NCBI RefSeq assembly: GCF_009905215.1
Contig: NZ_CP047593.1
Span: 1,430,900-1,494,899 of the forward strand
DNA: 64,000 nucleotides
Source: Tichowtungia aerotolerans
GTDB taxonomy: Bacteria > Verrucomicrobiota > Kiritimatiellia > Kiritimatiellales > Tichowtungiaceae
Direction of reading: 5' to 3'
Shown here: positions 1 through 64,000 of the stretch, one piece after another
Layout: each line of letters begins with the position of its first letter
Position numbering within the stretch: the stretch's first letter is position 1
Position numbers and translations under genes: made by a program
The notes under the pieces: model-generated
The model's database searches: none
Seen by the model: only the letters and a program-made list of their open reading frames with translations
What the model was told of the DNA's origin: nothing

Positions 1-87
1 GAAGAGGAGGTCCGTAAGATCGAAGAGGAAGACGACAGCGGCAGAAGTGTTCTCGAAGTGCTCGGCCGCCTGCAGAAACTCCGCTAG
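1..87 (+). CDS. 3' end of an unidentified protein (partial)
   Basis: Frame 1 is open from the first base to a TAG at 85-87 and encodes 28 residues. They form an acidic stretch (EEEVRKIEEEDD) followed by SVLEVLGRLQKLR, which looks like a charged C-terminal helix. The start lies outside the window and no family can be named from this tail. It is reported because the frame is open and ends just before a non-coding stretch that carries a dyad-repeat pair. Confidence 0.5.
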   Translation, partial: EEEVRKIEEEDDSGRSVLEVLGRLQKLR

Positions 88-142
88 CCCTATACGAAAC
101 CGCGCGCGTGCCCGGGAAGGGCACGTGCCGGAGCCTGGACTG

Positions 143-188
143 TTCCAAGGTTTGGAATGTTCGGCGTCGTTTTTTCCAAACCCTGGAA
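143..188. repeat. Pair of 15-bp dyads, 31 bp apart
   Basis: Two copies of the window-wide dyad TTCCAA-N3-TTGGAA lie at 143-157 (TTCCAAGGTTTGGAA) and 174-188 (TTCCAAACCCTGGAA). Their starts are 31 bp apart, the same distance as the pair at 60283/60314. They sit in the intergenic stretch 88-295, which holds no other recognisable feature. Confidence 0.75.
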
Positions 189-295
189 ATATCAGAAATC
201 GAGGGCCCCTTCGTCGGATTCGCGAAAGAAAAAGCCCTGTTCAGAAAGCGGTTTATTCGGTATTATTCTGGTGGAGCAGAGAAAGGAGGGTTTGG

Positions 296-559
296 ATGAA
301 TACAGATCATAAACCGGTTCGAAAATGCCATGACTGCGGACTGAATCTCTTTGATCATTGCGGCATCTACGACATGCCTCGGGAAATGTGGAAACACCGC
401 ACCTGCCCCGGATATAAAAATCAGGAATTGCTGGATACCTACAACGAGATACAGGCCCGGTCACAGGTTAACGAACACAAACAGAAGCGTCGCGAAGTCG
501 CCCGGGCGCGAGCCACCGAACCTCATCATCAGGAGCGACTGCCCCTCGCCAACAGATAG
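296..559 (+). CDS. Small Cys-rich hypothetical protein (87 aa)
   Basis: The ATG at 296 follows a strong ribosome binding site (AAAGGAGG at 282-289). A longer open frame upstream runs through the dyad repeats and is not used here. Near the N-terminus are CHDCG (residues about 10-14), HC about ten residues on, and a further Cys in RTCPGY, with a conserved-looking PREMW between them. This spacing of Cys and His suggests a small zinc-binding fold. The C-terminal third is rich in Arg, Lys and Glu. I do not recognise a named family; function is unknown. Confidence 0.7.
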   Translation: MNTDHKPVRKCHDCGLNLFDHCGIYDMPREMWKHRTCPGYKNQELLDTYNEIQARSQVNEHKQKRREVARARATEPHHQERLPLANR

Positions 560-598
560 ATGTAAAGAAGACTCCGCATCTTTACGGTTTCCATGCAC

Positions 599-1217
599 TA
601 GGGCGTGTTAACACAACGGGAGCATGTTCACGGGTAGTGCGAAGTAAATAAATACGGTAAACATTACATCGAGTTTCTCGAAGCGGCAGAGAAGATCCTG
701 CGGAACCCCTTAAGTCGGCGAAAGAGGCGTTCACCCGCGTATCTAGGCTTGTACATCTCGCGATCATATTCCCATGGGTTAACTCGGTTGGGGGTAGGGG
801 GAACAACTGGATTCATTCCAGGACCGAATACGAGCTGTCGGGTCTCATTGTCTTCGCAAGCTCTATCCATGAGCACGGTACAGATTTCTGCCGGCTGGTT
901 TTCAGCCCAGTTTGCAATCAGCTCTCGCCCGGCGAGAGCATCGCCTGCCTGACCCGGAGGCAGAGAATGCCCACCGGGTCATCCGTGTATAAATGGTGTG
1001 CCAGGTTCCGAAATGAACAGGTAGGCCGCGCCATTTGCATCCATGCTCTGCCACATAGAGAATGGCATTCAAAACATCAATATTTGATAGGGTTACATTG
1101 CCTCGTTGCACTGGCAGCACGCGAGCGATCTTCTTGTATTGAGCTTGTGTCACTTTCGTTAAGAAAGATAATGCAAGTCTTGTTGTATCTGCAGGCGCAT
1201 AGTGTTAACATGCTCTA
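599..1217 (-). mobile_element. Decayed IS5-family insertion sequence
   Basis: The element is bounded by imperfect terminal inverted repeats. The left end is TAGGGCGTGTTAACAC (599-614). The right end, read inward on the minus strand, is TAGAGCATGTTAACAC (1217-1202). They differ at two of 16 positions. The tetramer CTAG is present at both outer borders (598-601 and 1215-1218), consistent with the short targets of IS5-family elements. At about 620 bp it is shorter than an intact IS of this family, because the transposase has lost its middle. Confidence 0.8.
664..1153 (-). pseudogene. IS5-family transposase, internally deleted
   Basis: The N-terminal part (1153 downwards) encodes the typical IS5 start with ILYVAEHGCKWRGLP and GTWHTIYTRMTRWA. 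The frame then jumps into C-terminal sequence: in another frame the DNA encodes PGQAGDALAGRELI, then MDRACEDNETRQL, NPWEYDREMYK and RLFRRLKGFRRIF, the usual DDE-domain end. About 90 codons between these blocks, including part of the catalytic core, are missing, and the halves are out of frame. The copy cannot encode an active transposase. Confidence 0.85.
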
Positions 1218-2807
1218 GGCGTTTTTCTTCTTTTCGGCTTCGTAGTCGTCGAGGGTGCCGGGGTAGTCGATGATGCCGTCTTCGGTGATTTCGAGGATGC
1301 GCGTGGCAAGTGTTGCGATAAAGCGATGGTCGTGCGAGACGAAGATCAGGGTGTTGGGGAAGAGCGACAGGCTGTAGTTGAGCGCTTCGATTGATTCGAG
1401 GTCCAGATGGTTGGTGGGTTCGTCCAGCGCCAGCACGTTGCCGCCTTCCATCATCATTTTGGAAAGGATCAATCGGGCCTTTTCGCCTCCGCTGAGTACC
1501 TTGATTTCTTTCAGCACGTCCTGACCTTTAAAAAGCATTTTTCCCATAAAGGAGCGCAGATCCACCTCGGGGGTGTCGGCGTCGGAGAAACGGTTGAGCC
1601 ATTCCAGTGCCGGTTTCTTCGGATCCAGCATGGAGGAAGCGTCCTGCGGAAACAGGCTGAACTGAACGGTTTCGCCAAAAATGATCTCTCCGGAATCACT
1701 CTTCAGCTGTCCGCACAGGGTGTTGAGCAGCGTGGTTTTTCCGATGCCGTTTTTGCCGATGATGGCGACGCGTTCCTCCGGACCGATGGTGATGGAGAAA
1801 TCTTTGAAGATGGTTTCGTCGTACGACTTGGAGATCGACGTGGCTTCGATTACTTTGTCGCCTAGTCGCGTTTTCGGATTGAAGCGGATGAAGGGCGAGA
1901 CCCGGCTGCTGGCTTTGAATTTTTTGATTTCGAGTTTATCGAGTGTCTTTTTGCGCGAGGTGGCCTGTTTGGCTTTGGAGGCGTTGGAGCTGAAACGCGA
2001 AATGAACGCCTTAAGTTCGTTGGCCTGCTTTTCGATTTTCTTGTTGGCTTTTTCCTGCTGTTCGCGCGCTTCAAGGCTGGCGATGGTGGAGTCGTCGTAG
2101 TTGCCCGGGAACAGTCGGATTTCGTGATAGTCCAGGTCGGCAATGTGCGTGCAGACCTGATTGAGGAAAAAGCGGTCATGCGAAATAGTGATCACCATTC
2201 CGGTGTAGCGTTTGAGCAGGTCGACGAGCCACTCAATGGACTCCATGTCCAGATGGTTGGTCGGTTCGTCGAGCAGCAGGAGATCCGGTTTCCCGAACAG
2301 AACCTGCGCCAGCAGAATCCGCAGCTTAAAGCCCCCCTGCAGAACCGTCATGCTCTGCCCGAACAGATCCTCGGTAAAGCCCAGCCCGACCAGCAGCGCG
2401 GCGGCTTCCGATTCCATCGTGTATCCGCCGGCTTCGCCGAACTCGTCTTCAATGTGCCCGCAGCGCTCGTTCTCTTCGTCGGTAAGCTCCTCTTTTGAAT
2501 AGAGCATTTCCCGTTCGCAGTGCAGTTTCCACAGCACGGGATTTCCCATGCAGACCGTGTCGAGAATGGTGTACTCGTCAAACGCGGAGTGGTCCTGGCG
2601 GAGATAGCCCAGCGTGCAGCCTTCGCCGATAACGACCTCGCCCTCGCTGGGGTCGAGCTGTCCGGTCAGAATTTTCATAAAGGTGGATTTTCCGCAGCCG
2701 TTGGCTCCGATCAGCCCGTAGCGGTTGCCCGGAACAAACTTCACAGAAACGTCCTCGAAAAGAGCGGTTTTGCTGAAGCGCATGGTGATTTTGGATGTTG
2801 AGATCAT
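1215..2807 (-). CDS. ABC-F family ATPase, YbiT-like (530 aa)
   Basis: This is a cytoplasmic protein with two ABC ATPase domains and no membrane segments, as in ABC-F translation factors that act at the ribosomal E site. Walker A of domain 1 is GANGCGKST (residues 34-42); domain 2 has GKNGIGKTT. Both domains have LDEPTNHLD, and domain 2 has the signature LSGGEK. A charged linker lies between the domains. The start at 2807 (MISTSKITMRF) matches the family and gives 530 residues, the length of E. coli YbiT; a longer frame upstream has no family-like sequence. The TAG stop at 1215-1217 is also the terminal base triplet of the adjacent IS remnant, so the original C-terminus may have differed slightly. 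It is divergent from the helicase gene. Confidence 0.93.
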   Translation of the reverse strand: MISTSKITMRFSKTALFEDVSVKFVPGNRYGLIGANGCGKSTFMKILTGQLDPSEGEVVIGEGCTLGYLRQDHSAFDEYTILDTVCMGNPVLWKLHCEREMLYSKEELTDEENERCGHIEDEFGEAGGYTMESEAAALLVGLGFTEDLFGQSMTVLQGGFKLRILLAQVLFGKPDLLLLDEPTNHLDMESIEWLVDLLKRYTGMVITISHDRFFLNQVCTHIADLDYHEIRLFPGNYDDSTIASLEAREQQEKANKKIEKQANELKAFISRFSSNASKAKQATSRKKTLDKLEIKKFKASSRVSPFIRFNPKTRLGDKVIEATSISKSYDETIFKDFSITIGPEERVAIIGKNGIGKTTLLNTLCGQLKSDSGEIIFGETVQFSLFPQDASSMLDPKKPALEWLNRFSDADTPEVDLRSFMGKMLFKGQDVLKEIKVLSGGEKARLILSKMMMEGGNVLALDEPTNHLDLESIEALNYSLSLFPNTLIFVSHDHRFIATLATRILEITEDGIIDYPGTLDDYEAEKKKNA

Positions 2808-2957
2808 GGGGCGGTCCTGTGTTTTTCTGTGAAATGAGCGCCGTGTATAACAGGATGCGCCCCGGGATCCGAACGTTAACCGCCCTGAATTTTTCTCACA
2901 GAGCTTGATTTCACATGCCGTATGGTCTCTTGATGTCCGGATAAACAAAGGACACAT

Positions 2958-4211
2958 ATGCCGTTTTCCAAACTGGGGCTCCTCGAGCCGATTCTTCGCG
3001 TGGTGGATGCCGTTCACTACAAAACGCCCACTCCCGTTCAGGAGCAGGCCATCCCGCTGATCCTCGAAGGCGACGACCTGATTGCCCGGGCGCAGACCGG
3101 AACCGGCAAAACTGCCGCCTTCGCGCTGCCCATTCTACAGCGACTTAACTTCGTTGAAACCGACCCGGAACCCGGTTCGCCGCTCGTACTGGTGCTGGTG
3201 CCAACCCGCGAGCTCGCTCAGCAGGTCGCGGACACCTTCGAAGAATTTGAACGGCACCTTCCGCGCAGCATCGGCGTTGCCACCGTCATCGGCGGCGAAG
3301 ATATTCTCGACCAGCTGCGCAGGCTGGAGCAGGGTGTCGATGTCGTCGTCGCCACGCCCGGCCGGCTGCTCGAACTCGTTCGTTCGGAAAAAATCTTTTT
3401 CGAGGCGCTTCGCTATTTCGTCATCGACGAAGCCGACCGCCTGCTGGCGCTCGGCTTTGCCGAAGAGCTCGGGCAGATTCTGGAGGTTCTGCCGATCGTG
3501 CGCCAGACCCTGCTGTTTTCGGCAACTTATCCCCAAAAGGTCGTCAGCCTCACCGAGCAGATCATGCAGAATCCCGTGGTGGTGAACGCGTCCGGCGATG
3601 TGCCGACCGTAACCAACATCACGCAGCGCGCCATCGAAGTGAACCGCCTCAACCGTCGGCCGCTTCTGCAGCATCTGGTCCGCGAAGAGGCGTGGAAGCA
3701 TGTTCTCGTATTTGTGAGCAGCAAACGCGCGGCACGCAACCTCGCCGTAAAACTCAAACGTAACGGGATTGAGGCCGACGCCTTCCACGGCGACCTCAGC
3801 CAGGATGAGCGCACCTTTGTTCTCAATCAGTTTAAAAACCGCAGCATCCACGTCTTGATCGCCACCGATATTGCGGCGCGCGGAATCGACATCCAGAACC
3901 TCTCCACCGTCGTCAATTACGACCTGCCGCGCTCACCCGTCGACTACATCCACCGCATCGGCCGCACCGGCCGCGCCGGGGCCGCCGGCGTCGCCGTCAG
4001 CTTCATCGACTTCAACGACATGGCGCATTTTGCGCTCATCGAAAAACGGACCAAAGTCCGCGTTGACCGCGAACAGGTTCCCGGCTTTGAACTCGAAGGC
4101 GAAGCCCCGAAAAAGAAAAAGGGACCGCCGCCGAAAAAAGGCAGACGCCCCAGCAAAAAAGATAAAGCCCGCGCGGCGGCCGCCAAAGCCGCAGAACGCG
4201 GGGAATCATGA
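2958..4211 (+). CDS. rhlE: DEAD-box RNA helicase, RhlE-like (417 aa)
   Basis: ATP-dependent RNA helicase of superfamily 2, expected to remodel RNA in the cytoplasm. Visible motifs are a Q-motif (TPVQEQAIP), motif I AQTGTGKT (45-52), PTRELAQQ, TPGR, the DEAD box (157-160), SAT in LFSATYP, and the C-terminal ATDIAARGID and HRIGRTGR. The tail is a Lys/Arg-rich extension (KKKKGPPPKKGRRP), typical of RhlE-type proteins and likely to bind RNA. The ATG follows AAAGGA with a 5-base spacer. The stop overlaps the next start (ATGA), so the two genes are translationally coupled. The gene symbol is by family likeness only. Confidence 0.92.
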   Translation: MPFSKLGLLEPILRVVDAVHYKTPTPVQEQAIPLILEGDDLIARAQTGTGKTAAFALPILQRLNFVETDPEPGSPLVLVLVPTRELAQQVADTFEEFERHLPRSIGVATVIGGEDILDQLRRLEQGVDVVVATPGRLLELVRSEKIFFEALRYFVIDEADRLLALGFAEELGQILEVLPIVRQTLLFSATYPQKVVSLTEQIMQNPVVVNASGDVPTVTNITQRAIEVNRLNRRPLLQHLVREEAWKHVLVFVSSKRAARNLAVKLKRNGIEADAFHGDLSQDERTFVLNQFKNRSIHVLIATDIAARGIDIQNLSTVVNYDLPRSPVDYIHRIGRTGRAGAAGVAVSFIDFNDMAHFALIEKRTKVRVDREQVPGFELEGEAPKKKKGPPPKKGRRPSKKDKARAAAAKAAERGES

Positions 4212-4879
4212 ACCCGTGGGTAGTCATCGATCAGGCGACCGTGCCGGGCGACGGCGGCGAAATGAAGCTGCTGCAGCGCACGCATGAATTTACCATCAAC
4301 GTCAAAAACGAAGAGCTCATGAACAGCCGCCTGCACGGCTCCGAAGATGCGCTCGCCGAGCTCACCTGCAAGCCGCTCGCCGCTCGGAAAAAACCGAAGG
4401 TCCTCATCGGTGGACTCGGCATGGGCTACACCCTCGGCGCGGCCCTCAGCCATCTCGGGCCGCAGGCCCGCGTCGTCGTCGCCGAACTCGTTCCCGCCGT
4501 CATCCAATGGAACCGCACCTATCTGGCCGACCTCGCGGGGCGCCCGCTGGAGGATCCTCGTGCAACGGTCCGCCAGGGCGACGTGGCCGCCATCATCCAG
4601 GAGCAGAAAAATGTCTACGACGCCATCCTGCTCGACGTCGACAACGGCCCCGAAGGGCTCACGCATGAAGAAAACGACCGCCTGTATACGCCGGCCGGCC
4701 TCGCCGAAGCCAAAGCTGCGCTTCGGCCCGGCGGCGTCCTCGCCATCTGGTCCGCGTTCCCGGACAAAAAATTCACTAAGCGACTTCGCGCCGCCGGCTT
4801 CAATGTCGAAGAAGTCCCCGCGCGATCACGCGGCGCCCGCGGCCGCTGGCACCACATCTGGCTGGCTGCAAAGCCATAA
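4208..4879 (+). CDS. Spermidine-synthase-like methyltransferase-fold protein (223 aa)
   Basis: The protein has the class I SAM-dependent methyltransferase / spermidine synthase fold: a glycine-rich nucleotide loop (VLIGGLGMGYTLG, about residues 65-77), an acidic strand end (VVVAELVPAVIQWN), and ILLDVDNGPEG followed by LRPGGVLAIWSA. It resembles stand-alone SpeE-like proteins that lack the N-terminal domain of true spermidine synthases. The substrate is unknown. Its ATG overlaps the helicase stop by 4 bp, so the two are co-translated; whether they share a role in RNA is not shown by the sequence. Confidence 0.8.
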   Translation: MNPWVVIDQATVPGDGGEMKLLQRTHEFTINVKNEELMNSRLHGSEDALAELTCKPLAARKKPKVLIGGLGMGYTLGAALSHLGPQARVVVAELVPAVIQWNRTYLADLAGRPLEDPRATVRQGDVAAIIQEQKNVYDAILLDVDNGPEGLTHEENDRLYTPAGLAEAKAALRPGGVLAIWSAFPDKKFTKRLRAAGFNVEEVPARSRGARGRWHHIWLAAKP

Positions 4880-4891
4880 CGCGGACGAGGC

Positions 4892-4906
4892 TTCCAACCC
4901 TTGGAA
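4892..4906. repeat. 15-bp dyad repeat (perfect arms)
   Basis: TTCCAACCCTTGGAA lies 13 bp downstream of the methyltransferase-fold gene and is one of the perfect 6-3-6 copies in the window. It is directly followed by a GC-rich hairpin at 4914-4935. Confidence 0.75.
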
Positions 4907-4913
4907 AAGAAAA

Positions 4914-4935
4914 GGCGGGGGTCTCGAACCCCGCC
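4914..4935 (+). terminator. GC-rich hairpin after the helicase operon
   Basis: GGCGGGG (4914-4920) can pair with CCCCGCC (4929-4935) across an 8-base loop. A T-rich stretch (TTGTTTTTG) begins about 14 bases further on rather than immediately, so this is a plausible but atypical terminator. Confidence 0.4.
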
Positions 4936-5008
4936 CTGCAGATGCTTGTTTTTGTTGAGGTTAAGCACTAACCGTTTGTCGGTCGAGCGGGTCAATCGAA
5001 GAGTTTTT

Positions 5009-5081
5009 GCCACAAAAAACACAAAACAGATTCTGAATGGGCGGCCTATAAGCCGCCGTCTATTTTTGTGTTTTTTGTGGC
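5009..5081. repeat. Long inverted repeat with inner hairpin (convergent terminator candidate)
   Basis: An 18-bp arm, GCCACAAAAAACACAAAA (5009-5026), is perfectly complementary to 5064-5081. The enclosed segment contains a second small stem, GCGGC (5041-5045) with GCCGC (5052-5056). It lies between the convergent ends of the methyltransferase-fold gene and leuS. The A-tract on one strand and T-tract on the other could let it terminate transcription in both directions. Confidence 0.6.
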
Positions 5082-5083
5082 GA

Positions 5084-7606
5084 TTAACTCACTGCAATGT
5101 TCACCAGTCGTCCTGGAACCACAATCACTTTGCGGATGGTTTTGCCTTCGGTCCATTTTTTGACCGCTTCGTCTTCCATCGCCAGTTTTTCGATATCGTC
5201 TTTGGAGGCGCTGGACGGCACGAAGATCTGTCCGCGGACTTTGCCGTTGACCTGCAGGGCCATCTGGATTTCGTCACGGTGCAGCGCGGCTTCGATCACT
5301 TCCGGCCAGTCGGCGTTGAGCACGCCGCCGTTATGGCCGAGTTCGGTCCACAGCTCTTCGGCAATGTGCGGCGCGAAGGGCGAGATGAGCAGAACGACTT
5401 TTTCGATGGCGTCGCGGAAGACCGCTTTGGCCTGGTCGGAGCTGTTCTCGGAAACCTTCAGTTCGTCGACCGCGTTCATCAGCTCCATGATGGTCGAAAT
5501 CGCGGTATGGAAGTGGAAGGCGCCGTCGAGGTCGTGCGTAATCTTTTTGACCGATTCGTGCACTTTGCGGAACAAGTCGCGTTCCGGCTTGTCCATTGTA
5601 TCCATGTCCGGCGTCGAGTCCTTAACCTCTTCGAGCAGGCCGTGGTTCTGCCAGACGCGGGTCCAGATGCGTTTGAGAAAACGGTAGGATCCTTCAACGG
5701 CGGAGTCGTTCCACTCGGCCTCTTTTTCGGGCGGGCCGATAAAGAGGGTGTAGAGGCGGACGGTGTCGGCGCCGTAGTTTTCAATCAGCTCGTTGGGGCT
5801 GACGACGTTGCCTTTGGATTTGGACATCTTGTAGAGGTTTCCGTCCGGGCCCTTTTTGCAGATCATACCCTGCGTGAAGAGCTTGGCGAACGGCTCGTCG
5901 AAGTCGATCAGGTCGAGGTCGTAAACGACTTTGGTGAAGAAGCGGGCGTAGAGCAGGTGCAGAATGGCGTGCTCAATGCCGCCGATATACTGGTCGACCG
6001 GCAGCCAGTTGTTGGCGGCGTGTGAGTCGATTGCTTTGGTGTCGTCCTGTGCGTTGAGGTAGCGCAGGAAGTACCAGCTCGAATCCACGAAGGTATCCAT
6101 GGTGTCGGACTCGCGCCGCGCGGGCTCGCCGCATTTCGGGCAGCTGCAGTTCATGAACTCTTCGCTGGCAGCCAGCGGCGATTCGCCGGTCGGTTTGAAT
6201 TCGACGTTTTCCGGCAGGCGGACGGGAAGGTCTTCGTCTTCGACCGGAACCATTCCGCAGCGATCGCAGTAGACGATCGGGATCGGCGCGCCCCAGTAGC
6301 GCTGGCGGGAAATCAGCCAGTCGCGCAGGCGGTAGTTGATGGTGCCTTTACCGAAGCCTTCGGCCTCGGCTTTTTTGACCATCGCTGCAATCGCTTCGCG
6401 GTTGGGCATGCCGGTGAACTCGCCGGAATCAAAGCAGGTGCCGTCTTCGGTGTAGGCATCGTCCATTTCGTCGAGCTTGAGCGTGCCTTCCGGGTTCTGG
6501 ATCGAAAGCTTGATCGGCAGGTCGTATTTTTTCGCAAACGCCCAGTCGCGGGTGTCGTGTGCGGGGACCGCCATGACCGCGCCGGTTCCGTACATCAGTA
6601 CGTAGTCGCCGACCCACAGCGGCACTTTGTCGCCGGTGTAGGGGTTGACCACAGTTCGGCCGGTGAAGACACCTTTCTTTTCGAGCGTGTCTGATTCGCG
6701 GTCTATATTCGTTAACTTTGCGCTCTCTTTAATGAAATTCAGGACATCCTGCTCCTGCGGGAGGCCGGCGACCATTTCTTTGAGCTGCGGGTATTCCGGC
6801 GCGACGGACATGTAGGTGCAGCCGTAAATGGTGTCGACGCGGGTGGTGAAGCAGGATACTACGTCAGACGAATCTTTTGCTCCGTCTTCGCGCGGAACGA
6901 GGGCGAAGTCGATTTCGGTTCCTTCGGAGCGACCGATCCAGTTGCGCTGCATGGTTTTCACGCGCTCCGGCCAGCCTTCGAGCTTGTCGAGATCGTCGAG
7001 CAGGCGGTGGGCGTAGTCGGTGATTTTGAAGAACCACTGTTCGAGGGCTTTCTGTTCAACCGTTGAATCGCAACGGTCGCAGGCGCCGTCGACGACCTGT
7101 TCGTTGGCCAGCACGGTGGCGCAGTCCGGGCACCAGTTGACGTTGCTTTTTTTCTTATAAGCCAGTCCGCGGTTGAACATCTGGATGAAGAGCCACTGGG
7201 TCCATTTGTAGTAGTTCGGCTCGCAGGAGGCGACCTCTTTGTCCCAGTCGTAGCAGCAGCCCCAGGCGGCGAGCTGTTCTTTCATCACGGCGATGTTGTT
7301 CATCGTGCTTTCGCGCGGCGGGGTGCCGGTTTTGATCGCGGCGTTTTCGGCCGGCAGGCCGAAGGCGTCCCAGCCCATCGGGGAGAGCACGTTGAAGCCG
7401 CGCATCTTTTTGTAGCGCACCACGGCATCGCCGATGATGTAGTTGCGGCCGTGGCCGACGTGCAGCTTGCCGGACGGATAGGGGAACATCATCAGGCAGT
7501 AATACTTGTTCGCGGTATCTGACAGATCGGTTTTAAAGGTGCCGGTGTCGGTCCACAGCTTCTGCCATTTCGATTCAATTTCTGAAAAAGGGTATTTCTC
7601 GTTCAT
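5084..7606 (-). CDS. leuS: Leucyl-tRNA synthetase (840 aa)
   Basis: Class I aminoacyl-tRNA synthetase that charges tRNA-Leu. The HIGH-type motif is HVGH (49-52) within FPYPSGKLHVGHGRNY, and the KMSKS motif is at 593-597. The CP1 editing insertion is present between them (including VPAHDTRDWAFA, the editing-pocket segment). Two CxxC pairs (CPDC, CDRC) around residues 160-180 suggest a zinc-binding knuckle. CSCPKCGEPARRESDTMDTFVDSSWYFLR is split by this text into CSCPKCG and DTMDTFVDSSWYFLRY, the usual region before KMSKS. The ATG at 7606 gives the family's usual N-terminus. It is a single-gene unit. Confidence 0.97.
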   Translation of the reverse strand: MNEKYPFSEIESKWQKLWTDTGTFKTDLSDTANKYYCLMMFPYPSGKLHVGHGRNYIIGDAVVRYKKMRGFNVLSPMGWDAFGLPAENAAIKTGTPPRESTMNNIAVMKEQLAAWGCCYDWDKEVASCEPNYYKWTQWLFIQMFNRGLAYKKKSNVNWCPDCATVLANEQVVDGACDRCDSTVEQKALEQWFFKITDYAHRLLDDLDKLEGWPERVKTMQRNWIGRSEGTEIDFALVPREDGAKDSSDVVSCFTTRVDTIYGCTYMSVAPEYPQLKEMVAGLPQEQDVLNFIKESAKLTNIDRESDTLEKKGVFTGRTVVNPYTGDKVPLWVGDYVLMYGTGAVMAVPAHDTRDWAFAKKYDLPIKLSIQNPEGTLKLDEMDDAYTEDGTCFDSGEFTGMPNREAIAAMVKKAEAEGFGKGTINYRLRDWLISRQRYWGAPIPIVYCDRCGMVPVEDEDLPVRLPENVEFKPTGESPLAASEEFMNCSCPKCGEPARRESDTMDTFVDSSWYFLRYLNAQDDTKAIDSHAANNWLPVDQYIGGIEHAILHLLYARFFTKVVYDLDLIDFDEPFAKLFTQGMICKKGPDGNLYKMSKSKGNVVSPNELIENYGADTVRLYTLFIGPPEKEAEWNDSAVEGSYRFLKRIWTRVWQNHGLLEEVKDSTPDMDTMDKPERDLFRKVHESVKKITHDLDGAFHFHTAISTIMELMNAVDELKVSENSSDQAKAVFRDAIEKVVLLISPFAPHIAEELWTELGHNGGVLNADWPEVIEAALHRDEIQMALQVNGKVRGQIFVPSSASKDDIEKLAMEDEAVKKWTEGKTIRKVIVVPGRLVNIAVS

Positions 7607-7736
7607 CGTCGCTCCTCGTCATAAACCGCAACAGACTACGGATTTCGGAAAAAACCGCAAGCCGCAACACGTCCGCTTTGGTATTCGCTCGATCCGTTTC
7701 TGTGGGGGCGGCAGGAGGAGCTGACGCGGTTTTGTT

Positions 7737-7751
7737 TTCCAAACCATGGAA
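7737..7751. repeat. 15-bp dyad repeat
   Basis: TTCCAAACCATGGAA has one mismatch to the perfect arms. It lies in the intergenic region between leuS and the CDP-alcohol phosphotransferase gene, about 60 bp upstream of the latter's start. Confidence 0.65.
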
Positions 7752-7809
7752 AAGTTCTGGAAAGATTTGGCCGGCTGATTCTTAATGAGAGAGTTGTTAG
7801 GAGGATTCT

Positions 7810-8475
7810 ATGACGTTTAAAGGGGATAAAAAGGTGGGGCGCTGGCTGCTGGCCGATGGCGAAGAAAACCTCAAGCAATGGCTGCTGCCGAAGGTTCCGG
7901 CAAAAGTGGAAACCTACCATCTGACGTTATCCACTCTGCTTTGGTGTATGGGCATCATCCTGTTCAGCTTTCTGGCGCGTTATCAGATCCATTTCCTTTG
8001 GCTGGTTTCCTTCTTCATTTTTGCGCAATACATCACGGATCTTCTCGACGGCGCCATCGGCCGTCAGCGCAACACCGGTCTGGTCAAGTGGGGTTATTAC
8101 ATGGACCACTTTCTCGACTACATTTTTCTCTGTTCCATCCTGATCGGCTACGGATTGATGGTTGAAGATCACAATAAATACTTCCTGTTCTACATCCTCA
8201 TGCTGTTCGGCGCATTCATGGTTAACTCGTTCCTTTCCTTTGCGGCGACCGGCAACTTCCGCATCAGCTATCTCGGCATCGGCCCGACCGAGATGCGCAT
8301 CGTGTTCATTCTGGTGAACACCGTAATTATCCTGTTTCATGAACGGTTTGATATGACGCTGCTGCTGCCGATTACGCTCGCCGGCGCGACCTTCGGCCTG
8401 TTCGTGGTGGTCTATCAAACCCAGAAACAGCTTTGGAGGATTGATATGGAGGCCAAGCGCAATGCTGAAGAATAA
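7810..8475 (+). CDS. CDP-alcohol phosphatidyltransferase family membrane protein (221 aa)
   Basis: Integral membrane enzyme family that transfers a phosphoalcohol from a CDP-alcohol in phospholipid or related synthesis. The family motif is visible with all four Asp: D77-x2-D80-G81, R85, D99 and D103 (in DLLDGAIGR and GYYMDHFLD). The usual Ala before Arg is Gly here. Several hydrophobic segments follow (about 105-125, 130-150, 165-180, 190-210). The start has a strong GGAGG ribosome binding site. The acceptor alcohol cannot be told from the sequence. The last 14 bp overlap the next gene, so the two are likely co-expressed. Confidence 0.85.
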   Translation: MTFKGDKKVGRWLLADGEENLKQWLLPKVPAKVETYHLTLSTLLWCMGIILFSFLARYQIHFLWLVSFFIFAQYITDLLDGAIGRQRNTGLVKWGYYMDHFLDYIFLCSILIGYGLMVEDHNKYFLFYILMLFGAFMVNSFLSFAATGNFRISYLGIGPTEMRIVFILVNTVIILFHERFDMTLLLPITLAGATFGLFVVVYQTQKQLWRIDMEAKRNAEE

Positions 8476-10153
8476 ACGCCTTCTTCTGGTCAGTTTGCTG
8501 TTCGTTGTTCTGGCCGGCGCGGTCCTCGGTCTGAAAGTTCTTTATCCGCACCATCGCCTGATCGCACTCCTGCTGTGGCTGATCAGCTGGATTCCGCTGG
8601 TCCGTTCATACCGTGCCAACCAGCGGCTGGTTCGCACCGGCAAAGTTATTCTGAAGCGAAAAGGAAGGCCGTGGGTGCCGCATCTGGTCGTCGGCCTTCT
8701 GCTGCTGACGGGGTTTTATGTCGCATGGGTGCTGGTTCCCGTGGAAACCAGTCCGCTGGTTGCGATGAGCTCCGGAGAACTGCAGCGCGAAATTGCCGAC
8801 GATCTTTCCACGTACTGCATGCTGCGCGAAACCGCCGATGACCTGACTTCGGAGTTTGAACAGAACGGACTGCTCCGTCGTGATGTGGAAACGCTGAGCG
8901 ATGCCGAACGTCTCGCAATCCGCAGCCTGTGGCGCGACGGCGTAATGGCGTTTCTCGAAGCCGACATGATTAAAGAAAAATACCGCGGTTTTATGCAGGT
9001 CGACTACAAAGTCCGGCCCGCGCTGCACGCGGATGCTTTCTTCATCGCCTATGGAGCCTACATCTGTCAGTACGATGCCTGCCTCAGATTCTGCGAACTG
9101 GTCGGCGACAATGAATTTATGCAGACCCTGCTCAACGAGCCGGGCGACGGCATTCCGTCCGACAGCTTTTTTGTGATGAAACAGCGGCTCACACACCCGG
9201 AGGTGATCCTGCGCCTCAACGCCGGCACTGCGTACTACGAGCTGATCAAAAAAGACCTCACGGTTTCGCCGGAACTGATCAGTGACTTCGAAATGCGCCG
9301 GTCCCGGCTCTTCAAACGCCTCGGGAAGAAACCGGATCTGTTTATCGACAACCCGCTCGATGTGCTCGAACGCAACGCCTTCAAAGCATGGCTTCCGGTT
9401 CAGAAGAACGTCGCGGTGCAGATGAGTTATATCCGCACCGCCAGGCGTGAGTATTTCATCACGCCCGAAATCCTTGCGCAGTACCGCGATCGCCTGCTGC
9501 CCGGCGACATCCTTGTCGAGCGCCGCAACTGGCACATGACCAACATCGGCATTCCCGGCTTCTGGCCGCACACGGCACTGTTTGTCGGTACGCTCGAAGA
9601 AATCGATGCGGCATTTGGTCAGCTCGGTTTCCAGGCTTCGGAAAAAATCAAACAGCTTTATCCCGAGGTATACGCCGCTCTGAGCAGTAAAGACGAGAAT
9701 GGCTTTCCGCTGACCGTTATTGAATCAATCCGGCCGGGCGTGATTTTCCAATCCCTGGAAAAAAGCGCCCGGTGCGATTACCTCGGCGTCGTTCGTCCCG
9801 ACCTGTCGCAGCACGAAAAATTCAACGCGTTGCTCGCCGCCTTTTCAAACTACCAGAAGCCGTATGACCTCAATTTCGACTTCACGACCGATAACGAACT
9901 CGTTTGCTCCGAGCTGGTGTATAAAGCCTATCAGTCCGCCGGGCCGCTTCCGCTGACGCCGGAAATCATTAACGGTCGTCTGCTGCTGCCACCCAACGAA
10001 ATGGTCCGGCAGATCGCGGATCACCTGCGCGAAGCCTTCTCTTTCGTTCTCTTTCTCGACGCCAGCGAAAAAGAGAACCGCATTATCGAAGGGACGCAGC
10101 AAAGCTTCGCCGAAAGCTGGGCCCGCCCCAAATGGGATGTGCTCCAGAAATAG
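8462..10153 (+). CDS. Membrane-anchored YiiX-like permuted papain-fold protein (563 aa)
   Basis: Three hydrophobic segments lie near the N-terminus (about 7-28, 34-52, 68-90). The C-terminal domain resembles YiiX/NlpC-P60-type permuted papain-fold amidases: LLPGDILVERR opens it, His370 lies in WPHTALFVGT, Glu421 in VIESI and Cys482 in ELVCSELVYKAY, the usual His-polar-Cys set. The middle (about 100-350) is helical and unrecognised. The ATG at 8462 is chosen because GGAGG lies 9 bases upstream; an in-frame TTG at 8441 is weaker. It overlaps the CDP-alcohol phosphotransferase gene, suggesting a joint envelope role, perhaps acting on a lipid- or peptide-linked substrate. Its coding sequence contains one dyad repeat (9746-9760). 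Confidence 0.75.
   Translation: MLKNKRLLLVSLLFVVLAGAVLGLKVLYPHHRLIALLLWLISWIPLVRSYRANQRLVRTGKVILKRKGRPWVPHLVVGLLLLTGFYVAWVLVPVETSPLVAMSSGELQREIADDLSTYCMLRETADDLTSEFEQNGLLRRDVETLSDAERLAIRSLWRDGVMAFLEADMIKEKYRGFMQVDYKVRPALHADAFFIAYGAYICQYDACLRFCELVGDNEFMQTLLNEPGDGIPSDSFFVMKQRLTHPEVILRLNAGTAYYELIKKDLTVSPELISDFEMRRSRLFKRLGKKPDLFIDNPLDVLERNAFKAWLPVQKNVAVQMSYIRTARREYFITPEILAQYRDRLLPGDILVERRNWHMTNIGIPGFWPHTALFVGTLEEIDAAFGQLGFQASEKIKQLYPEVYAALSSKDENGFPLTVIESIRPGVIFQSLEKSARCDYLGVVRPDLSQHEKFNALLAAFSNYQKPYDLNFDFTTDNELVCSELVYKAYQSAGPLPLTPEIINGRLLLPPNEMVRQIADHLREAFSFVLFLDASEKENRIIEGTQQSFAESWARPKWDVLQK
9746..9760. repeat. 15-bp dyad repeat inside a coding sequence
   Basis: TTCCAATCCCTGGAA lies within the papain-fold domain, encoding FQSLEK just after the Glu421 segment. 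The same peptide-like string (FQ.LEK/N) appears where copies fall in other genes at 47085 and 60283. Confidence 0.65.
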
Positions 10154-10350
10154 CTTCAAGCTTTGAGAACCTCTGCACCTGCTGATTGATAGAGAGCTTG
10201 GCCGATACTTGGTCTTAAAGCAATTGCTCTCTAGATTTTGTGCTGTTCGGAGGGGGGGCAAGCCAGCCTGTTCCCGATAGGCTTTGCTGTGACCTGTTTT
10301 CATTCTAGGTTTTCCTCTGTCTGCAATTAACAATTGCTGGGGCACGATGT
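10154..10350. other. Intergenic region without a recognised gene
   Basis: The stretch after the YiiX-like gene holds no convincing reading frame. It has a weak hairpin with 8-bp arms (TAGAGAGC at 10190-10197, GCTCTCTA at 10226-10233) that may be chance. Confidence 0.5.
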
Positions 10351-10369
10351 GCCGTCATCTGATGACGGC
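10351..10369 (+). terminator. Hairpin, probable terminator
   Basis: GCCGTCATC (10351-10359) and GATGACGGC (10361-10369) are perfectly complementary; a stem of 7 with a 5-base loop is sterically reasonable. A short T-rich stretch (GTGTTATTTT) follows. It marks the boundary between the envelope gene pair and carbohydrate locus A. Confidence 0.5.
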
Positions 10370-10385
10370 GGTGTTATTTTCAGGA

Positions 10386-10532
10386 TGTTTGCAATAAAAA
10401 TCAGTGTTTTTGGTGCAACAAAAAATGGAAACATTCTTGTTGTATAATTTGTTTATTATCTAATAAAAACGCTTGTTTTTGGGTAGATTTTTTGAAAAAG
10501 TTGCATTGTTTGCAATGAAACAAATGTTGAAA
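10386..10532. promoter_or_regulatory. Promoter region of the LacI-type gene with repeated GCAAC/GCAAT sites
   Basis: This AT-rich stretch carries several related words: TGTTTGCAAT (10386), GTGCAACAAAA (10413), the dyad TTGCATTGTTTGCAATG (10501-10517) and TGTTGAAA (10525). TATAAT at 10443-10448 could be a -10 box, although no good -35 box is seen. The words also occur in the promoter regions at 11677 and 19339-19442, so they are candidate operators for the LacI-type protein encoded just downstream, implying autoregulation. This is inference from recurrence. Confidence 0.5.
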
Positions 10533-10555
10533 AATTTAAAGAGGAGCTTACTATT

Positions 10556-11614
10556 ATGGCCGCTACGAGGGGAAAAATGACATTGGACGCAATAGCAGAT
10601 ATGGCAGGCGTATCGAAATCAACCGTTTCCAGGGTTCTGAACGGAGTTCCCGGGATTTCTCTCAAGACCATAAAAAAGGTCGACAGGGTTGTTCGGGAGG
10701 TGGGGTATGTTCCCAAGCCATTGCATAACCGGCAGGGAGTGCGAAAACCGTCAAATGGCGCTCGACGCAGTCGTTCGGTTGCTTTTGTTCAGCTGGAGGC
10801 AAGTAACCATATGCATGGAACCTATTTTGCCCGGTTAATCAGCGGAGTCAGCCAGGCGCTGTCCGAAAACGGGTTGAATATGGTTTTTGTTCAGATTAAG
10901 AAGGGCGATCCGTTTCCCCCTGCGATTCGTGACGGAAAGGTGGATGGATTGCTTCTTACCGGGGCTCACCCGGATCTGAAGACTCTGGAGACTCTTTCGA
11001 ATTTTCCTTCTGTCTGGCTGTCTTCTTCTTTTGCGGCCGGCGGTGACGTTGTTCTGGTGGGCAATGATGATGTCGGCTTTCTGGCGGCAGAGTATTTGAC
11101 GGCCGGGCATTTTGATTGTCTGGCGTATCTGAATCCGCTTCCGGCATACGGTGTGTACAGGAATCGTTGTGACGCTTTTGAGCGTATGGCAAATCAGCGC
11201 GGAGTGAAGAATGTCATCGGTCTGGAGTCGGCTCAGGAAACCTATATTGAAAATATTGGGTTAAGCGGGCTGGTGAAACTGGTGGAGCCTTTGGTTGAAG
11301 ATCTTCTTGAAAAGAAAGGTGCCCGTATCGGTTTGTTTATTCCGGATGATATGATTACGGCAGCTGCCTATCCTGTCTTGAGAAGGCATGGGTTCCATCT
11401 GGGCAAAGATGTTCAGGTTCTCTCCTGCGGTGATGAAGGTGCTTACCTGCTGGGTTTGGATCCGATTCCTGTGACGATCGATTTGAACCCGGAGCTCCAG
11501 GGGCGGCAGGCGGTAGAGCAGTTGCTCTGGAGAATTCAGAATCCCAGCGACAAGCTTAGTTTTCAGTCAAAGATTACTCCGGAAATCATCGAGAGGAAAT
11601 TTTCATATATATAG
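10556..11614 (+). CDS. LacI-family transcriptional regulator (352 aa)
   Basis: The N-terminus has the LacI helix-turn-helix and hinge: TLDAIADMAGVSKSTVSRVLNG (residues 7-28; written here as TLDAIADMAG and SKSTVSRVLNG) followed by VREVGYVPKPLHNR. The rest is a periplasmic-binding-protein-like sensor domain (SVAFVQLEA, GLLLTGAHPD, VVLVGNDDVGFLAAEYL) that would bind a sugar or metabolite. The ATG follows GAGGAG with a suitable spacer. As first gene of locus A it is the likely local regulator. The ligand is unknown. Confidence 0.93.
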   Translation: MAATRGKMTLDAIADMAGVSKSTVSRVLNGVPGISLKTIKKVDRVVREVGYVPKPLHNRQGVRKPSNGARRSRSVAFVQLEASNHMHGTYFARLISGVSQALSENGLNMVFVQIKKGDPFPPAIRDGKVDGLLLTGAHPDLKTLETLSNFPSVWLSSSFAAGGDVVLVGNDDVGFLAAEYLTAGHFDCLAYLNPLPAYGVYRNRCDAFERMANQRGVKNVIGLESAQETYIENIGLSGLVKLVEPLVEDLLEKKGARIGLFIPDDMITAAAYPVLRRHGFHLGKDVQVLSCGDEGAYLLGLDPIPVTIDLNPELQGRQAVEQLLWRIQNPSDKLSFQSKITPEIIERKFSYI

Positions 11615-11676
11615 CCCGGGCAGCTAATCAAACACAGGGGTAATTATGATATATGGGAAGTTAACGGTAAGAGCAG

Positions 11677-11686
11677 TTTTGTTGCA
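11677..11686. promoter_or_regulatory. Candidate LacI-type operator half-site
   Basis: TTTTGTTGCA, the reverse complement of TGCAACAAAA, lies 59 bp upstream of the two-LamG gene. It matches a word found in front of the regulator gene (10413-10423). Confidence 0.4.
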
Positions 11687-11744
11687 GTCCCGGGATGCAT
11701 GATTCCTGTTGTGTTTTTGTTTAGTTAAAGGAAGGGAGATGAAG

Positions 11745-13589
11745 ATGAAGATTAAAAAGGGTGTGTGCCTGAGGATGATCGTTGCGGGGTTTGCTGTCTG
11801 TAGTACAGTAGTGAATGCGGCACCGTTGGTTATTGCCAACTGGAATGATGAAGCTGATCCCGATTATACGGTGGGTGTTCGTGATGCTCTGACGGCCGGG
11901 ACTTTGCCGGCCCTGACTGTCTTGTCAAAATTCGGAGCCGGGGCGCTGGACCTGACCGACAGTTCGACGCAGATGTCGCTGGAATATGATGGAAACTATT
12001 CAACTGACAAGGGAACCTTTGAAGTTTTTATCAATCCTGCAGATGTTGTTGCCGGTACGGGGTATTATATCTATTCCGTGATTTTTGATGCCAGCAATCG
12101 AATCTATTTCCGAAGAGAAATGCACAGCAACGGGACTCAGCAACGGCTTTTTGCATATTATCAGTCAGCAGGAACTGCTGCTTATGTTTCAACCACGTGG
12201 CTGGATAAAGAGACCGGGCCGCTGGCGCTTGATGAGTGGCACCATATTGCATTGACCTGGGATTTCACCAAGGGCGGAGGAGCTAATGAGCTGGCGATTT
12301 ACATTGATGGATCCAGGGATGGATATAATGCAGCCGTTCTTGAAGAAGAGTGGGGGAGCGGAGTAGCTCCGACCACGATTGGGATTGGATGTTACGGGAC
12401 GGCAGCTGTTGCTGCGAGTGCCTACTTGGACAGCATGAAGATTTCGGATGATGTGGTATATTCCGGGGAAAGCGTAACGGTTCCGACTCAGGAATTTGAT
12501 ATGCCCGTTCCGCCGATTGGAAGTCCTTTGCTTATTGCGCATTGGAATTCTACAGCAGACGCAGATGTTGCTATCGGGGTTTCGACCGCTTTTGCGGAGC
12601 TGAACAGTGTTCTTCCGGGTATTGTTTCGACTCCTTCCGTTTTGGGCGGCGGTGCCTTGAATTACACGAACGATACTCCAGCGCTGTATTTTGATGCTGC
12701 CAATAATTTCAATGCATCTGCTGGAACATTTGAGTTGTTCATGAATCCGGTGGAGGGTGTTGCTTCGCAGAAATATTATATATATTCCATGACGCCAGCC
12801 AGCGGATACCGGGTCTATTTCCGGCGCGAAGTGCATTTGAACGGGACTCAGCAGCGGTTGTGGGCCTATTATGAGTCCGCGGGAGTTTCTAAATATGTGG
12901 CAACTGCTTGGGAGTTTATGAGCACGGGGTCTCTTGCGTTGGGCGAGTGGCATCATGTCGCCTTTACCTGGGATTTTACCAAGGGCGGGGGAACCAATGA
13001 ACTGGCGATTTTTATTGATGGATCCCGAGCTGCGTATGATGCGACCGTTACTGCTGAAGCGTGGGTCGACTCGGTGTATCCGGACGGTATGAGAATTGAT
13101 ATCGGGCGGTATGGAACCAGTGCTGCTGACAAACCGGGATCATTCTTTGATGAGTTGAGAATTTCCGGCGTTGTGATGTATACCGGGGAATCGTATACGA
13201 TTCCTGCAAATGAATTTGATTTCGGGGCAGATCTCGATACGGACGGCGATGGAATTGCAGACTGGTGGGAAACCACATATTACGGAGGTCCTACAAATGC
13301 GGTTCCTGATACATTGGCAGCAAGTGGGAGGCACACCAATCTGGAGGCATACATTGCCGGTCTGGCTCCGTGGGAGACTTTTGAGCTCTCTCTCTTTTCA
13401 GGCTCACAGACGAATCTGGTTCAGTGGGACGGACGTGAGGGTCGCACCTATTGGGTTTATTCAACACCGGATCTGGTGAATGAAGCGTTTTCGTTCGAGA
13501 CGAATGTAAGCTGGGAGGCTGCGGAGTTTATTGATCTGGTGAGCTCTAACTCCTCTAAGTTTTATCAGGTTGGTGTAACAAAAGATTGA
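11745..13589 (+). CDS. Secreted protein with two LamG/concanavalin-like domains (614 aa)
   Basis: A signal peptide (MKIKKGVCLRMIVAGF, cleavage near VNAAP) precedes two consecutive LamG-type beta-sandwich domains, about residues 26-240 and 252-475. Each has the hallmark WHH[IV]A[LF]TWDFTKGGG.NELAI.IDGSR. The domains are clearly internal duplicates. A calcium-binding type segment DLDTDGDGIADWW follows, then a C-terminal beta domain (TNLVQWDGREGRTYWVYSTPDL) seen also at the ends of the 41461 and 57109 proteins. The start at 11745 has GGAAGGG 8-9 bases upstream; 11739 is an in-frame alternative. It probably binds or processes a glycan outside the cell; no catalytic motif is recognised. Confidence 0.82.
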   Translation: MKIKKGVCLRMIVAGFAVCSTVVNAAPLVIANWNDEADPDYTVGVRDALTAGTLPALTVLSKFGAGALDLTDSSTQMSLEYDGNYSTDKGTFEVFINPADVVAGTGYYIYSVIFDASNRIYFRREMHSNGTQQRLFAYYQSAGTAAYVSTTWLDKETGPLALDEWHHIALTWDFTKGGGANELAIYIDGSRDGYNAAVLEEEWGSGVAPTTIGIGCYGTAAVAASAYLDSMKISDDVVYSGESVTVPTQEFDMPVPPIGSPLLIAHWNSTADADVAIGVSTAFAELNSVLPGIVSTPSVLGGGALNYTNDTPALYFDAANNFNASAGTFELFMNPVEGVASQKYYIYSMTPASGYRVYFRREVHLNGTQQRLWAYYESAGVSKYVATAWEFMSTGSLALGEWHHVAFTWDFTKGGGTNELAIFIDGSRAAYDATVTAEAWVDSVYPDGMRIDIGRYGTSAADKPGSFFDELRISGVVMYTGESYTIPANEFDFGADLDTDGDGIADWWETTYYGGPTNAVPDTLAASGRHTNLEAYIAGLAPWETFELSLFSGSQTNLVQWDGREGRTYWVYSTPDLVNEAFSFETNVSWEAAEFIDLVSSNSSKFYQVGVTKD

Positions 13590-13620
13590 TCGAAGAACTT
13601 TTAAAAAAGATGGACGGCAT

Positions 13621-13654
13621 CGCGAGCTTTGCATTTGAGCTCGCGTGCTGTTTT
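13621..13654 (+). terminator. Hairpin between the LamG and symporter genes
   Basis: CGCGAGCT (13621-13628) pairs with AGCTCGCG (13638-13645), followed by TGCTGTTTT. It may terminate or attenuate transcription before the symporter gene, or stabilise the upstream mRNA. Confidence 0.6.
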
Positions 13655-13746
13655 GTCTGAAGCAACTGGCTGCTCGGGGACGGAGAGGTTCTTTCCGTTC
13701 CCGGCGAAGCCTTCCTGCAAACTTATTTTATGAAGGGATATGTGGC

Positions 13747-15318
13747 GTGAAGCTTGGATGGGTAGATCTTTCGGTCTTGGTTTTTTATTTTGCGGTGACG
13801 CTTGGTATTGGGGCGTATTTTTCCCGGAAAAATACAGACACAGATGAGTATTTTCTCGGAGGACGTTCTTTTCCAGGATGGGCTTTGGGGTTGAGTTTAG
13901 TGGGAACTTGTATGAGTTCCGTCACATTCCTTTCGCATCCGGCGGATGCATTTAAGACATCCATGATTCGTCTAACTATTCTGCTGGCATTTCCCTTTGT
14001 GTCAATGTTCGCGGTGTTTGTGCTTCTTCCTTTTTTTCGTCGGGGAACGATCAGTTCCGCATACGGCTATCTTGCCCAGCGTTTCGGTCGGTCTGTGTCG
14101 TGCTACGCTGCAGCGATTTTTTTTCTTCTGCAGGTGATCCGTGTCAGCACGATTCTTTACCTGATCTCGATCCTGATCCATTCCGTTACGGGGCTTGATT
14201 TCATAATTTGTCTGTTGGCGGCCGGCGGAGTCACGGCGTTTTATACTGTAAGCGGCGGTTTTGATGCGGTGATCTGGACAGATGTGATTCAGACGATCAC
14301 CCTGATTACCGGTTCGATTATTATTATTGGACTGATTGCTTATAAATCCGACGGCCTCATGCCGCTGATTCAGGCGGCTGCTGAGCATGGAAAGCTGTCG
14401 TTTGTGAGGGATCTGAATCCGGTCACTGGTGAGTTGGAGTCGATGAAGAGCGGTTTTTCGCTGACGGATAAAACCTTTGTCATGTTGCTGATTCTGGGGG
14501 TTGTTCAGTTCTTGGGCGGGCAGTTTGACCAGACCAGTATTCAGCGCTGGTGTTCTGCGAAATCTCCGGCCGAAGCTAAAAAAGCCATTTATTTCCTGGC
14601 ATTCGCTGCAGTTCCGATCTGGGCAAGTTTCATGTTCGCCGGCACTATGCTGTGGGCGTTTTTTTATTTCAATCCGGACCCGGCTGTTACTGAGATGCTT
14701 TCCGGGGTACGGAAGGCGGAGGAGATCATTCCGTATTTTGTGATGAACTATGTGCCGGCCGGGCTGGCCGGGCTGATTGTTGCGGGGGCGCTTGCGGCGG
14801 CGATGTCTTCGTTGAGTTCCAGTATTAATGCGGCAAGTATGGTTTGGGTAGAGGATATCTATAAGCCCTATCTTGTGAAATCCCGGGACGACAGACATTA
14901 CCTGAAGGTCGGGTTTGCTTCTGCCGGAATCGTTTCTCTGCTTATGGTCGGAGGGGCCTATTGGTTTTATAAGGCCGATGCGAATACCCTGAATGATTTG
15001 GCAACCATTATTTCCAGTATCTGTGCCGGTGGGATGCTGGGTATATTTCTGGTGGGTGTTTTGACGCGGTGCGGAGACCATAGGGCTGTATGGCTGGCCT
15101 TGGCTGTAAATGCGGTTGTGACTCTCTATATACTGCTGGATAACAAGGGGATTGTCCCGGATCGGTTTTCGTTATCCATCAATCTGTATTATACGGCTCT
15201 TGTTGGGAATCTGCTGACATTTTCCGCGGCCATGCTGGCCGGCGTTTTTTTTAAGTCCAACGTGAAGGATTTCACCAACTTGACGGTTTGGGACCAGGAA
15301 AAGAAGCCGCTGGTTTAA
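13747..15318 (+). CDS. Sodium:solute symporter family transporter (523 aa)
   Basis: Polytopic inner-membrane protein of the SSS family, which couples uptake of sugars, sialic acid or other small solutes to sodium. The N-terminal block LGIGAYFSRKNTDTDEYFLGGRS and the segment PGWALGLSLVGTCMSSVTFLS are typical (quoted in parts under the length limit: DTDEYFLGGRSFPGWALG). About 13 hydrophobic segments are visible. The GTG start at 13747 is preferred over an upstream start at 13645 because GAAGGGA lies 7 bases before it and the preceding frame is not family-like. Its place in locus A suggests it imports the sugar released outside the cell. Confidence 0.9.
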   Translation: MKLGWVDLSVLVFYFAVTLGIGAYFSRKNTDTDEYFLGGRSFPGWALGLSLVGTCMSSVTFLSHPADAFKTSMIRLTILLAFPFVSMFAVFVLLPFFRRGTISSAYGYLAQRFGRSVSCYAAAIFFLLQVIRVSTILYLISILIHSVTGLDFIICLLAAGGVTAFYTVSGGFDAVIWTDVIQTITLITGSIIIIGLIAYKSDGLMPLIQAAAEHGKLSFVRDLNPVTGELESMKSGFSLTDKTFVMLLILGVVQFLGGQFDQTSIQRWCSAKSPAEAKKAIYFLAFAAVPIWASFMFAGTMLWAFFYFNPDPAVTEMLSGVRKAEEIIPYFVMNYVPAGLAGLIVAGALAAAMSSLSSSINAASMVWVEDIYKPYLVKSRDDRHYLKVGFASAGIVSLLMVGGAYWFYKADANTLNDLATIISSICAGGMLGIFLVGVLTRCGDHRAVWLALAVNAVVTLYILLDNKGIVPDRFSLSINLYYTALVGNLLTFSAAMLAGVFFKSNVKDFTNLTVWDQEKKPLV

Positions 15319-15366
15319 GAGAGTATTTTGTGCGGGGAGTGCCAGAAAACAAGAAAAGGAGGTTCG

Positions 15367-16131
15367 ATGATGATGTGCGTACAGAAGAGTATATGGGCGG
15401 CAGCCATGTTAAGCGGAGCCGGAGTGTTGGCAGAGCCGTTGCTGGTATCGCATTTCGATTCCGTTACGGATGCTGACTATTCGGTTGGTAATTATGTGAC
15501 TGTACAGGCCGGAGCCATACAGTGGCCGCTGGTTACGTCCATAGATCCAAAATTCGGTGATGGCTGTCTGGATCTTACCGGTGGCACAGCACTGCAATAT
15601 CATCTCAGGGATAATTTTAATCTCGGGAAGGGGACAATTGAACTCTGGGTTAATCCGCAAGCTGCTGATGCGGGCTCGGATAACTATCTGTTTTCAATTA
15701 TTAAAAACGGTGCCAACCGGATTTATCTGCGCCGGTCTGTCAGCCAGGATGGTTCGCAGCAGCAGCTTTACCTTTATTTGGCAGTAAATGGGATCTCAAA
15801 AACACTGGTTAGTGGCTATCAGGATGTTTCCAGGTTTCTTTCGGTTGGATCGTGGCACCATATCGCAATGACCTGGGATTTAACAAAGGCGGCTGGTGCG
15901 GATGAGGTGTCATTATATGCGGACGGAGAAAATCTTGTTGCCGATCGTACTTTGACTTTTGGAGAAGAGTGGGGGGAAGAGCCGTCCAGATTGTCGATTG
16001 GATGTTATTCTGCTGTCGCAAAAAGTTACGCGAGCGCATACATTGATGAATTGCGGATATCGGACGATATTGTATACGAGGGATCATCGTATGCTGTTCC
16101 GTCTTCTCCGTTTGAAGTTCCAGGAAACTGA
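15367..16131 (+). CDS. Secreted single-LamG protein (254 aa)
   Basis: The ATG at 15367 follows AAAGGAGG with a 5-base spacer. A signal peptide (cleavage near VLAEP) precedes a single LamG domain with WHHIAMTWDLTKAAGADEVSLYADG (quoted in part: WHHIAMTWDLTKAAG). It is close in sequence to the LamG domains of the 11745 and 20888 proteins, starting PLLVSHFDSVTDADYSVG and ending YEGSSYAVPSSPF. It lies 48 bp after the symporter gene and is probably in the same transcript. A stand-alone lectin-like glycan-binding protein is the simplest reading. Confidence 0.78.
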   Translation: MMMCVQKSIWAAAMLSGAGVLAEPLLVSHFDSVTDADYSVGNYVTVQAGAIQWPLVTSIDPKFGDGCLDLTGGTALQYHLRDNFNLGKGTIELWVNPQAADAGSDNYLFSIIKNGANRIYLRRSVSQDGSQQQLYLYLAVNGISKTLVSGYQDVSRFLSVGSWHHIAMTWDLTKAAGADEVSLYADGENLVADRTLTFGEEWGEEPSRLSIGCYSAVAKSYASAYIDELRISDDIVYEGSSYAVPSSPFEVPGN

Positions 16132-16500
16132 TGTCGTTAGAGAGTACGAAACAAGAGCAGGGAGTGACATCATTGATCCTGCAGAACCCGTCTCGAAACG
16201 ATGGGGGAGCCTGATGCGATTGATTCGCAGGCAGAATGCTTAATCTTAAAGACGCGAGCGCCTGTTGGAACCCCTCGAAAGTTCATTCCTGTTGCGCTTG
16301 GGGTTGCGTTGATCTGATTGTCTTCAGTCAGCTTTGAGCTGACACCGATTCGCTCGATGTTCCTCAGTGTTTGATTTCCGGAGTGATCGGCGCTTGGCAT
16401 TTTATCTGGTGCTGCTCGCTCCTGGGGTGTTGTGCCCGGCTGGTGTTTGTGCACGTGTGCTTCGCTTGCTTCTTCACGGTTGTGGTTGAGAGGGGGGGGT
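16132..16500. other. Intergenic region without a recognised gene
   Basis: Between the convergent LamG and FG-GAP genes there is no persuasive reading frame; the short ORFs lack ribosome binding sites and recognisable sequence. The stretch ends with a G-run just before the bidirectional terminator. Confidence 0.5.
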
Positions 16501-16538
16501 AAAAAGAATGGGTGGCAATTTTGCCACCCATTCTTTTT
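16501..16538. terminator. Bidirectional intrinsic terminator
   Basis: An 18-bp perfect inverted repeat (left arm AAAAAGAATGGGTGGCAA at 16501-16518, right arm 16521-16538) has a GC-rich core and A/T tracts at both ends. It lies between convergent genes and should stop transcription from both sides. Confidence 0.9.
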
Positions 16539-16562
16539 GAGGATATTCCGGTAATGGCCGAA

Positions 16563-19244
16563 CTAGCGTTGGGTGTTATTCCTGTATGGATTTGAGGCGA
16601 AATAGAAGTGTCCGTCTTCTGCGCCGAACAGCAGGTCCGGAACTCCGTCGTTTTGCCAATAGACTACCGTTGGGCATGTGGTGTGACCCGTGTACTGTTT
16701 GGAAATAATGCATCCCATGTCTTTAAAGACCACCTTATCTTTTGATTGGGAAACATTTTTCAGGAAGTTGATGGTGCGACTGTTGGTTAACAGGTCCAGT
16801 TTCCCGTCCAGATCCCAGTCGACAATGACAAATTTTCTTCTTCCGCTTCCGCCGATATCTCTGGCGTTGATCTGCAGTGGAGCAACTGCATTGATATCTG
16901 TGGTTTCATCGGGTTTGGGATCGCCGTTCCAGTGAAATTTAGAAATACCCTGTATGTAGAAAATTCTCTTTGGCGGCAGCAGCGAGACCTTGTTGTCGAT
17001 GACCTTTCGTTCGTACATGGACAGGTACCCTTCGGTATCCAGCGCGATAAGATCCGTTAGACCGTCACCGGAAAAGTCTGCTATCTGAAGGCTGCTTCGC
17101 CATTGAGTGACAAACTCTTTTCCTTTCGGAGACCACCAGTTCCACGCAGGTTTCGGGGGAGCGCCCTGCCATTCAACTTCCACGGCTTTCGGCGCGGCAA
17201 GTTTCGGGGTGGTTTTGGTGCCGATGTTCTTGTACCAGGTAACGCTTCCCCAGATGTCATTCAGCAGGATATCCGGTAGGCCGTCCATATCCCAATCGGT
17301 GACGAGGGGGACGGTGTAGCCCCATTTGGCTTCGCAGGGGCCCTGAATGGATCCGTTGTATCCAGCTTCGATCCGGATGGGAATGTCGTTGGCAGCGAGC
17401 GGCTGGGGTACATTCCATTTCGGATTTGCTCCTCCGGACAGGTTTTCAATAAAGAGTATGCGGCCGTTGCTGTCTCCGCAAATGATATCGTCGTCTCCGT
17501 CGGCATCCCAGTCAACGCTGTTGGGGGTGGCGAGTACGCCGGCTTTCAGATTGGCTGCGTATTGTCTGATAGGCTGCGGAGGGAGGAAAGATGGGGTTCC
17601 GCGGAGGGATGTTCCCGTGTTTTCCAGCAGGCTGACTGTGCCGTCTTCTTCTCCGACAACCAGGTCGATATCGTCGTCTTGGTCCCAGTCGATTGCGGTG
17701 GTCCATACCATTTGACCAAAGATGGTGATGGCTTTTCCGTCGTATTTCAGGAGCCGCGATTCTGCGAATTTAATTTCATCGCCTTCGGAAATATTTTCGA
17801 AGTAATGGAGTTTATCGAGGAACTCTCCGCAGATGATGTCGTAGTCTCCGTCATGGTCCCAGTCCTGGTAACACGCGGTGGGCCATCCGTAAACATCGAT
17901 GGGGGTTCCATCGGAAAGCAGTTGCCCCATGTTTCTGTATTCCGGTTTTTCGGTGGTTCCGAAGTTCTTGATAAAGTAAATATACCCATGCTGTTCTCCG
18001 CCGGCCCAGGTTCCGTTGGAGCGATAGCCTTCTTCTCGTCGCATGTCGTCAACCATGGCAGAAATCAGGAGGTCTTCCGTGCCGTCGTTGTCCAGGTCAA
18101 TCAGGGTCCACTGCTGAAAGTGTTGCCAGGGAAAGTCGGGGGTGTAGTCTATTTTCTTCGGTTTCTTGAACAGGCTGTTTCGGAAGTCCGGGTATACACA
18201 TCCCGGAGTAGTCACGATACTTTGTCCGTTTTCATTGTGGATTTTGACGTTCTTGGCATTGTTTCCGATTCGGACGGGAGGGGTAAGGGCCGGTTTCCCG
18301 TTGTTTTCAAGCAGGTAGAGGCCGTTGTTGGGTTTGTCGTAGACTGCAACCAGCAGATCGTTGTCTCCATCTAGATCAAAATCCATTGGGAGCGGCCAGG
18401 CTCCGAGGCCGACACCGGCTGCGGTTTCAAGTTCGGGGTTGTTGTATTTAATAATTCGCTCCTGCGGTGCGGGCGGAAGCGGTTTGCTGTTGAGCGGTTT
18501 GCCGGTTTGGTAGCGTTTCAGAATGTTTTCTGGATTTGTGTCGATGGCGTGATCGTAGATTGCCACTTCATCCAGCATTCCCAAAAGGTATGGATTCTTT
18601 CCGGTGGGTTTTGCCATCTTTCCGATTGCGGCATGGTAGGTTGCCTGTCCGGGGTCAAACTGGAGGTTTTTCCATTTGGTCATTTCCTGGTCCTTCCGGA
18701 GAGTGCCATCGACGTATATCCTGGTGGATCTGTTTTGGAAGTCTGCAATGATGACGACGTGCTGCCAGGTATTGGCTTTGTGGAAAGGAACGGTGGCGCA
18801 GCTCCATGCTTCTTTCTTTTGGCTGCGCACTGCGGCGTAAAGCTGAAGGTAGTTCAGGTAAAAGTCCAGCAGTACGGTATCTTCGGAGTAGAGGGAGAGA
18901 ACTTTCTGGTGCTGCAATCCGGCGTTGTAAATCCAGAATTCCATGCTGAGTGCGTGGCAGCCTTTTAGTTTGGTGTGCAGGTCTGATCCCAGATCTATGT
19001 GTGCGCCAAGGCCGTTGAATGAGGCGGATTTGTTAGGGGGGTTGCCGTTGGTTTGCAGGTTTTCTTTCGGGATAACGCAGTTGACGTCAATGAATTCGGC
19101 ACTGCTGTCAGCTTGGGAATCAAAGGTGAGGTAGTAAATCGGGTTGTTGCCGGTGATTAATTCTTTGTATTCCGATGCGTGGGTTGGCGCAAGCAGGCCC
19201 AGCAGTGTTCCCGCAATAAGCAGGCTTCGTTGTTTGTGTTTCAT
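16563..19244 (-). CDS. Secreted LamG + FG-GAP/VCBS propeller protein (893 aa)
   Basis: A signal peptide (cleavage near THASEY, residue 24) precedes a LamG domain (about 35-245) and a long repeat region (270-893). Nine Asp-rich calcium-loop repeats such as DFDLDGDND, DWDHDGDYD, DWDADGDDD and DWDLDGKLD are spaced 57-95 residues apart, as in FG-GAP/VCBS beta-propellers. Conserved motifs shared with three other proteins in the window are IQGPCEAKWGY (633-643), TQWR (713-716) and GHTTCP (853-858). The region from 270 on is a close paralogue of the C-terminal half of the 20888 protein. The gene runs opposite to the rest of locus A, has AGGAGT before its ATG, and shares a promoter region with the oxidoreductase operon. 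Function is unknown: glycan binding or a propeller enzyme. Confidence 0.82.
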   Translation of the reverse strand: MKHKQRSLLIAGTLLGLLAPTHASEYKELITGNNPIYYLTFDSQADSSAEFIDVNCVIPKENLQTNGNPPNKSASFNGLGAHIDLGSDLHTKLKGCHALSMEFWIYNAGLQHQKVLSLYSEDTVLLDFYLNYLQLYAAVRSQKKEAWSCATVPFHKANTWQHVVIIADFQNRSTRIYVDGTLRKDQEMTKWKNLQFDPGQATYHAAIGKMAKPTGKNPYLLGMLDEVAIYDHAIDTNPENILKRYQTGKPLNSKPLPPAPQERIIKYNNPELETAAGVGLGAWPLPMDFDLDGDNDLLVAVYDKPNNGLYLLENNGKPALTPPVRIGNNAKNVKIHNENGQSIVTTPGCVYPDFRNSLFKKPKKIDYTPDFPWQHFQQWTLIDLDNDGTEDLLISAMVDDMRREEGYRSNGTWAGGEQHGYIYFIKNFGTTEKPEYRNMGQLLSDGTPIDVYGWPTACYQDWDHDGDYDIICGEFLDKLHYFENISEGDEIKFAESRLLKYDGKAITIFGQMVWTTAIDWDQDDDIDLVVGEEDGTVSLLENTGTSLRGTPSFLPPQPIRQYAANLKAGVLATPNSVDWDADGDDDIICGDSNGRILFIENLSGGANPKWNVPQPLAANDIPIRIEAGYNGSIQGPCEAKWGYTVPLVTDWDMDGLPDILLNDIWGSVTWYKNIGTKTTPKLAAPKAVEVEWQGAPPKPAWNWWSPKGKEFVTQWRSSLQIADFSGDGLTDLIALDTEGYLSMYERKVIDNKVSLLPPKRIFYIQGISKFHWNGDPKPDETTDINAVAPLQINARDIGGSGRRKFVIVDWDLDGKLDLLTNSRTINFLKNVSQSKDKVVFKDMGCIISKQYTGHTTCPTVVYWQNDGVPDLLFGAEDGHFYFASNPYRNNTQR

Positions 19245-19310
19245 GTCCTGACTCCTGTTTGTTGGTTGGTTCTAAATTTGTGGAGCGAACTGTAGCTGTA
19301 TCTGGGAATA

Positions 19311-19442
19311 AATTGCAATATCAAACCTGACTGTTTAGTGCAACATAACTTCAAAAAAAGAAGGTTTTTATAAAAAAACACCAGTAAAAAGTGTTTTTTT
19401 GGCTCATAATGTTGCATTAAAAGTTGCGTAAAAAATGTTGCG
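19311..19442. promoter_or_regulatory. Divergent promoter region with TGCAACA-type sites
   Basis: The 355-bp gap between the divergent FG-GAP gene and the oxidoreductase operon holds several related words: GTGCAACATAA (19338-19348), TGTTGCA (19410-19416), AGTTGCG (19422-19428) and TGTTGCG (19436-19442). They match the words in front of the LacI-type gene. The region is AT-rich with long A-tracts. It is a candidate shared operator region for both directions; the rest of the gap shows nothing recognisable. Confidence 0.5.
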
Positions 19443-19599
19443 GACAGTCTGTTTGTTTCGTATTTTATTTACAGCGGAAAAATTGCGCTTCGATTTTATT
19501 GCGAGATAGGCGTGATGGCTGAGTGCAGTGGGTGATTTCTGCTGCAGTGTGCCTGAGTTGAGGAGTGAGTAGACATTGTAAAAGGGAATTGTTGAAGTC

Positions 19600-20898
19600 A
19601 TGAAGTTTATTATTTTAGGAGCCGGATCTCGAGGGTCTGCATATGCAAGACACATTCTCGAAAACAAGGATCGTGCACGGGTGGTAGCTGTTGCTGAGCC
19701 CGATCCCGTCCGGCGGTCCAGTCTGGCAGACCTGCATGGGGTCGGTGAAGAAAATCGGTTTTCAGAATGGAAAGAGGTTGCAGAGAAAGACAGGTTTGCG
19801 GATGCCGTGGTGATTGCGGTTCAGGATGACATGCATCTGGAATCAACCCTGGCGTTCTTAAAAAAAGGATACCACGTCCTGTTGGAAAAACCATTGGCGC
19901 CGAGTGTTGAAGACTGTTGTCGAATCTATATGGCTGCGAAAGCTTCCGGGGTCCTGTTTGCGGTATGCCATGTGCTGAGGTATACCACGTATACTGCAAA
20001 GATGAAGACTCTTCTGGATCAAGGGGTTATTGGAGATATTGTTTCCATGCAGCATCTGGAGCCGGTCGGTTATTATCATCAGGCACACTCGTTTGTTCGC
20101 GGCAACTGGCGCAACGAAAAGATGTCTTCGCCGATGCTTCTTGCAAAAGCATGCCACGATCTGGACTGGATTCGATATATCATGGATTCGCGGTGCGAGA
20201 GCATAACTTCATTTGGCAATCTGAGACATTTCAAAATAGAAAATGCTCCTGAAAACTCTGCCGAGCGGTGTCTTGACTGTGCCTGTGAAACTGAATGCCC
20301 GTATTCTGCAAAAAAAATATATATCAAACGAGCTGAGGCGGGAGATTTAGACTGGCCTAACCGTACAATTACCAATGACCTGACGCTGGAGGGGGTGCGC
20401 TCAGCTATTGAGACAGGGCCTTACGGCCGCTGTGTCTACCGGTGTGACAATGACGTAGTGGATCATCAGGTTGTTAATATGTTGTTTGAAGACGGAAGGA
20501 CCGCTTCGTTTACGATGACTGCGTTCACCGATATGGTGGGCAGAAAAACGCGGGTTTTCGGGACGAAAGGGTGTATGGAGGGAGATCAGGATCACATTAA
20601 AATCCTGGATTTTCTGACAGACGAAGAGGTTGAAATTGAGACATCTCCCGAAGATTCAACGATTCTAGGAGGGCATGGCGGCGGCGATAAAGGACTGATT
20701 GATGCGTTTATTAATGCTGTGGAAACCGGCGATCGGAGCCAAATCATCTCTGGAGCGGAAGAAACCATCGAATCGCATATGATGGTGTTTGCCGCTGAAA
20801 GGAGTCGGAGGGAACGCGCGGTTGTAAATATGAGAGAATTTACTGCTGAGCACCTGGAATCTTCCTCCGTGAACGCAGGATGTAAGAGTGAGAAATGA
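19600..20898 (+). CDS. Gfo/Idh/MocA family NAD(P)-dependent oxidoreductase (432 aa)
   Basis: Cytoplasmic dehydrogenase of the glucose-fructose oxidoreductase / inositol dehydrogenase family. The Rossmann nucleotide motif is G7-A-G9-S-R-G12, and the family EKP motif is at residues 96-98 in VLLEKPLA. The C-terminal domain follows, with a Cys cluster CLDCACETECPYSAKK (about 226-241) that is unusual for a simple sugar dehydrogenase and could bind metal. It is the first gene of a five-gene operon with an aldolase, an esterase and a secreted FG-GAP protein, which suggests oxidation or epimerisation of an imported sugar. The substrate is unknown. Confidence 0.9.
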   Translation: MKFIILGAGSRGSAYARHILENKDRARVVAVAEPDPVRRSSLADLHGVGEENRFSEWKEVAEKDRFADAVVIAVQDDMHLESTLAFLKKGYHVLLEKPLAPSVEDCCRIYMAAKASGVLFAVCHVLRYTTYTAKMKTLLDQGVIGDIVSMQHLEPVGYYHQAHSFVRGNWRNEKMSSPMLLAKACHDLDWIRYIMDSRCESITSFGNLRHFKIENAPENSAERCLDCACETECPYSAKKIYIKRAEAGDLDWPNRTITNDLTLEGVRSAIETGPYGRCVYRCDNDVVDHQVVNMLFEDGRTASFTMTAFTDMVGRKTRVFGTKGCMEGDQDHIKILDFLTDEEVEIETSPEDSTILGGHGGGDKGLIDAFINAVETGDRSQIISGAEETIESHMMVFAAERSRRERAVVNMREFTAEHLESSSVNAGCKSEK

Positions 20899-23800
20899 CG
20901 GAATGAAACGGTTGCTCGCAGGATTGGTTGCGCTGGTTTGCACCTTCAGATGTTTTGCAGAACCTCTGTTTGTAGCAAATTGGGACGACGGCTGCCGGGC
21001 GGCTTTTTCTGCCGGCTTCTCCTATCCCCTTTCGGAAGACAATCTGCCGACGGTATCAGATGCTGTTGCAAAATCCGGATGTTCGCTTGCGTTTGCCAAC
21101 AGCGAATACCTGTCGTACAGCTACGATCGGAATTACAGCCCGGATAAAGGTACGTTTGAAGTGTACCTTCGGCCGACGCAGGCGGATCTCGGGGGGAAAT
21201 ACAACCTGTATTCTGTGGTGGTCTCTGCCGAAAACAGGCTGTATCTGAGGCGGGAGGTGCATTCAGCCAATCCAACGATTCAGCGGTTGTTTGTTTACTA
21301 TGCTTCTGCGGGAGTGGTCTCGATGCTTTATTCTCCGTGGTCAGACATACGCTCCGGAGATCTGGCTTTGGATCAGTGGCATCATGTCGCGTTTACGTGG
21401 GACTTTTCCAACGGAGGAACAGCGAATCAGCTGGCTTTATACATTGATGGGGTTCGGTGTGATTATGAGACGTCGGTTTCGGCTCAGGCCTGGGGAGATG
21501 CCGTGAGCCCGGAAAGTATCGAGATTGGTCGATATGGTCAGGTTGTTGGAAGCAGTGTCGGCGGTTATCTGGATGCGTTGCGGATTTCTTCGAGTGTTGT
21601 GTATCAGGGTTCGGAGTTTGAGGTGCCGGGAGAGTTTTCGCTTGCTGTGTCGCCCCGGGAAATGGGTTCTCCTGTTTTTATTTCGCATTACAATGAAATG
21701 CTGGATGCCGAGTATTCTTTCGGCGATGTCGTTGCCCGGACAGCAACTTCATATCCCGAAATTGTTCAGTCGGAAACATTCAATGGGCAGCCCTGTCTGG
21801 ACTTTACCGACCCAGCCGACACCCTGTCGTACGGATTCCCGGATAATGTCTCCCCGGAAAAAGGAACGTTCGAATTGTTTTTTAAGCCTGAGCGGTTGGC
21901 ATCCGGAGAGAAGGGCTATTTTTTCAGTATTATTGAGTCGTATGCCAACCGGTTGTATTTTCGGCGTGAAGCGGACTCTTCAGGCAGAGAACATCTGGTT
22001 GTATATTATGCGTCCGATGGTGAGGCAAGAGCGCTGGGAACGACATGGGGGGCTCCGGACGAGTTTTTTGATACGAACCTGTGGCATCATGTCGCATTAA
22101 CCTGGGATTTTCAGTCTGGATCAGGAAGCAATTCCCTGGCCATATTCCTGGACGGGGAACGGCAGGCTTTTGCCGATAATATCAGTGCCGGTCAATGGAC
22201 GGTCGAGCCGGACGAAATTGAAATCGGTGGTTATGCCGGTTCCGGTGCGTTATGTGCGGTATCGTATTTGGCCAATCTGAGAATTTCAGATGACGTGATA
22301 TATCATGGGAGTTCCTATGATGTGCCCGGGGGGCTGTTCCCGACGCATCTGACGGCGGACATCGACCAGGATGGTTGGGTTACAGAAAAGGACTTTCTTT
22401 TTCTTAATGAAAATTATAGCTGTCTTTTAAATCTACTGGATTTCCCTTATATGCCGGCAGGTCGCCTGAACACGACCTGTATGCAGGATTCGGACTGTTT
22501 TATTTTTGATGAATTGGCTTCTTCGAATGATGTGGGCAGCATCACCGAATATGCTGCCTGTATTGTACAGGATAAACCGCTGGCCTATTATCGCTTTGAA
22601 GGAGATTTTGCCGATACCGCTGATAAATCGGGACGAAAACAGCAGGGCGCTCAGACCGCCGTCAGCAGTGCCGCGGTGCTGGATCGGCCGGAATTGTTTT
22701 CTCTAACCAATTCTCAGACCGGGGACTCCGTTGCCGGGTTCAATGGGACTGGGGCGACAATTGGCGTTCAGCGAAGCCTCACGAAAAAACTGGCCGGAGC
22801 GTCTGCAATCAGCTTCGAAACCTGGTTCAGGAATTGGGATCTTGAGCCTCAAAAAATGATCAGCCTGTATATAGAAGGAAACATCGGGTTTGAGGTTTAT
22901 CTTAATAATGGAATTTTGGGTGTTGCCGGAAGAAGCTGTCCGGATGATGATTGGAAGAATGCAGTCATTTCTTACGAGAGTACACTCAAATGGCACTATC
23001 TGGTTGCGATTGCAGATTTTGAGCACTCACAGATTCGTATCTATCTGGATGGAAAGGTATCTACCTTTGAGATCAGCGGGTGGACGCAGCAGACCTATCA
23101 GCCGGATTCGTCGGGTCTTACGGATACAATTGGAGGCCGGGCATTTGGCACGGATTACAGTTTTTTTGGTCAGATGGAGGATGTCGCAATCTATGGCCAT
23201 GCAATCGATGAGCGGGATGGCGGTTTGAATATTCTGGAGCGGTTCTACTTGGCGGGAGGAAAAGAGGTCACAGACAAGAAGAGTCTGTGTCTGCAGGCGG
23301 ATGCCGAGCGGTTGCTTTATAACAACCCCGAAGGAACCTTTACCGTCAATCTCGGTGCCGGGTACGGGCCGGCGCCATTGCCGATGGATTATGACAATGA
23401 TGGGGATTATGATCTGCTTTTTTCAAACCGCGATGTCGTTCATGATGGATTATATTTTGCGAATAATCCGGATGGGAATGTCCGTATGCCTGTTTTTGAT
23501 CCGCCGCAGTATGTGGGGCCGATGGTTGCTGGTGCAAAAGTGACTTACATCGACGGAGTGGAAAGGCTGCTTGCCCAGAACCGGGAATATACGGATTTCC
23601 GAAGTTCGGCGTTCAGCACATACAATACCATCGGCTATACTTATGAGTCCGGATTTGATCTGGATCAGATGGTGCAGTGGGTGAAGCTGGATTTTGATCA
23701 TGATGGTGACAACGATCTGATGATATCGGGCGGGTACGACGATATGCAGCGCTGGCTGGCCTATGATTCCAGCGGGAACTGGCTCGGCGGAAAAATGCAT

Positions 23801-25216
23801 GGGCACATCTACTATGTTGAAAATACTGGGTCCGATTTCTCGCCGGTATATGGTGCGGCCGAGAAGCTGCAGGCTGGCGGAGAAACGATTGATGTGTATG
23901 GAATGCCGACGGCCAGTTATTGCGATTGGGACAATGATGGAGATATCGACATCGTTACCGGAGAATTTCTGGATACATTTACCTATTTTGAGAATACAGG
24001 AACTCCGGCCGTCCATTCTTTTGCTGCAGGCCGATTGCTAAGCCATAACGGAGAAACCATTCATGCCGATGGCGAAATGCTCTGGACCACGGCTATCGAT
24101 TGGGACAAAGACGGTGATGTGGACTTGCTCGTCGGCGAAGAGAGCGGATTTATTGCCCTGATGGAAAATACCGGCCAGTTTGTTAATTCGACGCCGGTTT
24201 TTTTGCCGCCGACTTTCTTTCAGCAGAAACCGCATCAAGTAAAAATCGGTTCAATGGCAACTCCTTGCAGTTATGATTGGGATGCTGACGGGGACGAAGA
24301 CCTTATTTGCGGTGATGGCTTGGGGCGGATCTCTTTCATTGAAAACCTTGACGGGGGAAATCCTCCTGCCTGGAACAAACCGGTTGCGTTGGAAGCCGGC
24401 GGACAGGAAATACACATTCAGGCCGGCGACAACGGCTCGATTCAGGGGCCGTGCGAAGCCAAATGGGGATATACTGTTCCGGTTGTGGCCGATTGGGACC
24501 ATGACGGGCGTCAGGATATTGTTGCCAATGATGTGTGGGGCCGGGTGCATTGGTATCGCAATGTCGGTACGGCCGAGGCACCGGTGCTGGCCGCTGCGCA
24601 GAATATTACAGTCGATTGGACAAACGGAGTTGCGGTGAAACCGGACTGGATTTGGTGGGAGCCTCAGGACCGGCAGCTGGTTACGCAATGGCGTACAACA
24701 CCCTTCGTCTGTGATCTGAACGGTGACGGGTTGAATGATTTGGTCATGCTGGATCATGAGGCGTATCTCGCCTTCTATGAGCGGTATGATGCAGACGGTG
24801 AGTATAAGCTGAAAGCCCCTGAACGGATTTTCATGTCTGATGATCATCCGTGGTACCGATGGCAGGATAATGCCCCGGCACGAGTCGAAGTTGCGGGAGA
24901 CGAGCTGAAGTTGAATGAGCGGACGCTGGGTGCCAGCGGTCGGCGGAAGTTTGTATTGGTCGACTGGGATCTGGACGGGAGGCTGGATTTGCTCGTCAAC
25001 AGCGACAGCATTAATTTCTTCAAGAATGTTTCTGAAGAATCCGGACAGTTTCGTTTTAAGCACATGGGCAATGCGGTGACCGGCACATATGCAGGGCATA
25101 CCGATTGTCCCACGGTTGTCTATTGGCAGAACGACGGGATTCCAGACCTGCTGTTCGGGGCGGAAGACGGTTGTTTTTATCTGGCTCGCAATCCCTACCG
25201 GATGGCGTCTCAGTGA
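20888..25216 (+). CDS. Secreted protein: 3 LamG domains + FG-GAP/VCBS propeller (1442 aa)
   Basis: The GTG at 20888 follows GCAGGA with a 7-base spacer and overlaps the oxidoreductase stop by 11 bp; ATG 20903 is an alternative. After a signal peptide (cleavage near CFAEP) come two LamG domains (about 25-248 and 258-478) like those of the 11745 protein, an EF-hand-type loop DIDQDGWVTEKDF (near 490), a third LamG domain (about 555-780) and an Asp-rich propeller region (810-1442). Shared motifs are IQGPCEAKWGY (1185-1195), TQWR (1266-1269) and GHTDCP (1403-1408). From the third LamG on, it parallels the whole 893-residue protein encoded at 16563-19244. It looks like a fusion of modules that are separate genes elsewhere in the locus. 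Catalysis is unproven. Confidence 0.82.
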   Translation: MRNDGMKRLLAGLVALVCTFRCFAEPLFVANWDDGCRAAFSAGFSYPLSEDNLPTVSDAVAKSGCSLAFANSEYLSYSYDRNYSPDKGTFEVYLRPTQADLGGKYNLYSVVVSAENRLYLRREVHSANPTIQRLFVYYASAGVVSMLYSPWSDIRSGDLALDQWHHVAFTWDFSNGGTANQLALYIDGVRCDYETSVSAQAWGDAVSPESIEIGRYGQVVGSSVGGYLDALRISSSVVYQGSEFEVPGEFSLAVSPREMGSPVFISHYNEMLDAEYSFGDVVARTATSYPEIVQSETFNGQPCLDFTDPADTLSYGFPDNVSPEKGTFELFFKPERLASGEKGYFFSIIESYANRLYFRREADSSGREHLVVYYASDGEARALGTTWGAPDEFFDTNLWHHVALTWDFQSGSGSNSLAIFLDGERQAFADNISAGQWTVEPDEIEIGGYAGSGALCAVSYLANLRISDDVIYHGSSYDVPGGLFPTHLTADIDQDGWVTEKDFLFLNENYSCLLNLLDFPYMPAGRLNTTCMQDSDCFIFDELASSNDVGSITEYAACIVQDKPLAYYRFEGDFADTADKSGRKQQGAQTAVSSAAVLDRPELFSLTNSQTGDSVAGFNGTGATIGVQRSLTKKLAGASAISFETWFRNWDLEPQKMISLYIEGNIGFEVYLNNGILGVAGRSCPDDDWKNAVISYESTLKWHYLVAIADFEHSQIRIYLDGKVSTFEISGWTQQTYQPDSSGLTDTIGGRAFGTDYSFFGQMEDVAIYGHAIDERDGGLNILERFYLAGGKEVTDKKSLCLQADAERLLYNNPEGTFTVNLGAGYGPAPLPMDYDNDGDYDLLFSNRDVVHDGLYFANNPDGNVRMPVFDPPQYVGPMVAGAKVTYIDGVERLLAQNREYTDFRSSAFSTYNTIGYTYESGFDLDQMVQWVKLDFDHDGDNDLMISGGYDDMQRWLAYDSSGNWLGGKMHGHIYYVENTGSDFSPVYGAAEKLQAGGETIDVYGMPTASYCDWDNDGDIDIVTGEFLDTFTYFENTGTPAVHSFAAGRLLSHNGETIHADGEMLWTTAIDWDKDGDVDLLVGEESGFIALMENTGQFVNSTPVFLPPTFFQQKPHQVKIGSMATPCSYDWDADGDEDLICGDGLGRISFIENLDGGNPPAWNKPVALEAGGQEIHIQAGDNGSIQGPCEAKWGYTVPVVADWDHDGRQDIVANDVWGRVHWYRNVGTAEAPVLAAAQNITVDWTNGVAVKPDWIWWEPQDRQLVTQWRTTPFVCDLNGDGLNDLVMLDHEAYLAFYERYDADGEYKLKAPERIFMSDDHPWYRWQDNAPARVEVAGDELKLNERTLGASGRRKFVLVDWDLDGRLDLLVNSDSINFFKNVSEESGQFRFKHMGNAVTGTYAGHTDCPTVVYWQNDGIPDLLFGAEDGCFYLARNPYRMASQ

Positions 25217-25243
25217 AATTGGAATGAAAGGTAAAAGGTGTTG

Positions 25244-26152
25244 ATGAGTATGAAAGTTCCATTGAGTGGCATTGTTCCTCCGGTGGTTACTCCCTTGCTG
25301 AACAGGGATTCATTGGACGAGGAAGGTTTTGAAAAGCTGGTTGAACATATTCTGGCTGGCGGAGTTCACGGACTGTTTGTGCTTGGGACAACGGGGGAAG
25401 CTCCGTCCCTTGGGTATAACGTTCGAAGCGAGGTTGTTTCCCGCGCCTGCCGCCAGGTGAACAAAAGGGTTCCGGTGCTGGTTGGAATCACGGATACGGT
25501 CTATTCGGAATCTGTTGCTTTGGCTAAAAAAGCGGCCGATTGCGGAGCGGATGCAGTGGTTCTTGCTCCACCTTATTATTTCTCTGCGGGGCAGCCGGAA
25601 TTGATTGAGTATGTTCAACACATGGTTGAAGACCTGCCGCTGCCGCTGTTCCTGTATAACATGCCGGGCTGCACAAAAATCCATATGGATCCGGAGACCG
25701 TCCGGCATTTGGCGCAGCTGGATAAGGTGGCCGGCTTGAAGGACAGCTCCGGAAACATGGTATATTTCCATAAGTGCAGAGAGCTTCTGAAAGATAATGA
25801 CGATTTCAGATTCCTTGTGGGGCCGGAAGAACTGTTGGCCGAGAGTGTTCTGCTTGGGGGACACGGGGGCGTCTGTGGCGGTGCAAACATGTTCCCGCAA
25901 CTTTATGTTGATCTGTATAACGCCGCAAAAAGCGGTGATTTGGCAACAACTCGCCGGTTGCATCAAAAGGTGATCGAGATCAGCAATACGGTTTACCGTG
26001 TCGGGAAGCACGGTTCGAGTTTTCTGAAGAGCGTTAAAACGGTCCTGAACCTGATGGGCATCTGTAATGATTTTGTTTCTGAGCCGTTTCATCGTTTCCG
26101 AACTTCGGAAAGGGACATTATTCAAAAATTATTGGATTCATTGGAAGTATAA
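25244..26152 (+). CDS. DapA/NanA-family class I aldolase or dehydratase (302 aa)
   Basis: TIM-barrel enzyme of the dihydrodipicolinate synthase / N-acetylneuraminate lyase superfamily, which forms a Schiff base with a 2-keto acid. The GTTGE substrate loop is at 48-52, Tyr138 in FLYNMPG and the Schiff-base Lys166 in AGLKDSSG are present. In a glycan locus, a 2-keto-3-deoxy-sugar-acid aldolase or a sialic-acid-lyase-like role is more likely than lysine synthesis; that is inference from context. ATG 25244 is chosen with AAAAGG upstream; GTG 25238 and ATG 25250 are in frame. It is 27 bp after the long FG-GAP gene, in the same operon. Confidence 0.9.
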   Translation: MSMKVPLSGIVPPVVTPLLNRDSLDEEGFEKLVEHILAGGVHGLFVLGTTGEAPSLGYNVRSEVVSRACRQVNKRVPVLVGITDTVYSESVALAKKAADCGADAVVLAPPYYFSAGQPELIEYVQHMVEDLPLPLFLYNMPGCTKIHMDPETVRHLAQLDKVAGLKDSSGNMVYFHKCRELLKDNDDFRFLVGPEELLAESVLLGGHGGVCGGANMFPQLYVDLYNAAKSGDLATTRRLHQKVIEISNTVYRVGKHGSSFLKSVKTVLNLMGICNDFVSEPFHRFRTSERDIIQKLLDSLEV

Positions 26153-26171
26153 GACGCATAAGGAGTTTGCA

Positions 26172-26960
26172 GTGAAACGAGTATTTGTTGGGTTGTTTGT
26201 TGGGACCGTGCTGGCTTGCGGGTGCTGTGCGGATTCATTGGGCGGTGCCTCTGCCGAAAAAATGAGTGATGCGGTGATTCCGACTTCCAAAAATTATGAC
26301 TGGTGGACGGAGCGGCATCAAAGTGTTCTGGACCGAGTCAAGCAGGGCAATGTGAACCTGATTTTTGTGGGAGACTCCATTACCCATTTCTGGGAAAACG
26401 AAGCGATTCGTCCCTTCGACAAGGCGGGGAAAGCTGTTTGGGACCAGTATTATGCGCCGCGCGGATCTGTGAACATGGGCTTCAGCGGAGATCGCACGCA
26501 GCACGTCCTTTGGCGCCTTCAGAATGGCGAGATCGACGGAATCTGTCCCAAACTTGCGGTTTTGCTGATTGGCACAAACAACAGCCACATCAATTCTTCT
26601 GAGGAGATTGCTGCAGGGATTCAAGCAATTGTTCATGAGCTGCGAACAAGACTTCCGGAAACCAGGGTCCTGATGCTGGCGATTTTCCCTAGAGGCTCGG
26701 CGGAGCAGCGTGTGAAGGGGAACCGGGGCCCGGCTGCATTTAATGATGTTTGGGCGCTGAATAACAAAGCGAGTCTTCTGGCTTCGGAGCTCGCCGATAA
26801 CGAGATGATCTACTATCTGGATATCAATCATATTTTTCTGGATGAAAACGGCATGTTGAGCCGGGAATACATGTCCGACCTTCTCCATCCGAATGTCAAA
26901 GGGTATGAGCGGTGGGCTGAGGAGATGGAGCCGACAATTCAGAGGCTGTTGTCAGAATAA
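26172..26960 (+). CDS. Secreted SGNH/GDSL hydrolase (262 aa)
   Basis: The GTG at 26172 has AAGGAG six bases upstream; an earlier in-frame ATG lies inside the aldolase gene and is not used. A hydrophobic N-terminus (VFVGLFVGTVLACGCC) is either a signal peptide or a lipoprotein signal with Cys16. The SGNH blocks are GDS (67-69, catalytic Ser69) in LIFVGDSITHFWE, GFSGDRTQHVLWRL, LIGTNN, and DLLHPN near the C-terminus (Asp236, His239). It resembles platelet-activating-factor acetylhydrolase-like esterases. In this operon it probably removes acyl groups from a glycan outside the cytoplasm. Confidence 0.88.
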   Translation: MKRVFVGLFVGTVLACGCCADSLGGASAEKMSDAVIPTSKNYDWWTERHQSVLDRVKQGNVNLIFVGDSITHFWENEAIRPFDKAGKAVWDQYYAPRGSVNMGFSGDRTQHVLWRLQNGEIDGICPKLAVLLIGTNNSHINSSEEIAAGIQAIVHELRTRLPETRVLMLAIFPRGSAEQRVKGNRGPAAFNDVWALNNKASLLASELADNEMIYYLDINHIFLDENGMLSREYMSDLLHPNVKGYERWAEEMEPTIQRLLSE

Positions 26961-27016
26961 ATACACGCTCCCGCTGTCAGGCCAAGCGTTGTACGACGAA
27001 TGAAAGATCCCGTATC

Positions 27017-27874
27017 GTGAAAAAATCGATGATGTATTTTATGCTGGGCGCAATTATGTTTGCTGCGCAAGCTGCAGGCTTTGTTTTTGTGCTGGGCGAT
27101 GCGTCGATTGGTTTGGAATCGCGTGAGGGGATGGTCTATATCCCGGCCGGCACAGCCTATATTGCGGATCTGGACTTTGGCACCTATTCCTGTGCTTCGC
27201 CAGGGTTTTATATGGATGCATCCGAAATAACCAAAGGGCAGTGGGATGTTGTTTATGAGTGGGCAGTTTCCAACGGGTATGCCTTCAGTCATGTCGGCGC
27301 CGGGAAAGGGGATGGCCACCCCGTGCATACGATCAGTTGGTATGACAGCGTCAAATGGTGTAATGCCCGCAGTGAGATGGAAGGACTGACTCCCTGTTAT
27401 TGGGTTAACGATGCGGTTTACAGAACCGGAACGGAAGATCCGAGTGTCGACATGAACGTGATTGGATATCGGCTGCCTACCGGGGAGGAATGGGAGTATG
27501 CCGCTCGTGGTGGGATCTCTGAACGCTTTTCATTTGGGGACCAAATAGATGCGGGAAAAGCGAACTGTGCGCTGAACGGAAGTCTGTTTGAGTATGACAC
27601 GTCTGGGTATGCGCAGCTTACTTTTCATCCTGTGCATGCAGATGGTTCGCTGCCATATACCAGCCCCGCCGGAAGCTACCCGCCAAATGGTTTCGGGCTG
27701 TACGACATGACCGGAAATGTCTGGGAGTGGTGTAATGGAGGAACGAACGGGGCCAGAGAGATCAGAGGGGGGAGTTGGATGAATGATGCCTCGTTTGCTC
27801 GAAACGGTCTTCAGGCATTCGGGGATCCGGAGTTTTCATATTATCATTTAGGTTTCCGTTGTGTTTTGCATTAA
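27017..27874 (+). CDS. Exported SUMF1/FGE-fold protein lacking the FGE cysteines (285 aa)
   Basis: A signal-like N-terminus (MKKSMMYFMLGAIMFAAQAAG) precedes an FGE-sulfatase-type domain: MVYIPAGTAYI, DASEITKGQWDVV, VHTISWYDSVKWCN, GYRLPTGEEWEYAARGG, YDMTGNVWEW and REIRGGSWMND, ending HLGFRC. In true formylglycine-generating enzymes the segment after RGGSW carries two active-site Cys; here it reads MNDASFARNG without Cys. It is therefore unlikely to mature the nearby sulfatases and may be a binding or structural member of the fold. Start is a GTG with a weak ribosome binding site. Last gene of the operon. Confidence 0.82.
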   Translation: MKKSMMYFMLGAIMFAAQAAGFVFVLGDASIGLESREGMVYIPAGTAYIADLDFGTYSCASPGFYMDASEITKGQWDVVYEWAVSNGYAFSHVGAGKGDGHPVHTISWYDSVKWCNARSEMEGLTPCYWVNDAVYRTGTEDPSVDMNVIGYRLPTGEEWEYAARGGISERFSFGDQIDAGKANCALNGSLFEYDTSGYAQLTFHPVHADGSLPYTSPAGSYPPNGFGLYDMTGNVWEWCNGGTNGAREIRGGSWMNDASFARNGLQAFGDPEFSYYHLGFRCVLH

Positions 27875-27906
27875 AGGCCTGGCAAAATTCGAGGGTTGAT
27901 TACAGG

Positions 27907-27934
27907 AGCACCGGCGGCGTTCTTGACCGGTGCT
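27907..27934. terminator. Hairpin at the end of locus A
   Basis: AGCACCGG (27907-27914) pairs with CCGGTGCT (27927-27934) across a 12-base loop, 32 bp after the SUMF1-like gene. No strict T-run follows, so this is a probable rather than certain terminator. Confidence 0.4.
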
Positions 27935-28008
27935 GTCATTTGTGGTGTTTGGTTTGGTCGGGCGGTGCCTGTCGGAGATGGCCTTTGGGAATCGTTAAAA
28001 GCACTTCT

Positions 28009-28866
28009 TTAAGGACGTACAATCACGCTGTAGCCGGTCTGAAGCGTTTTGCCGGCTGACAGCGTGAGCATGGCGGGTTTGTTTTTAAAGACGCCGTCGC
28101 TTTTTGATGCGTCATTGAAGCCGTACCACGGTTCAATGCAGACAAACTTTGCGCCCGGCTTCGCCCAGATGCCGAGGTGGGGATGGTTGCGCATGTCGAC
28201 TTCAAGGTCCGGGCGGTCGCCTGCTGTGTTCAGACGGATCGAGTGCGATTTGATATTTTGGAAGATCAGCGCATCATCGTTGAAAATGCGGTCGGTCAGC
28301 TGAATCCGTGTTTCGCGTTTAAACCATCTTGAAACCCGTTTGAAGATCAGTCCTTTGGAATTGAGTCCGTAGAGGTCGAGTGTTTCCGGCTGGCTGAATT
28401 CGATCGAGCTGCCCATCACTTCATCAAGCGCAAAGGCCGGGTGGGAGCCGAGGGTGAACCGCATGGTTTCATCGCCGCTGTTGGTGACTTCATAATCAAC
28501 AGCCAGTCCGCTTTCGGTCAGCCGGAAGATGGCATCGAACACAAAAGGGAACGGATATTTTTCCAGGGTTTGGACATTTGATTCAAACCGCAGGCGCACA
28601 GAATCTTCAGTCTGCTCAACCGGCATTGCGTCCATGTGGCGGATCAACCCGTGCTTCGGGATTTCATACTCCGTTCCGTTGATGGTCGTTTTGTCGTTTT
28701 TGAGTTTTCCAATGATTGGAAAAAGGATTGGCGCGCTGCCGCCCCATATTGCGGGGTCGGCCTGCCAGATCAGCTCGCAGCCGCTGGCTTTGTGGTGAAG
28801 AGATGCAAGTTCGGCCCCTTTGAGCCGAATGCCTGCACTGAAGTATTTGTTTTCAATTTTGATCAT
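28009..28866 (-). CDS. Aldose 1-epimerase family protein, LacX-like (285 aa)
   Basis: Galactose-mutarotase-fold protein. The N-terminus (MIKIENKYFSAGI, RLKGAELASL) and the segments WGGSAPILFPIIGKL, IPKHGLIRHM and FTLGSHPAFAL match the LacX-like branch of aldose 1-epimerases, including the His residues that interconvert sugar anomers. The ATG at 28866 is preferred over one at 28929 because the family starts there. It has no signal peptide and is cytoplasmic. It is transcribed away from the GntR-type gene and shares that promoter region, so it probably belongs to locus B. One dyad repeat (28707-28721) falls on the conserved FPIIGK codons and may be coincidental. Confidence 0.87.
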   Translation of the reverse strand: MIKIENKYFSAGIRLKGAELASLHHKASGCELIWQADPAIWGGSAPILFPIIGKLKNDKTTINGTEYEIPKHGLIRHMDAMPVEQTEDSVRLRFESNVQTLEKYPFPFVFDAIFRLTESGLAVDYEVTNSGDETMRFTLGSHPAFALDEVMGSSIEFSQPETLDLYGLNSKGLIFKRVSRWFKRETRIQLTDRIFNDDALIFQNIKSHSIRLNTAGDRPDLEVDMRNHPHLGIWAKPGAKFVCIEPWYGFNDASKSDGVFKNKPAMLTLSAGKTLQTGYSVIVRP

Positions 28867-29021
28867 GATGAGGTTCCGATGTTGGAAGAAAATCCGGTTA
28901 ATACTGTTGCTCTGCCTGACAATTTTCAATGATCAAATTTTTCCGAGAGACTTATCGCGATGGGTGGATGCGGTTGATTTGCAGGCCGGGGTTTAAGAGT
29001 ATAATGATCTTTTTTCTGGAC

Positions 29022-29058
29022 AAATATACATATATATTGGTGAATATACGGATATTTG
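29022..29058. promoter_or_regulatory. Tandem AT-rich dyads, candidate GntR-type operators
   Basis: Two similar words lie about 20 bp apart: AAATATACATATATATT (from 29022) and GAATATACGGATATTTG (29042-29058). The second contains AATATACGGATATT, nearly its own reverse complement. Paired words of the same kind are found at 30262-30302 and 45555-45595. Position between the divergent epimerase and regulator genes suggests autoregulation. Confidence 0.6.
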
Positions 29059-29086
29059 AATCGATATTGCGGATTGCGAGGAATGG

Positions 29087-30190
29087 ATGGCTCGAAAAGT
29101 AAAATATATGGAGATATACCACCGGATCAAAGAGCAGATTTTGGCCGGTGAATACCGGGTGGACGATCGCCTGCCAACGGAAAAAGAGTTTGCAGACCAG
29201 TATGACGTCAGTGTGCATACGGTTCGTCAGGCGATGGCGCTGTTTAAGACAGAGGGAGTCATCAGAAAAATTGCCGGCAGCGGGACGTTTGTGGATGCCA
29301 TGCCGGGCGCGGGCGGCAGTCAGGCTGTTGCAGCCAAAAATATTGGAATTGTGGTCTGGCAGCGGAGTCGTCACATCTTTCCCCGGATTCTTCCGGCGGT
29401 GGAGGAGACCATCTTTCCGCATGGGTATCATAATGTGGTGTGCAATACGGGCAATGATCCGCAGCGTGAGCGCGAAGTGATTGAGCGGCTGATCCAGCAG
29501 GGCATCCGGGGATTTATTATTTCTCCGATCAGTTGGGATAAACAGTGCCTTGAAAATTATCGCTACATTCAGGACCGCAATATTCCGCTGGTGATGATCA
29601 ACCGCCGCGCCCGGGGGATCCGGGCGACGAGTGTATCTGTGAATAATGAAGAGGTCGGATACATGGCGGCGCGGCGTCTGCTGGAGGCGGGACATCGTAA
29701 AATCGGTCATCTGAGTTCATCAGCGATTCGGGATGAGCTGACAAACGGCCGGATTCGCGGGTACCGGCGGGCACTGAAGGAGTTTAATGTGCCGTTCGAC
29801 GAACGGCTGGTTGTTTACGACCAGTCGGATGAGCATACAGTGCCCGGTGCGAATGGCGCGAAACAGCTGTTTTCCCAGAATCAGGATGTAACCGGTGTTT
29901 TCTGTGTAAATGATCATCATGTGCCTGGATTGGTCCAGGCGGCAGAAAAAGCAGGGCGCCGCGTACCGGACGATCTGTCTGTTGTCAGTTTTGACCAGTC
30001 GATGGAGGTTCAGAACAGCCTGTCGTTCCAGCTGGACACGCAGAAATATCCGGCCGCCAACGTCGGGATTTGTGCGGCCAAAGAGCTGTTGACACAGATT
30101 GAGGGAGATGACTCGATGGTCAAGACCATCGAACTGGACCCGATCCCTGTGCACGGGCATTCCTGCCTTGAAGTTCAAGCGGCTGAATAA
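29087..30190 (+). CDS. GntR-type regulator with LacI-like sensor domain, AraR-like (367 aa)
   Basis: The N-terminal winged helix is of the GntR type: YHRIKEQILAGEYRVDDRLP, TEKEFADQYDVSVHTVRQAM and GSGTFVD (residues about 8-68). A type 1 periplasmic-binding-like domain follows (NIGIVVWQRSRHIFPRIL, GFIISPISWD, VMINRRARG, VFCVNDHHVPGLVQAAEKAG, LSVVSFDQS). This architecture is that of AraR-type sugar regulators, where sugar binding releases DNA. It is the first gene after the divergent operator region and very likely controls locus B. The inducer is unknown. Confidence 0.93.
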   Translation: MARKVKYMEIYHRIKEQILAGEYRVDDRLPTEKEFADQYDVSVHTVRQAMALFKTEGVIRKIAGSGTFVDAMPGAGGSQAVAAKNIGIVVWQRSRHIFPRILPAVEETIFPHGYHNVVCNTGNDPQREREVIERLIQQGIRGFIISPISWDKQCLENYRYIQDRNIPLVMINRRARGIRATSVSVNNEEVGYMAARRLLEAGHRKIGHLSSSAIRDELTNGRIRGYRRALKEFNVPFDERLVVYDQSDEHTVPGANGAKQLFSQNQDVTGVFCVNDHHVPGLVQAAEKAGRRVPDDLSVVSFDQSMEVQNSLSFQLDTQKYPAANVGICAAKELLTQIEGDDSMVKTIELDPIPVHGHSCLEVQAAE

Positions 30191-30219
30191 ATCTGAATTC
30201 GGTGAAAAGTATGATCTTC

Positions 30220-30253
30220 CCCGGCTTTCGTTTTGCGAGCCGGGTTTTGTTTT
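30220..30253 (+). terminator. Intrinsic terminator after the GntR-type gene
   Basis: CCCGGCT (30220-30226) pairs with AGCCGGG (30238-30244), followed at once by TTTTGTTTT. It separates regulator expression from the operon starting at 30394. Confidence 0.8.
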
Positions 30254-30261
30254 ATCAGGAC

Positions 30262-30302
30262 AATAAATACGTATGTTTATGTTAAATATACAAATATTTA
30301 TT
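30262..30302. promoter_or_regulatory. Tandem AT-rich dyads in front of the locus B operon
   Basis: AATAAATACGTATGTTTAT (30262-30280) and AAATATACAAATATTT (from 30284) are imperfect dyads with starts about 21 bp apart. They resemble the pairs at 29022 and 45557 and lie about 95 bp upstream of the first structural gene. They are candidate operators of the GntR-type protein. Confidence 0.6.
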
Positions 30303-30393
30303 TGACTTTGTTTGCGATTGCCTCCATATATTTTCGGTGAGTTGCGGCGACGAGTGGTTATTGCCTGATTATTAATTGATACCGGAGGCGAAT

Positions 30394-31080
30394 ATGAAAC
30401 GGTCTGTTTTTTTATGGTTGGTTGTTTTGGGGATGACGGCACTGAGTGGCCGGGCCGCAAACTCAAAGTTGTATGCTCAGTGGCCGCTGACCAACTCGCT
30501 TTTTATGTCAACCGGAGCGGTGAGTCTTCATCCGTATGGCGGAGGGGTGAAACTCTCTGATTCGGCCGCCGTTTTTGAAGACGGAGCAGTTGGGCTGGGG
30601 GATATCACGCTGTTCGGTACGCCGATGCTGGATGTTGCGGAAGGGATTACGGTTACCGGATGGATAAAGCCGAAAGAGATCGAAGAAGGATTCAGCAAAA
30701 CAGCTCCGTACACGCTGATCTATTTTTATGACAGCAAAGATCGCGGCAAGACACAGTTTATTTTCCGGATTCTGGACGGCAAGCTGAATGCGTTTAATGC
30801 GGATCCTGCCAAAAACATTTTTTCTTCGTTTGCAGCAACAGAAGATGAGTGGAGCTTTTTTGCTTTCGTGCTGAAAAGTGATGCTGTCGATATTTATATG
30901 AACCAATATCCGCCGCAGACCACGGCGATCAGCAATAGCTATCAGTATGATCGCATTTACGTTGGTGCACTAAATACAGACCTTGCGCGGCCTTATCGCG
31001 GGCTGATAAAGAACCTCCGACTCTATAAAGAGGCGTTGGGGCCAAAAGAAATTAAGGCCATCTATCAATCCGAAAAATAA
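30394..31080 (+). CDS. Secreted single-LamG protein (228 aa)
   Basis: ATG 30394 has GGAGG seven bases upstream. A signal peptide (MKRSVFLWLVVLGMTALSG, cleavage near GRAAN) precedes one LamG-type domain: YAQWPLTNSLFMSTG, GITVTGWIKP, HTL-like YTLIYFYDS, and YDRIYVGALNTDLARPYRG LIKNLRLYKEAL (shown in parts). It closely matches the two N-terminal domains of the 1348-residue protein at 41472, so it is the stand-alone version of that module. It probably binds glycan at the cell surface. Confidence 0.78.
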   Translation: MKRSVFLWLVVLGMTALSGRAANSKLYAQWPLTNSLFMSTGAVSLHPYGGGVKLSDSAAVFEDGAVGLGDITLFGTPMLDVAEGITVTGWIKPKEIEEGFSKTAPYTLIYFYDSKDRGKTQFIFRILDGKLNAFNADPAKNIFSSFAATEDEWSFFAFVLKSDAVDIYMNQYPPQTTAISNSYQYDRIYVGALNTDLARPYRGLIKNLRLYKEALGPKEIKAIYQSEK

Positions 31081-31108
31081 ACCGCACCGTTTTTTCGCGA
31101 GGTTGTCC

Positions 31109-33898
31109 ATGCGTAGAAAAAAAATTGTCTGCGCGAGTCTGTATGCCGGTCTTGTGGCAGGTTCGATGCAGGCCGCGATGATATTTCAGGGAAACCCGCT
31201 GCTGTTGGAAAGTTTCGAGGCGGATTCTCTGGAATTGCTGGATGGGTCATGGTCGTTTTCGCCTCGAAACGTCTGGCGCATTGATGAATGTCAGGCGGTG
31301 CATGGCGCAAAAGCACTGGCCGTTTCTGCCGGTGCAAAAAACACAGCGGCATCTGTGACCGTCATGCGGCAGAGTGGCGTTCCGGGCGAAATTGTTTTCG
31401 GCGGATGGATCAGTATTAAAAATGCAAAGGTTGGGCGCTATGCACTGGTGCGGCTGACCTGCGAAGCAAAACCGTCCGGTCCGCCGAACACAACGTTTTC
31501 CGTAAATGATGAACCGGTCTATTATGCCGCAAGTCGGGAGTTCAGGGCCGACACGCAACCAACGTGGTTCGAGCACCGCTTTTCAGTGCCGGTTGGTTTC
31601 CGGGAAGTTACTTTGAAGCTGGCGCTGGATACACCGGCTGGCGAAGTGTTTTTTGATCAGCTCTTTATTGCAGAGGCCGACGGGTTTTCTACTGTTTGGA
31701 ATGTGGAAAAGCAGTCAGTCGCTTCTCCGGAAGCCTGGCGGGCCGTCGGTCGGGATTATCGGATTACTGCCCGTGCCTCTGACGCGAAGGAGAACGATAT
31801 TTTGTGGGCGGATGTCGATTTCGCCCGTTTCTTCCTGACGCACGGCGAGCGCGGGATGCTCGATCGCGGCAGTGCGGAGCTTTGGGCCGTTGCCGGAGAT
31901 CGGGCGGAGAAACTGGACGTTGTCTGCGATTATGTACAGTCCTCGCTGGAGGATCACTTCCAGCATAACGGCATGGTGCGCTGGCGAGCCAGGAATTGGG
32001 CGGAGCGCTACGAACTCTATTTTAATCCGATTGGACCGAACGGTGAAGCGACCGAGCCGCAACCGGTTTTTCTGGGGGCAGGGGAGCTGCTGCGTTATGC
32101 GCCGGATGTGATTGTGCCGGCCTGGGGCGGCTGGCCGGGATCGTATCTCGAAGTGATGGATGCGGATGGCGACGGCGACTGGGACCTGTATTCCGGCAAT
32201 GCCGCAGAAGGACGGTTTATATGTCGCAACATCGGCTCGAACGAAAAGCCGCTGTTCGCGCCGCGGGTGAAGCGGCTTTCGTCTGATAAGTCTCCGACAT
32301 CCGCCCGCACCGGTGTGTGGCTGGACTGGGACGGTGATGGCGACAAGGACCGCGTCCGCGGGATTCGCAAACCGCTGGGAACCTATGTGGATGGAGCACT
32401 GCTTAACTTCGGTTTCGGGGAAAACACCAGCAGCGGCATGGCCTCGGATGTAAAGCTGGTGGACGAGTCCGGAACAGATATTGAACTGGCCGATGCCACC
32501 TGGTTCCTGATCGACAGCGGCGATTTTGACAACGACGGCCGTCCGGATTTGGCGGTCGGAACCGCCATGGGAACGCTCGACCTGCTTTTAAACCGCGGTG
32601 TCAGTTCCGGGAAGGCCGTTGTCAAACACGTTCAGGTTCCGTTCGACCTCTACAGCACCGAATTGTTTGAATCCGGCGATATGACGCTCAAGCCGGTGGT
32701 GCTGGATTGGGATGGCGACGGTGATGACGACATTGTGTTTACCGCCTGGCAGAGCTTTTTCTGGCTGCTGCTTAATGACGGGAAGCCCGGCGTGGTTTCG
32801 TTTGCTCCGGCTCAGCAGTTGATGCAGAAGGGCGGTTATCTCGCGCTTGGCGATTCCGCGGCTCCGACTGTGGTGGACTGGGACGGCGACGGCGATCTCG
32901 ATCTGGTTTGCGGTTCTGTCTGCGGCCACATCGGATATTTTGAAAACATCGGCAGCCGGCAGAAACCGCAGTTTGCCGGCATGGTGGAACTGGAAAATGA
33001 TCTGGGCGATCCAATCTATATTATCGCCAAAGGCGAAGAACCGATTCAGGGCCCGGCCGAAACGATGTGGGGATATCTTTCCTGCGAGTCGTGGGATGTG
33101 GACCGGGATGGTGATCTGGATCTGATCATCAACGATGCGCTGGGCCGTTTGCGCTGGATCGAAAACACCGGAACGCGCACAGCGCCGGTGCTGTCGCATG
33201 ACATTCATGACTTTATGTACAAAGGCTCGCCGGTCATTACGCCGTGGCGCAATCGTCCCGGCATTGTCGACATGACCGGCGACGGGCTGCTGGATGTTTT
33301 TTTAATGAACAAATTCGGCGATCTGGTCTGTTTCCAACAGTCGGAAAAAGATCCATCTGTTTTTTCCAAGGTTCGTAATATGGGTTCACGGGTTTCCAAT
33401 ACGATCCCGCTGAATAGCCAGAAACGGGCCGGTGCGCGCGGTCGCCGCAATATTGACGCGGGAGATTTTAACGGCGACGGGAAGATCGATCTTCTGGTCG
33501 CCAAAAGCCGCCACGCCGAACCCGCCGGGTCCATCTGGTTCCTGAAAAACATCGGCAGAAACAGTGAGCCGGTTTTCGATGTCGAACTGTTGGAGGCCCG
33601 CAACGGAACCTTTCTGGAATGGACCGGTTCAGCCGGTCATGAGCAGTGGCATGTCGGTTGTCCGGAAATGGTCGACTGGGACGGGGACGGCAAGACCGAT
33701 ATCCTGAACGGCATTGAGTCGGGCCGTTTCGCATTCTATGCCGCCGACTATTTTGATGGGAAATCCTTTCCCGCGGTCGAGCTGCTTTCGGTCGAAAAAA
33801 AGACTGCGCCGGGAACCGAAAAAATTTCACTGCAAAACTCCCAAACAGATGTACAGGAGCTGGGAGCCCAAACCCTGCCGCTGCAGGCTTTGCCGTGA
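31109..33898 (+). CDS. Secreted FG-GAP/VCBS propeller protein with beta-sandwich N-terminus (929 aa)
   Basis: ATG 31109 has GAGG six bases upstream. A signal peptide (cleavage near SMQAAM) precedes a carbohydrate-binding-module-like sandwich (about 25-195, with LLESFEADSLELLDGSW), a second beta domain (about 200-335, DFARFF) and an Asp-rich propeller (340 to about 885) with DADGDGDWD, DWDGDGDKD, DFDNDGRPD, DWDGDGDDD and similar loops. The motifs IQGPAETMWGY (646-656), TPWR (711-714) and GHEQWHVGCP (from 843) are shared with three other large proteins here. It is paralogous to the C-terminal two thirds of the 41472 protein. Function is unknown. Confidence 0.82.
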   Translation: MRRKKIVCASLYAGLVAGSMQAAMIFQGNPLLLESFEADSLELLDGSWSFSPRNVWRIDECQAVHGAKALAVSAGAKNTAASVTVMRQSGVPGEIVFGGWISIKNAKVGRYALVRLTCEAKPSGPPNTTFSVNDEPVYYAASREFRADTQPTWFEHRFSVPVGFREVTLKLALDTPAGEVFFDQLFIAEADGFSTVWNVEKQSVASPEAWRAVGRDYRITARASDAKENDILWADVDFARFFLTHGERGMLDRGSAELWAVAGDRAEKLDVVCDYVQSSLEDHFQHNGMVRWRARNWAERYELYFNPIGPNGEATEPQPVFLGAGELLRYAPDVIVPAWGGWPGSYLEVMDADGDGDWDLYSGNAAEGRFICRNIGSNEKPLFAPRVKRLSSDKSPTSARTGVWLDWDGDGDKDRVRGIRKPLGTYVDGALLNFGFGENTSSGMASDVKLVDESGTDIELADATWFLIDSGDFDNDGRPDLAVGTAMGTLDLLLNRGVSSGKAVVKHVQVPFDLYSTELFESGDMTLKPVVLDWDGDGDDDIVFTAWQSFFWLLLNDGKPGVVSFAPAQQLMQKGGYLALGDSAAPTVVDWDGDGDLDLVCGSVCGHIGYFENIGSRQKPQFAGMVELENDLGDPIYIIAKGEEPIQGPAETMWGYLSCESWDVDRDGDLDLIINDALGRLRWIENTGTRTAPVLSHDIHDFMYKGSPVITPWRNRPGIVDMTGDGLLDVFLMNKFGDLVCFQQSEKDPSVFSKVRNMGSRVSNTIPLNSQKRAGARGRRNIDAGDFNGDGKIDLLVAKSRHAEPAGSIWFLKNIGRNSEPVFDVELLEARNGTFLEWTGSAGHEQWHVGCPEMVDWDGDGKTDILNGIESGRFAFYAADYFDGKSFPAVELLSVEKKTAPGTEKISLQNSQTDVQELGAQTLPLQALP

Positions 33899-33921
33899 GG
33901 AGAGTTTAGGAACTGCCTGCC

Positions 33922-36816
33922 ATGAAAAAATGTATTCTATTTTCGCTACTGTATTTGGCCACGCTCTGCCGGGCGGGTCAGCTCACGCTGCCGGCGGTGT
34001 TTTCGGACCACATGGTCCTTCAGCGCGACCTGCCGGTGACGGTCTGGGGAACTGCGGATGCCGGGGCGACCATAAGAGTTGAGTTTGGCGGGCAGACAAA
34101 AACAGCTGTTACCGATTCTTCCAACCATTGGAAAGTGATTCTCGATCCGATGCCCGCATCTTCCGAACCTCGGAAACTGATCATTTCTTCATCCAATAAT
34201 TCGGTGATCCAATATTCTGATGTCCTCGTCGGCGAAGTCTGGCTCTGTTCCGGCCAGTCCAATATGCACTGGCCGATGGAGGGGCGGGAAAAAACCGAAT
34301 CGACGGAGGCCGCGATTGCTGCCGCGAATTATCCGCAAATCCGGCTCTTCCGCACGCCGTCGAAGTTTGCAGCTCAACCGCAGGAAAACGTGAACGCATC
34401 CTGGCAGCTTTGTTCGCCGGAGTCGGCGAGAACCTTTTCTGCCGTGGCTTATTATTTCGGCAGAAAGCTGAAGCAGGATTTAAATGTTCCGGTCGGTCTT
34501 CTCCAGTGCGCACTGGGTGCGACCCCGATTGTTGCATGGACCGCTCCGGAAGGGTTTGCGGGCCGTGAGACTCTCAAGTCCTTTTATGAAACCGCAACCC
34601 GTTTAGATGGTGTCGAAAAGATAGACCGGTTGACACCATCGGCGCTGTTTAACGCCATGGTTTATCCGCACATCCCGTTCACAATTCGCGGTGCCATCTG
34701 GTATCAGGGTGAAGCGGATTACCGCGATGGAAAGCTCTACGTCGACAAAACCCGCGCGCTGTTGGACGGCTGGCGCAAGCGGTGGGGAACGGATTTCCCA
34801 TTCTATTTTGTGCAGGTTACGCCGTTTGCCTATCCGAATGACAATCCCGAACTACTGCCGGAGTTCTGGGAAGCGCAGGCGCAGATCGTGCAGGACATTC
34901 CCGGAACCGGCATGGCGGTTGTCAGCGACTGCACGACGCTGGATAATATTCATCCGCCACAGAAAGAGCCGCCGGGAATCCGCCTTGCCCTGTTGGCCGA
35001 GGCCGAAACCTACGGTATGGATGTTGTCAGCACCGGGCCGGTTTTCCAATCCTTGCAAAAATCCGGTCATACGCTGCGGGTTCATTTCGAGTCCGCCGTC
35101 GGCTTGACGACCCGCGACGGCAATCCGCCGGACTGGTTTGAGGTCGCCGGGCGCGATGGGGTTTTTCATAAGGCCGTCGCGCAGGTTGACGGTGAGTCGG
35201 TATTGGTACAGTCCGAGGATGCTCCAGATCCAGTCGCCGTTCGTTTTGCATGGCATCAGCTGGCGGTTCCGAATCTGATGAATGGCGCCGGACTGCCGAC
35301 CGGCGCCTTCCGTGCTGAGTTGCCGCGTCCAAATCTACTGGTTTTGCTGAGTGATGATCAGCGGCCGGATACGCTGGGCTGTTATGATTCCAGCACCCCG
35401 ATCCGGACGCCGAACCTCGACCGGCTGGCCGATCAGGGAATCCGCTTCGAAAACGGATTTGCCTCCAGCCCGATCTGTGTGGTTTCGCGGGCATCGATTC
35501 TGACCGGTCGCTATGAATGCAACATGAAGGTGCATCAATTTCATATCCCGATTCCCGATGAAATTTTTGCGGACAGTTATCCGGCTCATTTGAAAGAAGC
35601 TGGATATTTCATCGGTGCGCTGGGCAAGTACGGGGTCGGTATTTCTTCTTTGGTTACCAATACATTCGATGTGTTCGAGGCGCAGGCCGGGCAGGGGCCG
35701 CAGTTCCGGGATTATCAGGGTCGCAAGATGCATGATGCGGAGTGGCTGACGGTAAAAACCGAAGAGTTTCTGAATCAGGTTCCGGAGGGGCAACCGTTCT
35801 GTCTGCAGGTGAATTATAAGGAGCCGCACGGATCATCCTGTCCGGCGCCCGAAGATGATCATCTGCTGGATCACTATCGCTTTCCGCTTCGTCCCACAGA
35901 TGATCCGGAATCGTTCGCCAAGCTGCCGCCGTATGTTCAGACCGGGCTCGGCGGATGGTGCTATCGCAATGAGTTCAATAATGAAGAGGGCGATAATAAT
36001 CCGTATCAGCGAGATTATTTTGAAAAAGTGATGAGCGTGGATCGGTCCATCGGCCGGATTCGATATATTCTGGAAGAGCGCGGACTGGCGGAGAATACGG
36101 TGATTGTTTTTCTCTCCGACCATGGAACTCATCTCGGTGAAAAGCAACTGTACGGGAAATGGACGCCGTATGATCAGAGTCTGCGTATTCCGTTTATTGT
36201 CTACGACCCGCGGCCCGCAGCTCAAAACGGAAGCGTTCATTCGGAAATGGTGCTGAATATTGATGTGGCTCCGACGCTACTCGACCTCGCCGGAGTTACG
36301 GTTCCCGAAACCATGGACGGACTGAGCATGAAGGCGCTTATCGATGGCGAAGCCGTTACGTGGCGCGATCATTTCTTTTTTGAACACTATACGTCTCCGG
36401 CGGCGGCTCCGCGCTATATCCCGCGCAGCCTCGGGATGCGGACGGAAACCGGAAAATATCTTCAGTGGATCGACCCGGATCCGGTGATCGAGGAGTTCTA
36501 CAACCTCGGCCAAGACCCGCAGGAATCCAACAATCTACTAACCAGTCCGGAGGCGCAGGATCAGATTAACGCGGCAAGAAAAGATCTGAAGGCGTGGGTT
36601 CAGAACAATCCGCCTGATTTTGAATACGACCCGTATGGCGAGATTCCGCAGTACGGATGCAAAGACATTGACTGGGAGCATTTTCAAGAAATCCGGCCCG
36701 AAGAATATGGGCGAATTAAGGCAGAAGTTGAGCGCCTTGGGGTAACCTGGGAGCAGGCTGTCGATGATTGGGAGATTCGCTATGAAATCTGCGCCAACGT
36801 CGGGTACTGGTATTGA
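33922..36816 (+). CDS. Sialate O-acetylesterase-like + sulfatase fusion (964 aa)
   Basis: One exported polypeptide (signal peptide ending near CRAG) with two enzyme domains. Residues about 20-470 are an SGNH sialate O-acetylesterase-like domain: Ser113 in CSGQSNMHW, WYQGEAD near 260 and His344 in NIHPPQK. Residues 475-964 are a type I sulfatase: DDQ metal site (478-480), active-site segment C519-V-V-S-R in SPICVVSRASILTGRY, GALGKYG, and FLSDHGTHLGEKQLYGKW. The usual sulfatase motif is CxPxR or CxAxR, so Val at the third position is unusual. The sulfatase has no signal peptide of its own; it joins directly after the esterase end (GLPTGAFRAELPRPNLLVLL). Acting on a glycan that is both O-acylated and sulfated is the obvious inference. 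Confidence 0.9.
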   Translation: MKKCILFSLLYLATLCRAGQLTLPAVFSDHMVLQRDLPVTVWGTADAGATIRVEFGGQTKTAVTDSSNHWKVILDPMPASSEPRKLIISSSNNSVIQYSDVLVGEVWLCSGQSNMHWPMEGREKTESTEAAIAAANYPQIRLFRTPSKFAAQPQENVNASWQLCSPESARTFSAVAYYFGRKLKQDLNVPVGLLQCALGATPIVAWTAPEGFAGRETLKSFYETATRLDGVEKIDRLTPSALFNAMVYPHIPFTIRGAIWYQGEADYRDGKLYVDKTRALLDGWRKRWGTDFPFYFVQVTPFAYPNDNPELLPEFWEAQAQIVQDIPGTGMAVVSDCTTLDNIHPPQKEPPGIRLALLAEAETYGMDVVSTGPVFQSLQKSGHTLRVHFESAVGLTTRDGNPPDWFEVAGRDGVFHKAVAQVDGESVLVQSEDAPDPVAVRFAWHQLAVPNLMNGAGLPTGAFRAELPRPNLLVLLSDDQRPDTLGCYDSSTPIRTPNLDRLADQGIRFENGFASSPICVVSRASILTGRYECNMKVHQFHIPIPDEIFADSYPAHLKEAGYFIGALGKYGVGISSLVTNTFDVFEAQAGQGPQFRDYQGRKMHDAEWLTVKTEEFLNQVPEGQPFCLQVNYKEPHGSSCPAPEDDHLLDHYRFPLRPTDDPESFAKLPPYVQTGLGGWCYRNEFNNEEGDNNPYQRDYFEKVMSVDRSIGRIRYILEERGLAENTVIVFLSDHGTHLGEKQLYGKWTPYDQSLRIPFIVYDPRPAAQNGSVHSEMVLNIDVAPTLLDLAGVTVPETMDGLSMKALIDGEAVTWRDHFFFEHYTSPAAAPRYIPRSLGMRTETGKYLQWIDPDPVIEEFYNLGQDPQESNNLLTSPEAQDQINAARKDLKAWVQNNPPDFEYDPYGEIPQYGCKDIDWEHFQEIRPEEYGRIKAEVERLGVTWEQAVDDWEIRYEICANVGYWY

Positions 36817-36841
36817 TGATTTAACTGTAAGGAGAGACGTG

Positions 36842-38398
36842 ATGAACGGAGTGAAACGAAGAGATTTTCTGGCGGGCTGCAGTGCGGGAATGCTGGCTCC
36901 GTTTGTCGCGAAAGCCGCCGGAGCAGGCCGTCAAAAAACAAACCTGCTGTTTATTTTTACCGATCAGCAGGCGTTTGACATGATCGGGTCTGTTAATTCC
37001 CAGGTGCATACCCCCCATCTGGATGCTTTGGCGAACCGCGGTGTGCGCTTCGAACACGCCATCTCCAATTTTCCGGTTTGTACGCCGTATCGCGGCATGC
37101 TTTTTTCAGGCCAGCACCCGCTTGTGAATGGAACCTTTGCAAATGATGTTCCGCTGCTGCCGTGCCCCGGCAAGCGGTTTGGTCATGTGCTGACCGATGG
37201 TGGATATGATGTGGCCTATATCGGGAAATGGCATTTGTACGGCGGAAAAACCCGTGATGCAGCGGTGCCGCCGGGGCCGAACCGTCAGGGTTTCGACGGC
37301 GTCTTTCTCTCCAATAACATCCACGTCGATTTCCGGCCGGATGCCTGTTACTACTGGAATGATGCCGGGGAAAAGGTTTTCTTCAAAGACATCTATCCCG
37401 ATCAGCCGTGGGAGCTGGAGGCCCAGACACGGCAGGTTGAAGAGTGGTTTGATCAGCGCGAAAAGAAGGATCCGTTTGCCCTGTTTGTCTCGTGGCATCC
37501 GCCGCACGACTTCCGGGGGGATTGCAGCGATGAACTTCCGGGCCATCAGCGAAATTATGATGTCGATGAGCTGGATCCGAAGCTGCTGGCTCCGTACGAC
37601 GGACAGGAAATCAGCCTGCGCCCCGGTTCTTCGTTCGAAGGAAAAATGAATGACTGCAAGCATCAGCAGTATCGAAACTATATGGCGATGGTGACGGCGT
37701 GCGACGCAGCGGTCGGGCGGCTGGTCGATAAGCTGAAAGAGCAGGGGCTTTACGAAAATACACTGATTGTTTTCACCTCGGACCACGGCGATATGCTGGG
37801 CTCCCACGGAGCCAGATTCCCGAAGCCGTATCCGCAGAATTATGCGCTGAAAGTTCCGCTGATTATGCACTGTCCGAACCGGCTGCTTACGGGGCGCGTC
37901 AGTGAACTGCCGATCGGGGTCATGGACCTGATGCCGACCATTCTTGGCATGCTGGGCCTGTCGGTTCCCGATGTGGTTCAGGGGAAAGATTTTTCGCGGG
38001 CGATCCTGACGGGGGATGACTTTGCGTCAACGAGCCAGCCGATTTTCAACTGCGGCGGATGGCGGGGCGTTTATACGAAAGAGTGGACGTATGCGCGCGG
38101 AGTTGACGGCGCGAAAGTGGTCGGCGGAGTGGAGATCAACCTGCTGTACAACCATGCCGAAGACCCGGGACAGTTGAACAACCTTTTCGGTGATCCGCGC
38201 TATGCGCAGGTTCAGGCGGAAATGGAAAAGATGACGGTGCAGTGGCTGGAGTATTTTGAAGACGAGGAATACACCGGAGTGGACTTTGAGCGGGTCGAAA
38301 AAGAGACCGGGATTTCCTGGAAGATGAATTATACGCACCGCCCCATTGATCTGCTGAAAAAGGTTTGCATGGATTCCCGACCTCAAAGAGCCGACTGA
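36842..38398 (+). CDS. Tat-exported type I sulfatase (518 aa)
   Basis: ATG 36842 follows AAGGAGAG. The N-terminus carries a twin-arginine signal (KRRDFLAGCSAGMLAPFVA). The sulfatase domain has FTDQQAFDMIG at the metal site, the canonical formylglycine motif C80-T-P-Y-R in FPVCTPYRGMLFSGQ, YIGKWHLYG, and TSDHGDMLGSHG. Cys80 must be converted to formylglycine for activity. Export by Tat implies folding, and possibly maturation, in the cytoplasm. It lies 25 bp after the esterase-sulfatase gene in the same operon. The sulfated substrate is unknown. Confidence 0.93.
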   Translation: MNGVKRRDFLAGCSAGMLAPFVAKAAGAGRQKTNLLFIFTDQQAFDMIGSVNSQVHTPHLDALANRGVRFEHAISNFPVCTPYRGMLFSGQHPLVNGTFANDVPLLPCPGKRFGHVLTDGGYDVAYIGKWHLYGGKTRDAAVPPGPNRQGFDGVFLSNNIHVDFRPDACYYWNDAGEKVFFKDIYPDQPWELEAQTRQVEEWFDQREKKDPFALFVSWHPPHDFRGDCSDELPGHQRNYDVDELDPKLLAPYDGQEISLRPGSSFEGKMNDCKHQQYRNYMAMVTACDAAVGRLVDKLKEQGLYENTLIVFTSDHGDMLGSHGARFPKPYPQNYALKVPLIMHCPNRLLTGRVSELPIGVMDLMPTILGMLGLSVPDVVQGKDFSRAILTGDDFASTSQPIFNCGGWRGVYTKEWTYARGVDGAKVVGGVEINLLYNHAEDPGQLNNLFGDPRYAQVQAEMEKMTVQWLEYFEDEEYTGVDFERVEKETGISWKMNYTHRPIDLLKKVCMDSRPQRAD

Positions 38399-38459
38399 CT
38401 GTCTCGGCATTCTGTGTGGAGCAGTAATGCATTTTAGAAGAAGGAGTGGTCATAAATAA

Positions 38460-38537
38460 AAGGTTCAGGAACTGATCGCACGCTGGCAGAAACATGAAGA
38501 CGAATACCTAAAACTGGTTTCCAGGCCAGTTGAATAA
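38460..38537 (+). pseudogene. Possible C-terminal gene remnant
   Basis: A 25-codon frame, opening right after an in-frame stop and ending TAA at 38535-38537, encodes KVQELIARWQKHEDEYLKL and a short tail. It looks like the amphipathic end of a sulfatase-type protein and has no start codon or ribosome binding site. It may be what is left of a gene deleted between the sulfatase and the repeat/esterase gene. Confidence 0.35.
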
Positions 38538-38560
38538 ATTTTGATTAAAGGCAGGGTGTT

Positions 38561-41461
38561 ATGAAAAAACAAATAGGTTTGGTGTTGATTGCGGCAGCAT
38601 GTGCGGCAGTTGCAACGACCTGGAATCAGGATGTCGACATCGGCGCAAAATGGAGTGAGGCGTCCAGCTGGAACACCGGTGTTCCTCCCACGGTTTCGGA
38701 TCTGGCTTTGTTTGATCTGGCGCAGGCCAATACCTATGATGTGGATGTGGATACGTCTGCGATCACCCGCCTGCAGCAGGTGTCGCAGCCGCACACGTTC
38801 AGTGGAAATGGATCGATCAACATCACCATTTCGCCGGCCTCGCATTTCCAGAACTGTATGTACAACACGCTGAGCGGCGGAACCGTGACCTACCATGTTG
38901 ATGTTTCGGTCAATACGCTGACGGCATATTACGCGCAAATGAATAACAACAATGGCGGCACCACCATTTTCAACGGGTCCTTCACGGTCAGTTCCGGGTC
39001 ATTGCTGAATGCCAGAGGCGGCACGCATGTTTTCAATGGCGATTTGAATTTGGTTGGAACGATGCGGTTGGATGCCGGTTCCGTCATTATCTCCGGAACA
39101 GGAAACACGCTGATTTCAGGTGATTACATCAGCACAGCCGGTCCGGGCAGTGAGCTGTACCTGAACCGCTCCGGGGCTTATACGTTGAGTGATCTGGCGA
39201 CCGGCTATTTGCGGATTGAAAGAACCAGGGTCTACTTTGGAGCGGACCAGGCGGTTGTGGACGGAACAGACGTGAAAATATATCAGGTTTCTGCAGATGC
39301 CGCGCTGATTTCCAACGGGGACTATGATCAGAACTTCGGCGTTTTATATATGTTCGGCACCAGCGGGCTGGATGCGCAGATGGATATGAATAACAGCGAC
39401 TGTGTCTGGACCTTTGAGGACTCCTCCGGAACGACATGGACGCATGATCTGGTCATTTCCAATGTCGGGAAGAACACGGAGATTCGCTTTGCAATGGATG
39501 GTGGCACCGGTTTGACGGATGAGCAGATCGGGCAGATTACGCTGAACGGAGTCGCGCTGACAGAAGCGGATGTGTTTGTGGAGGACGGTTATCTGTATCT
39601 CTGCAAAAGCGAAATGCCTGTGGAACAGAAAGGGTCGACGGAACCGGTATATGTCGGCTATTACCGTGGCAGCGCCATGGAGCAGGGCATCTATCAGTTT
39701 ACAGACCTGACCGATCCGTTGGGGACGGCAGCGCGGGTCGGCGAATGGCCGTTCCCGAATCCGACCTGGCAGAAGATCGGATTTGATGGCGATCAGTATT
39801 ATGTGCTGAACCGCGGTACGAGTTTCGGCGGTCCGGGGCTGTCGCAATATGATGGGGATACGACGCTCACCGAGATCAGCGGCAGTGACGATTTTGCGGA
39901 CTGGAATGGAGTTGGAGCCTGCAACGGTGTTTGGTACGGCCTCTACACCGGAAGTGGTTTGAATGGTTCAGGGCTTTATATGTTCATGGACGAGACTGAT
40001 CCGGAAGGAACGGCTGTGCAGCTGTTCAGTGGACAGAGCTTTTCTTCCAATGTTTGGAACGATGTCGCATTCGACGGCGAGCGCTACCTGTTTGTTCAGC
40101 CGGCTTCCGGCGGTGATCCGGGCATTTATGAATACGATCCCGATGCGGACTCGTTCACGAAAATCAGTGGGTCGGAAACCTACGCCGATTGGCAGGGGCT
40201 GGCGGTTTTCGATTCCGACATCGCGCCGCTGCGGAACAAAAAAGCCTACGTGCTTCTGTTCGGCGGGCAGTCCAATGCGCTGGGCTGGGGCTATCGCCAG
40301 TACCTGCTCGACACCGGAAATCCGCTCGCCTGGCCGCAGGCGGATATCGATATGCTTCATGGGTTGAATCTGGTTGTGCCTCAGGACACGCTGGTTCCTC
40401 TGCAGTCCGGAACCGCTAATATTGTGGTTAAGCCGCTGCCGAACCATTATCCGGATCTGACCGTAGCGCCGATCAGCCGCTTTGCGGCCGAACTCAGTTT
40501 TGCCCGCAGTGTTCGGGACCAGCTTTCTCTTCCGGACATGCGGCTCGGAATCATAAAATATGCAATTGGCGGGACGACCCTGTATGAGACCAGCGACTGG
40601 TGGCCGGACGGCACCGCCGACCGTTCGGCGGACGGAACCCGCTACCAGAATTTCCAGAAGACGGTCTGGAAAGGACTTGCCGCGATGAAAAACAAATATC
40701 CGACCCACTCGGTTGAGATTCTGGGAATGGGCTGGGTACAGGGAGAGTCCGATGCCATCGAAGGGCAGGGCGAAAATTATGAAGCCAACCTGACGCGGTT
40801 CATCGCTGATGTGCGGGCGACCTTCGGCGTCGCAGACCTGCCGTTTGTGCTGTCCAAATTGTCCAGCAATCAGCTGGAAGGCGCGCCGCAGAACGAACTG
40901 GACCAGTGGCCGATTGTCACCAACGCCCAGGCGCTTGTTGCGGCCGCCGATCCTTATGTGGTGGCGACGGATACCGAGGGCACCAACTATGCGGTTTCCG
41001 TTGGGTACTCTGAAGGGCGCTACCATTATATTACCCCGGCGCTGCTGCAGATCGGATATGACCTGGCTGATGCGCTGATTTCGATTTGCGGCGTTGACTC
41101 GGATAACGACGACTTGCTCGATGAATGGGAAAACAGTTATGCGCCGGGTACGGCCGGTCTGGGGAACACGCCGGACGCCGATTATGACGGTGACGGATTC
41201 ACGGATCAGGAGGAATTTCAGGTTGGGACCGATCCGACCGATTCAGATGATTTCCTGAAACTGTCGGCGGTTTCTTCAGCCGGTGTGAGCTGGCCGGCTC
41301 AGGGCGGTGTAAGCTACCGGGTGTATCAGTCCACAAATCTTCTATCGTGGACGGCGGCGGCGGGGCCGCTGCTGTTTCAGGGCATGACGAATGCGGTTGT
41401 TGGTTTTTCGAATTTTATTCAGACTAATCCGGTCGGATTTTTTTGTTTGACTGCGGAGTGA
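38561..41461 (+). CDS. Secreted repeat protein fused to an SGNH esterase domain (966 aa)
   Basis: A signal peptide (MKKQIGLVLIAAACAAVA) precedes a beta-repeat region (20-345) that is paralogous to the whole 45629 protein (both have IGAKWSE/VGAKWSE, QANTYDVDVDTS and QPHTF[SN]G). A segment with two repeats of the form IYQF/LYMF...DPxGTA (about 365-545) suggests a kelch-like module. An SGNH carbohydrate esterase domain follows (about 555-840): Ser571 in LFGGQSNALGWG, GMGWVQGESDA near 725 and His822 in RYHYITP. A TSP3-type calcium segment (DSDNDDLLDEW, DADYDGDGFTDQEE) and a C-terminal beta domain end it. It is likely a surface-exposed or secreted deacetylase. Confidence 0.85.
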   Translation: MKKQIGLVLIAAACAAVATTWNQDVDIGAKWSEASSWNTGVPPTVSDLALFDLAQANTYDVDVDTSAITRLQQVSQPHTFSGNGSINITISPASHFQNCMYNTLSGGTVTYHVDVSVNTLTAYYAQMNNNNGGTTIFNGSFTVSSGSLLNARGGTHVFNGDLNLVGTMRLDAGSVIISGTGNTLISGDYISTAGPGSELYLNRSGAYTLSDLATGYLRIERTRVYFGADQAVVDGTDVKIYQVSADAALISNGDYDQNFGVLYMFGTSGLDAQMDMNNSDCVWTFEDSSGTTWTHDLVISNVGKNTEIRFAMDGGTGLTDEQIGQITLNGVALTEADVFVEDGYLYLCKSEMPVEQKGSTEPVYVGYYRGSAMEQGIYQFTDLTDPLGTAARVGEWPFPNPTWQKIGFDGDQYYVLNRGTSFGGPGLSQYDGDTTLTEISGSDDFADWNGVGACNGVWYGLYTGSGLNGSGLYMFMDETDPEGTAVQLFSGQSFSSNVWNDVAFDGERYLFVQPASGGDPGIYEYDPDADSFTKISGSETYADWQGLAVFDSDIAPLRNKKAYVLLFGGQSNALGWGYRQYLLDTGNPLAWPQADIDMLHGLNLVVPQDTLVPLQSGTANIVVKPLPNHYPDLTVAPISRFAAELSFARSVRDQLSLPDMRLGIIKYAIGGTTLYETSDWWPDGTADRSADGTRYQNFQKTVWKGLAAMKNKYPTHSVEILGMGWVQGESDAIEGQGENYEANLTRFIADVRATFGVADLPFVLSKLSSNQLEGAPQNELDQWPIVTNAQALVAAADPYVVATDTEGTNYAVSVGYSEGRYHYITPALLQIGYDLADALISICGVDSDNDDLLDEWENSYAPGTAGLGNTPDADYDGDGFTDQEEFQVGTDPTDSDDFLKLSAVSSAGVSWPAQGGVSYRVYQSTNLLSWTAAAGPLLFQGMTNAVVGFSNFIQTNPVGFFCLTAE

Positions 41462-41471
41462 GGTAAGGTGC

Positions 41472-44400
41472 ATGGACTCGATAAAAAAAATCTTTTTTGG
41501 AGAGTCGGGCGCGGTCTGTGCCATTATTTTTATGCTTCAGGTTCCGTTTGGTGAGCCGCCGGCTGTTCCTCCGGCGGTCGGCGACTGGCCGCTGATGGGA
41601 TCTTTGGACGATGCGAGCGGAAGTCTGCCGCTTACGGCTTACAGCGACAGCGTTCCTGTGAACGCCGACAGTTCGTTTGTGTCTGACGGGATGGCCTGCA
41701 ACGGCACTTCGCTGGTCGCTCTTCCAGAGCTGTCGGAGTCTCAGGGTTTCACGGTGTGCGGCTGGATCAATGCGTCCAATCTGGAAACAAACGGATTTAC
41801 ATCCACGGCTCCGCACACAATTTTCCGGCTGTATAATTCCACGGGCGGGACATCTCAGTTTGCCGTGCGCGCTCTGGACGCAACACTGAACGGTTATCAC
41901 TCTCCTCCGGCGGAAAACATCTGGCCGGAAACCCCGCTGGCGACGGATCAATGGACCTTTATTGCCGCCGTCTGCGATGGAGAATCCTACACGTTTTATC
42001 AGAATGATCTTCCGTCGTATGAATTTCCGATCGTCAGCAGCAATGTATTTGACCGGCTGATTATTGGCGCTCTGCGAGCAGACGGGTACCGACCGTTTAA
42101 CGGGAAAATCCGGCGGTTTAAACTGTTCGATACCGCACTGGATGAAGCAACGGTTCATGCTGTTTATACCGATGAAAAAGTGGCGAAAATCGGCGACTGG
42201 CCGCTGCTGGGGTCTTTGACGAATCGTGCGGGAATTTTGACGCTGACCGCCTATGATGAAGGATCTGTTATTGACCCTTCCATTTCGCTGGAGTCGGACG
42301 GGATGGTGATGGATGGGGTTGGGCTGCTGGCGCTGCCCGTTCTGGCGGAGTCGCAGGGTTTTACGGTTTCCGGATGGGTGAAGCCCTCCCGGCTGGATGA
42401 CGGGTGGAGTACGGATGCTCCGCATACTGTTTTTCGGATGTATAATTCTGCGGACAGCACGGAGCAGTCTACGCTTCGCATTCTGGACGGCGATTTGAAC
42501 GGATACCATACTCCGCCGGGCGCAAACATCTGGCTGAATTCTCCGGCGGTTTCCAATGATTGGAACTTTGTGGCGCTGAGCTGTGATGGCGATTCGTATA
42601 CTTTTTATCAGGACGGCCTCGCGCCGCAGGTTGTTCCGATCACCAGCTCCAACGAGTATGACCGTTTGATGATCGGCGCGGCGGATGCGTCGGGAAGCCG
42701 GCCTGTGTTTGGAAAAATGCGACAGCTTAAGCTGTACGACGGCGCTTTGGATGAAGCTGCCGTTCGGGAAATCCGGCGGCTCGAAAAACCGGCCGGGCTG
42801 AACCTGTCCGGCAACCTCCTCACATCGGGCAGCTTTGAAAACACAACCATTGAAGAGCTGGATGCAACATGGAATTTTTCACCGACAAATATGTGGCGCG
42901 TTGATGATCGGCAGACCGTTGACGGCGGGCAGTCCCTTGCGGTTACCGCCGGAGATTCCTCGTCGTTTGCTTCGATTAGACTTCCTGTTTCCGGCGATGC
43001 CGGCGAGGTGGTGTTTGGCGGATGGGTCAGCGTGAAAGGGTCTGAACGGGACCGGAACGCGCTGGTGAGGATGACCTGTCTGGCGGAACCGGCGGGGGCA
43101 CCAAACACAACGTTTTTTGTTGCCGATGAGCCGGATTATTCCGCGGTTTCAAAAGAGTATCGGCCGGACACGCCGCCGACCTATTTTGAACATCGCTTTT
43201 CGGTGCCGGTGGACTACAAAAGTTTGCGGCTCTCGCTGGCGGTCGATACCGATGTCGGAGACGTTTATTTTGACCGGTTGTTTGTGGCAAAGACCGAAGC
43301 GTTTCAGTCGAATTGGGATGTGGAAGTTCAGACGAACACGGCACCGAATGAGTGGCGGGTAGCCGCTGCGGAATATCGGATTGCAGCGCAGGCATCGGCT
43401 GCGGACCGGGATATTTTCTGGGCGGAAGTCGACTTTGCCCGGTTCTTCAGAATCTATAACGAACGCGACCCGCTGGATCGGAGCAGCGTTCAGGTCTGGG
43501 CGGTTGGCAACGGACAGGCCGAACGGGTGGATGCGGTCAGTGACTATGCCTTGCCGACGTTGGAGAGTCATTATCCTCATAACGGACTGGTCCGCTGGCG
43601 CGGTCGCGACTGGGCTGAGAGCTACGAAATTTATTTCAGCCCGATGAGAGCAGACGGAACGGCGACTGTGCCGGGTCCGGTTATGCTGGGGGCCGGCGAG
43701 CTGCTGAATTATGCAGCCAATACGATTGCTCCGGCGTGGGGATCGTGGCCCGGTTATAAGTTTGACGTAAAAGATGCCGACGGCGACGGGGACTGGGATC
43801 TTTACTGCGGCTCGTCTGACGAAGGATTCTTCATTTGCCGGAACATCGGCTCCAACGCGTCGCCGCTGTTTGCTCCGCGCACGCGTCTTTTGTCGACGGA
43901 TCAAGCTCCGGGGTCTGCGCCGAATTCGGTTTGGCTGGACTGGGACGGTGACGGCGACAACGATCGTATTGAGGGGGTGCGGGTTTCGCTGGGAACCTAT
44001 GTGGATGGCGACTATCTGAATCTGAACTTCAATCAGAACAGCGGCAGCGCAATGGCGGCGGACGCTCAGGTGGTTGATGAAGGCGGCACGCAGATTAAGC
44101 TGGAGGATGCCACATGGTATCGGCTCGGCGGCGGAGATTTCGACAACGATGGATCGCCTGACATTGTGGCCGGCACCGCGATGGGAACGCTGGATCTGCT
44201 GCTGAACCGGGGAACGGATTCCGGCAAGGCGGTTGTTGAGCACGTTCAGGTTCCGTTTGATCTCTACAGCTCAGAGCCGTACGAATCCGGCGACATGGGC
44301 CTGAAGCCGGTCGTGCTGGACTGGGACGGAGATGGCGATGACGATATCGTGTTCACCGCATGGCAGGGATTTTTCTGGCTGCTGCTCAATAACGGGACGG

Positions 44401-45518
44401 CGAATACGGTTGATTTTGCGCCGGTCGAATTGCTGATGCAGCAGGGCGGACAGCTGGCAACCGGGGATTCCGTTACTCCGGATGCGGTTGACTGGGATAA
44501 TGACGGAGACCTGGACCTGATTGCCGGGAATGTCTGCGGCCACATTAACTATTTCGAAAACATCGGCAGCCGGACCAATCCTGTATTTGCCGGAATGGTC
44601 GAATTGCAGAATGATCTGGGTGATTCCATCCATATTACTCAGAAGGGTGAGACGCCGATTCAGGGCCCGGCCGAAACGATGTGGGGCTATCTTTCCGCTC
44701 AGGCCGCAGATGTAGACGGCGACACCGATCTGGACGTGATCATTAATGATTCGCTGGGCCGTCTGCGCTGGATTGAAAACATCGGAACCCGATCTGTGCC
44801 GCAGCTGTCCCACGAATTTATTGATTTTACGGTGGGTGGGATTCCTTTGCTGACTCCGTGGCGCAATCGCCCGGGTGTGATAGATCTCGATAACGACGGC
44901 CTGCTCGATTTCTTTGTTCTGGATGATAACGGATCTCTGGTGCGCTATGAGCAGTCAGCATCCGGCGGCGGTTCTGAGTTGGCCGGGAAGACGGTTGTTC
45001 CGAACAGTGAAGGTGGAACCATTTGGATTAATCCGGTTATATCAGGTGGCGGAAGAGGGCGCAGTCAGATCGATGCAGGGGATTTTGACGGCGACGGAGA
45101 TGTGGATTTGATGGTGGGTCGTCCGCGCGACCAGACCGGACTGAACATACTCTACTGTGAGAATGTCGGTAGTCCGGCATCCCCTGTCTTTTCAGTTGAA
45201 AGTTTATCCGCTCGAGGTGTGGAGTTTGTGGAGTGGACCGGCTCTGCCGGGCACGAAGAGTGGCACAGCGGCTGTCCGGAGATGGTGGACTGGAACGGGG
45301 ACGGCGCTATGGATCTGCTGGTCGGCGTGGAGTCCGGCCGGTTCTCTTTGTACATGCAAGACTATTTTACCGGCGGGGCCGGGTTCCCGGCAGTTGAGCT
45401 GCTTTCCATTGAAAAGCGGGTTATGGACCGGACGTGGCAGATTATGATGGATGACTCCCGGCTGATTCTGCAGGGACTTTTATGGCAGAACGTTCCGCTG
45501 CAGGGTCCGGAGCTGTAA
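41472..45518 (+). CDS. Secreted protein: 2 LamG domains + FG-GAP/VCBS propeller (1348 aa)
   Basis: The ATG lies 10 bp after the previous stop, with GAGG eight bases upstream. A hydrophobic N-terminus (AVCAIIFMLQVPFG) can act as a signal. Two LamG domains (about 36-235 and 237-435) match the stand-alone 30394 protein. The remainder (445-1348) matches the 31109 protein: a CBM-like sandwich, a DFARFF domain, and a propeller from about 756 with DADGDGDWD, DWDGDGDND, DFDNDGSPD and similar loops. Shared motifs are IQGPAETMWGY (from 1063), TPWR (1128-1131) and GHEEWHSGCP (from 1260). It is thus the fused equivalent of two adjacent genes at the start of the operon. Confidence 0.82.
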   Translation: MDSIKKIFFGESGAVCAIIFMLQVPFGEPPAVPPAVGDWPLMGSLDDASGSLPLTAYSDSVPVNADSSFVSDGMACNGTSLVALPELSESQGFTVCGWINASNLETNGFTSTAPHTIFRLYNSTGGTSQFAVRALDATLNGYHSPPAENIWPETPLATDQWTFIAAVCDGESYTFYQNDLPSYEFPIVSSNVFDRLIIGALRADGYRPFNGKIRRFKLFDTALDEATVHAVYTDEKVAKIGDWPLLGSLTNRAGILTLTAYDEGSVIDPSISLESDGMVMDGVGLLALPVLAESQGFTVSGWVKPSRLDDGWSTDAPHTVFRMYNSADSTEQSTLRILDGDLNGYHTPPGANIWLNSPAVSNDWNFVALSCDGDSYTFYQDGLAPQVVPITSSNEYDRLMIGAADASGSRPVFGKMRQLKLYDGALDEAAVREIRRLEKPAGLNLSGNLLTSGSFENTTIEELDATWNFSPTNMWRVDDRQTVDGGQSLAVTAGDSSSFASIRLPVSGDAGEVVFGGWVSVKGSERDRNALVRMTCLAEPAGAPNTTFFVADEPDYSAVSKEYRPDTPPTYFEHRFSVPVDYKSLRLSLAVDTDVGDVYFDRLFVAKTEAFQSNWDVEVQTNTAPNEWRVAAAEYRIAAQASAADRDIFWAEVDFARFFRIYNERDPLDRSSVQVWAVGNGQAERVDAVSDYALPTLESHYPHNGLVRWRGRDWAESYEIYFSPMRADGTATVPGPVMLGAGELLNYAANTIAPAWGSWPGYKFDVKDADGDGDWDLYCGSSDEGFFICRNIGSNASPLFAPRTRLLSTDQAPGSAPNSVWLDWDGDGDNDRIEGVRVSLGTYVDGDYLNLNFNQNSGSAMAADAQVVDEGGTQIKLEDATWYRLGGGDFDNDGSPDIVAGTAMGTLDLLLNRGTDSGKAVVEHVQVPFDLYSSEPYESGDMGLKPVVLDWDGDGDDDIVFTAWQGFFWLLLNNGTANTVDFAPVELLMQQGGQLATGDSVTPDAVDWDNDGDLDLIAGNVCGHINYFENIGSRTNPVFAGMVELQNDLGDSIHITQKGETPIQGPAETMWGYLSAQAADVDGDTDLDVIINDSLGRLRWIENIGTRSVPQLSHEFIDFTVGGIPLLTPWRNRPGVIDLDNDGLLDFFVLDDNGSLVRYEQSASGGGSELAGKTVVPNSEGGTIWINPVISGGGRGRSQIDAGDFDGDGDVDLMVGRPRDQTGLNILYCENVGSPASPVFSVESLSARGVEFVEWTGSAGHEEWHSGCPEMVDWNGDGAMDLLVGVESGRFSLYMQDYFTGGAGFPAVELLSIEKRVMDRTWQIMMDDSRLILQGLLWQNVPLQGPEL

Positions 45519-45554
45519 ATCAGTGTTTAGAAAGTCCGATAGAAGTATTGACGC

Positions 45555-45595
45555 ATAAATATACGTATGATATGTATTATACATACATATGAATG
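45555..45595. promoter_or_regulatory. Tandem AT-rich dyads, third candidate GntR-type operator
   Basis: AAATATACGTATGATAT (from 45557) and ATGTATTATACATACAT (from about 45573) lie close together, upstream of the repeat-protein gene and its GGAGG. The ATATACGTAT core matches the words at 29042 and 30266. This suggests that the last gene of locus B has its own promoter under the same regulator. Confidence 0.55.
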
Positions 45596-45628
45596 TAGTG
45601 TTACATAAGTAAAAAGCAGGAGGCTGAA

Positions 45629-47002
45629 ATGAGCAGGAAATGGATAGGAATCGTGTTGGCTACATTACTGGCAGCGGGTGCGGCAAATGCAACGAGGTGG
45701 ATTCAGGACGCCCCTGTCGGGGCAAAATGGAGCGAGACGTCAAATTGGGAGGGCGGAGCTCTTCCCACCAGCGGTGATTTGGCGCTTTTTCAACTCACAC
45801 AGGCGAATACCTATGACGTGGATGTGGATACGTCAGGAGTAACCCGCCTTCTGCAGGTTATGCAGCCGCATACATTTAACGGCTCCGGTTCGATTCGTGT
45901 AACTACGACTGTCATAGCAGATAAGAAGTCATGCATTATTAATACGATTGCCGGCGCGGTCACTTACAACATTCCGGTTTCCGTCCATCTTTCTTCGGCC
46001 ACCAATTATTATTCACTCGTTAACAATATGAATAGTGGCGGAACGACCGTGTTTAACGATGCGTTTACTCTCGAAGCAGGAACTGGAAAGGGCATCAATC
46101 TAGATGTCGGTACGTTCGAGTTCAATGGCGACCTGACAGTGAATGACACAATGCGCCTGGGTTCCGGGACGATGATTATCGGCGGGTCCGGAACGACGTC
46201 GATTGGTTCGCCCGGTTATATTCTGACGTCTGGAGTCGGAACCAAACTCTACCTGAATCGCACGGGTGCTTATACGGTTGCGGATACATCGACAGGTTAC
46301 CTGCGGGTCGAAAGGACAAAGATTTACTTTAATGCTCCTTATGCGGTCGGTACGGGCACAACAGTAAGAATGTATCAGGTTGATGCAACGGCGGCCCTTG
46401 TTTCCGGCGGGAACTATGACCAGGAATTCGGGGTGCTGTATTGCAGCAGTACGGTTAATGACGCGATCATCGATATGCAGAATTCCGCCTGTATGTGGAC
46501 CTTTGCGGATTCTTCCGGTATTGGCTGGGGAGCGCCTGGCGTAGGGCTGGCGGTTACCAATGTTGATACGAACAATACGGTGGTTCGTTTCAAGATTGAT
46601 GGAGGGACGGGGCTGACTGCAACGCAGATTGACCGGACGACCGTTAACGGGGTTGCTCTGTCTGACTGGGGAACGACCATAGAGGATGGTTATCTTTACA
46701 TTACTCCGGCGACGTCGGTTCCTGCTCCTGACATTGTGCAGCCGGCCATTGTCAGCTCATCTGTAGTTTCCGGTAATGTGATGAAAATCGTTGTAGATGC
46801 TCCGACCGAAGCAAGCCGTTATACCGTGGAAGAAACCGCAAATCTGACCGCTCCTTCGTGGTCTTCCGTGGCCCATTCCGATGATGGGGTGAATACCTTT
46901 ATGGTTACAAACCTTGGCTATTCCACTGCAGATGGAACGAACGAAGTGATCTATGTGCAGACCACAAACAGCGCCGGATTCTTCCGGATCTTCGGCGAAT
47001 AA
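45629..47002 (+). CDS. Secreted beta-repeat protein (457 aa)
   Basis: The start follows GGAGG. A signal peptide (cleavage near ANATRW) precedes a region rich in short beta-strand-like repeats (WSETSNWEGG, NTYDVDVDTS, GSGTMIIGGSGTTSIG, VERTKIYF) paralogous to residues 20-345 of the 38561 protein. The C-terminal 90 residues are a separate beta domain (YTVEETANLTAPSWSSVAH) of the type found at the end of other secreted proteins here. There is no catalytic motif. A structural, adhesive or glycan-binding role at the cell surface is possible. It is the last gene of locus B and has its own operator pair. Confidence 0.75.
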   Translation: MSRKWIGIVLATLLAAGAANATRWIQDAPVGAKWSETSNWEGGALPTSGDLALFQLTQANTYDVDVDTSGVTRLLQVMQPHTFNGSGSIRVTTTVIADKKSCIINTIAGAVTYNIPVSVHLSSATNYYSLVNNMNSGGTTVFNDAFTLEAGTGKGINLDVGTFEFNGDLTVNDTMRLGSGTMIIGGSGTTSIGSPGYILTSGVGTKLYLNRTGAYTVADTSTGYLRVERTKIYFNAPYAVGTGTTVRMYQVDATAALVSGGNYDQEFGVLYCSSTVNDAIIDMQNSACMWTFADSSGIGWGAPGVGLAVTNVDTNNTVVRFKIDGGTGLTATQIDRTTVNGVALSDWGTTIEDGYLYITPATSVPAPDIVQPAIVSSSVVSGNVMKIVVDAPTEASRYTVEETANLTAPSWSSVAHSDDGVNTFMVTNLGYSTADGTNEVIYVQTTNSAGFFRIFGE

Positions 47003-47022
47003 CTGTGCCTGGCAATTCGCAG

Positions 47023-47054
47023 AAAGCTCCCGTGGAAACGCGGGAGCTTTTTTT
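47023..47054 (+). terminator. Intrinsic terminator at the end of locus B
   Basis: AAAGCTCCCG (47023-47032) pairs with CGGGAGCTTT (47041-47050) and runs into a T-tract. It ends the repeat-protein transcript just before the convergent YihY-family gene. Confidence 0.88.
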
Positions 47055-47060
47055 GTGGAA

Positions 47061-48356
47061 TCAAAACGCTTCGAGGGTCTGTTTTTCCAGCGCCTGGAAG
47101 CCTTCGCCGGTGATTTTTCCAAACATTGGAAAATCGCCGGCGAGACCGAGCGCCGCGGGGGCGGCACCGTCATCGAGAATGGAGTCGATAATGTCGCGGG
47201 CGGTAATATTGCGCGGATCGCGGAGAAGGGTGTAGCAGTCTGGATGCTCGGCCGATTCAGCGACGAGTCCGGCCTGGGCGAGTGTGTTGATGACGTCGTT
47301 GATGAGGCGGATCGGAATGCGGTTGTCGATGCCGTAGGCTTTGGTGTCGAACGGATTTTCCGGAGACTCGAATTTTTCAGTAATGCGTTTCATCAGGGCG
47401 ACCGCGAGGCAGAGCCGGGCGCGGGCACTGGGTGAGACCGCGAGCTGCTCGCGGGCATAGGTTCCGGCGTTCTGAACCGAAAACGCGACCTCTGCGCCCA
47501 TCAAGAGGATCATCCAGCTGATCTGTACCCAGAACAGGAAGAAGGGAATGGCGGCCAGTGCGCCGTAGATTTTGTTGTATTTGCTGACGCCGACTCCGAG
47601 TTTAATGATGGCGAACTGAAAGATCACCGAGAGCAGCGCGGCAACCAGTGCACCCATTAAAGCGGCCGGGAATTTGACTTTGGTGTTGGGCAGGAAGACA
47701 TAGACCATGCTGAAAGCCAGTGCCATGGTGATAATCGGAACGAGCTGCAGGCCCAGTTTCAGCAGAGGCCCCATCCATTCGAGACGACTGGCGAGCCCCA
47801 TAATGACGGGTTGGCTGGATGTGGCAATGATCAGCAGAATGGGAGTCAGAACCATGATGACGATATAGTTTTTGACCTTTTCAATCAGGCTTCGCGGCGT
47901 TTTGACACCCCAGACCAGATTGAAGGTTTCTTCAACATTGCTGAGCATTTTGATGGCGACCCACATGAACAGCACACCCCCGATTCCTCCGATGGCTCCG
48001 GCACTGGCGGATTCAACTGTGGTGATGATGTTGCTGACGGCCTGCTGGAAGGCGTCCGGCATTCCGGCGGTTTTTTCCAGAAGAAGTTCGCTGCCGCGCT
48101 CCAGCCCGACGCCTTTGGCAATGGCGAACAGGATGACCAGGAACGGTACCAGCGCCATGACGGAGATAAATGTGAGTGCCGCGGCGTGCAGCGGACAGTG
48201 GTCTTCGCGAAACCCCTTAAAGACCAGGGCGCAGACGCGCAGAAAATGCAGGCCTTTGCGTCGGGCGTTGGAAAGAGATGAAGGTTCCAGAACCCATAGA
48301 TCCTGTAAGAGAAATTTTTTGATTTTTGCCAAAAGGCCGTTCGGTTTATTTTCCAT
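47061..48356 (-). CDS. YihY/BrkB (UPF0761) family inner-membrane protein (431 aa)
   Basis: Six hydrophobic segments are visible in the first 300 residues with the family blocks HAAALTFISVMALVPFLVIL and FNLVWGVKTPRSL, and SWMILLMGAEVAFSV near the last segment. The C-terminal part (about 310-410) looks like a winged-helix-type cytoplasmic domain (RLCLAVALMKRITEKF, IPIRLINDVINTLAQAGLV). Family members were once called RNase BN; their function is uncertain. The final codons run through two dyad repeats (47085-47131), giving the tail FPMFGKITGEGFQALEK. Confidence 0.88.
   Translation of the reverse strand: MENKPNGLLAKIKKFLLQDLWVLEPSSLSNARRKGLHFLRVCALVFKGFREDHCPLHAAALTFISVMALVPFLVILFAIAKGVGLERGSELLLEKTAGMPDAFQQAVSNIITTVESASAGAIGGIGGVLFMWVAIKMLSNVEETFNLVWGVKTPRSLIEKVKNYIVIMVLTPILLIIATSSQPVIMGLASRLEWMGPLLKLGLQLVPIITMALAFSMVYVFLPNTKVKFPAALMGALVAALLSVIFQFAIIKLGVGVSKYNKIYGALAAIPFFLFWVQISWMILLMGAEVAFSVQNAGTYAREQLAVSPSARARLCLAVALMKRITEKFESPENPFDTKAYGIDNRIPIRLINDVINTLAQAGLVAESAEHPDCYTLLRDPRNITARDIIDSILDDGAAPAALGLAGDFPMFGKITGEGFQALEKQTLEAF
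47085..47131. repeat. Pair of 15-bp dyads inside the end of the YihY-family gene
   Basis: TTCCAGCGCCTGGAA (47085-47099) and TTCCAAACATTGGAA (47117-47131) start 32 bp apart, close to the 31-bp spacing of the pairs at 143 and 60283. They encode most of the last 20 residues of the protein. Confidence 0.7.
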
Positions 48357-48584
48357 CGATTGAGTCTCCCTTCCGGTAGGGGTAGAATAAAAGCCTTTTA
48401 ATCGGAAAGAAAACCGAAAAACAGGGTTTCCCCCTGCGGGGGAGTGTGGCTTAATTCCCGCTTCAGTGCTCGGTTATCAGTTCTCCGTGATCCGGGGTGT
48501 TCTGCCAGTCGGTTTGTATGGCACTGTTGACCAGTAACAATTAACTGATAGCTGCCGCGTTGAGCGGCGTGAAAGGAAAGAAGA

Positions 48585-48959
48585 ATGAGCGATCAGCCCG
48601 AAAAAATCAGCGATGTCAAAATGGACGTGGCAAATCTCTACCGTGAAGAATCTTATACCGACCTCAAGACCGGTGGAATTCGCAAGCTGGTACCTGTCAA
48701 ACTGGATGGGTCCGACGATGATTCCCGTCCGGCGACCTTCAGTGGCCATACGCAGGTGATGAGCCCGCACGGCCCGATTCCGATTCAGGGAGTTATTGAG
48801 GCGGCAACGCTGGAGGAAGCGGTAAACGGCTTCCCGCAGGCTATGGAAGATGCCATGGCTCGCATGGTCGAGGAGGCCCAGAAGCTGCAGCGTGAGCAGG
48901 CGAATAAGATTGTAACGCCGGATGACCTTAAAAAGGATAATGGCGGAATCATTATCTAA
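48585..48959 (+). CDS. Small conserved-looking hypothetical protein (124 aa)
   Basis: The ATG follows AAAGGAAAG. A small hairpin (GCCGC 48554-48558, GCGGC 48564-48568) lies directly upstream of the ribosome binding site. The protein is soluble and acidic: a beta-rich N-terminal half (YREESYTDLKTGGIRKLVPV, FSGHTQVMSPHGPIPIQG) and a helix (LEEAVNGFPQAMEDAMARMV). I do not recognise the family. It is a single-gene unit with its own strong terminator. The 228-bp gap upstream also has a C5-TGC-G5 hairpin at 48430-48442. Confidence 0.75.
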   Translation: MSDQPEKISDVKMDVANLYREESYTDLKTGGIRKLVPVKLDGSDDDSRPATFSGHTQVMSPHGPIPIQGVIEAATLEEAVNGFPQAMEDAMARMVEEAQKLQREQANKIVTPDDLKKDNGGIII

Positions 48960-48982
48960 TCAGCAGTCTGTCGATTGTATAG

Positions 48983-49015
48983 AAAGCCGCTCCGGAACCC
49001 GGAGCGGCTTTTTTT
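48983..49015 (+). terminator. Strong intrinsic terminator
   Basis: AAAGCCGCTCCGG (48983-48995) is perfectly complementary to 48999-49011 across a 3-base loop and is followed by a T-tract. Confidence 0.93.
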
Positions 49016-49141
49016 AGGCATGCGCCCTGCTTTGTAGTGGTCTAGGCCGGCAACTTTCCTGAATAAAAGTTACACAGATGCAGAAACAGGCGCTCGTAAG
49101 GCTCAAAAATGTATTTTTTGAGGGCAAAAGGGGTGATTTAA

Positions 49142-49753
49142 ATGATGCGGGGTTTAAGTCAGGACCAGACAAAGGGAGCAGATGACTGTTGGATTCGCGC
49201 GGCGTCTCATGAGGACGTAAGAGCGATGACGCGTCTTTTACAGGAACTTTTTGCGGTCGAAACCGAATTTGAATTTGACGAAGAAAAACAGCGGTGTGGA
49301 CTGGAAATGCTGCTGGATTCACCGACTGCCGGAATCTGGGTGGTGGACCGGCGCGGTTGGATCGTCGGGATGGTTACCATTCAGCTGGTTGTGTCAACCG
49401 CAGAAGGGGCGCTTTCCGGCTGGGTGGAGGATTTGGTTGTTTCTTCGGCATACCGCAGGCGTGGACTGGGGCGGGCGCTGTTGAAGTCAGCGACCAACTG
49501 GGCCAAACGACAGGGGGCCACGCGGGTTCAGCTTCTGGCGGACAGCCGGAACGTTCCGGCTCTGATGTTCTATCGCAAGCAGGAGTGGCTTCAGACCAAT
49601 ATGATTGCGCTGCGCTGCGCTGCCGCCCCTAAGCCGACTGGTCGGCAGATTCCTTTGGTTTTTCCTGCAGGTGTTCGGCGAGCAGATCATCCATTTTTAA
49701 ACCGGTCAGGTGCGTCAGGGTTTTTATCAGTGCAATCAGAACGAGAATCATGA
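49142..49753 (+). CDS. GNAT-family N-acetyltransferase (203 aa)
   Basis: Acetyl-CoA-dependent acyltransferase fold: the motif A region VEDLVVSSAYRRRGLGRALL (about 98-117) contains the pyrophosphate-binding R-R-x-G-x-G, and ALMFYRKQEWLQTNMI is motif B. The usual domain ends near residue 160 (MIALRC). About 40 further residues with no family likeness run 125 bp into the 3' end of the convergent membrane-protein gene, so the natural end of this protein was probably earlier or the tail is recent. The acceptor substrate is unknown. Confidence 0.82.
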   Translation: MMRGLSQDQTKGADDCWIRAASHEDVRAMTRLLQELFAVETEFEFDEEKQRCGLEMLLDSPTAGIWVVDRRGWIVGMVTIQLVVSTAEGALSGWVEDLVVSSAYRRRGLGRALLKSATNWAKRQGATRVQLLADSRNVPALMFYRKQEWLQTNMIALRCAAAPKPTGRQIPLVFPAGVRRADHPFLNRSGASGFLSVQSERES

Positions 49754-50363
49754 CGGTCATGCTCGGAATCGTGATTACGATATAGCTGAGACCCGTCATT
49801 TTTCCGATTTCTGCAGTGAATGCCTCTGTGCCGGGTTCGCTTTTCAGCACAATTTTTGCCAGTGCGTAATTAAGTGCTGAAGAAAGAAAAAACGAAGACG
49901 CCAGGCCCCAGGTCAGGCCAACCAGCCGTTTTTCAAACAGAGTCTCGGTTTTCTTTTCACGCAGTTTTTCGTGCAGCAGTTCCACATTGAAAAGCTTTTC
50001 GCTCATCAGGATTTTTTTAATCAGCGGGCAGGGCGTCCAGAGCGAAATCACAATGGCCAGCCCGATCAGCAGCGGCACGGCGGCCTCTTTGATGGCAATC
50101 CATTCCGGTGGCAGTTTCAGGATGCCGAACACACCGGTCAGCAGCACGCTGACGATACCGATAATGGAAATAAAATCGGCGCGGCGCTCTTTCACCAGTG
50201 TATGGATTCCGTAACCAACCGGCAGAATCAAAGCTGTGATCAGCCCCCAGACCGGGCCGAGATATTTTTCTTTGCTCAGAAAGGAGAGAATAATAACCGG
50301 AATCACCACATTCAGCATAATGCTGACCAGCGGATTTTCTTCTTTGTGCGCCTGTTTACTCAT
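49629..50363 (-). CDS. VC0807-like integral membrane protein (244 aa)
   Basis: Six or so hydrophobic segments (NVVIPVIILSFL, VWGLITALILPVGYGI, FISIIGIVSVLLTGVF, AVPLLIGLAIVISLW, LASSFFLSSALNYALA, IPSMTVMILVLIALI) resemble the uncharacterised VC0807 family. The segment LFNVELLHEKLREKKTETLFEKRL is a charged loop (quoted in parts: LLHEKLREKKTETLFEKR). No catalytic residues are known for the family. The last 125 bp overlap the GNAT gene on the other strand. Confidence 0.8.
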   Translation of the reverse strand: MSKQAHKEENPLVSIMLNVVIPVIILSFLSKEKYLGPVWGLITALILPVGYGIHTLVKERRADFISIIGIVSVLLTGVFGILKLPPEWIAIKEAAVPLLIGLAIVISLWTPCPLIKKILMSEKLFNVELLHEKLREKKTETLFEKRLVGLTWGLASSFFLSSALNYALAKIVLKSEPGTEAFTAEIGKMTGLSYIVITIPSMTVMILVLIALIKTLTHLTGLKMDDLLAEHLQEKPKESADQSA

Positions 50364-50603
50364 ACGACTCCTTCACTTAAAAACCGAAAGCATATCGTCT
50401 TTTTCCAGACCTTGGAAGACATTGAGCTGAATTGTCGCTTCTTTTTCCGGGGGGGTGGGGTTGCTGCCCAAAATCATGTGCCTGATGCTGATGTGCTTCT
50501 GGGCCGCTAAGGCTCAAGCAGGTTTTGTTGGTAACCATGAGGCTTAAAAAAGCTGATCTTTATGTTTAAAAGCCCGGAAATACAGATCCGGATGATCATA
50601 ATC
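50364..50603. other. Intergenic region with one dyad repeat
   Basis: A dyad copy TTCCAGACCTTGGAA is at 50403-50417. Bases from about 50528 to 50570 resemble those from about 55197 (both start AACCATGAGG and include CTTTATGTTT), suggesting an old duplication. No gene is seen. Confidence 0.5.
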
Positions 50604-50731
50604 GCCCCACCTTTTCATGAATCAGTAACTATTAAACATCAGATCATTTTCGAAATCCTGATCCCCTGCTGTTGTCAGGTACTCCAGTTTTTCGATCAAG
50701 TGCCCCGGAATCCGTGCAGTTTTAAAAACAG
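50604..50731. repeat. 128-bp direct repeat, left copy (truncated gene end)
   Basis: This stretch is identical to 53134-53261, which holds the last codons and stop of the TonB-like gene. Here only that 3' end is present; the identity breaks off 7 bp before the inverted repeat of the transposase element, so this is a severed gene end. The two copies bracket 2.4 kb containing the transposase and a lipoprotein gene. Confidence 0.93.
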
Positions 50732-50738
50732 CAGAAAA

Positions 50739-51821
50739 GGGGTCAGTCCTCGCATTTAAGCATTGATGTTGAGGGTGCGATTCCATAAATTCTCTGCACG
50801 ATGCCGAGAAAACCACGAATTGAATACGCCGGAGCGGTTTACCACGTGATGAGTCGTGGGAACCATCAGGAATCGATTTTTAGGGATCATAGAGATCGCG
50901 AGATCTTTTTAGATACATTGTGTGAAGCGTGTGCCAAAACCGGCTGGTTAGTGCACGCTTTTGTTTTGATGGACAACCACTACCATCTTCTGCTGGAAAC
51001 GCCCCACGCCAATCTGGTTGTCGGTATGAAATGGCTGCAGGGAACCTACACTCAACGGTTTAATGTCCGGCATAAACTTTGGGGCCACCTTTTTCAAGGG
51101 CGCTATAAAGCCCTGCCTGTGGAGGCTGAGAGCGGGGATTATTTTTCTGTTTTGTGCAGCTATATCCATTTGAATCCAGCCCGGGCGAAACTGTTCGATT
51201 TGGAAAAGGGGAAACTGTCTGATTTTTCCTGGAGCAGTTATCCTCTGTATTTGGAGTCTGCGAAGCGTCCCGATTGGTTGCGGGTTGATCGCGGGCTGAA
51301 CGCTTCGGGCCTGGAGGATACTGTGGCAGGCCGGAATGTGTATCGGCAGATAATGCAAAAGAGGGTGCGGGAAATTGCGTGCAGTGATTGCCCGTACGAA
51401 GTCGATGCGCGGTGGGCTGAACTTCGGCGGGGTTGGTTTTGTGGTGGAGACACGTTTCGCAAACAGATGCTGGATAAACTGGACGGTGTTATTGGCGGGC
51501 ATGTCAAGCGGGCTTCGTTAAGTGGCGAGGCTGTTCAGCTTCACGATGAGGGTGAGGCGGAGCGGTTGGTCTGTGAAGCTCTGGACCTGTTGAAACTGGA
51601 TGAAAAAGATTTGTCTGCATTACCGAAGGGCGCGGAGGAGAAGAAAGCAATAGCCGCACGAGTTAAAGAGCGTACTCATGTGAGCAATCAGTGGATTGTG
51701 AGTCGATTGTCTGCCGGACATGCTGCAAATGTTTCGCGGTATATGGCAGATGTCCGGTCGGCGCAGCCAGATAGTCGGCTATATAAGCTAACAGGCATGC
51801 TTAAATGCGAGGACTGACCCC
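50739..51821 (+). mobile_element. REP-type tyrosine-transposase element with 25-bp inverted repeats
   Basis: The 25 bases at 50739-50763 (starting GGGGTCAGTCCTCGCATTT) are the perfect reverse complement of 51797-51821. They bracket a Y1-type transposase gene whose last codons and stop lie within the right repeat. A related CTGACCCC also occurs at 53112-53119, near the end of the neighbouring passenger segment. The layout fits a single-copy element of the IS200-like/REP-associated group. Confidence 0.85.
50801..51817 (+). CDS. REP-associated tyrosine (Y1) transposase (338 aa)
   Basis: HUH-type single-strand transposase. The N-terminus MPRKPRIEYAGAVYHVMSRG is typical; the metal-binding HUH motif is in MDNHYHLLLE (about 48-57) and the nucleophile Tyr is likely that in LCSYIHLNPARAKL. 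The C-terminal third carries a helix-turn-helix-like segment (THVSNQWIVSRLSAGHAANVS). The length is full for the long form of this group and no frameshift is seen, so it may be functional. It cuts and joins DNA at hairpin repeats such as its own 25-bp inverted repeats. Confidence 0.92.
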   Translation: MPRKPRIEYAGAVYHVMSRGNHQESIFRDHRDREIFLDTLCEACAKTGWLVHAFVLMDNHYHLLLETPHANLVVGMKWLQGTYTQRFNVRHKLWGHLFQGRYKALPVEAESGDYFSVLCSYIHLNPARAKLFDLEKGKLSDFSWSSYPLYLESAKRPDWLRVDRGLNASGLEDTVAGRNVYRQIMQKRVREIACSDCPYEVDARWAELRRGWFCGGDTFRKQMLDKLDGVIGGHVKRASLSGEAVQLHDEGEAERLVCEALDLLKLDEKDLSALPKGAEEKKAIAARVKERTHVSNQWIVSRLSAGHAANVSRYMADVRSAQPDSRLYKLTGMLKCED

Positions 51822-51841
51822 TTAGCTCCTTCAAGGATTGG

Positions 51842-52096
51842 TTGCTGGCGTCAGCCTTCCCTGCAACCACTTATGCTATGGGGGCAAATATAAATAGCAC
51901 ATGGGCCGATCGTAATTTCAACATGTCTGGCCCTGATTTCATAAACAACTCGGCGCAATGGCCTCGTTATTGCGTGGATCCTGTAAATCCTGCACAAGAT
52001 CGAGAGGAGTGGCATCACAGTGATTTTAGAGATATTGCTTACACTCATGTATACAAACTGTATAAAAAATGGATTGAATTGACAGAAGGGGAGTAA
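51842..52096 (+). pseudogene. Probable C-terminal gene fragment (84 codons)
   Basis: An open frame begins directly after the transposase stop (51818) and encodes SSFKDWLLASAFPATTYAMGA, then HHSDFRDIAYTHVYKLYKKW. The sequence reads like the end of a real protein, but no ribosome binding site or good start lies upstream because the element's repeat abuts it. TTG 51842 is the first possible start. It is probably the 3' part of a gene cut by the transposase element. The lipoprotein gene follows 4 bp after its stop. Confidence 0.45.
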
Positions 52097-52100
52097 TCGG

Positions 52101-53072
52101 GTGAAAAAAATACTTTTTGCAACGACGTTAAATGCCGTTCTTTTCATGCAGTTTGGCTGTACTGCGGTTCAATTCCCTGAAGGTAAACTATCGGTGAAAG
52201 TTGTGGATCAGTCGGGAACTGCGGTTTCCAATGTCACGGCAAAGGCTTATTTTTATGAAGCCAGTTCGTCTACTCGGGACTACGTGTCGGATAGCAACGG
52301 GGTGTTTGTTGTTCAAGGTCGATGCGATCGGAGTATTGGTGGCAGGGTTGAAAAGAATGGATATTACAAAGGGGGCTTTGGCTACGGTTGGGGGCCGGAT
52401 GGTATTAATAAGGCTTTAAATCGATGGGAGCCTTGGAATCCTACCGTTACTGCTGTCATGAAAAAGATCCGCAACCCAGTTCCAATGAAACACCTTACAG
52501 GCTGGAAGAGACCTAAAATTCCAGAATTTGGAAAACCCATTGGATTTGATCTGGAAGAAGGGGATTGGGTTTTCCCCTATGGATCAGGCATCCATGCAGA
52601 CTTTATTTTTACCGCAAATGAAATTCCTGATGTGATTGCTGGAATATCATTACACCTGAGTTTTATCAATGAGTTCGACGGGATTCAGGAATATTTGTTC
52701 GACCCTCAGGATCACAGTCGTTTTAAATGGCCCTATGAGGCTCCGGACGGCGGCTACACGAACAGGTGGTCTAGATATGCAAAGAAGTTCTTGGCCACAT
52801 TTGATTATTCGGAATTCTATCCCGGTAAAGACTATAAAGAAATGGTGACAAGGCTAGAGGATAATTTGAAGGAGGACGGGGAGGTTAATTATATTTTTCG
52901 GGTTCGTAGTGTGGTGGACGAGAAAGGAAATCTAGTAAGAGCTTGCTATGGAAAGATAGAGGGCGAAATCAAAGTAAGCCCAAATGGGGGCCTCCACTTC
53001 CGGTACTGGTTTAATCCCGACTGGACCCCTAACCTTGAAGATGATCCCATGAAGAATTGGGAGCTAGATTAG
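52101..53072 (+). CDS. Hypothetical lipoprotein with Cna-B/CarboxypepD-like N-terminal domain (323 aa)
   Basis: GTG start with AAGGGGAG upstream. The signal peptide ends in the lipobox QFGC, so Cys20 would be lipidated. Residues about 28-110 resemble a transthyretin-like repeat (GKLSVKVVDQSGTAVSNVTA, DSNGVFVV). The rest (FDLEEGDWVFPYG, DGIQEYLFDPQDHS, LHFRYWFNPDWTPNLEDDPM) is not recognised. It lies between the transposase element and the 128-bp direct repeat, so it may be passenger DNA. Function unknown. Confidence 0.7.
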   Translation: MKKILFATTLNAVLFMQFGCTAVQFPEGKLSVKVVDQSGTAVSNVTAKAYFYEASSSTRDYVSDSNGVFVVQGRCDRSIGGRVEKNGYYKGGFGYGWGPDGINKALNRWEPWNPTVTAVMKKIRNPVPMKHLTGWKRPKIPEFGKPIGFDLEEGDWVFPYGSGIHADFIFTANEIPDVIAGISLHLSFINEFDGIQEYLFDPQDHSRFKWPYEAPDGGYTNRWSRYAKKFLATFDYSEFYPGKDYKEMVTRLEDNLKEDGEVNYIFRVRSVVDEKGNLVRACYGKIEGEIKVSPNGGLHFRYWFNPDWTPNLEDDPMKNWELD

Positions 53073-53133
53073 GAGAGGGAGAAGGGATCCTGTGAAAGGG
53101 GTTACTTCAGGCTGACCCCAGTGGGGTTCAATT

Positions 53134-53261
53134 GCCCCACCTTTTCATGAATCAGTAACTATTAAACATCAGATCATTTTCGAAATCCTGATCCCCTGCT
53201 GTTGTCAGGTACTCCAGTTTTTCGATCAAGTGCCCCGGAATCCGTGCAGTTTTAAAAACAG
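53134..53261. repeat. 128-bp direct repeat, right copy
   Basis: Identical to 50604-50731. It includes the stop codon, the last 36 codons of the TonB-like gene and 18 bp beyond. It is preceded by a hairpin-forming CTGACCCCAGTGGGGTTCA (53112-53130). Confidence 0.93.
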
Positions 53262-54252
53262 GAAGAATCGGACCGCCATCACGATTTTTTGGGTAATACA
53301 CCCCGTTCTCTTCCACACAAAGTGTTGCCTGAGAATCGTATCCGTTAAAGTCTCCGAACACGATATCGATATCTACCGGCACATCCGGTTCCAATTCAAA
53401 CCAGTCACCGACAATCACCGAGGAACGGCCCTGATAGTATTGAAAACTTTCTTCAGAAGAAGATCTCCAGTCCGTTAAAGTGTCCCGCAAGCTCTTCCAG
53501 CCAAAAAAACCAACCTCCACGGTGTTGATCCGAACAGCCAAAACCGCAAGCCCCCGCCCCCTCAAACGATATTTTCCTCCGGGTTTGGACTTAATCTTTC
53601 CCGTGTAATGAACCAGCCACTGCTCAGTATTCAATTCATCGGGAATCCCGAAACTTCTCGGAATCTGCTCAAAAGGAATCGTCGGCAAATAAATGAATGT
53701 TGTGTAAAGTTTTTGTGGCCAGCGGTAATATGGGGCTAAAGAACGTGGGTTCCATCCAGACTGAAAAAAACGCTGAAGGATTCTTTCATATGAGTCGCTG
53801 CTTGGTTTACCACTGCGATCAAGAGACAATGAATAAAAGGTTCCTTCCCAGTCATTACCAACTGCCATCGAACTCTTTGCTCCAAGAAGTGTTATCTCAG
53901 ATGGATCCGGCATCATTTCGAAACCGCCAAGATCATTACCCAGCCCCATGGATATGCCAGAAATCTCCGGCAGCTGTATTTGAGTCATGCCCTGTATATT
54001 TTTTGAAACAATTCGTGCTGAAGACGTTGGACGGACTCTTTTTTTAACTTTCACCTTTGGCTTTTTCAGTTCCATTTTAGGGCGTTTAACCGGGGGCGGT
54101 GGCTCAAACTTTTTTTCCTGTTTCTGAACCATTGTGAAGACAACAAGACCACCGGCAAACAATAACATTCCAAAGTGAACGAACGCACTGAAAAGAACAG
54201 CGGTCGGTCCCCCTTTAATTAATCCCCGGGTTTTATTGGTTGTTTTTTTCAT
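53152..54252 (-). CDS. TonB-like N-terminus protein with unknown C-terminal domain (366 aa)
   Basis: One transmembrane segment near the N-terminus (VLFSAFVHFGMLLFAGGLVVF, about 18-38) is followed by a Pro/Lys-rich stretch (FEPPPPVKRPKMELKKPKVKVKK), the layout of TonB-like energy-transducing proteins. The periplasmic part (about 100-366) is not the TonB C-terminal domain; GKYRLRGRGLAVLAVRINTVEV and the segments around it look like a PA14-type beta domain. ATG 54252 is chosen over 54261 because AAGAGA lies at proper distance. It is 36 bp downstream of the SHD1 gene and probably co-transcribed with it. Its 3' end is duplicated at 50604. Confidence 0.7.
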   Translation of the reverse strand: MKKTTNKTRGLIKGGPTAVLFSAFVHFGMLLFAGGLVVFTMVQKQEKKFEPPPPVKRPKMELKKPKVKVKKRVRPTSSARIVSKNIQGMTQIQLPEISGISMGLGNDLGGFEMMPDPSEITLLGAKSSMAVGNDWEGTFYSLSLDRSGKPSSDSYERILQRFFQSGWNPRSLAPYYRWPQKLYTTFIYLPTIPFEQIPRSFGIPDELNTEQWLVHYTGKIKSKPGGKYRLRGRGLAVLAVRINTVEVGFFGWKSLRDTLTDWRSSSEESFQYYQGRSSVIVGDWFELEPDVPVDIDIVFGDFNGYDSQATLCVEENGVYYPKNRDGGPILPVFKTARIPGHLIEKLEYLTTAGDQDFENDLMFNSY

Positions 54253-54288
54253 CGTATGCATCTCTTGTTTCAGTTCCTGAAATGCCTG

Positions 54289-55074
54289 CTAATATTGTTC
54301 TGAACGCTTAAACCATGGAATACGGGGCGGTGAAATTTTTTTAAATCCTTCTTTAAATTGGCAGCTGTCTGGAGACCCATATCCCTGAGAATACAGCACT
54401 CTCAACTTCTCTGCTGAATAAGGCAGGTCGTTTTCAATCCAATCAGATGTCCCGTTTTCCTTGCAGGCAATTATGCGTCCATTGGAGTCTGAGACGGTTA
54501 CAATATATCCCACATACTCTTTCCCTCGTTCGGCCGCGGAAGAAAGCTGGATATACCCGGCAATAAAATGTTCAAAACGAACATCATCGACGGTAACCTG
54601 ACAGAAACTTTTTCGACCGTCCGGCAATTGGCACACAGACCGGCTATAATGCATCAGCACAAAGAAATCGTTAGACCCAACAGCCAAATCCTGCCCGATT
54701 ACAAAGAGTTCGACGGTTAAATCTCCCCTGTAATCCAGTCGGCTTTGTTTCGTCAGAGTGATAGAGAATGTGTAAAGCGTGGTATAATAATTCAGGCTCG
54801 ACCAGGCAAACCTTGGAAGTTCACGATCTTTTTTTCGAACGGTTATTTCCAGCTCCGGAGGAACATGGGAAGACAGATATTCCCGTTCAGATTTCGATAA
54901 AGAGTCCAACGATACCGATCGAGTTTTTCCGTTTACATCTCTGATATAAACACGCCCAAGAACGACCTTGGAGAGCTCTCCGGCAAAACTGTTTCCCTCC
55001 GAATCTGTCCACATCCTTACTTCCGCAGAAACAAACCCGCACAAAACTACAAACAAAAATAATCGTGCTCTCAT
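54289..55074 (-). CDS. Secreted SHD1-domain protein (261 aa)
   Basis: A signal peptide (MRARLFLFVVLCGFVSA) precedes an SHD1-type domain, VRMWTDSEGNSFAGELSKV and GRVYIRDVNGKTRSVSLDSLSKSE (about 19-66, quoted in parts), as found in many PVC-group exported proteins. The rest is beta-rich (ITLTKQSRLDYRGDLTVELF, QVTVDDVRFEHFIAGYI) and unrecognised. It lies in tandem with the TonB-like gene. A role in the envelope is likely but unspecified. Confidence 0.75.
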   Translation of the reverse strand: MRARLFLFVVLCGFVSAEVRMWTDSEGNSFAGELSKVVLGRVYIRDVNGKTRSVSLDSLSKSEREYLSSHVPPELEITVRKKDRELPRFAWSSLNYYTTLYTFSITLTKQSRLDYRGDLTVELFVIGQDLAVGSNDFFVLMHYSRSVCQLPDGRKSFCQVTVDDVRFEHFIAGYIQLSSAAERGKEYVGYIVTVSDSNGRIIACKENGTSDWIENDLPYSAEKLRVLYSQGYGSPDSCQFKEGFKKISPPRIPWFKRSEQY

Positions 55075-55288
55075 CAGAAACTCTCTTGGGACCGCGTTCT
55101 CGCCCTAAGAAATCGGTTCATTTTTTTACATTTATCATTCAAGGAAAGTGTTTTTGTCTCCGCCACCTATGATTTAGATATAAAATCACAAAAAAAGGTT
55201 AACCATGAGGTCCAAAACCTTGACCTTTATGTTTGAACTGGTTCCCTGACAAACGTCCTGATCGAAAAAATCTGTATTTTATCCAGAA
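55075..55288. other. Intergenic, partial similarity to 50528-50570
   Basis: Upstream of the SHD1 gene there is no gene. Around 55199-55236 the words AACCATGAGG and CTTTATGTTT recur in the same order as at 50528-50570. Confidence 0.4.
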
Positions 55289-55717
55289 CTATTCCAGAGA
55301 TTCTTTTTTACGTATCTCTTCCCGATACTCAACGACCATTGCTCGTCGACTGTTCAGAAGTCTCTGTTTGGGCAAAGAGTCAAGTTGCAAGGCGGTATGA
55401 TCCTGAATTTTGATCAGGTCCTCAATCATCAGTTGACAACAGGCAGAGCAGGATGAGGCGGACCGCGGCACACGGAACGGTAAGTCTGTAATTTTTGAAT
55501 ACTTCCCGGCAGAAGGCGGCAGCAGGTGTTCAGGGATGAGCCGCTTAAAATAATCGACCGGTTTGAAAAAAATCAGCCGAATTTCTCTGCTCTGAAGCTG
55601 GATCATTTGCATTGCCGACCAATGTTTCCGGCCGAGAGAGGCCGCGTGAAATTCGCCGAGAACAGAGCGAATCTGTTCATGCGAAACGGTACCAAAACAA
55701 GAGCAGTCTTGCGGCAA
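55289..55717 (-). CDS. Doubtful small protein (142 aa)
   Basis: An open frame of 142 codons. The second half (CSACCQLMIEDLIKIQ, SLPKQRLLNSRRAMVVEYREEI) reads like a helical protein with a Cys pair; the first half is less convincing and the strand opposite is also partly open. No good ribosome binding site is seen and no family is recognised. It may be a real short gene or a decayed one. Confidence 0.3.
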   Translation of the reverse strand: MPQDCSCFGTVSHEQIRSVLGEFHAASLGRKHWSAMQMIQLQSREIRLIFFKPVDYFKRLIPEHLLPPSAGKYSKITDLPFRVPRSASSCSACCQLMIEDLIKIQDHTALQLDSLPKQRLLNSRRAMVVEYREEIRKKESLE

Positions 55718-55948
55718 AAGCAGGGCCGGAACTTCTTGAGAACTCTTTTAGCTCGGCGCGGTTCGCCTCAGTACCTTCCTTTGCGAAAATTTTAACTCCA
55801 ACGCATTCGATATTCTCTTTCAAGTTCTTCTGCCGGAAAAGCTTATCAGGAAAAGAGATAAATCTTATCGCCAAAAGATTATCTGAGAAACCGGGGAATA
55901 TTTCAGCCCGAATACCGACACGTCATGTGCACTTAACCATGGGGGCGC
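55718..55948. other. Intergenic region without a recognised gene
   Basis: No supported reading frame lies between the doubtful small frame and the TSP3 protein gene; there is no clear hairpin or repeat. Confidence 0.45.
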
Positions 55949-57109
55949 ATGATGAAACAAAAGATACAATTGGGGTTTTTTATTATATTTACTACAACAC
56001 AACAGATTTTCGGTGTCGGTCAAATTCAGGTTTATGCCTTTGATTCGTCACTTTTTCAAACGCCACCACCCTTAACAACAACGACTCTGAACCAGAGTAA
56101 TGCGCTTTCTTTTGCAGAAAACTTTTCTGTTCTTTTTTCCAGTATTGAATCCGGCATGTACACTGTGGAGGTTGCCACTGCGGCCAGCGGGTACCTTTTG
56201 AGGGAAAGCCCGGATGATCCTAATGCAATCAGTGACCCGGAGTCTCCTTATGGAAACCCCAAACAGGTTCAGGTTACTGACAATTCGACGACGACAATCG
56301 GGTTTTACTATGATCCTGTCATTACTGTTTCCGCAACCGTTAGGGATGCGTGGACCATGGAGCGGCTTGAGGGCGCAGCGATAGAGTTCATCGTACAGGC
56401 TTCTACAAACAGTATATCGGTCTGCAAATATCCCTGGACTGCCAGTTATGCATCCAACTGGACCTCTCAAATCAATGGAGCCTTTCCCGCGAATACAATT
56501 CTTTATCTGGAAGACCGCTATGATTTGAAAATCTCTATGGCCGGATACCAAACATTTATTTCGAACAGTATCATTACCAACGCTTCAGCCGGAGACACGT
56601 TTGATCTGGGCGACATTTTTATGGTTCCAGTAGACATCAATACGAACCTTGTTGATGACTTATGGGAAATCATCTATTTCGGAACCTATGTGTCAGCAAC
56701 TGCGGATCCGGACTGCGACGGGGTCTGCAACCGGGATGAATATCTGGCAGGAACCGATCCGACGGGATCCGCCAGCGTTCTTCACCTGTCCCAGACAGTC
56801 AGCAACGATACCCTGACACTGACATGGAATACCGAACCGGGCAGATCCTATCGCGTTACAGGGACAACGGATCTCAGTACCGGCACATGGGTTCAGGTGG
56901 GCGGAACGTGGGAAGCCACCAATGGGCAGTCCTGTATGAGCTGGACTGAAACCAACATGCATCTGAGCTGGCAAAGCAGTTATTGCGTTGAAGTGGTTCC
57001 CTGCTATTGGACAGGAACCAATCAGGTTCTCATTCGCACAAATGACTGGCCTGCGGGTGGCAGCGGCGGGGGGACCAATTCATGGCCGGGGCTTCCGCCG
57101 CTTCCTTGA
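55949..57109 (+). CDS. Secreted protein with TSP3-type calcium segment (386 aa)
   Basis: A hydrophobic N-terminus (IQLGFFIIFTTTQQIFG) serves as signal peptide. Two carboxypeptidase-regulatory/Cna-B-like beta regions follow (about 25-120 and 120-230; TVRDAWTMERLEGAAIEF, YDLKISMAGYQTF). DPDCDGVCNRDEYLAGTDPT (about 252-271) is a thrombospondin type 3 calcium repeat, and the C-terminal beta domain (LTLTWNTEPGRSYRVTGTTDL) is like that ending the 11745 and 38561 proteins. It ends in a Gly/Pro-rich tail. Role unknown; probably surface associated. Confidence 0.75.
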   Translation: MMKQKIQLGFFIIFTTTQQIFGVGQIQVYAFDSSLFQTPPPLTTTTLNQSNALSFAENFSVLFSSIESGMYTVEVATAASGYLLRESPDDPNAISDPESPYGNPKQVQVTDNSTTTIGFYYDPVITVSATVRDAWTMERLEGAAIEFIVQASTNSISVCKYPWTASYASNWTSQINGAFPANTILYLEDRYDLKISMAGYQTFISNSIITNASAGDTFDLGDIFMVPVDINTNLVDDLWEIIYFGTYVSATADPDCDGVCNRDEYLAGTDPTGSASVLHLSQTVSNDTLTLTWNTEPGRSYRVTGTTDLSTGTWVQVGGTWEATNGQSCMSWTETNMHLSWQSSYCVEVVPCYWTGTNQVLIRTNDWPAGGSGGGTNSWPGLPPLP

Positions 57110-57119
57110 AATCTGGTGT

Positions 57120-57134
57120 TTCCAGGCATTGGAA
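57120..57134. repeat. 15-bp dyad repeat
   Basis: TTCCAGGCATTGGAA lies 11 bp after the stop of the TSP3 protein gene, between convergent genes, a position where it could also serve in transcription termination. Confidence 0.65.
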
Positions 57135-57167
57135 AGGTACGGTCTTGTTTTTCCCGTATGTGGAAAT

Positions 57168-58907
57168 TCAGAAATGCCAGATGGCGGAAACAAACAGCTG
57201 ATGTTTGGATACATCGGATGTCATACCCTGTCCGGGAATCAGGGAGCCCATCACGTCATTGGCGCATTCAAATGAATACGCAACGTCCAAAATCAGGCGT
57301 CCGGGTTCTTTTCCCAGAGAAATTCCGGACCCCAGCGTGACCCCCCAGTATTCATCAGGCGATCCGGTTGCGGGGCGCTGTTCCCAGAACAGTCCGCCGC
57401 GCAGCGGAATTTCTGTCCAGGAAAGCACACAGAGATATTCGCTGCCGAACCGCAAAGACCAGCAGTCGTCCGAGTTTGAAGAAGAGTAGGACTCGCCATT
57501 GAGCGGATTAATCCGTTCCTCACCCTCCGCTTTGTAGCTGTAATCCGACCAATAGGTGCGGCTGGCATCCAACGAGGAATAAAACCGGTCATTCCAGCGC
57601 CATAAAGCGCCCACGGCCCAGTACAGTGGAAAAGTGTATTCTACATCACGCTTATCGGTTGCATTATAATAGTTCTGAGCAACCTGAACCCCGTTGCTGT
57701 TGAACGTTGTCACCTGGTGCTGGATACTTTTTGTCTGTTTTCCGCGCCCTGTCCACGGAAGGTCTACCGAAGCCCCGAGAGTCAGCCGATCTGATGCTGC
57801 CCATAAAGCTCCAAGCGTAGCATTGAATCCATAAAACTGTTCGGTCCGGTTTTCCTCCCAATACATTCCAGTAACGCCGTATGTGCTTTCATTCGTGTAC
57901 AACTCTGTATCAGAAAAGGTAATCGGTCCTGCTGTCTCAGAAAACGGTTGTTCAACCTGATTATAGGGAGGCCCCACATACTGAATCCCCGTAACTGTAA
58001 TCATCGATGATGAATTGTAAGTATTGGTCCCTTCGGTGTAGCTTTCAGAGGCCCCGGTATAACCGGCCGCCAGCGAAGAGCGAATCGCATTCCCTCGAGC
58101 AGCTCCGTCTACATAGATATTGACGGCAATCCCCACCGATAATCGTGGTGTCAGGTCGACCGCAAAGGCCGGGGAGAACGCATCAATCGTCCCCTGCTGA
58201 AAAAAAGAAATATCGCTCAATAAAGACGACTGCAGCAATTGATTTATTTCGCTCTCAACCTCTGTGGTCGTTCGTGTAATGGCAACCGTATTTACTCCCA
58301 GGCTGTTCCGGTTTGTTGTGCTTTCATAAAAAGTCTGGTTGTCCGCAGCAGAAATGTCCTGCTGGGTGCTGCCTGCAAACTGGGCGGTAAACGACTGATT
58401 AAAATCATACGCCTCCTGAAAATTCATCGAAAAAACAGCATTCTGTCCATTTAACAGAAAAGGATAGACGGCGCTGGCGTAATTCAGCTCATCATTGCTG
58501 TAGCGATCAGCGCCTGAAGTCAAATCCCTGGATGAAGAATGATGCTGATCTTCCTGAGAGGAAAACCGGTAGACCACGGACATTTCTGCATATTCCAGTT
58601 GCGTCAGCCCTGCCGGATTCCATGAAGCTGCTGTGGCATCATCCGCCACCGCCGTAAATGCTCCGGCCTGTCCCAATGCCCTGGCTCCGGATCCTGTCGG
58701 CAATGGCGCCGAAAAAATCGTTGGCGGGCGAAATCCGGCGCCTGTCGGGTCCTTCGGCTCCACCAGCTGCCCCGCAGTGCTGGCATGACTGATATCCACC
58801 GTAATGTCGCCAATCGGGGTCTTGATATCGACGGAAACGGCCCACACAATACCGGACTGACAGATCAATACGGCGGCGACAAACAGGCTGTGGGTCAATA
58901 ATTTCAT
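57168..58907 (-). CDS. FadL/OmpP1-like outer-membrane barrel protein (579 aa)
   Basis: The signal peptide MKLLTHSLFVAAVLICQSG with cleavage near VWAVS supports the start at 58907; in-frame starts at 58928 and 58976 would only add sequence before it, and none has a clear ribosome binding site. The FadL/OMPP1 hallmark GSGARALGQAGAFTAVADDATAASWNPAGLT (about 72-102, quoted in parts: GARALGQAGAFTAVADD, ATAASWNPAGLT) is present, and the protein ends in an aromatic barrel signature (SAIWHF). Such proteins pass hydrophobic compounds across the outer membrane. It is divergent from the ECF sigma gene. Confidence 0.85.
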   Translation of the reverse strand: MKLLTHSLFVAAVLICQSGIVWAVSVDIKTPIGDITVDISHASTAGQLVEPKDPTGAGFRPPTIFSAPLPTGSGARALGQAGAFTAVADDATAASWNPAGLTQLEYAEMSVVYRFSSQEDQHHSSSRDLTSGADRYSNDELNYASAVYPFLLNGQNAVFSMNFQEAYDFNQSFTAQFAGSTQQDISAADNQTFYESTTNRNSLGVNTVAITRTTTEVESEINQLLQSSLLSDISFFQQGTIDAFSPAFAVDLTPRLSVGIAVNIYVDGAARGNAIRSSLAAGYTGASESYTEGTNTYNSSSMITVTGIQYVGPPYNQVEQPFSETAGPITFSDTELYTNESTYGVTGMYWEENRTEQFYGFNATLGALWAASDRLTLGASVDLPWTGRGKQTKSIQHQVTTFNSNGVQVAQNYYNATDKRDVEYTFPLYWAVGALWRWNDRFYSSLDASRTYWSDYSYKAEGEERINPLNGESYSSSNSDDCWSLRFGSEYLCVLSWTEIPLRGGLFWEQRPATGSPDEYWGVTLGSGISLGKEPGRLILDVAYSFECANDVMGSLIPGQGMTSDVSKHQLFVSAIWHF

Positions 58908-59071
58908 CAATGCGGGGGAATTTACCATAGTGGAATAAGAATTGAGAAACTTCCTCTTTGATTTTAAACCCGCCACAAAACATGAAAAAAATTATCATAG
59001 AACATACTTTCCCCGTTTATTTTGAATCTTTTCTTTTTGAAAATTCACGATATTGCCTAAAATGATGTTGC

Positions 59072-59686
59072 ATGGTTAAAAACAGGTTATATTCCGATCA
59101 AAAAATTCTAAATGCCGTTCGCCGCAAGGATAAAACGGCATGGGATGTTTTTTTTAATCAGTTTGACCCGCTGATCCGGTCTATTCTCGAATGGCCCCGC
59201 TGGAAATTTTCCGCTCAGGAGCGGCAGGATGTCTCACAGAATATCCACCTCCAACTGCAAAAAGCCGTTCCAAAGTTCAAAGGAAAGTCCTCCCTCCGCT
59301 GGTTTATTACCCGAATTGCCCACCAGCAGTGCGTCAACGAAGTCCGCCGACAGGTTCGCGAGAACTGTTTTGTGGTCCCTTCGCTGCAGCGAACCCAGAC
59401 CGGGGACTGGAATGAAAAGGATTTCATATGTCCGCGTACGCTGGATCCGTATCGGGAATTGATCCGCAGCGAACGCCGGAGTGCAGTGCTGGACGCTCTC
59501 AAACGCCTGCAGGAAACCTGCCGAACGTCCATCACTCTATACTACATCGAAAACTTTACGTATCAGGCAATCGCCGAAAAACTAGGGATTTCTGTCAACA
59601 CGGTCGGAAGCCGCCTGAATAAATGCCTGAATAAACTGCACGAAGATCTCTGCAGGCATCCCCTGTTTAAAAGGAGCTCCCCATGA
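59072..59686 (+). CDS. ECF-family RNA polymerase sigma factor (204 aa)
   Basis: Sigma-70 family protein with region 2 (about 22-95: AWDVFFNQFDPLIRSIL, RQDVSQNIHLQLQK, GKSSLRWFITRIAHQQCVNE) and region 4 (about 138-190: VLDALKRLQETCRTSITLYY, TYQAIAEKLGISVNTVGSRL, quoted in parts), separated by a linker, and no region 1.1 or 3. No clear ribosome binding site precedes the ATG. It is the first of four genes coupled by ATGA overlaps. It would redirect RNA polymerase to a regulon controlled by the products encoded downstream. Confidence 0.92.
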   Translation: MVKNRLYSDQKILNAVRRKDKTAWDVFFNQFDPLIRSILEWPRWKFSAQERQDVSQNIHLQLQKAVPKFKGKSSLRWFITRIAHQQCVNEVRRQVRENCFVVPSLQRTQTGDWNEKDFICPRTLDPYRELIRSERRSAVLDALKRLQETCRTSITLYYIENFTYQAIAEKLGISVNTVGSRLNKCLNKLHEDLCRHPLFKRSSP

Positions 59687-60351
59687 CCTCTCCGTCCAAA
59701 CAAATCTGGGCCTATCTGCACCGCGAACTGTCCGATACAGAAAAAAGCCAATTCGAACAGGCGCTTCAGGAAGATTCCGACCTTCGGCAAGCATATGAAG
59801 AGCAGATGTCCACTCACGCCGCGCTGGGAGAACTGCTGACTCCTTCAGTCGAAGAGATTCTGTCCGAAGAGGAACTCACCGAGAAACTGATTGCTGAATG
59901 GGCGGCTGAACATCCGGAACAGCTGGAGGACCGGACTCCCAAAACCCGGCGAAAAATCCTGCCCTTTGCACTGCCGCTGGCCGCCGCCGCCGCGCTGGTC
60001 ATACTGTTTGCCCTGCCGTCCGGCCCGATTCGCTGGCAGAGCACGGTATACGGCAGCGCCCCCAGACTCCGCGGGGACTCTGCAGAGCAATCCCGTTACA
60101 CAAAGGCTCAATTCAAACAGGCCGTTGGCGAGCTTCAGAAAACCGTTGAAAGTTCCTGTGATGCCTCCAAAAAATGGACACTCCGCATCTATCTGCAGGA
60201 ACTGGCGGACGGCGCATTGGGAATCGAAGTAACCGGACACTCGCACCACAATACCGGTCTGTCCAAAGTCTGGGAAAAAAGTTTCCAATCCTTGGAAAAT
60301 TTCCGCGAGGAAGTTCCAAGGTTTGGAAAACAGATTGCTAACGAGCTATGA
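59683..60351 (+). CDS. Membrane anti-sigma factor candidate (222 aa)
   Basis: Its ATG overlaps the sigma stop (ATGA 59683-59686). The N-terminal 85 residues are helical and acidic (WAYLHRELSDTEKSQFEQAL), like the cytoplasmic sigma-binding part of anti-sigma factors; no HxxxCxxC zinc motif is present. One transmembrane segment follows (about 92-110, ILPFALPLAAAAALVILFA), then a periplasmic domain of about 110 residues. Its last codons run through two dyad repeats. The anti-sigma role is inferred from topology and position. Confidence 0.7.
   Translation: MTSPSKQIWAYLHRELSDTEKSQFEQALQEDSDLRQAYEEQMSTHAALGELLTPSVEEILSEEELTEKLIAEWAAEHPEQLEDRTPKTRRKILPFALPLAAAAALVILFALPSGPIRWQSTVYGSAPRLRGDSAEQSRYTKAQFKQAVGELQKTVESSCDASKKWTLRIYLQELADGALGIEVTGHSHHNTGLSKVWEKSFQSLENFREEVPRFGKQIANEL
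60283..60328. repeat. Pair of perfect 15-bp dyads, 31 bp apart, in a gene end
   Basis: TTCCAATCCTTGGAA (60283-60297) and TTCCAAGGTTTGGAA (60314-60328) both have perfect 6-bp arms. They encode part of the C-terminal tail (FQSLENFREEVPRFGK) of the anti-sigma candidate. The second copy is identical to that at 143-157. Confidence 0.8.
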
Positions 60352-62228
60352 TCCGCTCTTTCTGGACTGTCTTGCTTTTACTTGCTTTGCTTCCTGGCTG
60401 TGTGTCCCTTCAGAGCCACAGCAACGCCGGGCCATACGTCCTGCACCACCGCAACTGGTGGAATTATTACGAACGGGGGCGTCTTTATCTGAAAGAAAAT
60501 GACTTTGAAAAAGCCGCCCTTGATTTCGCGGCAGCCTTAGGGCGCACGCCCGGTGCCCGAACCGCCTATGCACAGGAGCGATGGAAGGCCCGCACCTACG
60601 GCATGCACATGATTGAAGGCTATTTCCCTCACCGGGAGCTGGGGATCTGCTTCTTTCATCTCAACCGCACAGACGATGCCCTCGATCTTCTCAAAACCTC
60701 GATGGATATGGAACCTTCAGCCCGCGCCCGGTTTTATCTCAACCGCATTCGCGAACAGCAGGCCATTGCAAATGCTCCTCCTCCCCAAATCAAAGTAACA
60801 AGCCCGATCGGCTGGACCGCAGAGCGAACTCTTCTGCTTGAGGGAGTCGCAACCGGGTCCAATGCTGTTGCCGGCCTTATTGTTAACGACCAGCCTGAAT
60901 TTATCGAACTGGCATCCCGTCAGGTGAATTTCCGCCGTGATATCGCGCTCCAGGAAGGTCTCAATTCCATTCAGATTACAGCCAGGGACCTCAGCGGGAA
61001 ACAGACCTCAGCGAATCTGGAAGTTATCGCAGACTGGACTCCGCCGCAGATCAGTCTTCAGCGGAAAAAGGGCAGTCCAACAGTGATTTGCCGTGATAAT
61101 CTGGCGCTCGGGCAAATCCGTCTGAACGGACAGGAGATTGCTCCGTCCACCAACGTGTGGAGTCTCGCGATTTCATCGGGAGAGCCTCTCCAGCTGTCTG
61201 CAACAGATCGGTCAGGGAACCGCGTTGAGTGGTCTCTTTCCGCAGAAGAAACCAGCTATCTGACTCAAAATCGGCCGGCAGCTCCGCCGAAACTGGACAT
61301 TGCTGACAGCGGAAAAACCATTACGTTGTACAATCCCGAGTATGCGCTGGACATCCGCGCGGAAGACGACACCGCTCTGCGTTCGGTGGAGCTGAACGGC
61401 AGGCCGCTGCTTTCTGCCGATACGCCTCTCTTCCGGACGCTGTGCCGTATTCCGCTGGTTCCGGGAACCAACCGGCTGGCTCTGGCGGCTGTTGATAATG
61501 AAGACAACCGGGTAACCAGGCAGGTATCTGTAATCTATCGTCCGCCGGAATATCTGGACAGCATCTATCGTCTTGCCGCAACACTTCCGCCTCTGTCAGG
61601 AGAAATCCCGGACTTCGAATTCGGACGGCATACCGAGAGTCTGCTCCTCAGCGAACTCACAGAGGAACCGGTTCGCTTTTACCTGCTTGCGGCAAAACAA
61701 GAAAGCAATCTGCTGATGAAAGAACAGCTTCTTTCCGACAGTGACCTCGCCGATCCTCGGGCCAGACTTGAGCAGAATCTGAAGCTGGATACTGACCTGC
61801 GACTGGTTACCCGCGTGCTGAATGACGGTCGCGGACACACTCTGTACACCGCGGTTTTTGATGCCGACAGCAGCGAGCCCCTGTTTGTTGAAGACGTCTA
61901 TCTGGAAAACACAGATTGGCTTCCGCAGCAGGTTGCCGGACTGATCATGAAAATCGAACAGCGCTTCCCGTTGATTCAGGCCAGGGTTGCAAAAGACGCT
62001 CAGCGGCTGATCATTGACGCCGGTGAAAAAGACGGGGCGTATAAAGGTATGCGTTTTCTGGTTATTCGTTCGGACGGCGGATTCGAACAAGGCAAGGTGC
62101 TTCAGGCCGGCAACCGGCCGGCAGAACTTGTGATTTCAAAGGTTGAGTCCCAGACGGCCTTCGCTATACTTTTCGGCAGACATCCTGATCTGGCGGTACG
62201 CGCGGGAGATTATGTCTTTGCACGATGA
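60348..62228 (+). CDS. TPR-like lipoprotein with beta domains (626 aa)
   Basis: Coupled to the preceding gene by an ATGA overlap (60348-60351). The lipobox LPGC makes Cys18 the lipidation site. A TPR-like helical region (about 38-130: YYERGRLYLKENDFEKAALDF, ELGICFFHLNRTDDALDLL, quoted in parts) is followed by immunoglobulin-like beta domains (about 140-420, with IQITARDLSGKQTS) and a C-terminal domain (about 430-626) with KDAQRLIIDAGEKDGAYKGM and ending GDYVFAR, like FlgT/CsgG-associated envelope proteins. It may sense or scaffold an envelope process controlling the sigma factor. Confidence 0.75.
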   Translation: MIRSFWTVLLLLALLPGCVSLQSHSNAGPYVLHHRNWWNYYERGRLYLKENDFEKAALDFAAALGRTPGARTAYAQERWKARTYGMHMIEGYFPHRELGICFFHLNRTDDALDLLKTSMDMEPSARARFYLNRIREQQAIANAPPPQIKVTSPIGWTAERTLLLEGVATGSNAVAGLIVNDQPEFIELASRQVNFRRDIALQEGLNSIQITARDLSGKQTSANLEVIADWTPPQISLQRKKGSPTVICRDNLALGQIRLNGQEIAPSTNVWSLAISSGEPLQLSATDRSGNRVEWSLSAEETSYLTQNRPAAPPKLDIADSGKTITLYNPEYALDIRAEDDTALRSVELNGRPLLSADTPLFRTLCRIPLVPGTNRLALAAVDNEDNRVTRQVSVIYRPPEYLDSIYRLAATLPPLSGEIPDFEFGRHTESLLLSELTEEPVRFYLLAAKQESNLLMKEQLLSDSDLADPRARLEQNLKLDTDLRLVTRVLNDGRGHTLYTAVFDADSSEPLFVEDVYLENTDWLPQQVAGLIMKIEQRFPLIQARVAKDAQRLIIDAGEKDGAYKGMRFLVIRSDGGFEQGKVLQAGNRPAELVISKVESQTAFAILFGRHPDLAVRAGDYVFAR

Positions 62229-63835
62229 AAACGCAGTGTCAGCTTATTCTGCTCGGAGTCGTTCTTGCGGCAGTAACAGCCTGTGAACGGCCGCAGCCGG
62301 GCGTGTTAGAAAAACCACCGGATACAACACCTCCGGCGCTGACCTACCACGCACTCGTCATCGGCATCGGTGATTATAACGGAACCGGCTGGCTGCAGCT
62401 CGGCACCGCGCGCGCCGATGCAGAAGAAATCGGCGATGTGCTCCACGAACGCTACGGATTTCATGTGACGAAACTGACCGACCATCAGGCGACGCGCGGC
62501 AATATCCTTCGCGCGCTCGACCAACTGATGCAGCTGACTTCCAATGATGCACTGCTGATTTATTTTGCAGGTCATGGCTCTTATGATGAATCGATGGGCG
62601 AAGGCTACTGGATTCCGTTTGGAGCGGAACGTTCGCGAATGGGGCTGCCCGCCAAGGAGGACTGGCTCTGGAACAGCAGTATCAGCCGGATCCTCCAGGC
62701 CTCACCCGCAAGACATATTCTGCTGGTGGCCGACACCTGCTATGGCGGCGCGCTGTTCCGGGGAGAAGAAACCCCGGAGAAATCCGATCACTGGTACCGC
62801 CGCGCCATGGATGTTCCCTCGCGCTACCTGATTACAAGCGGCAACCTGGAACCTGTGCTCGACAGCGGAATCCGTCACAGTGTATTTGCACAGGAGTTGC
62901 TCAACTATCTTCGCTATGCTGAACAGGAGTTTTTTTCGGCATCCGACATTGCCGTTGCCATTCGCTCGAAGGTCAGCCGTTTGACCGGACAGCTGGTGCG
63001 GATGGGGCCGCTGCCTTCCCCGGCACACGCCGGCGGCGAATTCGTTTTTGTCCGCTCGGGCAGCATTCTGGCTCAGAACACAGAGCCTGTGCCGGATCCG
63101 GCGGTCTTCCGCAATGCGGAACCGATCGGAACCCTGCAATCGCTTGCCGACCGGATTGAAAGCGCATCTTTTATGCGGCCGCGGGTTCTCGCCTGTCTCG
63201 GGCCTTCCGGTGACAATGCCGAGGAAACGGCAGTAGTTCGCAGTCGGCTTCAGGACGCTCTCCGGTCCATCGGGGGAACCGTCCTGGTGGAACGCGAGGC
63301 CTTTGATGACCTGCTGCAGGAAGTTGAACTTGGCAAGTCCGGCATGGCCGATCGACGCGCGGCCATGGAAATCGGGAGACTTCTGCCCGCCAGCCTGATC
63401 CTGTTCGGAGAAATGGTTCCGTTCGACGGCCAAACCGAAATTCAGCTTCGGGTTGTCGATACAGAAACCTCTCGTGTGCTCAGCGCTGTGAACGAACCTT
63501 TTACAGATCGAAGCGATCTGGATTCGGCCTGCCGCACCCTGGCCGAACAAATCATGCAGGCGGTGGATCGCGCCCGGCCGGTCATTATGCCGGCCCGTCC
63601 GACCGACGATGGAAATCTGACGGCGGGCTGGGGTCGCTTTCATGGGGCTCAGGTTGGTGATACGTTTGCTATCATTACCCGTACGGGCATCGGAACCATC
63701 GCGCCGAAAGAAACCGTATGCGGCACTGCAAAGATTCTTTCTCTGGGAGAGGAAGAAGCCCTGTTTGCTGCAGATTGGAGTCGTGCGGATACCAACCGGC
63801 CAGCTACGCAGCTGTGGCTGAAAGCAACGTTCTGA
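62225..63835 (+). CDS. Caspase-like (peptidase C14) lipoprotein with CsgG/LpoB-like domain (536 aa)
   Basis: Coupled to the preceding gene by an ATGA overlap (62225-62228). Lipobox VTAC gives lipidated Cys20. The caspase p20-like domain (about 40-280) has YHALVIGIGDYNG, the catalytic His117 in IYFAGHGSYDE and Cys172 in LLVADTCYGGALF, both in standard context, so the enzyme is probably active. Caspase-fold bacterial enzymes usually cleave after basic residues. A second domain (about 300-440: VLACLGPSGDNAEETAV, LVEREAFDDLLQE, GEMVPFDGQTEIQLRVVDTE, quoted in parts) resembles CsgG/LpoB-type envelope domains, and a FlgT-C-like end follows. Its position suggests it acts outside the cytoplasmic membrane in the sigma/anti-sigma pathway. 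Confidence 0.85.
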   Translation: MKTQCQLILLGVVLAAVTACERPQPGVLEKPPDTTPPALTYHALVIGIGDYNGTGWLQLGTARADAEEIGDVLHERYGFHVTKLTDHQATRGNILRALDQLMQLTSNDALLIYFAGHGSYDESMGEGYWIPFGAERSRMGLPAKEDWLWNSSISRILQASPARHILLVADTCYGGALFRGEETPEKSDHWYRRAMDVPSRYLITSGNLEPVLDSGIRHSVFAQELLNYLRYAEQEFFSASDIAVAIRSKVSRLTGQLVRMGPLPSPAHAGGEFVFVRSGSILAQNTEPVPDPAVFRNAEPIGTLQSLADRIESASFMRPRVLACLGPSGDNAEETAVVRSRLQDALRSIGGTVLVEREAFDDLLQEVELGKSGMADRRAAMEIGRLLPASLILFGEMVPFDGQTEIQLRVVDTETSRVLSAVNEPFTDRSDLDSACRTLAEQIMQAVDRARPVIMPARPTDDGNLTAGWGRFHGAQVGDTFAIITRTGIGTIAPKETVCGTAKILSLGEEEALFAADWSRADTNRPATQLWLKATF

Positions 63836-64000
63836 CCATTTGAAGATCATCCGGGCTGTCGATGCCTCGTCGGGCTGCGCGACGCATAAAAGTCACCGAC
63901 GTGTAGAGCAGATCCGACCCTTTCTTAAGATGCAGTTTTTTCCGAATGCGATCCCGATAGCTTTCGATGGTCTTCACTTTCAGATTCATGATTTCTGCGA
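63804..64000 (-). CDS. LuxR/GerE-type regulator, C-terminal part (partial)
   Basis: The frame enters from the window edge and ends at TAG 63804-63806. It encodes the second half of a LuxR-type helix-turn-helix: AEIMNLKVKTIESYRDRIRKKL, written in parts as AEIMNLKVKT and IESYRDRIRKKLHLK, then a tail (SVTFMRRAARRGID). This is the DNA-binding end of a response regulator or similar protein; the start lies outside. Its last 32 bp overlap the caspase-like gene end tail to tail. Confidence 0.82.
   Translation of the reverse strand, partial: AEIMNLKVKTIESYRDRIRKKLHLKKGSDLLYTSVTFMRRAARRGIDSPDDLQMVRTLLSATAA

Follow-up and report, generated by a model that had tools for sequence, protein, structure and literature searches.

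We propose that four proteins encoded in a window of 64,000 nucleotides from Tichowtungia aerotolerans belong to an undescribed secreted family of VCBS/FG-GAP propellers, and that these are most likely glycan-cleaving enzymes (a probability of roughly 60%). The family itself, its conservation, the register of its residues, the five-bladed ring and the clustering of its genes are computed results; from them we infer catalysis, an acidic substrate, the roles of individual residues and the order of the pathway. We know of no family member with a measured activity.

The four open reading frames named in the first-pass annotation were confirmed at their positions (Table 1), the 893-residue one being on the minus strand. 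P0003 has 931 residues when read from 31103; a start at the ATG of 31109 gives 929. The only domains above the Pfam cut-off in these proteins are FG-GAP_3, FG-GAP and LamG, and FG-GAP_3 (PF13517) scores 78-112 bits in all four against a cut-off of 26.9. Their description as LamG/FG-GAP proteins therefore stands for FG-GAP throughout and fails for LamG in P0003, where Pfam finds none. On sequence grounds, LamG is an accessory module, as the minimal family member lacks it and consists of a signal peptide and a propeller of ~620 residues (~650 aa in total). Proteins P0001 and P0003 share 32% identity over 370 aa (E 8e-31) in a homologous FG-GAP propeller; since this propeller is common to all four proteins, their shared motifs are not due to chance. 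A search with NCBIfam profiles gave zero matches to the four proteins, and a PDB sequence search gave no useful relative and none that is an enzyme.

Table 1. Features of the propeller proteins and their neighbours (positions in the window unless a locus is given)
Feature	Position	Strand	Basis
SSF sodium:solute symporter, recurrent family neighbour	13645..15318	+	
P0001, LamG + FG-GAP double propeller, secreted, 893 aa	16563..19244	-	ORF, Pfam, model
P0001 C-terminal five-bladed ring, residues 551-888, all motif residues	16581..17594	-	model; homology with P0003 half
P0001 E876, strand B end, blade 10	16617..16619	-	conservation
P0001 GHTTCP (H854, P858), blade 10 entry	16671..16688	-	alignment, blade register
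P0001 GSGR (G799-R802), blade 9 entry	16839..16850	-	alignment, blade register
P0001 D736, strand B end, blade 8	17037..17039	-	conservation
P0001 TQWR (T713-R716), blade 8 entry	17097..17108	-	alignment, blade register
P0001 IQGPCEAKWGY (I633-Y643), blade 7 entry	17316..17348	-	alignment, blade register
P0001 N-terminal propeller half, residues 264-550, five blade units	17595..18455	-	model, conservation
Gfo/Idh/MocA oxidoreductase, overlaps P0002 start	19600..20898	+	
P0002, three LamG + double propeller, 1442 aa	20888..25216	+	ORF, Pfam
P0002 C-terminal five-bladed ring	24194..25201	+	homology to modelled rings
P0002 IQGPCEAKWGY	24440..24472	+	motif search
P0002 TQWR	24683..24694	+	motif search
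P0002 GHTDCP	25094..25111	+	motif search
DHDPS-family aldolase, starts 21 bases after P0002 (locus A)	25238..26152	+	
FGE-sulfatase (sulfatase-modifying-factor-like) domain protein	27017..27874	+	
P0003, N-terminal non-LamG module + propeller	31103..33898	+	ORF, Pfam
P0003 C-terminal five-bladed ring, modelled alone	32795..33742	+	model, fold match
P0003 IQGPAETMWGY	33044..33076	+	motif search
P0003 TPWR	33239..33250	+	motif search
P0003 HVGCP, conserved H here	33650..33664	+	alignments
SASA esterase + sulfatase fusion, one ORF	33922..36816	+	
Sulfatase	36764..38398	+	
SASA esterase, long N-terminal part	38561..41461	+	
P0004, two LamG + P0003-like module + propeller, 1348 aa	41472..45518	+	ORF, Pfam
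P0004 C-terminal five-bladed ring	44409..45368	+	homology to modelled rings
P0004 IQGPAETMWGY	44658..44690	+	motif search
P0004 TPWR	44853..44864	+	motif search
P0004 HSGCP	45264..45278	+	motif search, alignment
BNR_2 fusions, N-terminal	L070, L073		
BNR_2 fusions, C-terminal	L012, L023, L025, L026, L027, L028, L078, L083		
Stand-alone BNR_2 beside propeller	L071:10584-11690		

Three motifs had been reported for the four proteins. The first, IQGPxExxWGY, is kept by all of them, starting at I633 (P0001), I1185 (P0002), I648 (P0003) and I1063 (P0004). The second, T[PQ]WR, is likewise present in all four, at a spacing of 63-79 residues after the first. The third, given as G-H...C-P, holds in its H and P and not in its register or its C: the alignments give H-x3-P, the conserved H of P0003 and P0004 is the second one (WHVGCP, WHSGCP) and not that of GHEQW or GHEEW, and the C is missing in many members (HSTGP, HNTGP, HTCSP). 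Conserved residues absent from the earlier account include R802 in [S/G]GR, E876 and D736 (P0001 numbering).

Conservation was calculated over 39 sequences from at least six phyla with 21-51% identity to the P0001 core. Residues Q634, G635, E638, R716, G801, R802 and H854 are invariant in all 39; exceptions at W641, G642, Y643, W715, P858 and E876 are limited to one or two sequences. When the calcium loops recognised by a script pattern are left out, 21 of the 23 columns conserved at 90% or more fall in the C-terminal half, and all the polar ones are among these 21; the N-terminal half of P0001 (264-550) has few conserved residues besides the calcium ones.

The model of the P0001 core (pLDDT 93.1, pTM 0.93) contains ten four-stranded units, the tenth of which is apparently completed by an N-terminal strand, according to our own reading of the strand pairing. 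The C-terminal half of P0003 was modelled alone (pLDDT 90.1, pTM 0.91), and this model is matched over its whole extent by the five-bladed rings of GH43 and GH62 (Z up to 18.4, rows spanning residues 3-316; for 4mlg, 240 residues aligned at 2.9 A). Because these rings match end to end, the half is taken to be a closed five-bladed ring, and since it folds so by itself, a single ten-bladed ring is less likely. The best Foldseek matches are mostly non-enzymatic propellers; those to DDB1, KICSTOR and CRTAC1 have low TM-scores and were set aside as general propeller resemblance alone.

A blade-registered table was compiled with the help of the models. The Dx[DN]xDG calcium loop sits between strands A and B, and its positions are common to the blades. 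Residues Y643, R716 and R802 (offset -7 before the loop) and H854 (-8) are blade-specific, and mark the start of the innermost strand in four consecutive blades, in the same register. Given this register before strand A in a closed ring, the four residues are predicted to face one axial pocket; register and fold match together would place them around a single axial opening. In the model, E876 and D736 follow strand B, and in propellers the loops after strand B lie on the face of the strand A entry. The first-pass annotation had considered that the motif residues might be scattered in a predicted structure, or serve only blade packing. In the models every one of them lies in one five-bladed ring and in the same register, and packing does not explain blade-specific residues when the calcium-loop consensus recurs in all blades. 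An origin of the motifs by chance or from the repeat consensus is ruled out by the same table.

We compared the family with known propeller systems. In GH43, GH62 and GH32, the catalytic residues sit at the axial pocket. Their closed five-bladed ring corresponds to the C-terminal half model over its whole length (Z about 15-18.4); however, identity is only 4-14%, and the blades of our family carry Dx[DN]xDG calcium loops. GH profiles from Pfam and NCBIfam gave zero matches to the four proteins at E 0.1. The catalytic Asp/Asp/Glu set of these enzymes has no counterpart, there being no conserved acid at the first-blade entry and Arg/Arg/His later on. GH43 membership was thus rejected, as the fold agrees whereas profile and residues do not.

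PVL/PLL-type lectins have repeated sites between blades. The VCBS/FG-GAP propellers comprise the PVL and PLL lectins, integrin alpha, AUDH and RGL11 (PMC8023676). Our family resembles them in its FG-GAP_3 repeats above the Pfam cut-off and in the Dx[DN]xDG loops between strands A and B, and differs in having two halves per chain and blade-specific invariant axial residues; the named members show no sequence match to it beyond the repeat. The presence of lectins in this group (PMC8023676) raises the alternative of a non-catalytic lectin or surface glycan-binding protein, which would capture the ligand for sulfatases and transporters in the manner of PVL/PLL-type FG-GAP lectins. PLL/PHL lectins are among the Foldseek matches of the C-terminal half, several members carry LamG modules, binding proteins are frequent in SusCD loci, and residues invariant across the family could equally make a binding site. 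Yet the invariant site is single, axial and non-repeated, unlike those of PVL/PLL, and its carboxylates, arginines and histidine persist down to 21% identity, where binders usually drift. Moreover, the secreted candidates of locus L088 in the seed search are a propeller and BNR_2 only, so something there must cut. We consider a pure binder unlikely, although it is the chief rival of the enzyme reading.

Several lyase families are propellers, and PL11 is a calcium-rich one acting on an acidic polysaccharide, with a single eight-bladed ring. The PL11 rhamnogalacturonan lyases share with our family the calcium-rich propeller and the VCBS supercluster (PMC8023676), but P0001 has ten units and the C-terminal half is predicted as a five-bladed ring. 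No Pfam match to the PL11 profile was found in the four proteins at E 0.1, which is compatible with distant kinship. A polysaccharide lyase would use arginine to neutralise the carboxylate of a uronic acid and His/Tyr to abstract the C5 proton, followed by beta-elimination. The Tyr/His/Arg constellation and the placement of PL11 in the same supercluster (PMC8023676) favour this mechanism; against it, Pfam PL profiles have zero matches in the four proteins at E 0.1, and no GH88, GH105 or KduI/KduD was identified among the recurrent neighbour clusters as far as these were annotated individually. Of the families of an unsaturated-uronate pathway, this leaves the DHDPS-type aldolase, whose role could be that of a KDG aldolase. 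Lyase activity appears improbable and ranks behind the pure binder. The first-pass annotation had considered an undescribed family of glycan-active propeller enzymes possible, with lyases as the model; the family, its conservation, its ring and its clustering lend this partial support, the lyase part finds none, and catalysis itself is a proposal.

The remaining comparison is with GH33 sialidases. Likeness lies in the proposed logic, with arginines holding a carboxylate and Tyr/Glu chemistry, and in the company kept by the family, members of which are fused to the sialidase-superfamily domain BNR_2 and occur alongside an SSF symporter and an aldolase of the DHDPS/NAL superfamily. The propeller lineage, blade number and motifs are different, and the family has neither Asp-box nor sequence similarity to GH33. 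Pfam gave no match to a BNR or sialidase profile in the four proteins, BNR_2 occurring only as a partner domain in other members.

A profile scan of species genomes identified the family in Bacteroidota (Algoriphagus, Saprospiraceae, Flavobacteriaceae, Bacteroidales and Tidjanibacter), Planctomycetota, Verrucomicrobiota, Acidobacteriota, Hydrogenedentes and Lentisphaerae. Its distribution in the host phylum is patchy (32 of 289 genomes drawn), and T. aerotolerans, whose genome is a single contig of 3.88 Mb, has 13 paralogs, P0001-P0004 among them. A BNR_2 domain is joined to ten of the propellers, C-terminally in eight and N-terminally in two, a hint that propeller and BNR_2 domain share a substrate. 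The fused or adjacent BNR_2 subfamily carries a fixed HAST motif, matches sialidase weakly, and by our own reading appears to have His at the position of the first sialidase Arg; judged from its sequence, it may be another undescribed enzyme. In the open-access literature, we found no paper linking FG-GAP/VCBS proteins to polysaccharide cleavage in such clusters. Altogether, these data support an undescribed, widespread propeller family with an enzyme-like predicted pocket.

Sulfatases and esterases, mentioned in the first-pass annotation, lie at 33922..36816, 36764..38398 and 38561..41461. Fusions like the SASA-sulfatase protein seem to be present near other paralogs (L002, L003). Outside the propeller loci, the window encodes a Peptidase_C14 caspase-domain protein with a CsgG domain (62225-63835). 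We searched the neighbours of 70 loci with a propeller match, a few of which are more distant FG-GAP proteins. Recurrent neighbours are sulfatases (25), DHDPS-family proteins (24), SSF symporters (23) and BNR_2 proteins (16), and the Bacteroidota members sit in SusCD loci (L013, L018, L020, L024). Among the 32 loci of the host phylum, which were fetched irrespective of neighbours, 13 have a DHDPS gene. In the host genome, DHDPS genes occur at six of nine propeller loci, and of its 14 DHDPS genes, 6 are no more than 10 kb away from a propeller (p 0.004 by circular shift). A further figure, DHDPS within 15 kb in 14 of 16 genomes, was discarded together with its P value as biased, the genomes having been picked after the loci were seen. 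Sulfatase neighbours were dropped as host-genome evidence, 138 sulfatase matches in the genome making them uninformative. Three further observations concern these loci: a DUF3748/PD40 propeller protein stands beside the family in six (L020:11851-13344, L013:18597-20024, L015, L085-L087), proteins of ~1030 aa with zero Pfam matches stand beside propeller paralogs (L002:7018-10107, L007:11485-14604), and IU_nuc_hydro (nucleoside-hydrolase-like) genes occur in two unrelated loci (L007:17857-18810, L024:11877-12950).

The genome context supports glycan catabolism, although gene clusters indicate a shared pathway and not a reaction. A non-glycosidic sugar enzyme, namely one that eliminates or isomerises oxidised or free sugars, is conceivable in that the aldos-2-ulose dehydratase AUDH is a VCBS-type propeller enzyme (PMC8023676) and a Gfo/Idh oxidoreductase gene overlaps the start of P0002. 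Nevertheless, Gfo/Idh adjoins the family in just 2 of the 70 loci, and the secretion signals and fused LamG and BNR_2 domains favour a polymer or glycan substrate, so we regard this option as very improbable.

Thus, glycan cleavage remains the preferred reading, and the propellers are probably glycosidases for an acidic sugar. The core would consist of two propeller halves in one chain; the N-terminal one varies, as do LamG and any other modules, and these parts would serve in binding or support. The central pocket of the C-terminal half would be lined by Q634, E638, W641 and Y643 (blade 7), W715, R716 and D736 (blade 8), R802 (blade 9), and H854 and E876 (blade 10). The carboxylate of the acidic sugar may be held by the two arginines, and its glycosidic bond may be cut by acid/base and nucleophile chemistry for which E638 and E876 are the candidates, together with Y643 or H854. 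Sulfatases and esterases would have cleared the chain before this cut is made. Once freed, the sugar acid would enter through the SSF symporter, and the DHDPS-type aldolase would then break it down to pyruvate and an aldose.

The neighbouring aldolases and sugar enzymes bear on the identity of this acid. The DapA motif is YNVPSRTG; in most clustered DHDPS proteins that are readable at the site it is replaced by YNMPxxTK or YNFPELTG, and since most thus lack the DapA arginine, they are probably catabolic aldolases. The aldolase next to P0002, which has YNMPGCTK without this arginine, is on its sequence probably catabolic too. A FucI-like isomerase (weak Fucose_iso_C match) occurs in eight loci and full FucI in three; in L102, a FucI follows shortly after the DHDPS gene that belongs to paralog locus L007. 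The isomerase-like proteins form a family of ~530 aa that takes the place of FucI (L071:15380-16975, L020:1195-2799 and six more loci) and receives no name from NCBIfam. Seven loci contain an FGGY kinase; of these kinases, four exceed the cut-off for ribulokinase and three that for pentulose kinase, and their L-fuculokinase matches, where listed, are far below cut-off. In several loci the propeller is accompanied by an SSF symporter, a DHDPS-type aldolase of the non-DapA kind, an isomerase for fucose or D-arabinose, and a pentulose kinase. FucI does not tell L-fucose from D-arabinose. An oxidative fucose or rhamnose pathway was set aside as a less likely reason for the DHDPS proteins, as no recurrent dehydratase or lactonase was identified among the neighbour clusters. 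Cleavage of Kdo to pyruvate and D-arabinose fits the aldolase, D-arabinose isomerase and pentulose kinase set, which is present in a minority of loci. In the case of Kdo, import and cleavage to pyruvate and D-arabinose would be followed by conversion to D-ribulose and D-ribulose 5-phosphate. We tentatively suggest, with considerable doubt, that the family may be a new class of propeller glycosidases whose product, released from glycans, is a 3-deoxy-ulosonic acid and most specifically Kdo. In the literature searched, we came across no account of a symporter-aldolase-isomerase-kinase cluster with a propeller.

Because their annotation goes no further than FG-GAP/VCBS repeat or LamG, family members escape counts of CAZymes. 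The recurrent symporter-aldolase-isomerase-kinase set makes the question of the substrate directly testable, and the pocket residues for mutation are now named. If the family is catalytic, sulfatase-rich gene clusters of Kiritimatiellota, Verrucomicrobiota, Planctomycetota and Bacteroidota in which few or no glycosidases were recognised would gain a depolymerising or trimming activity.
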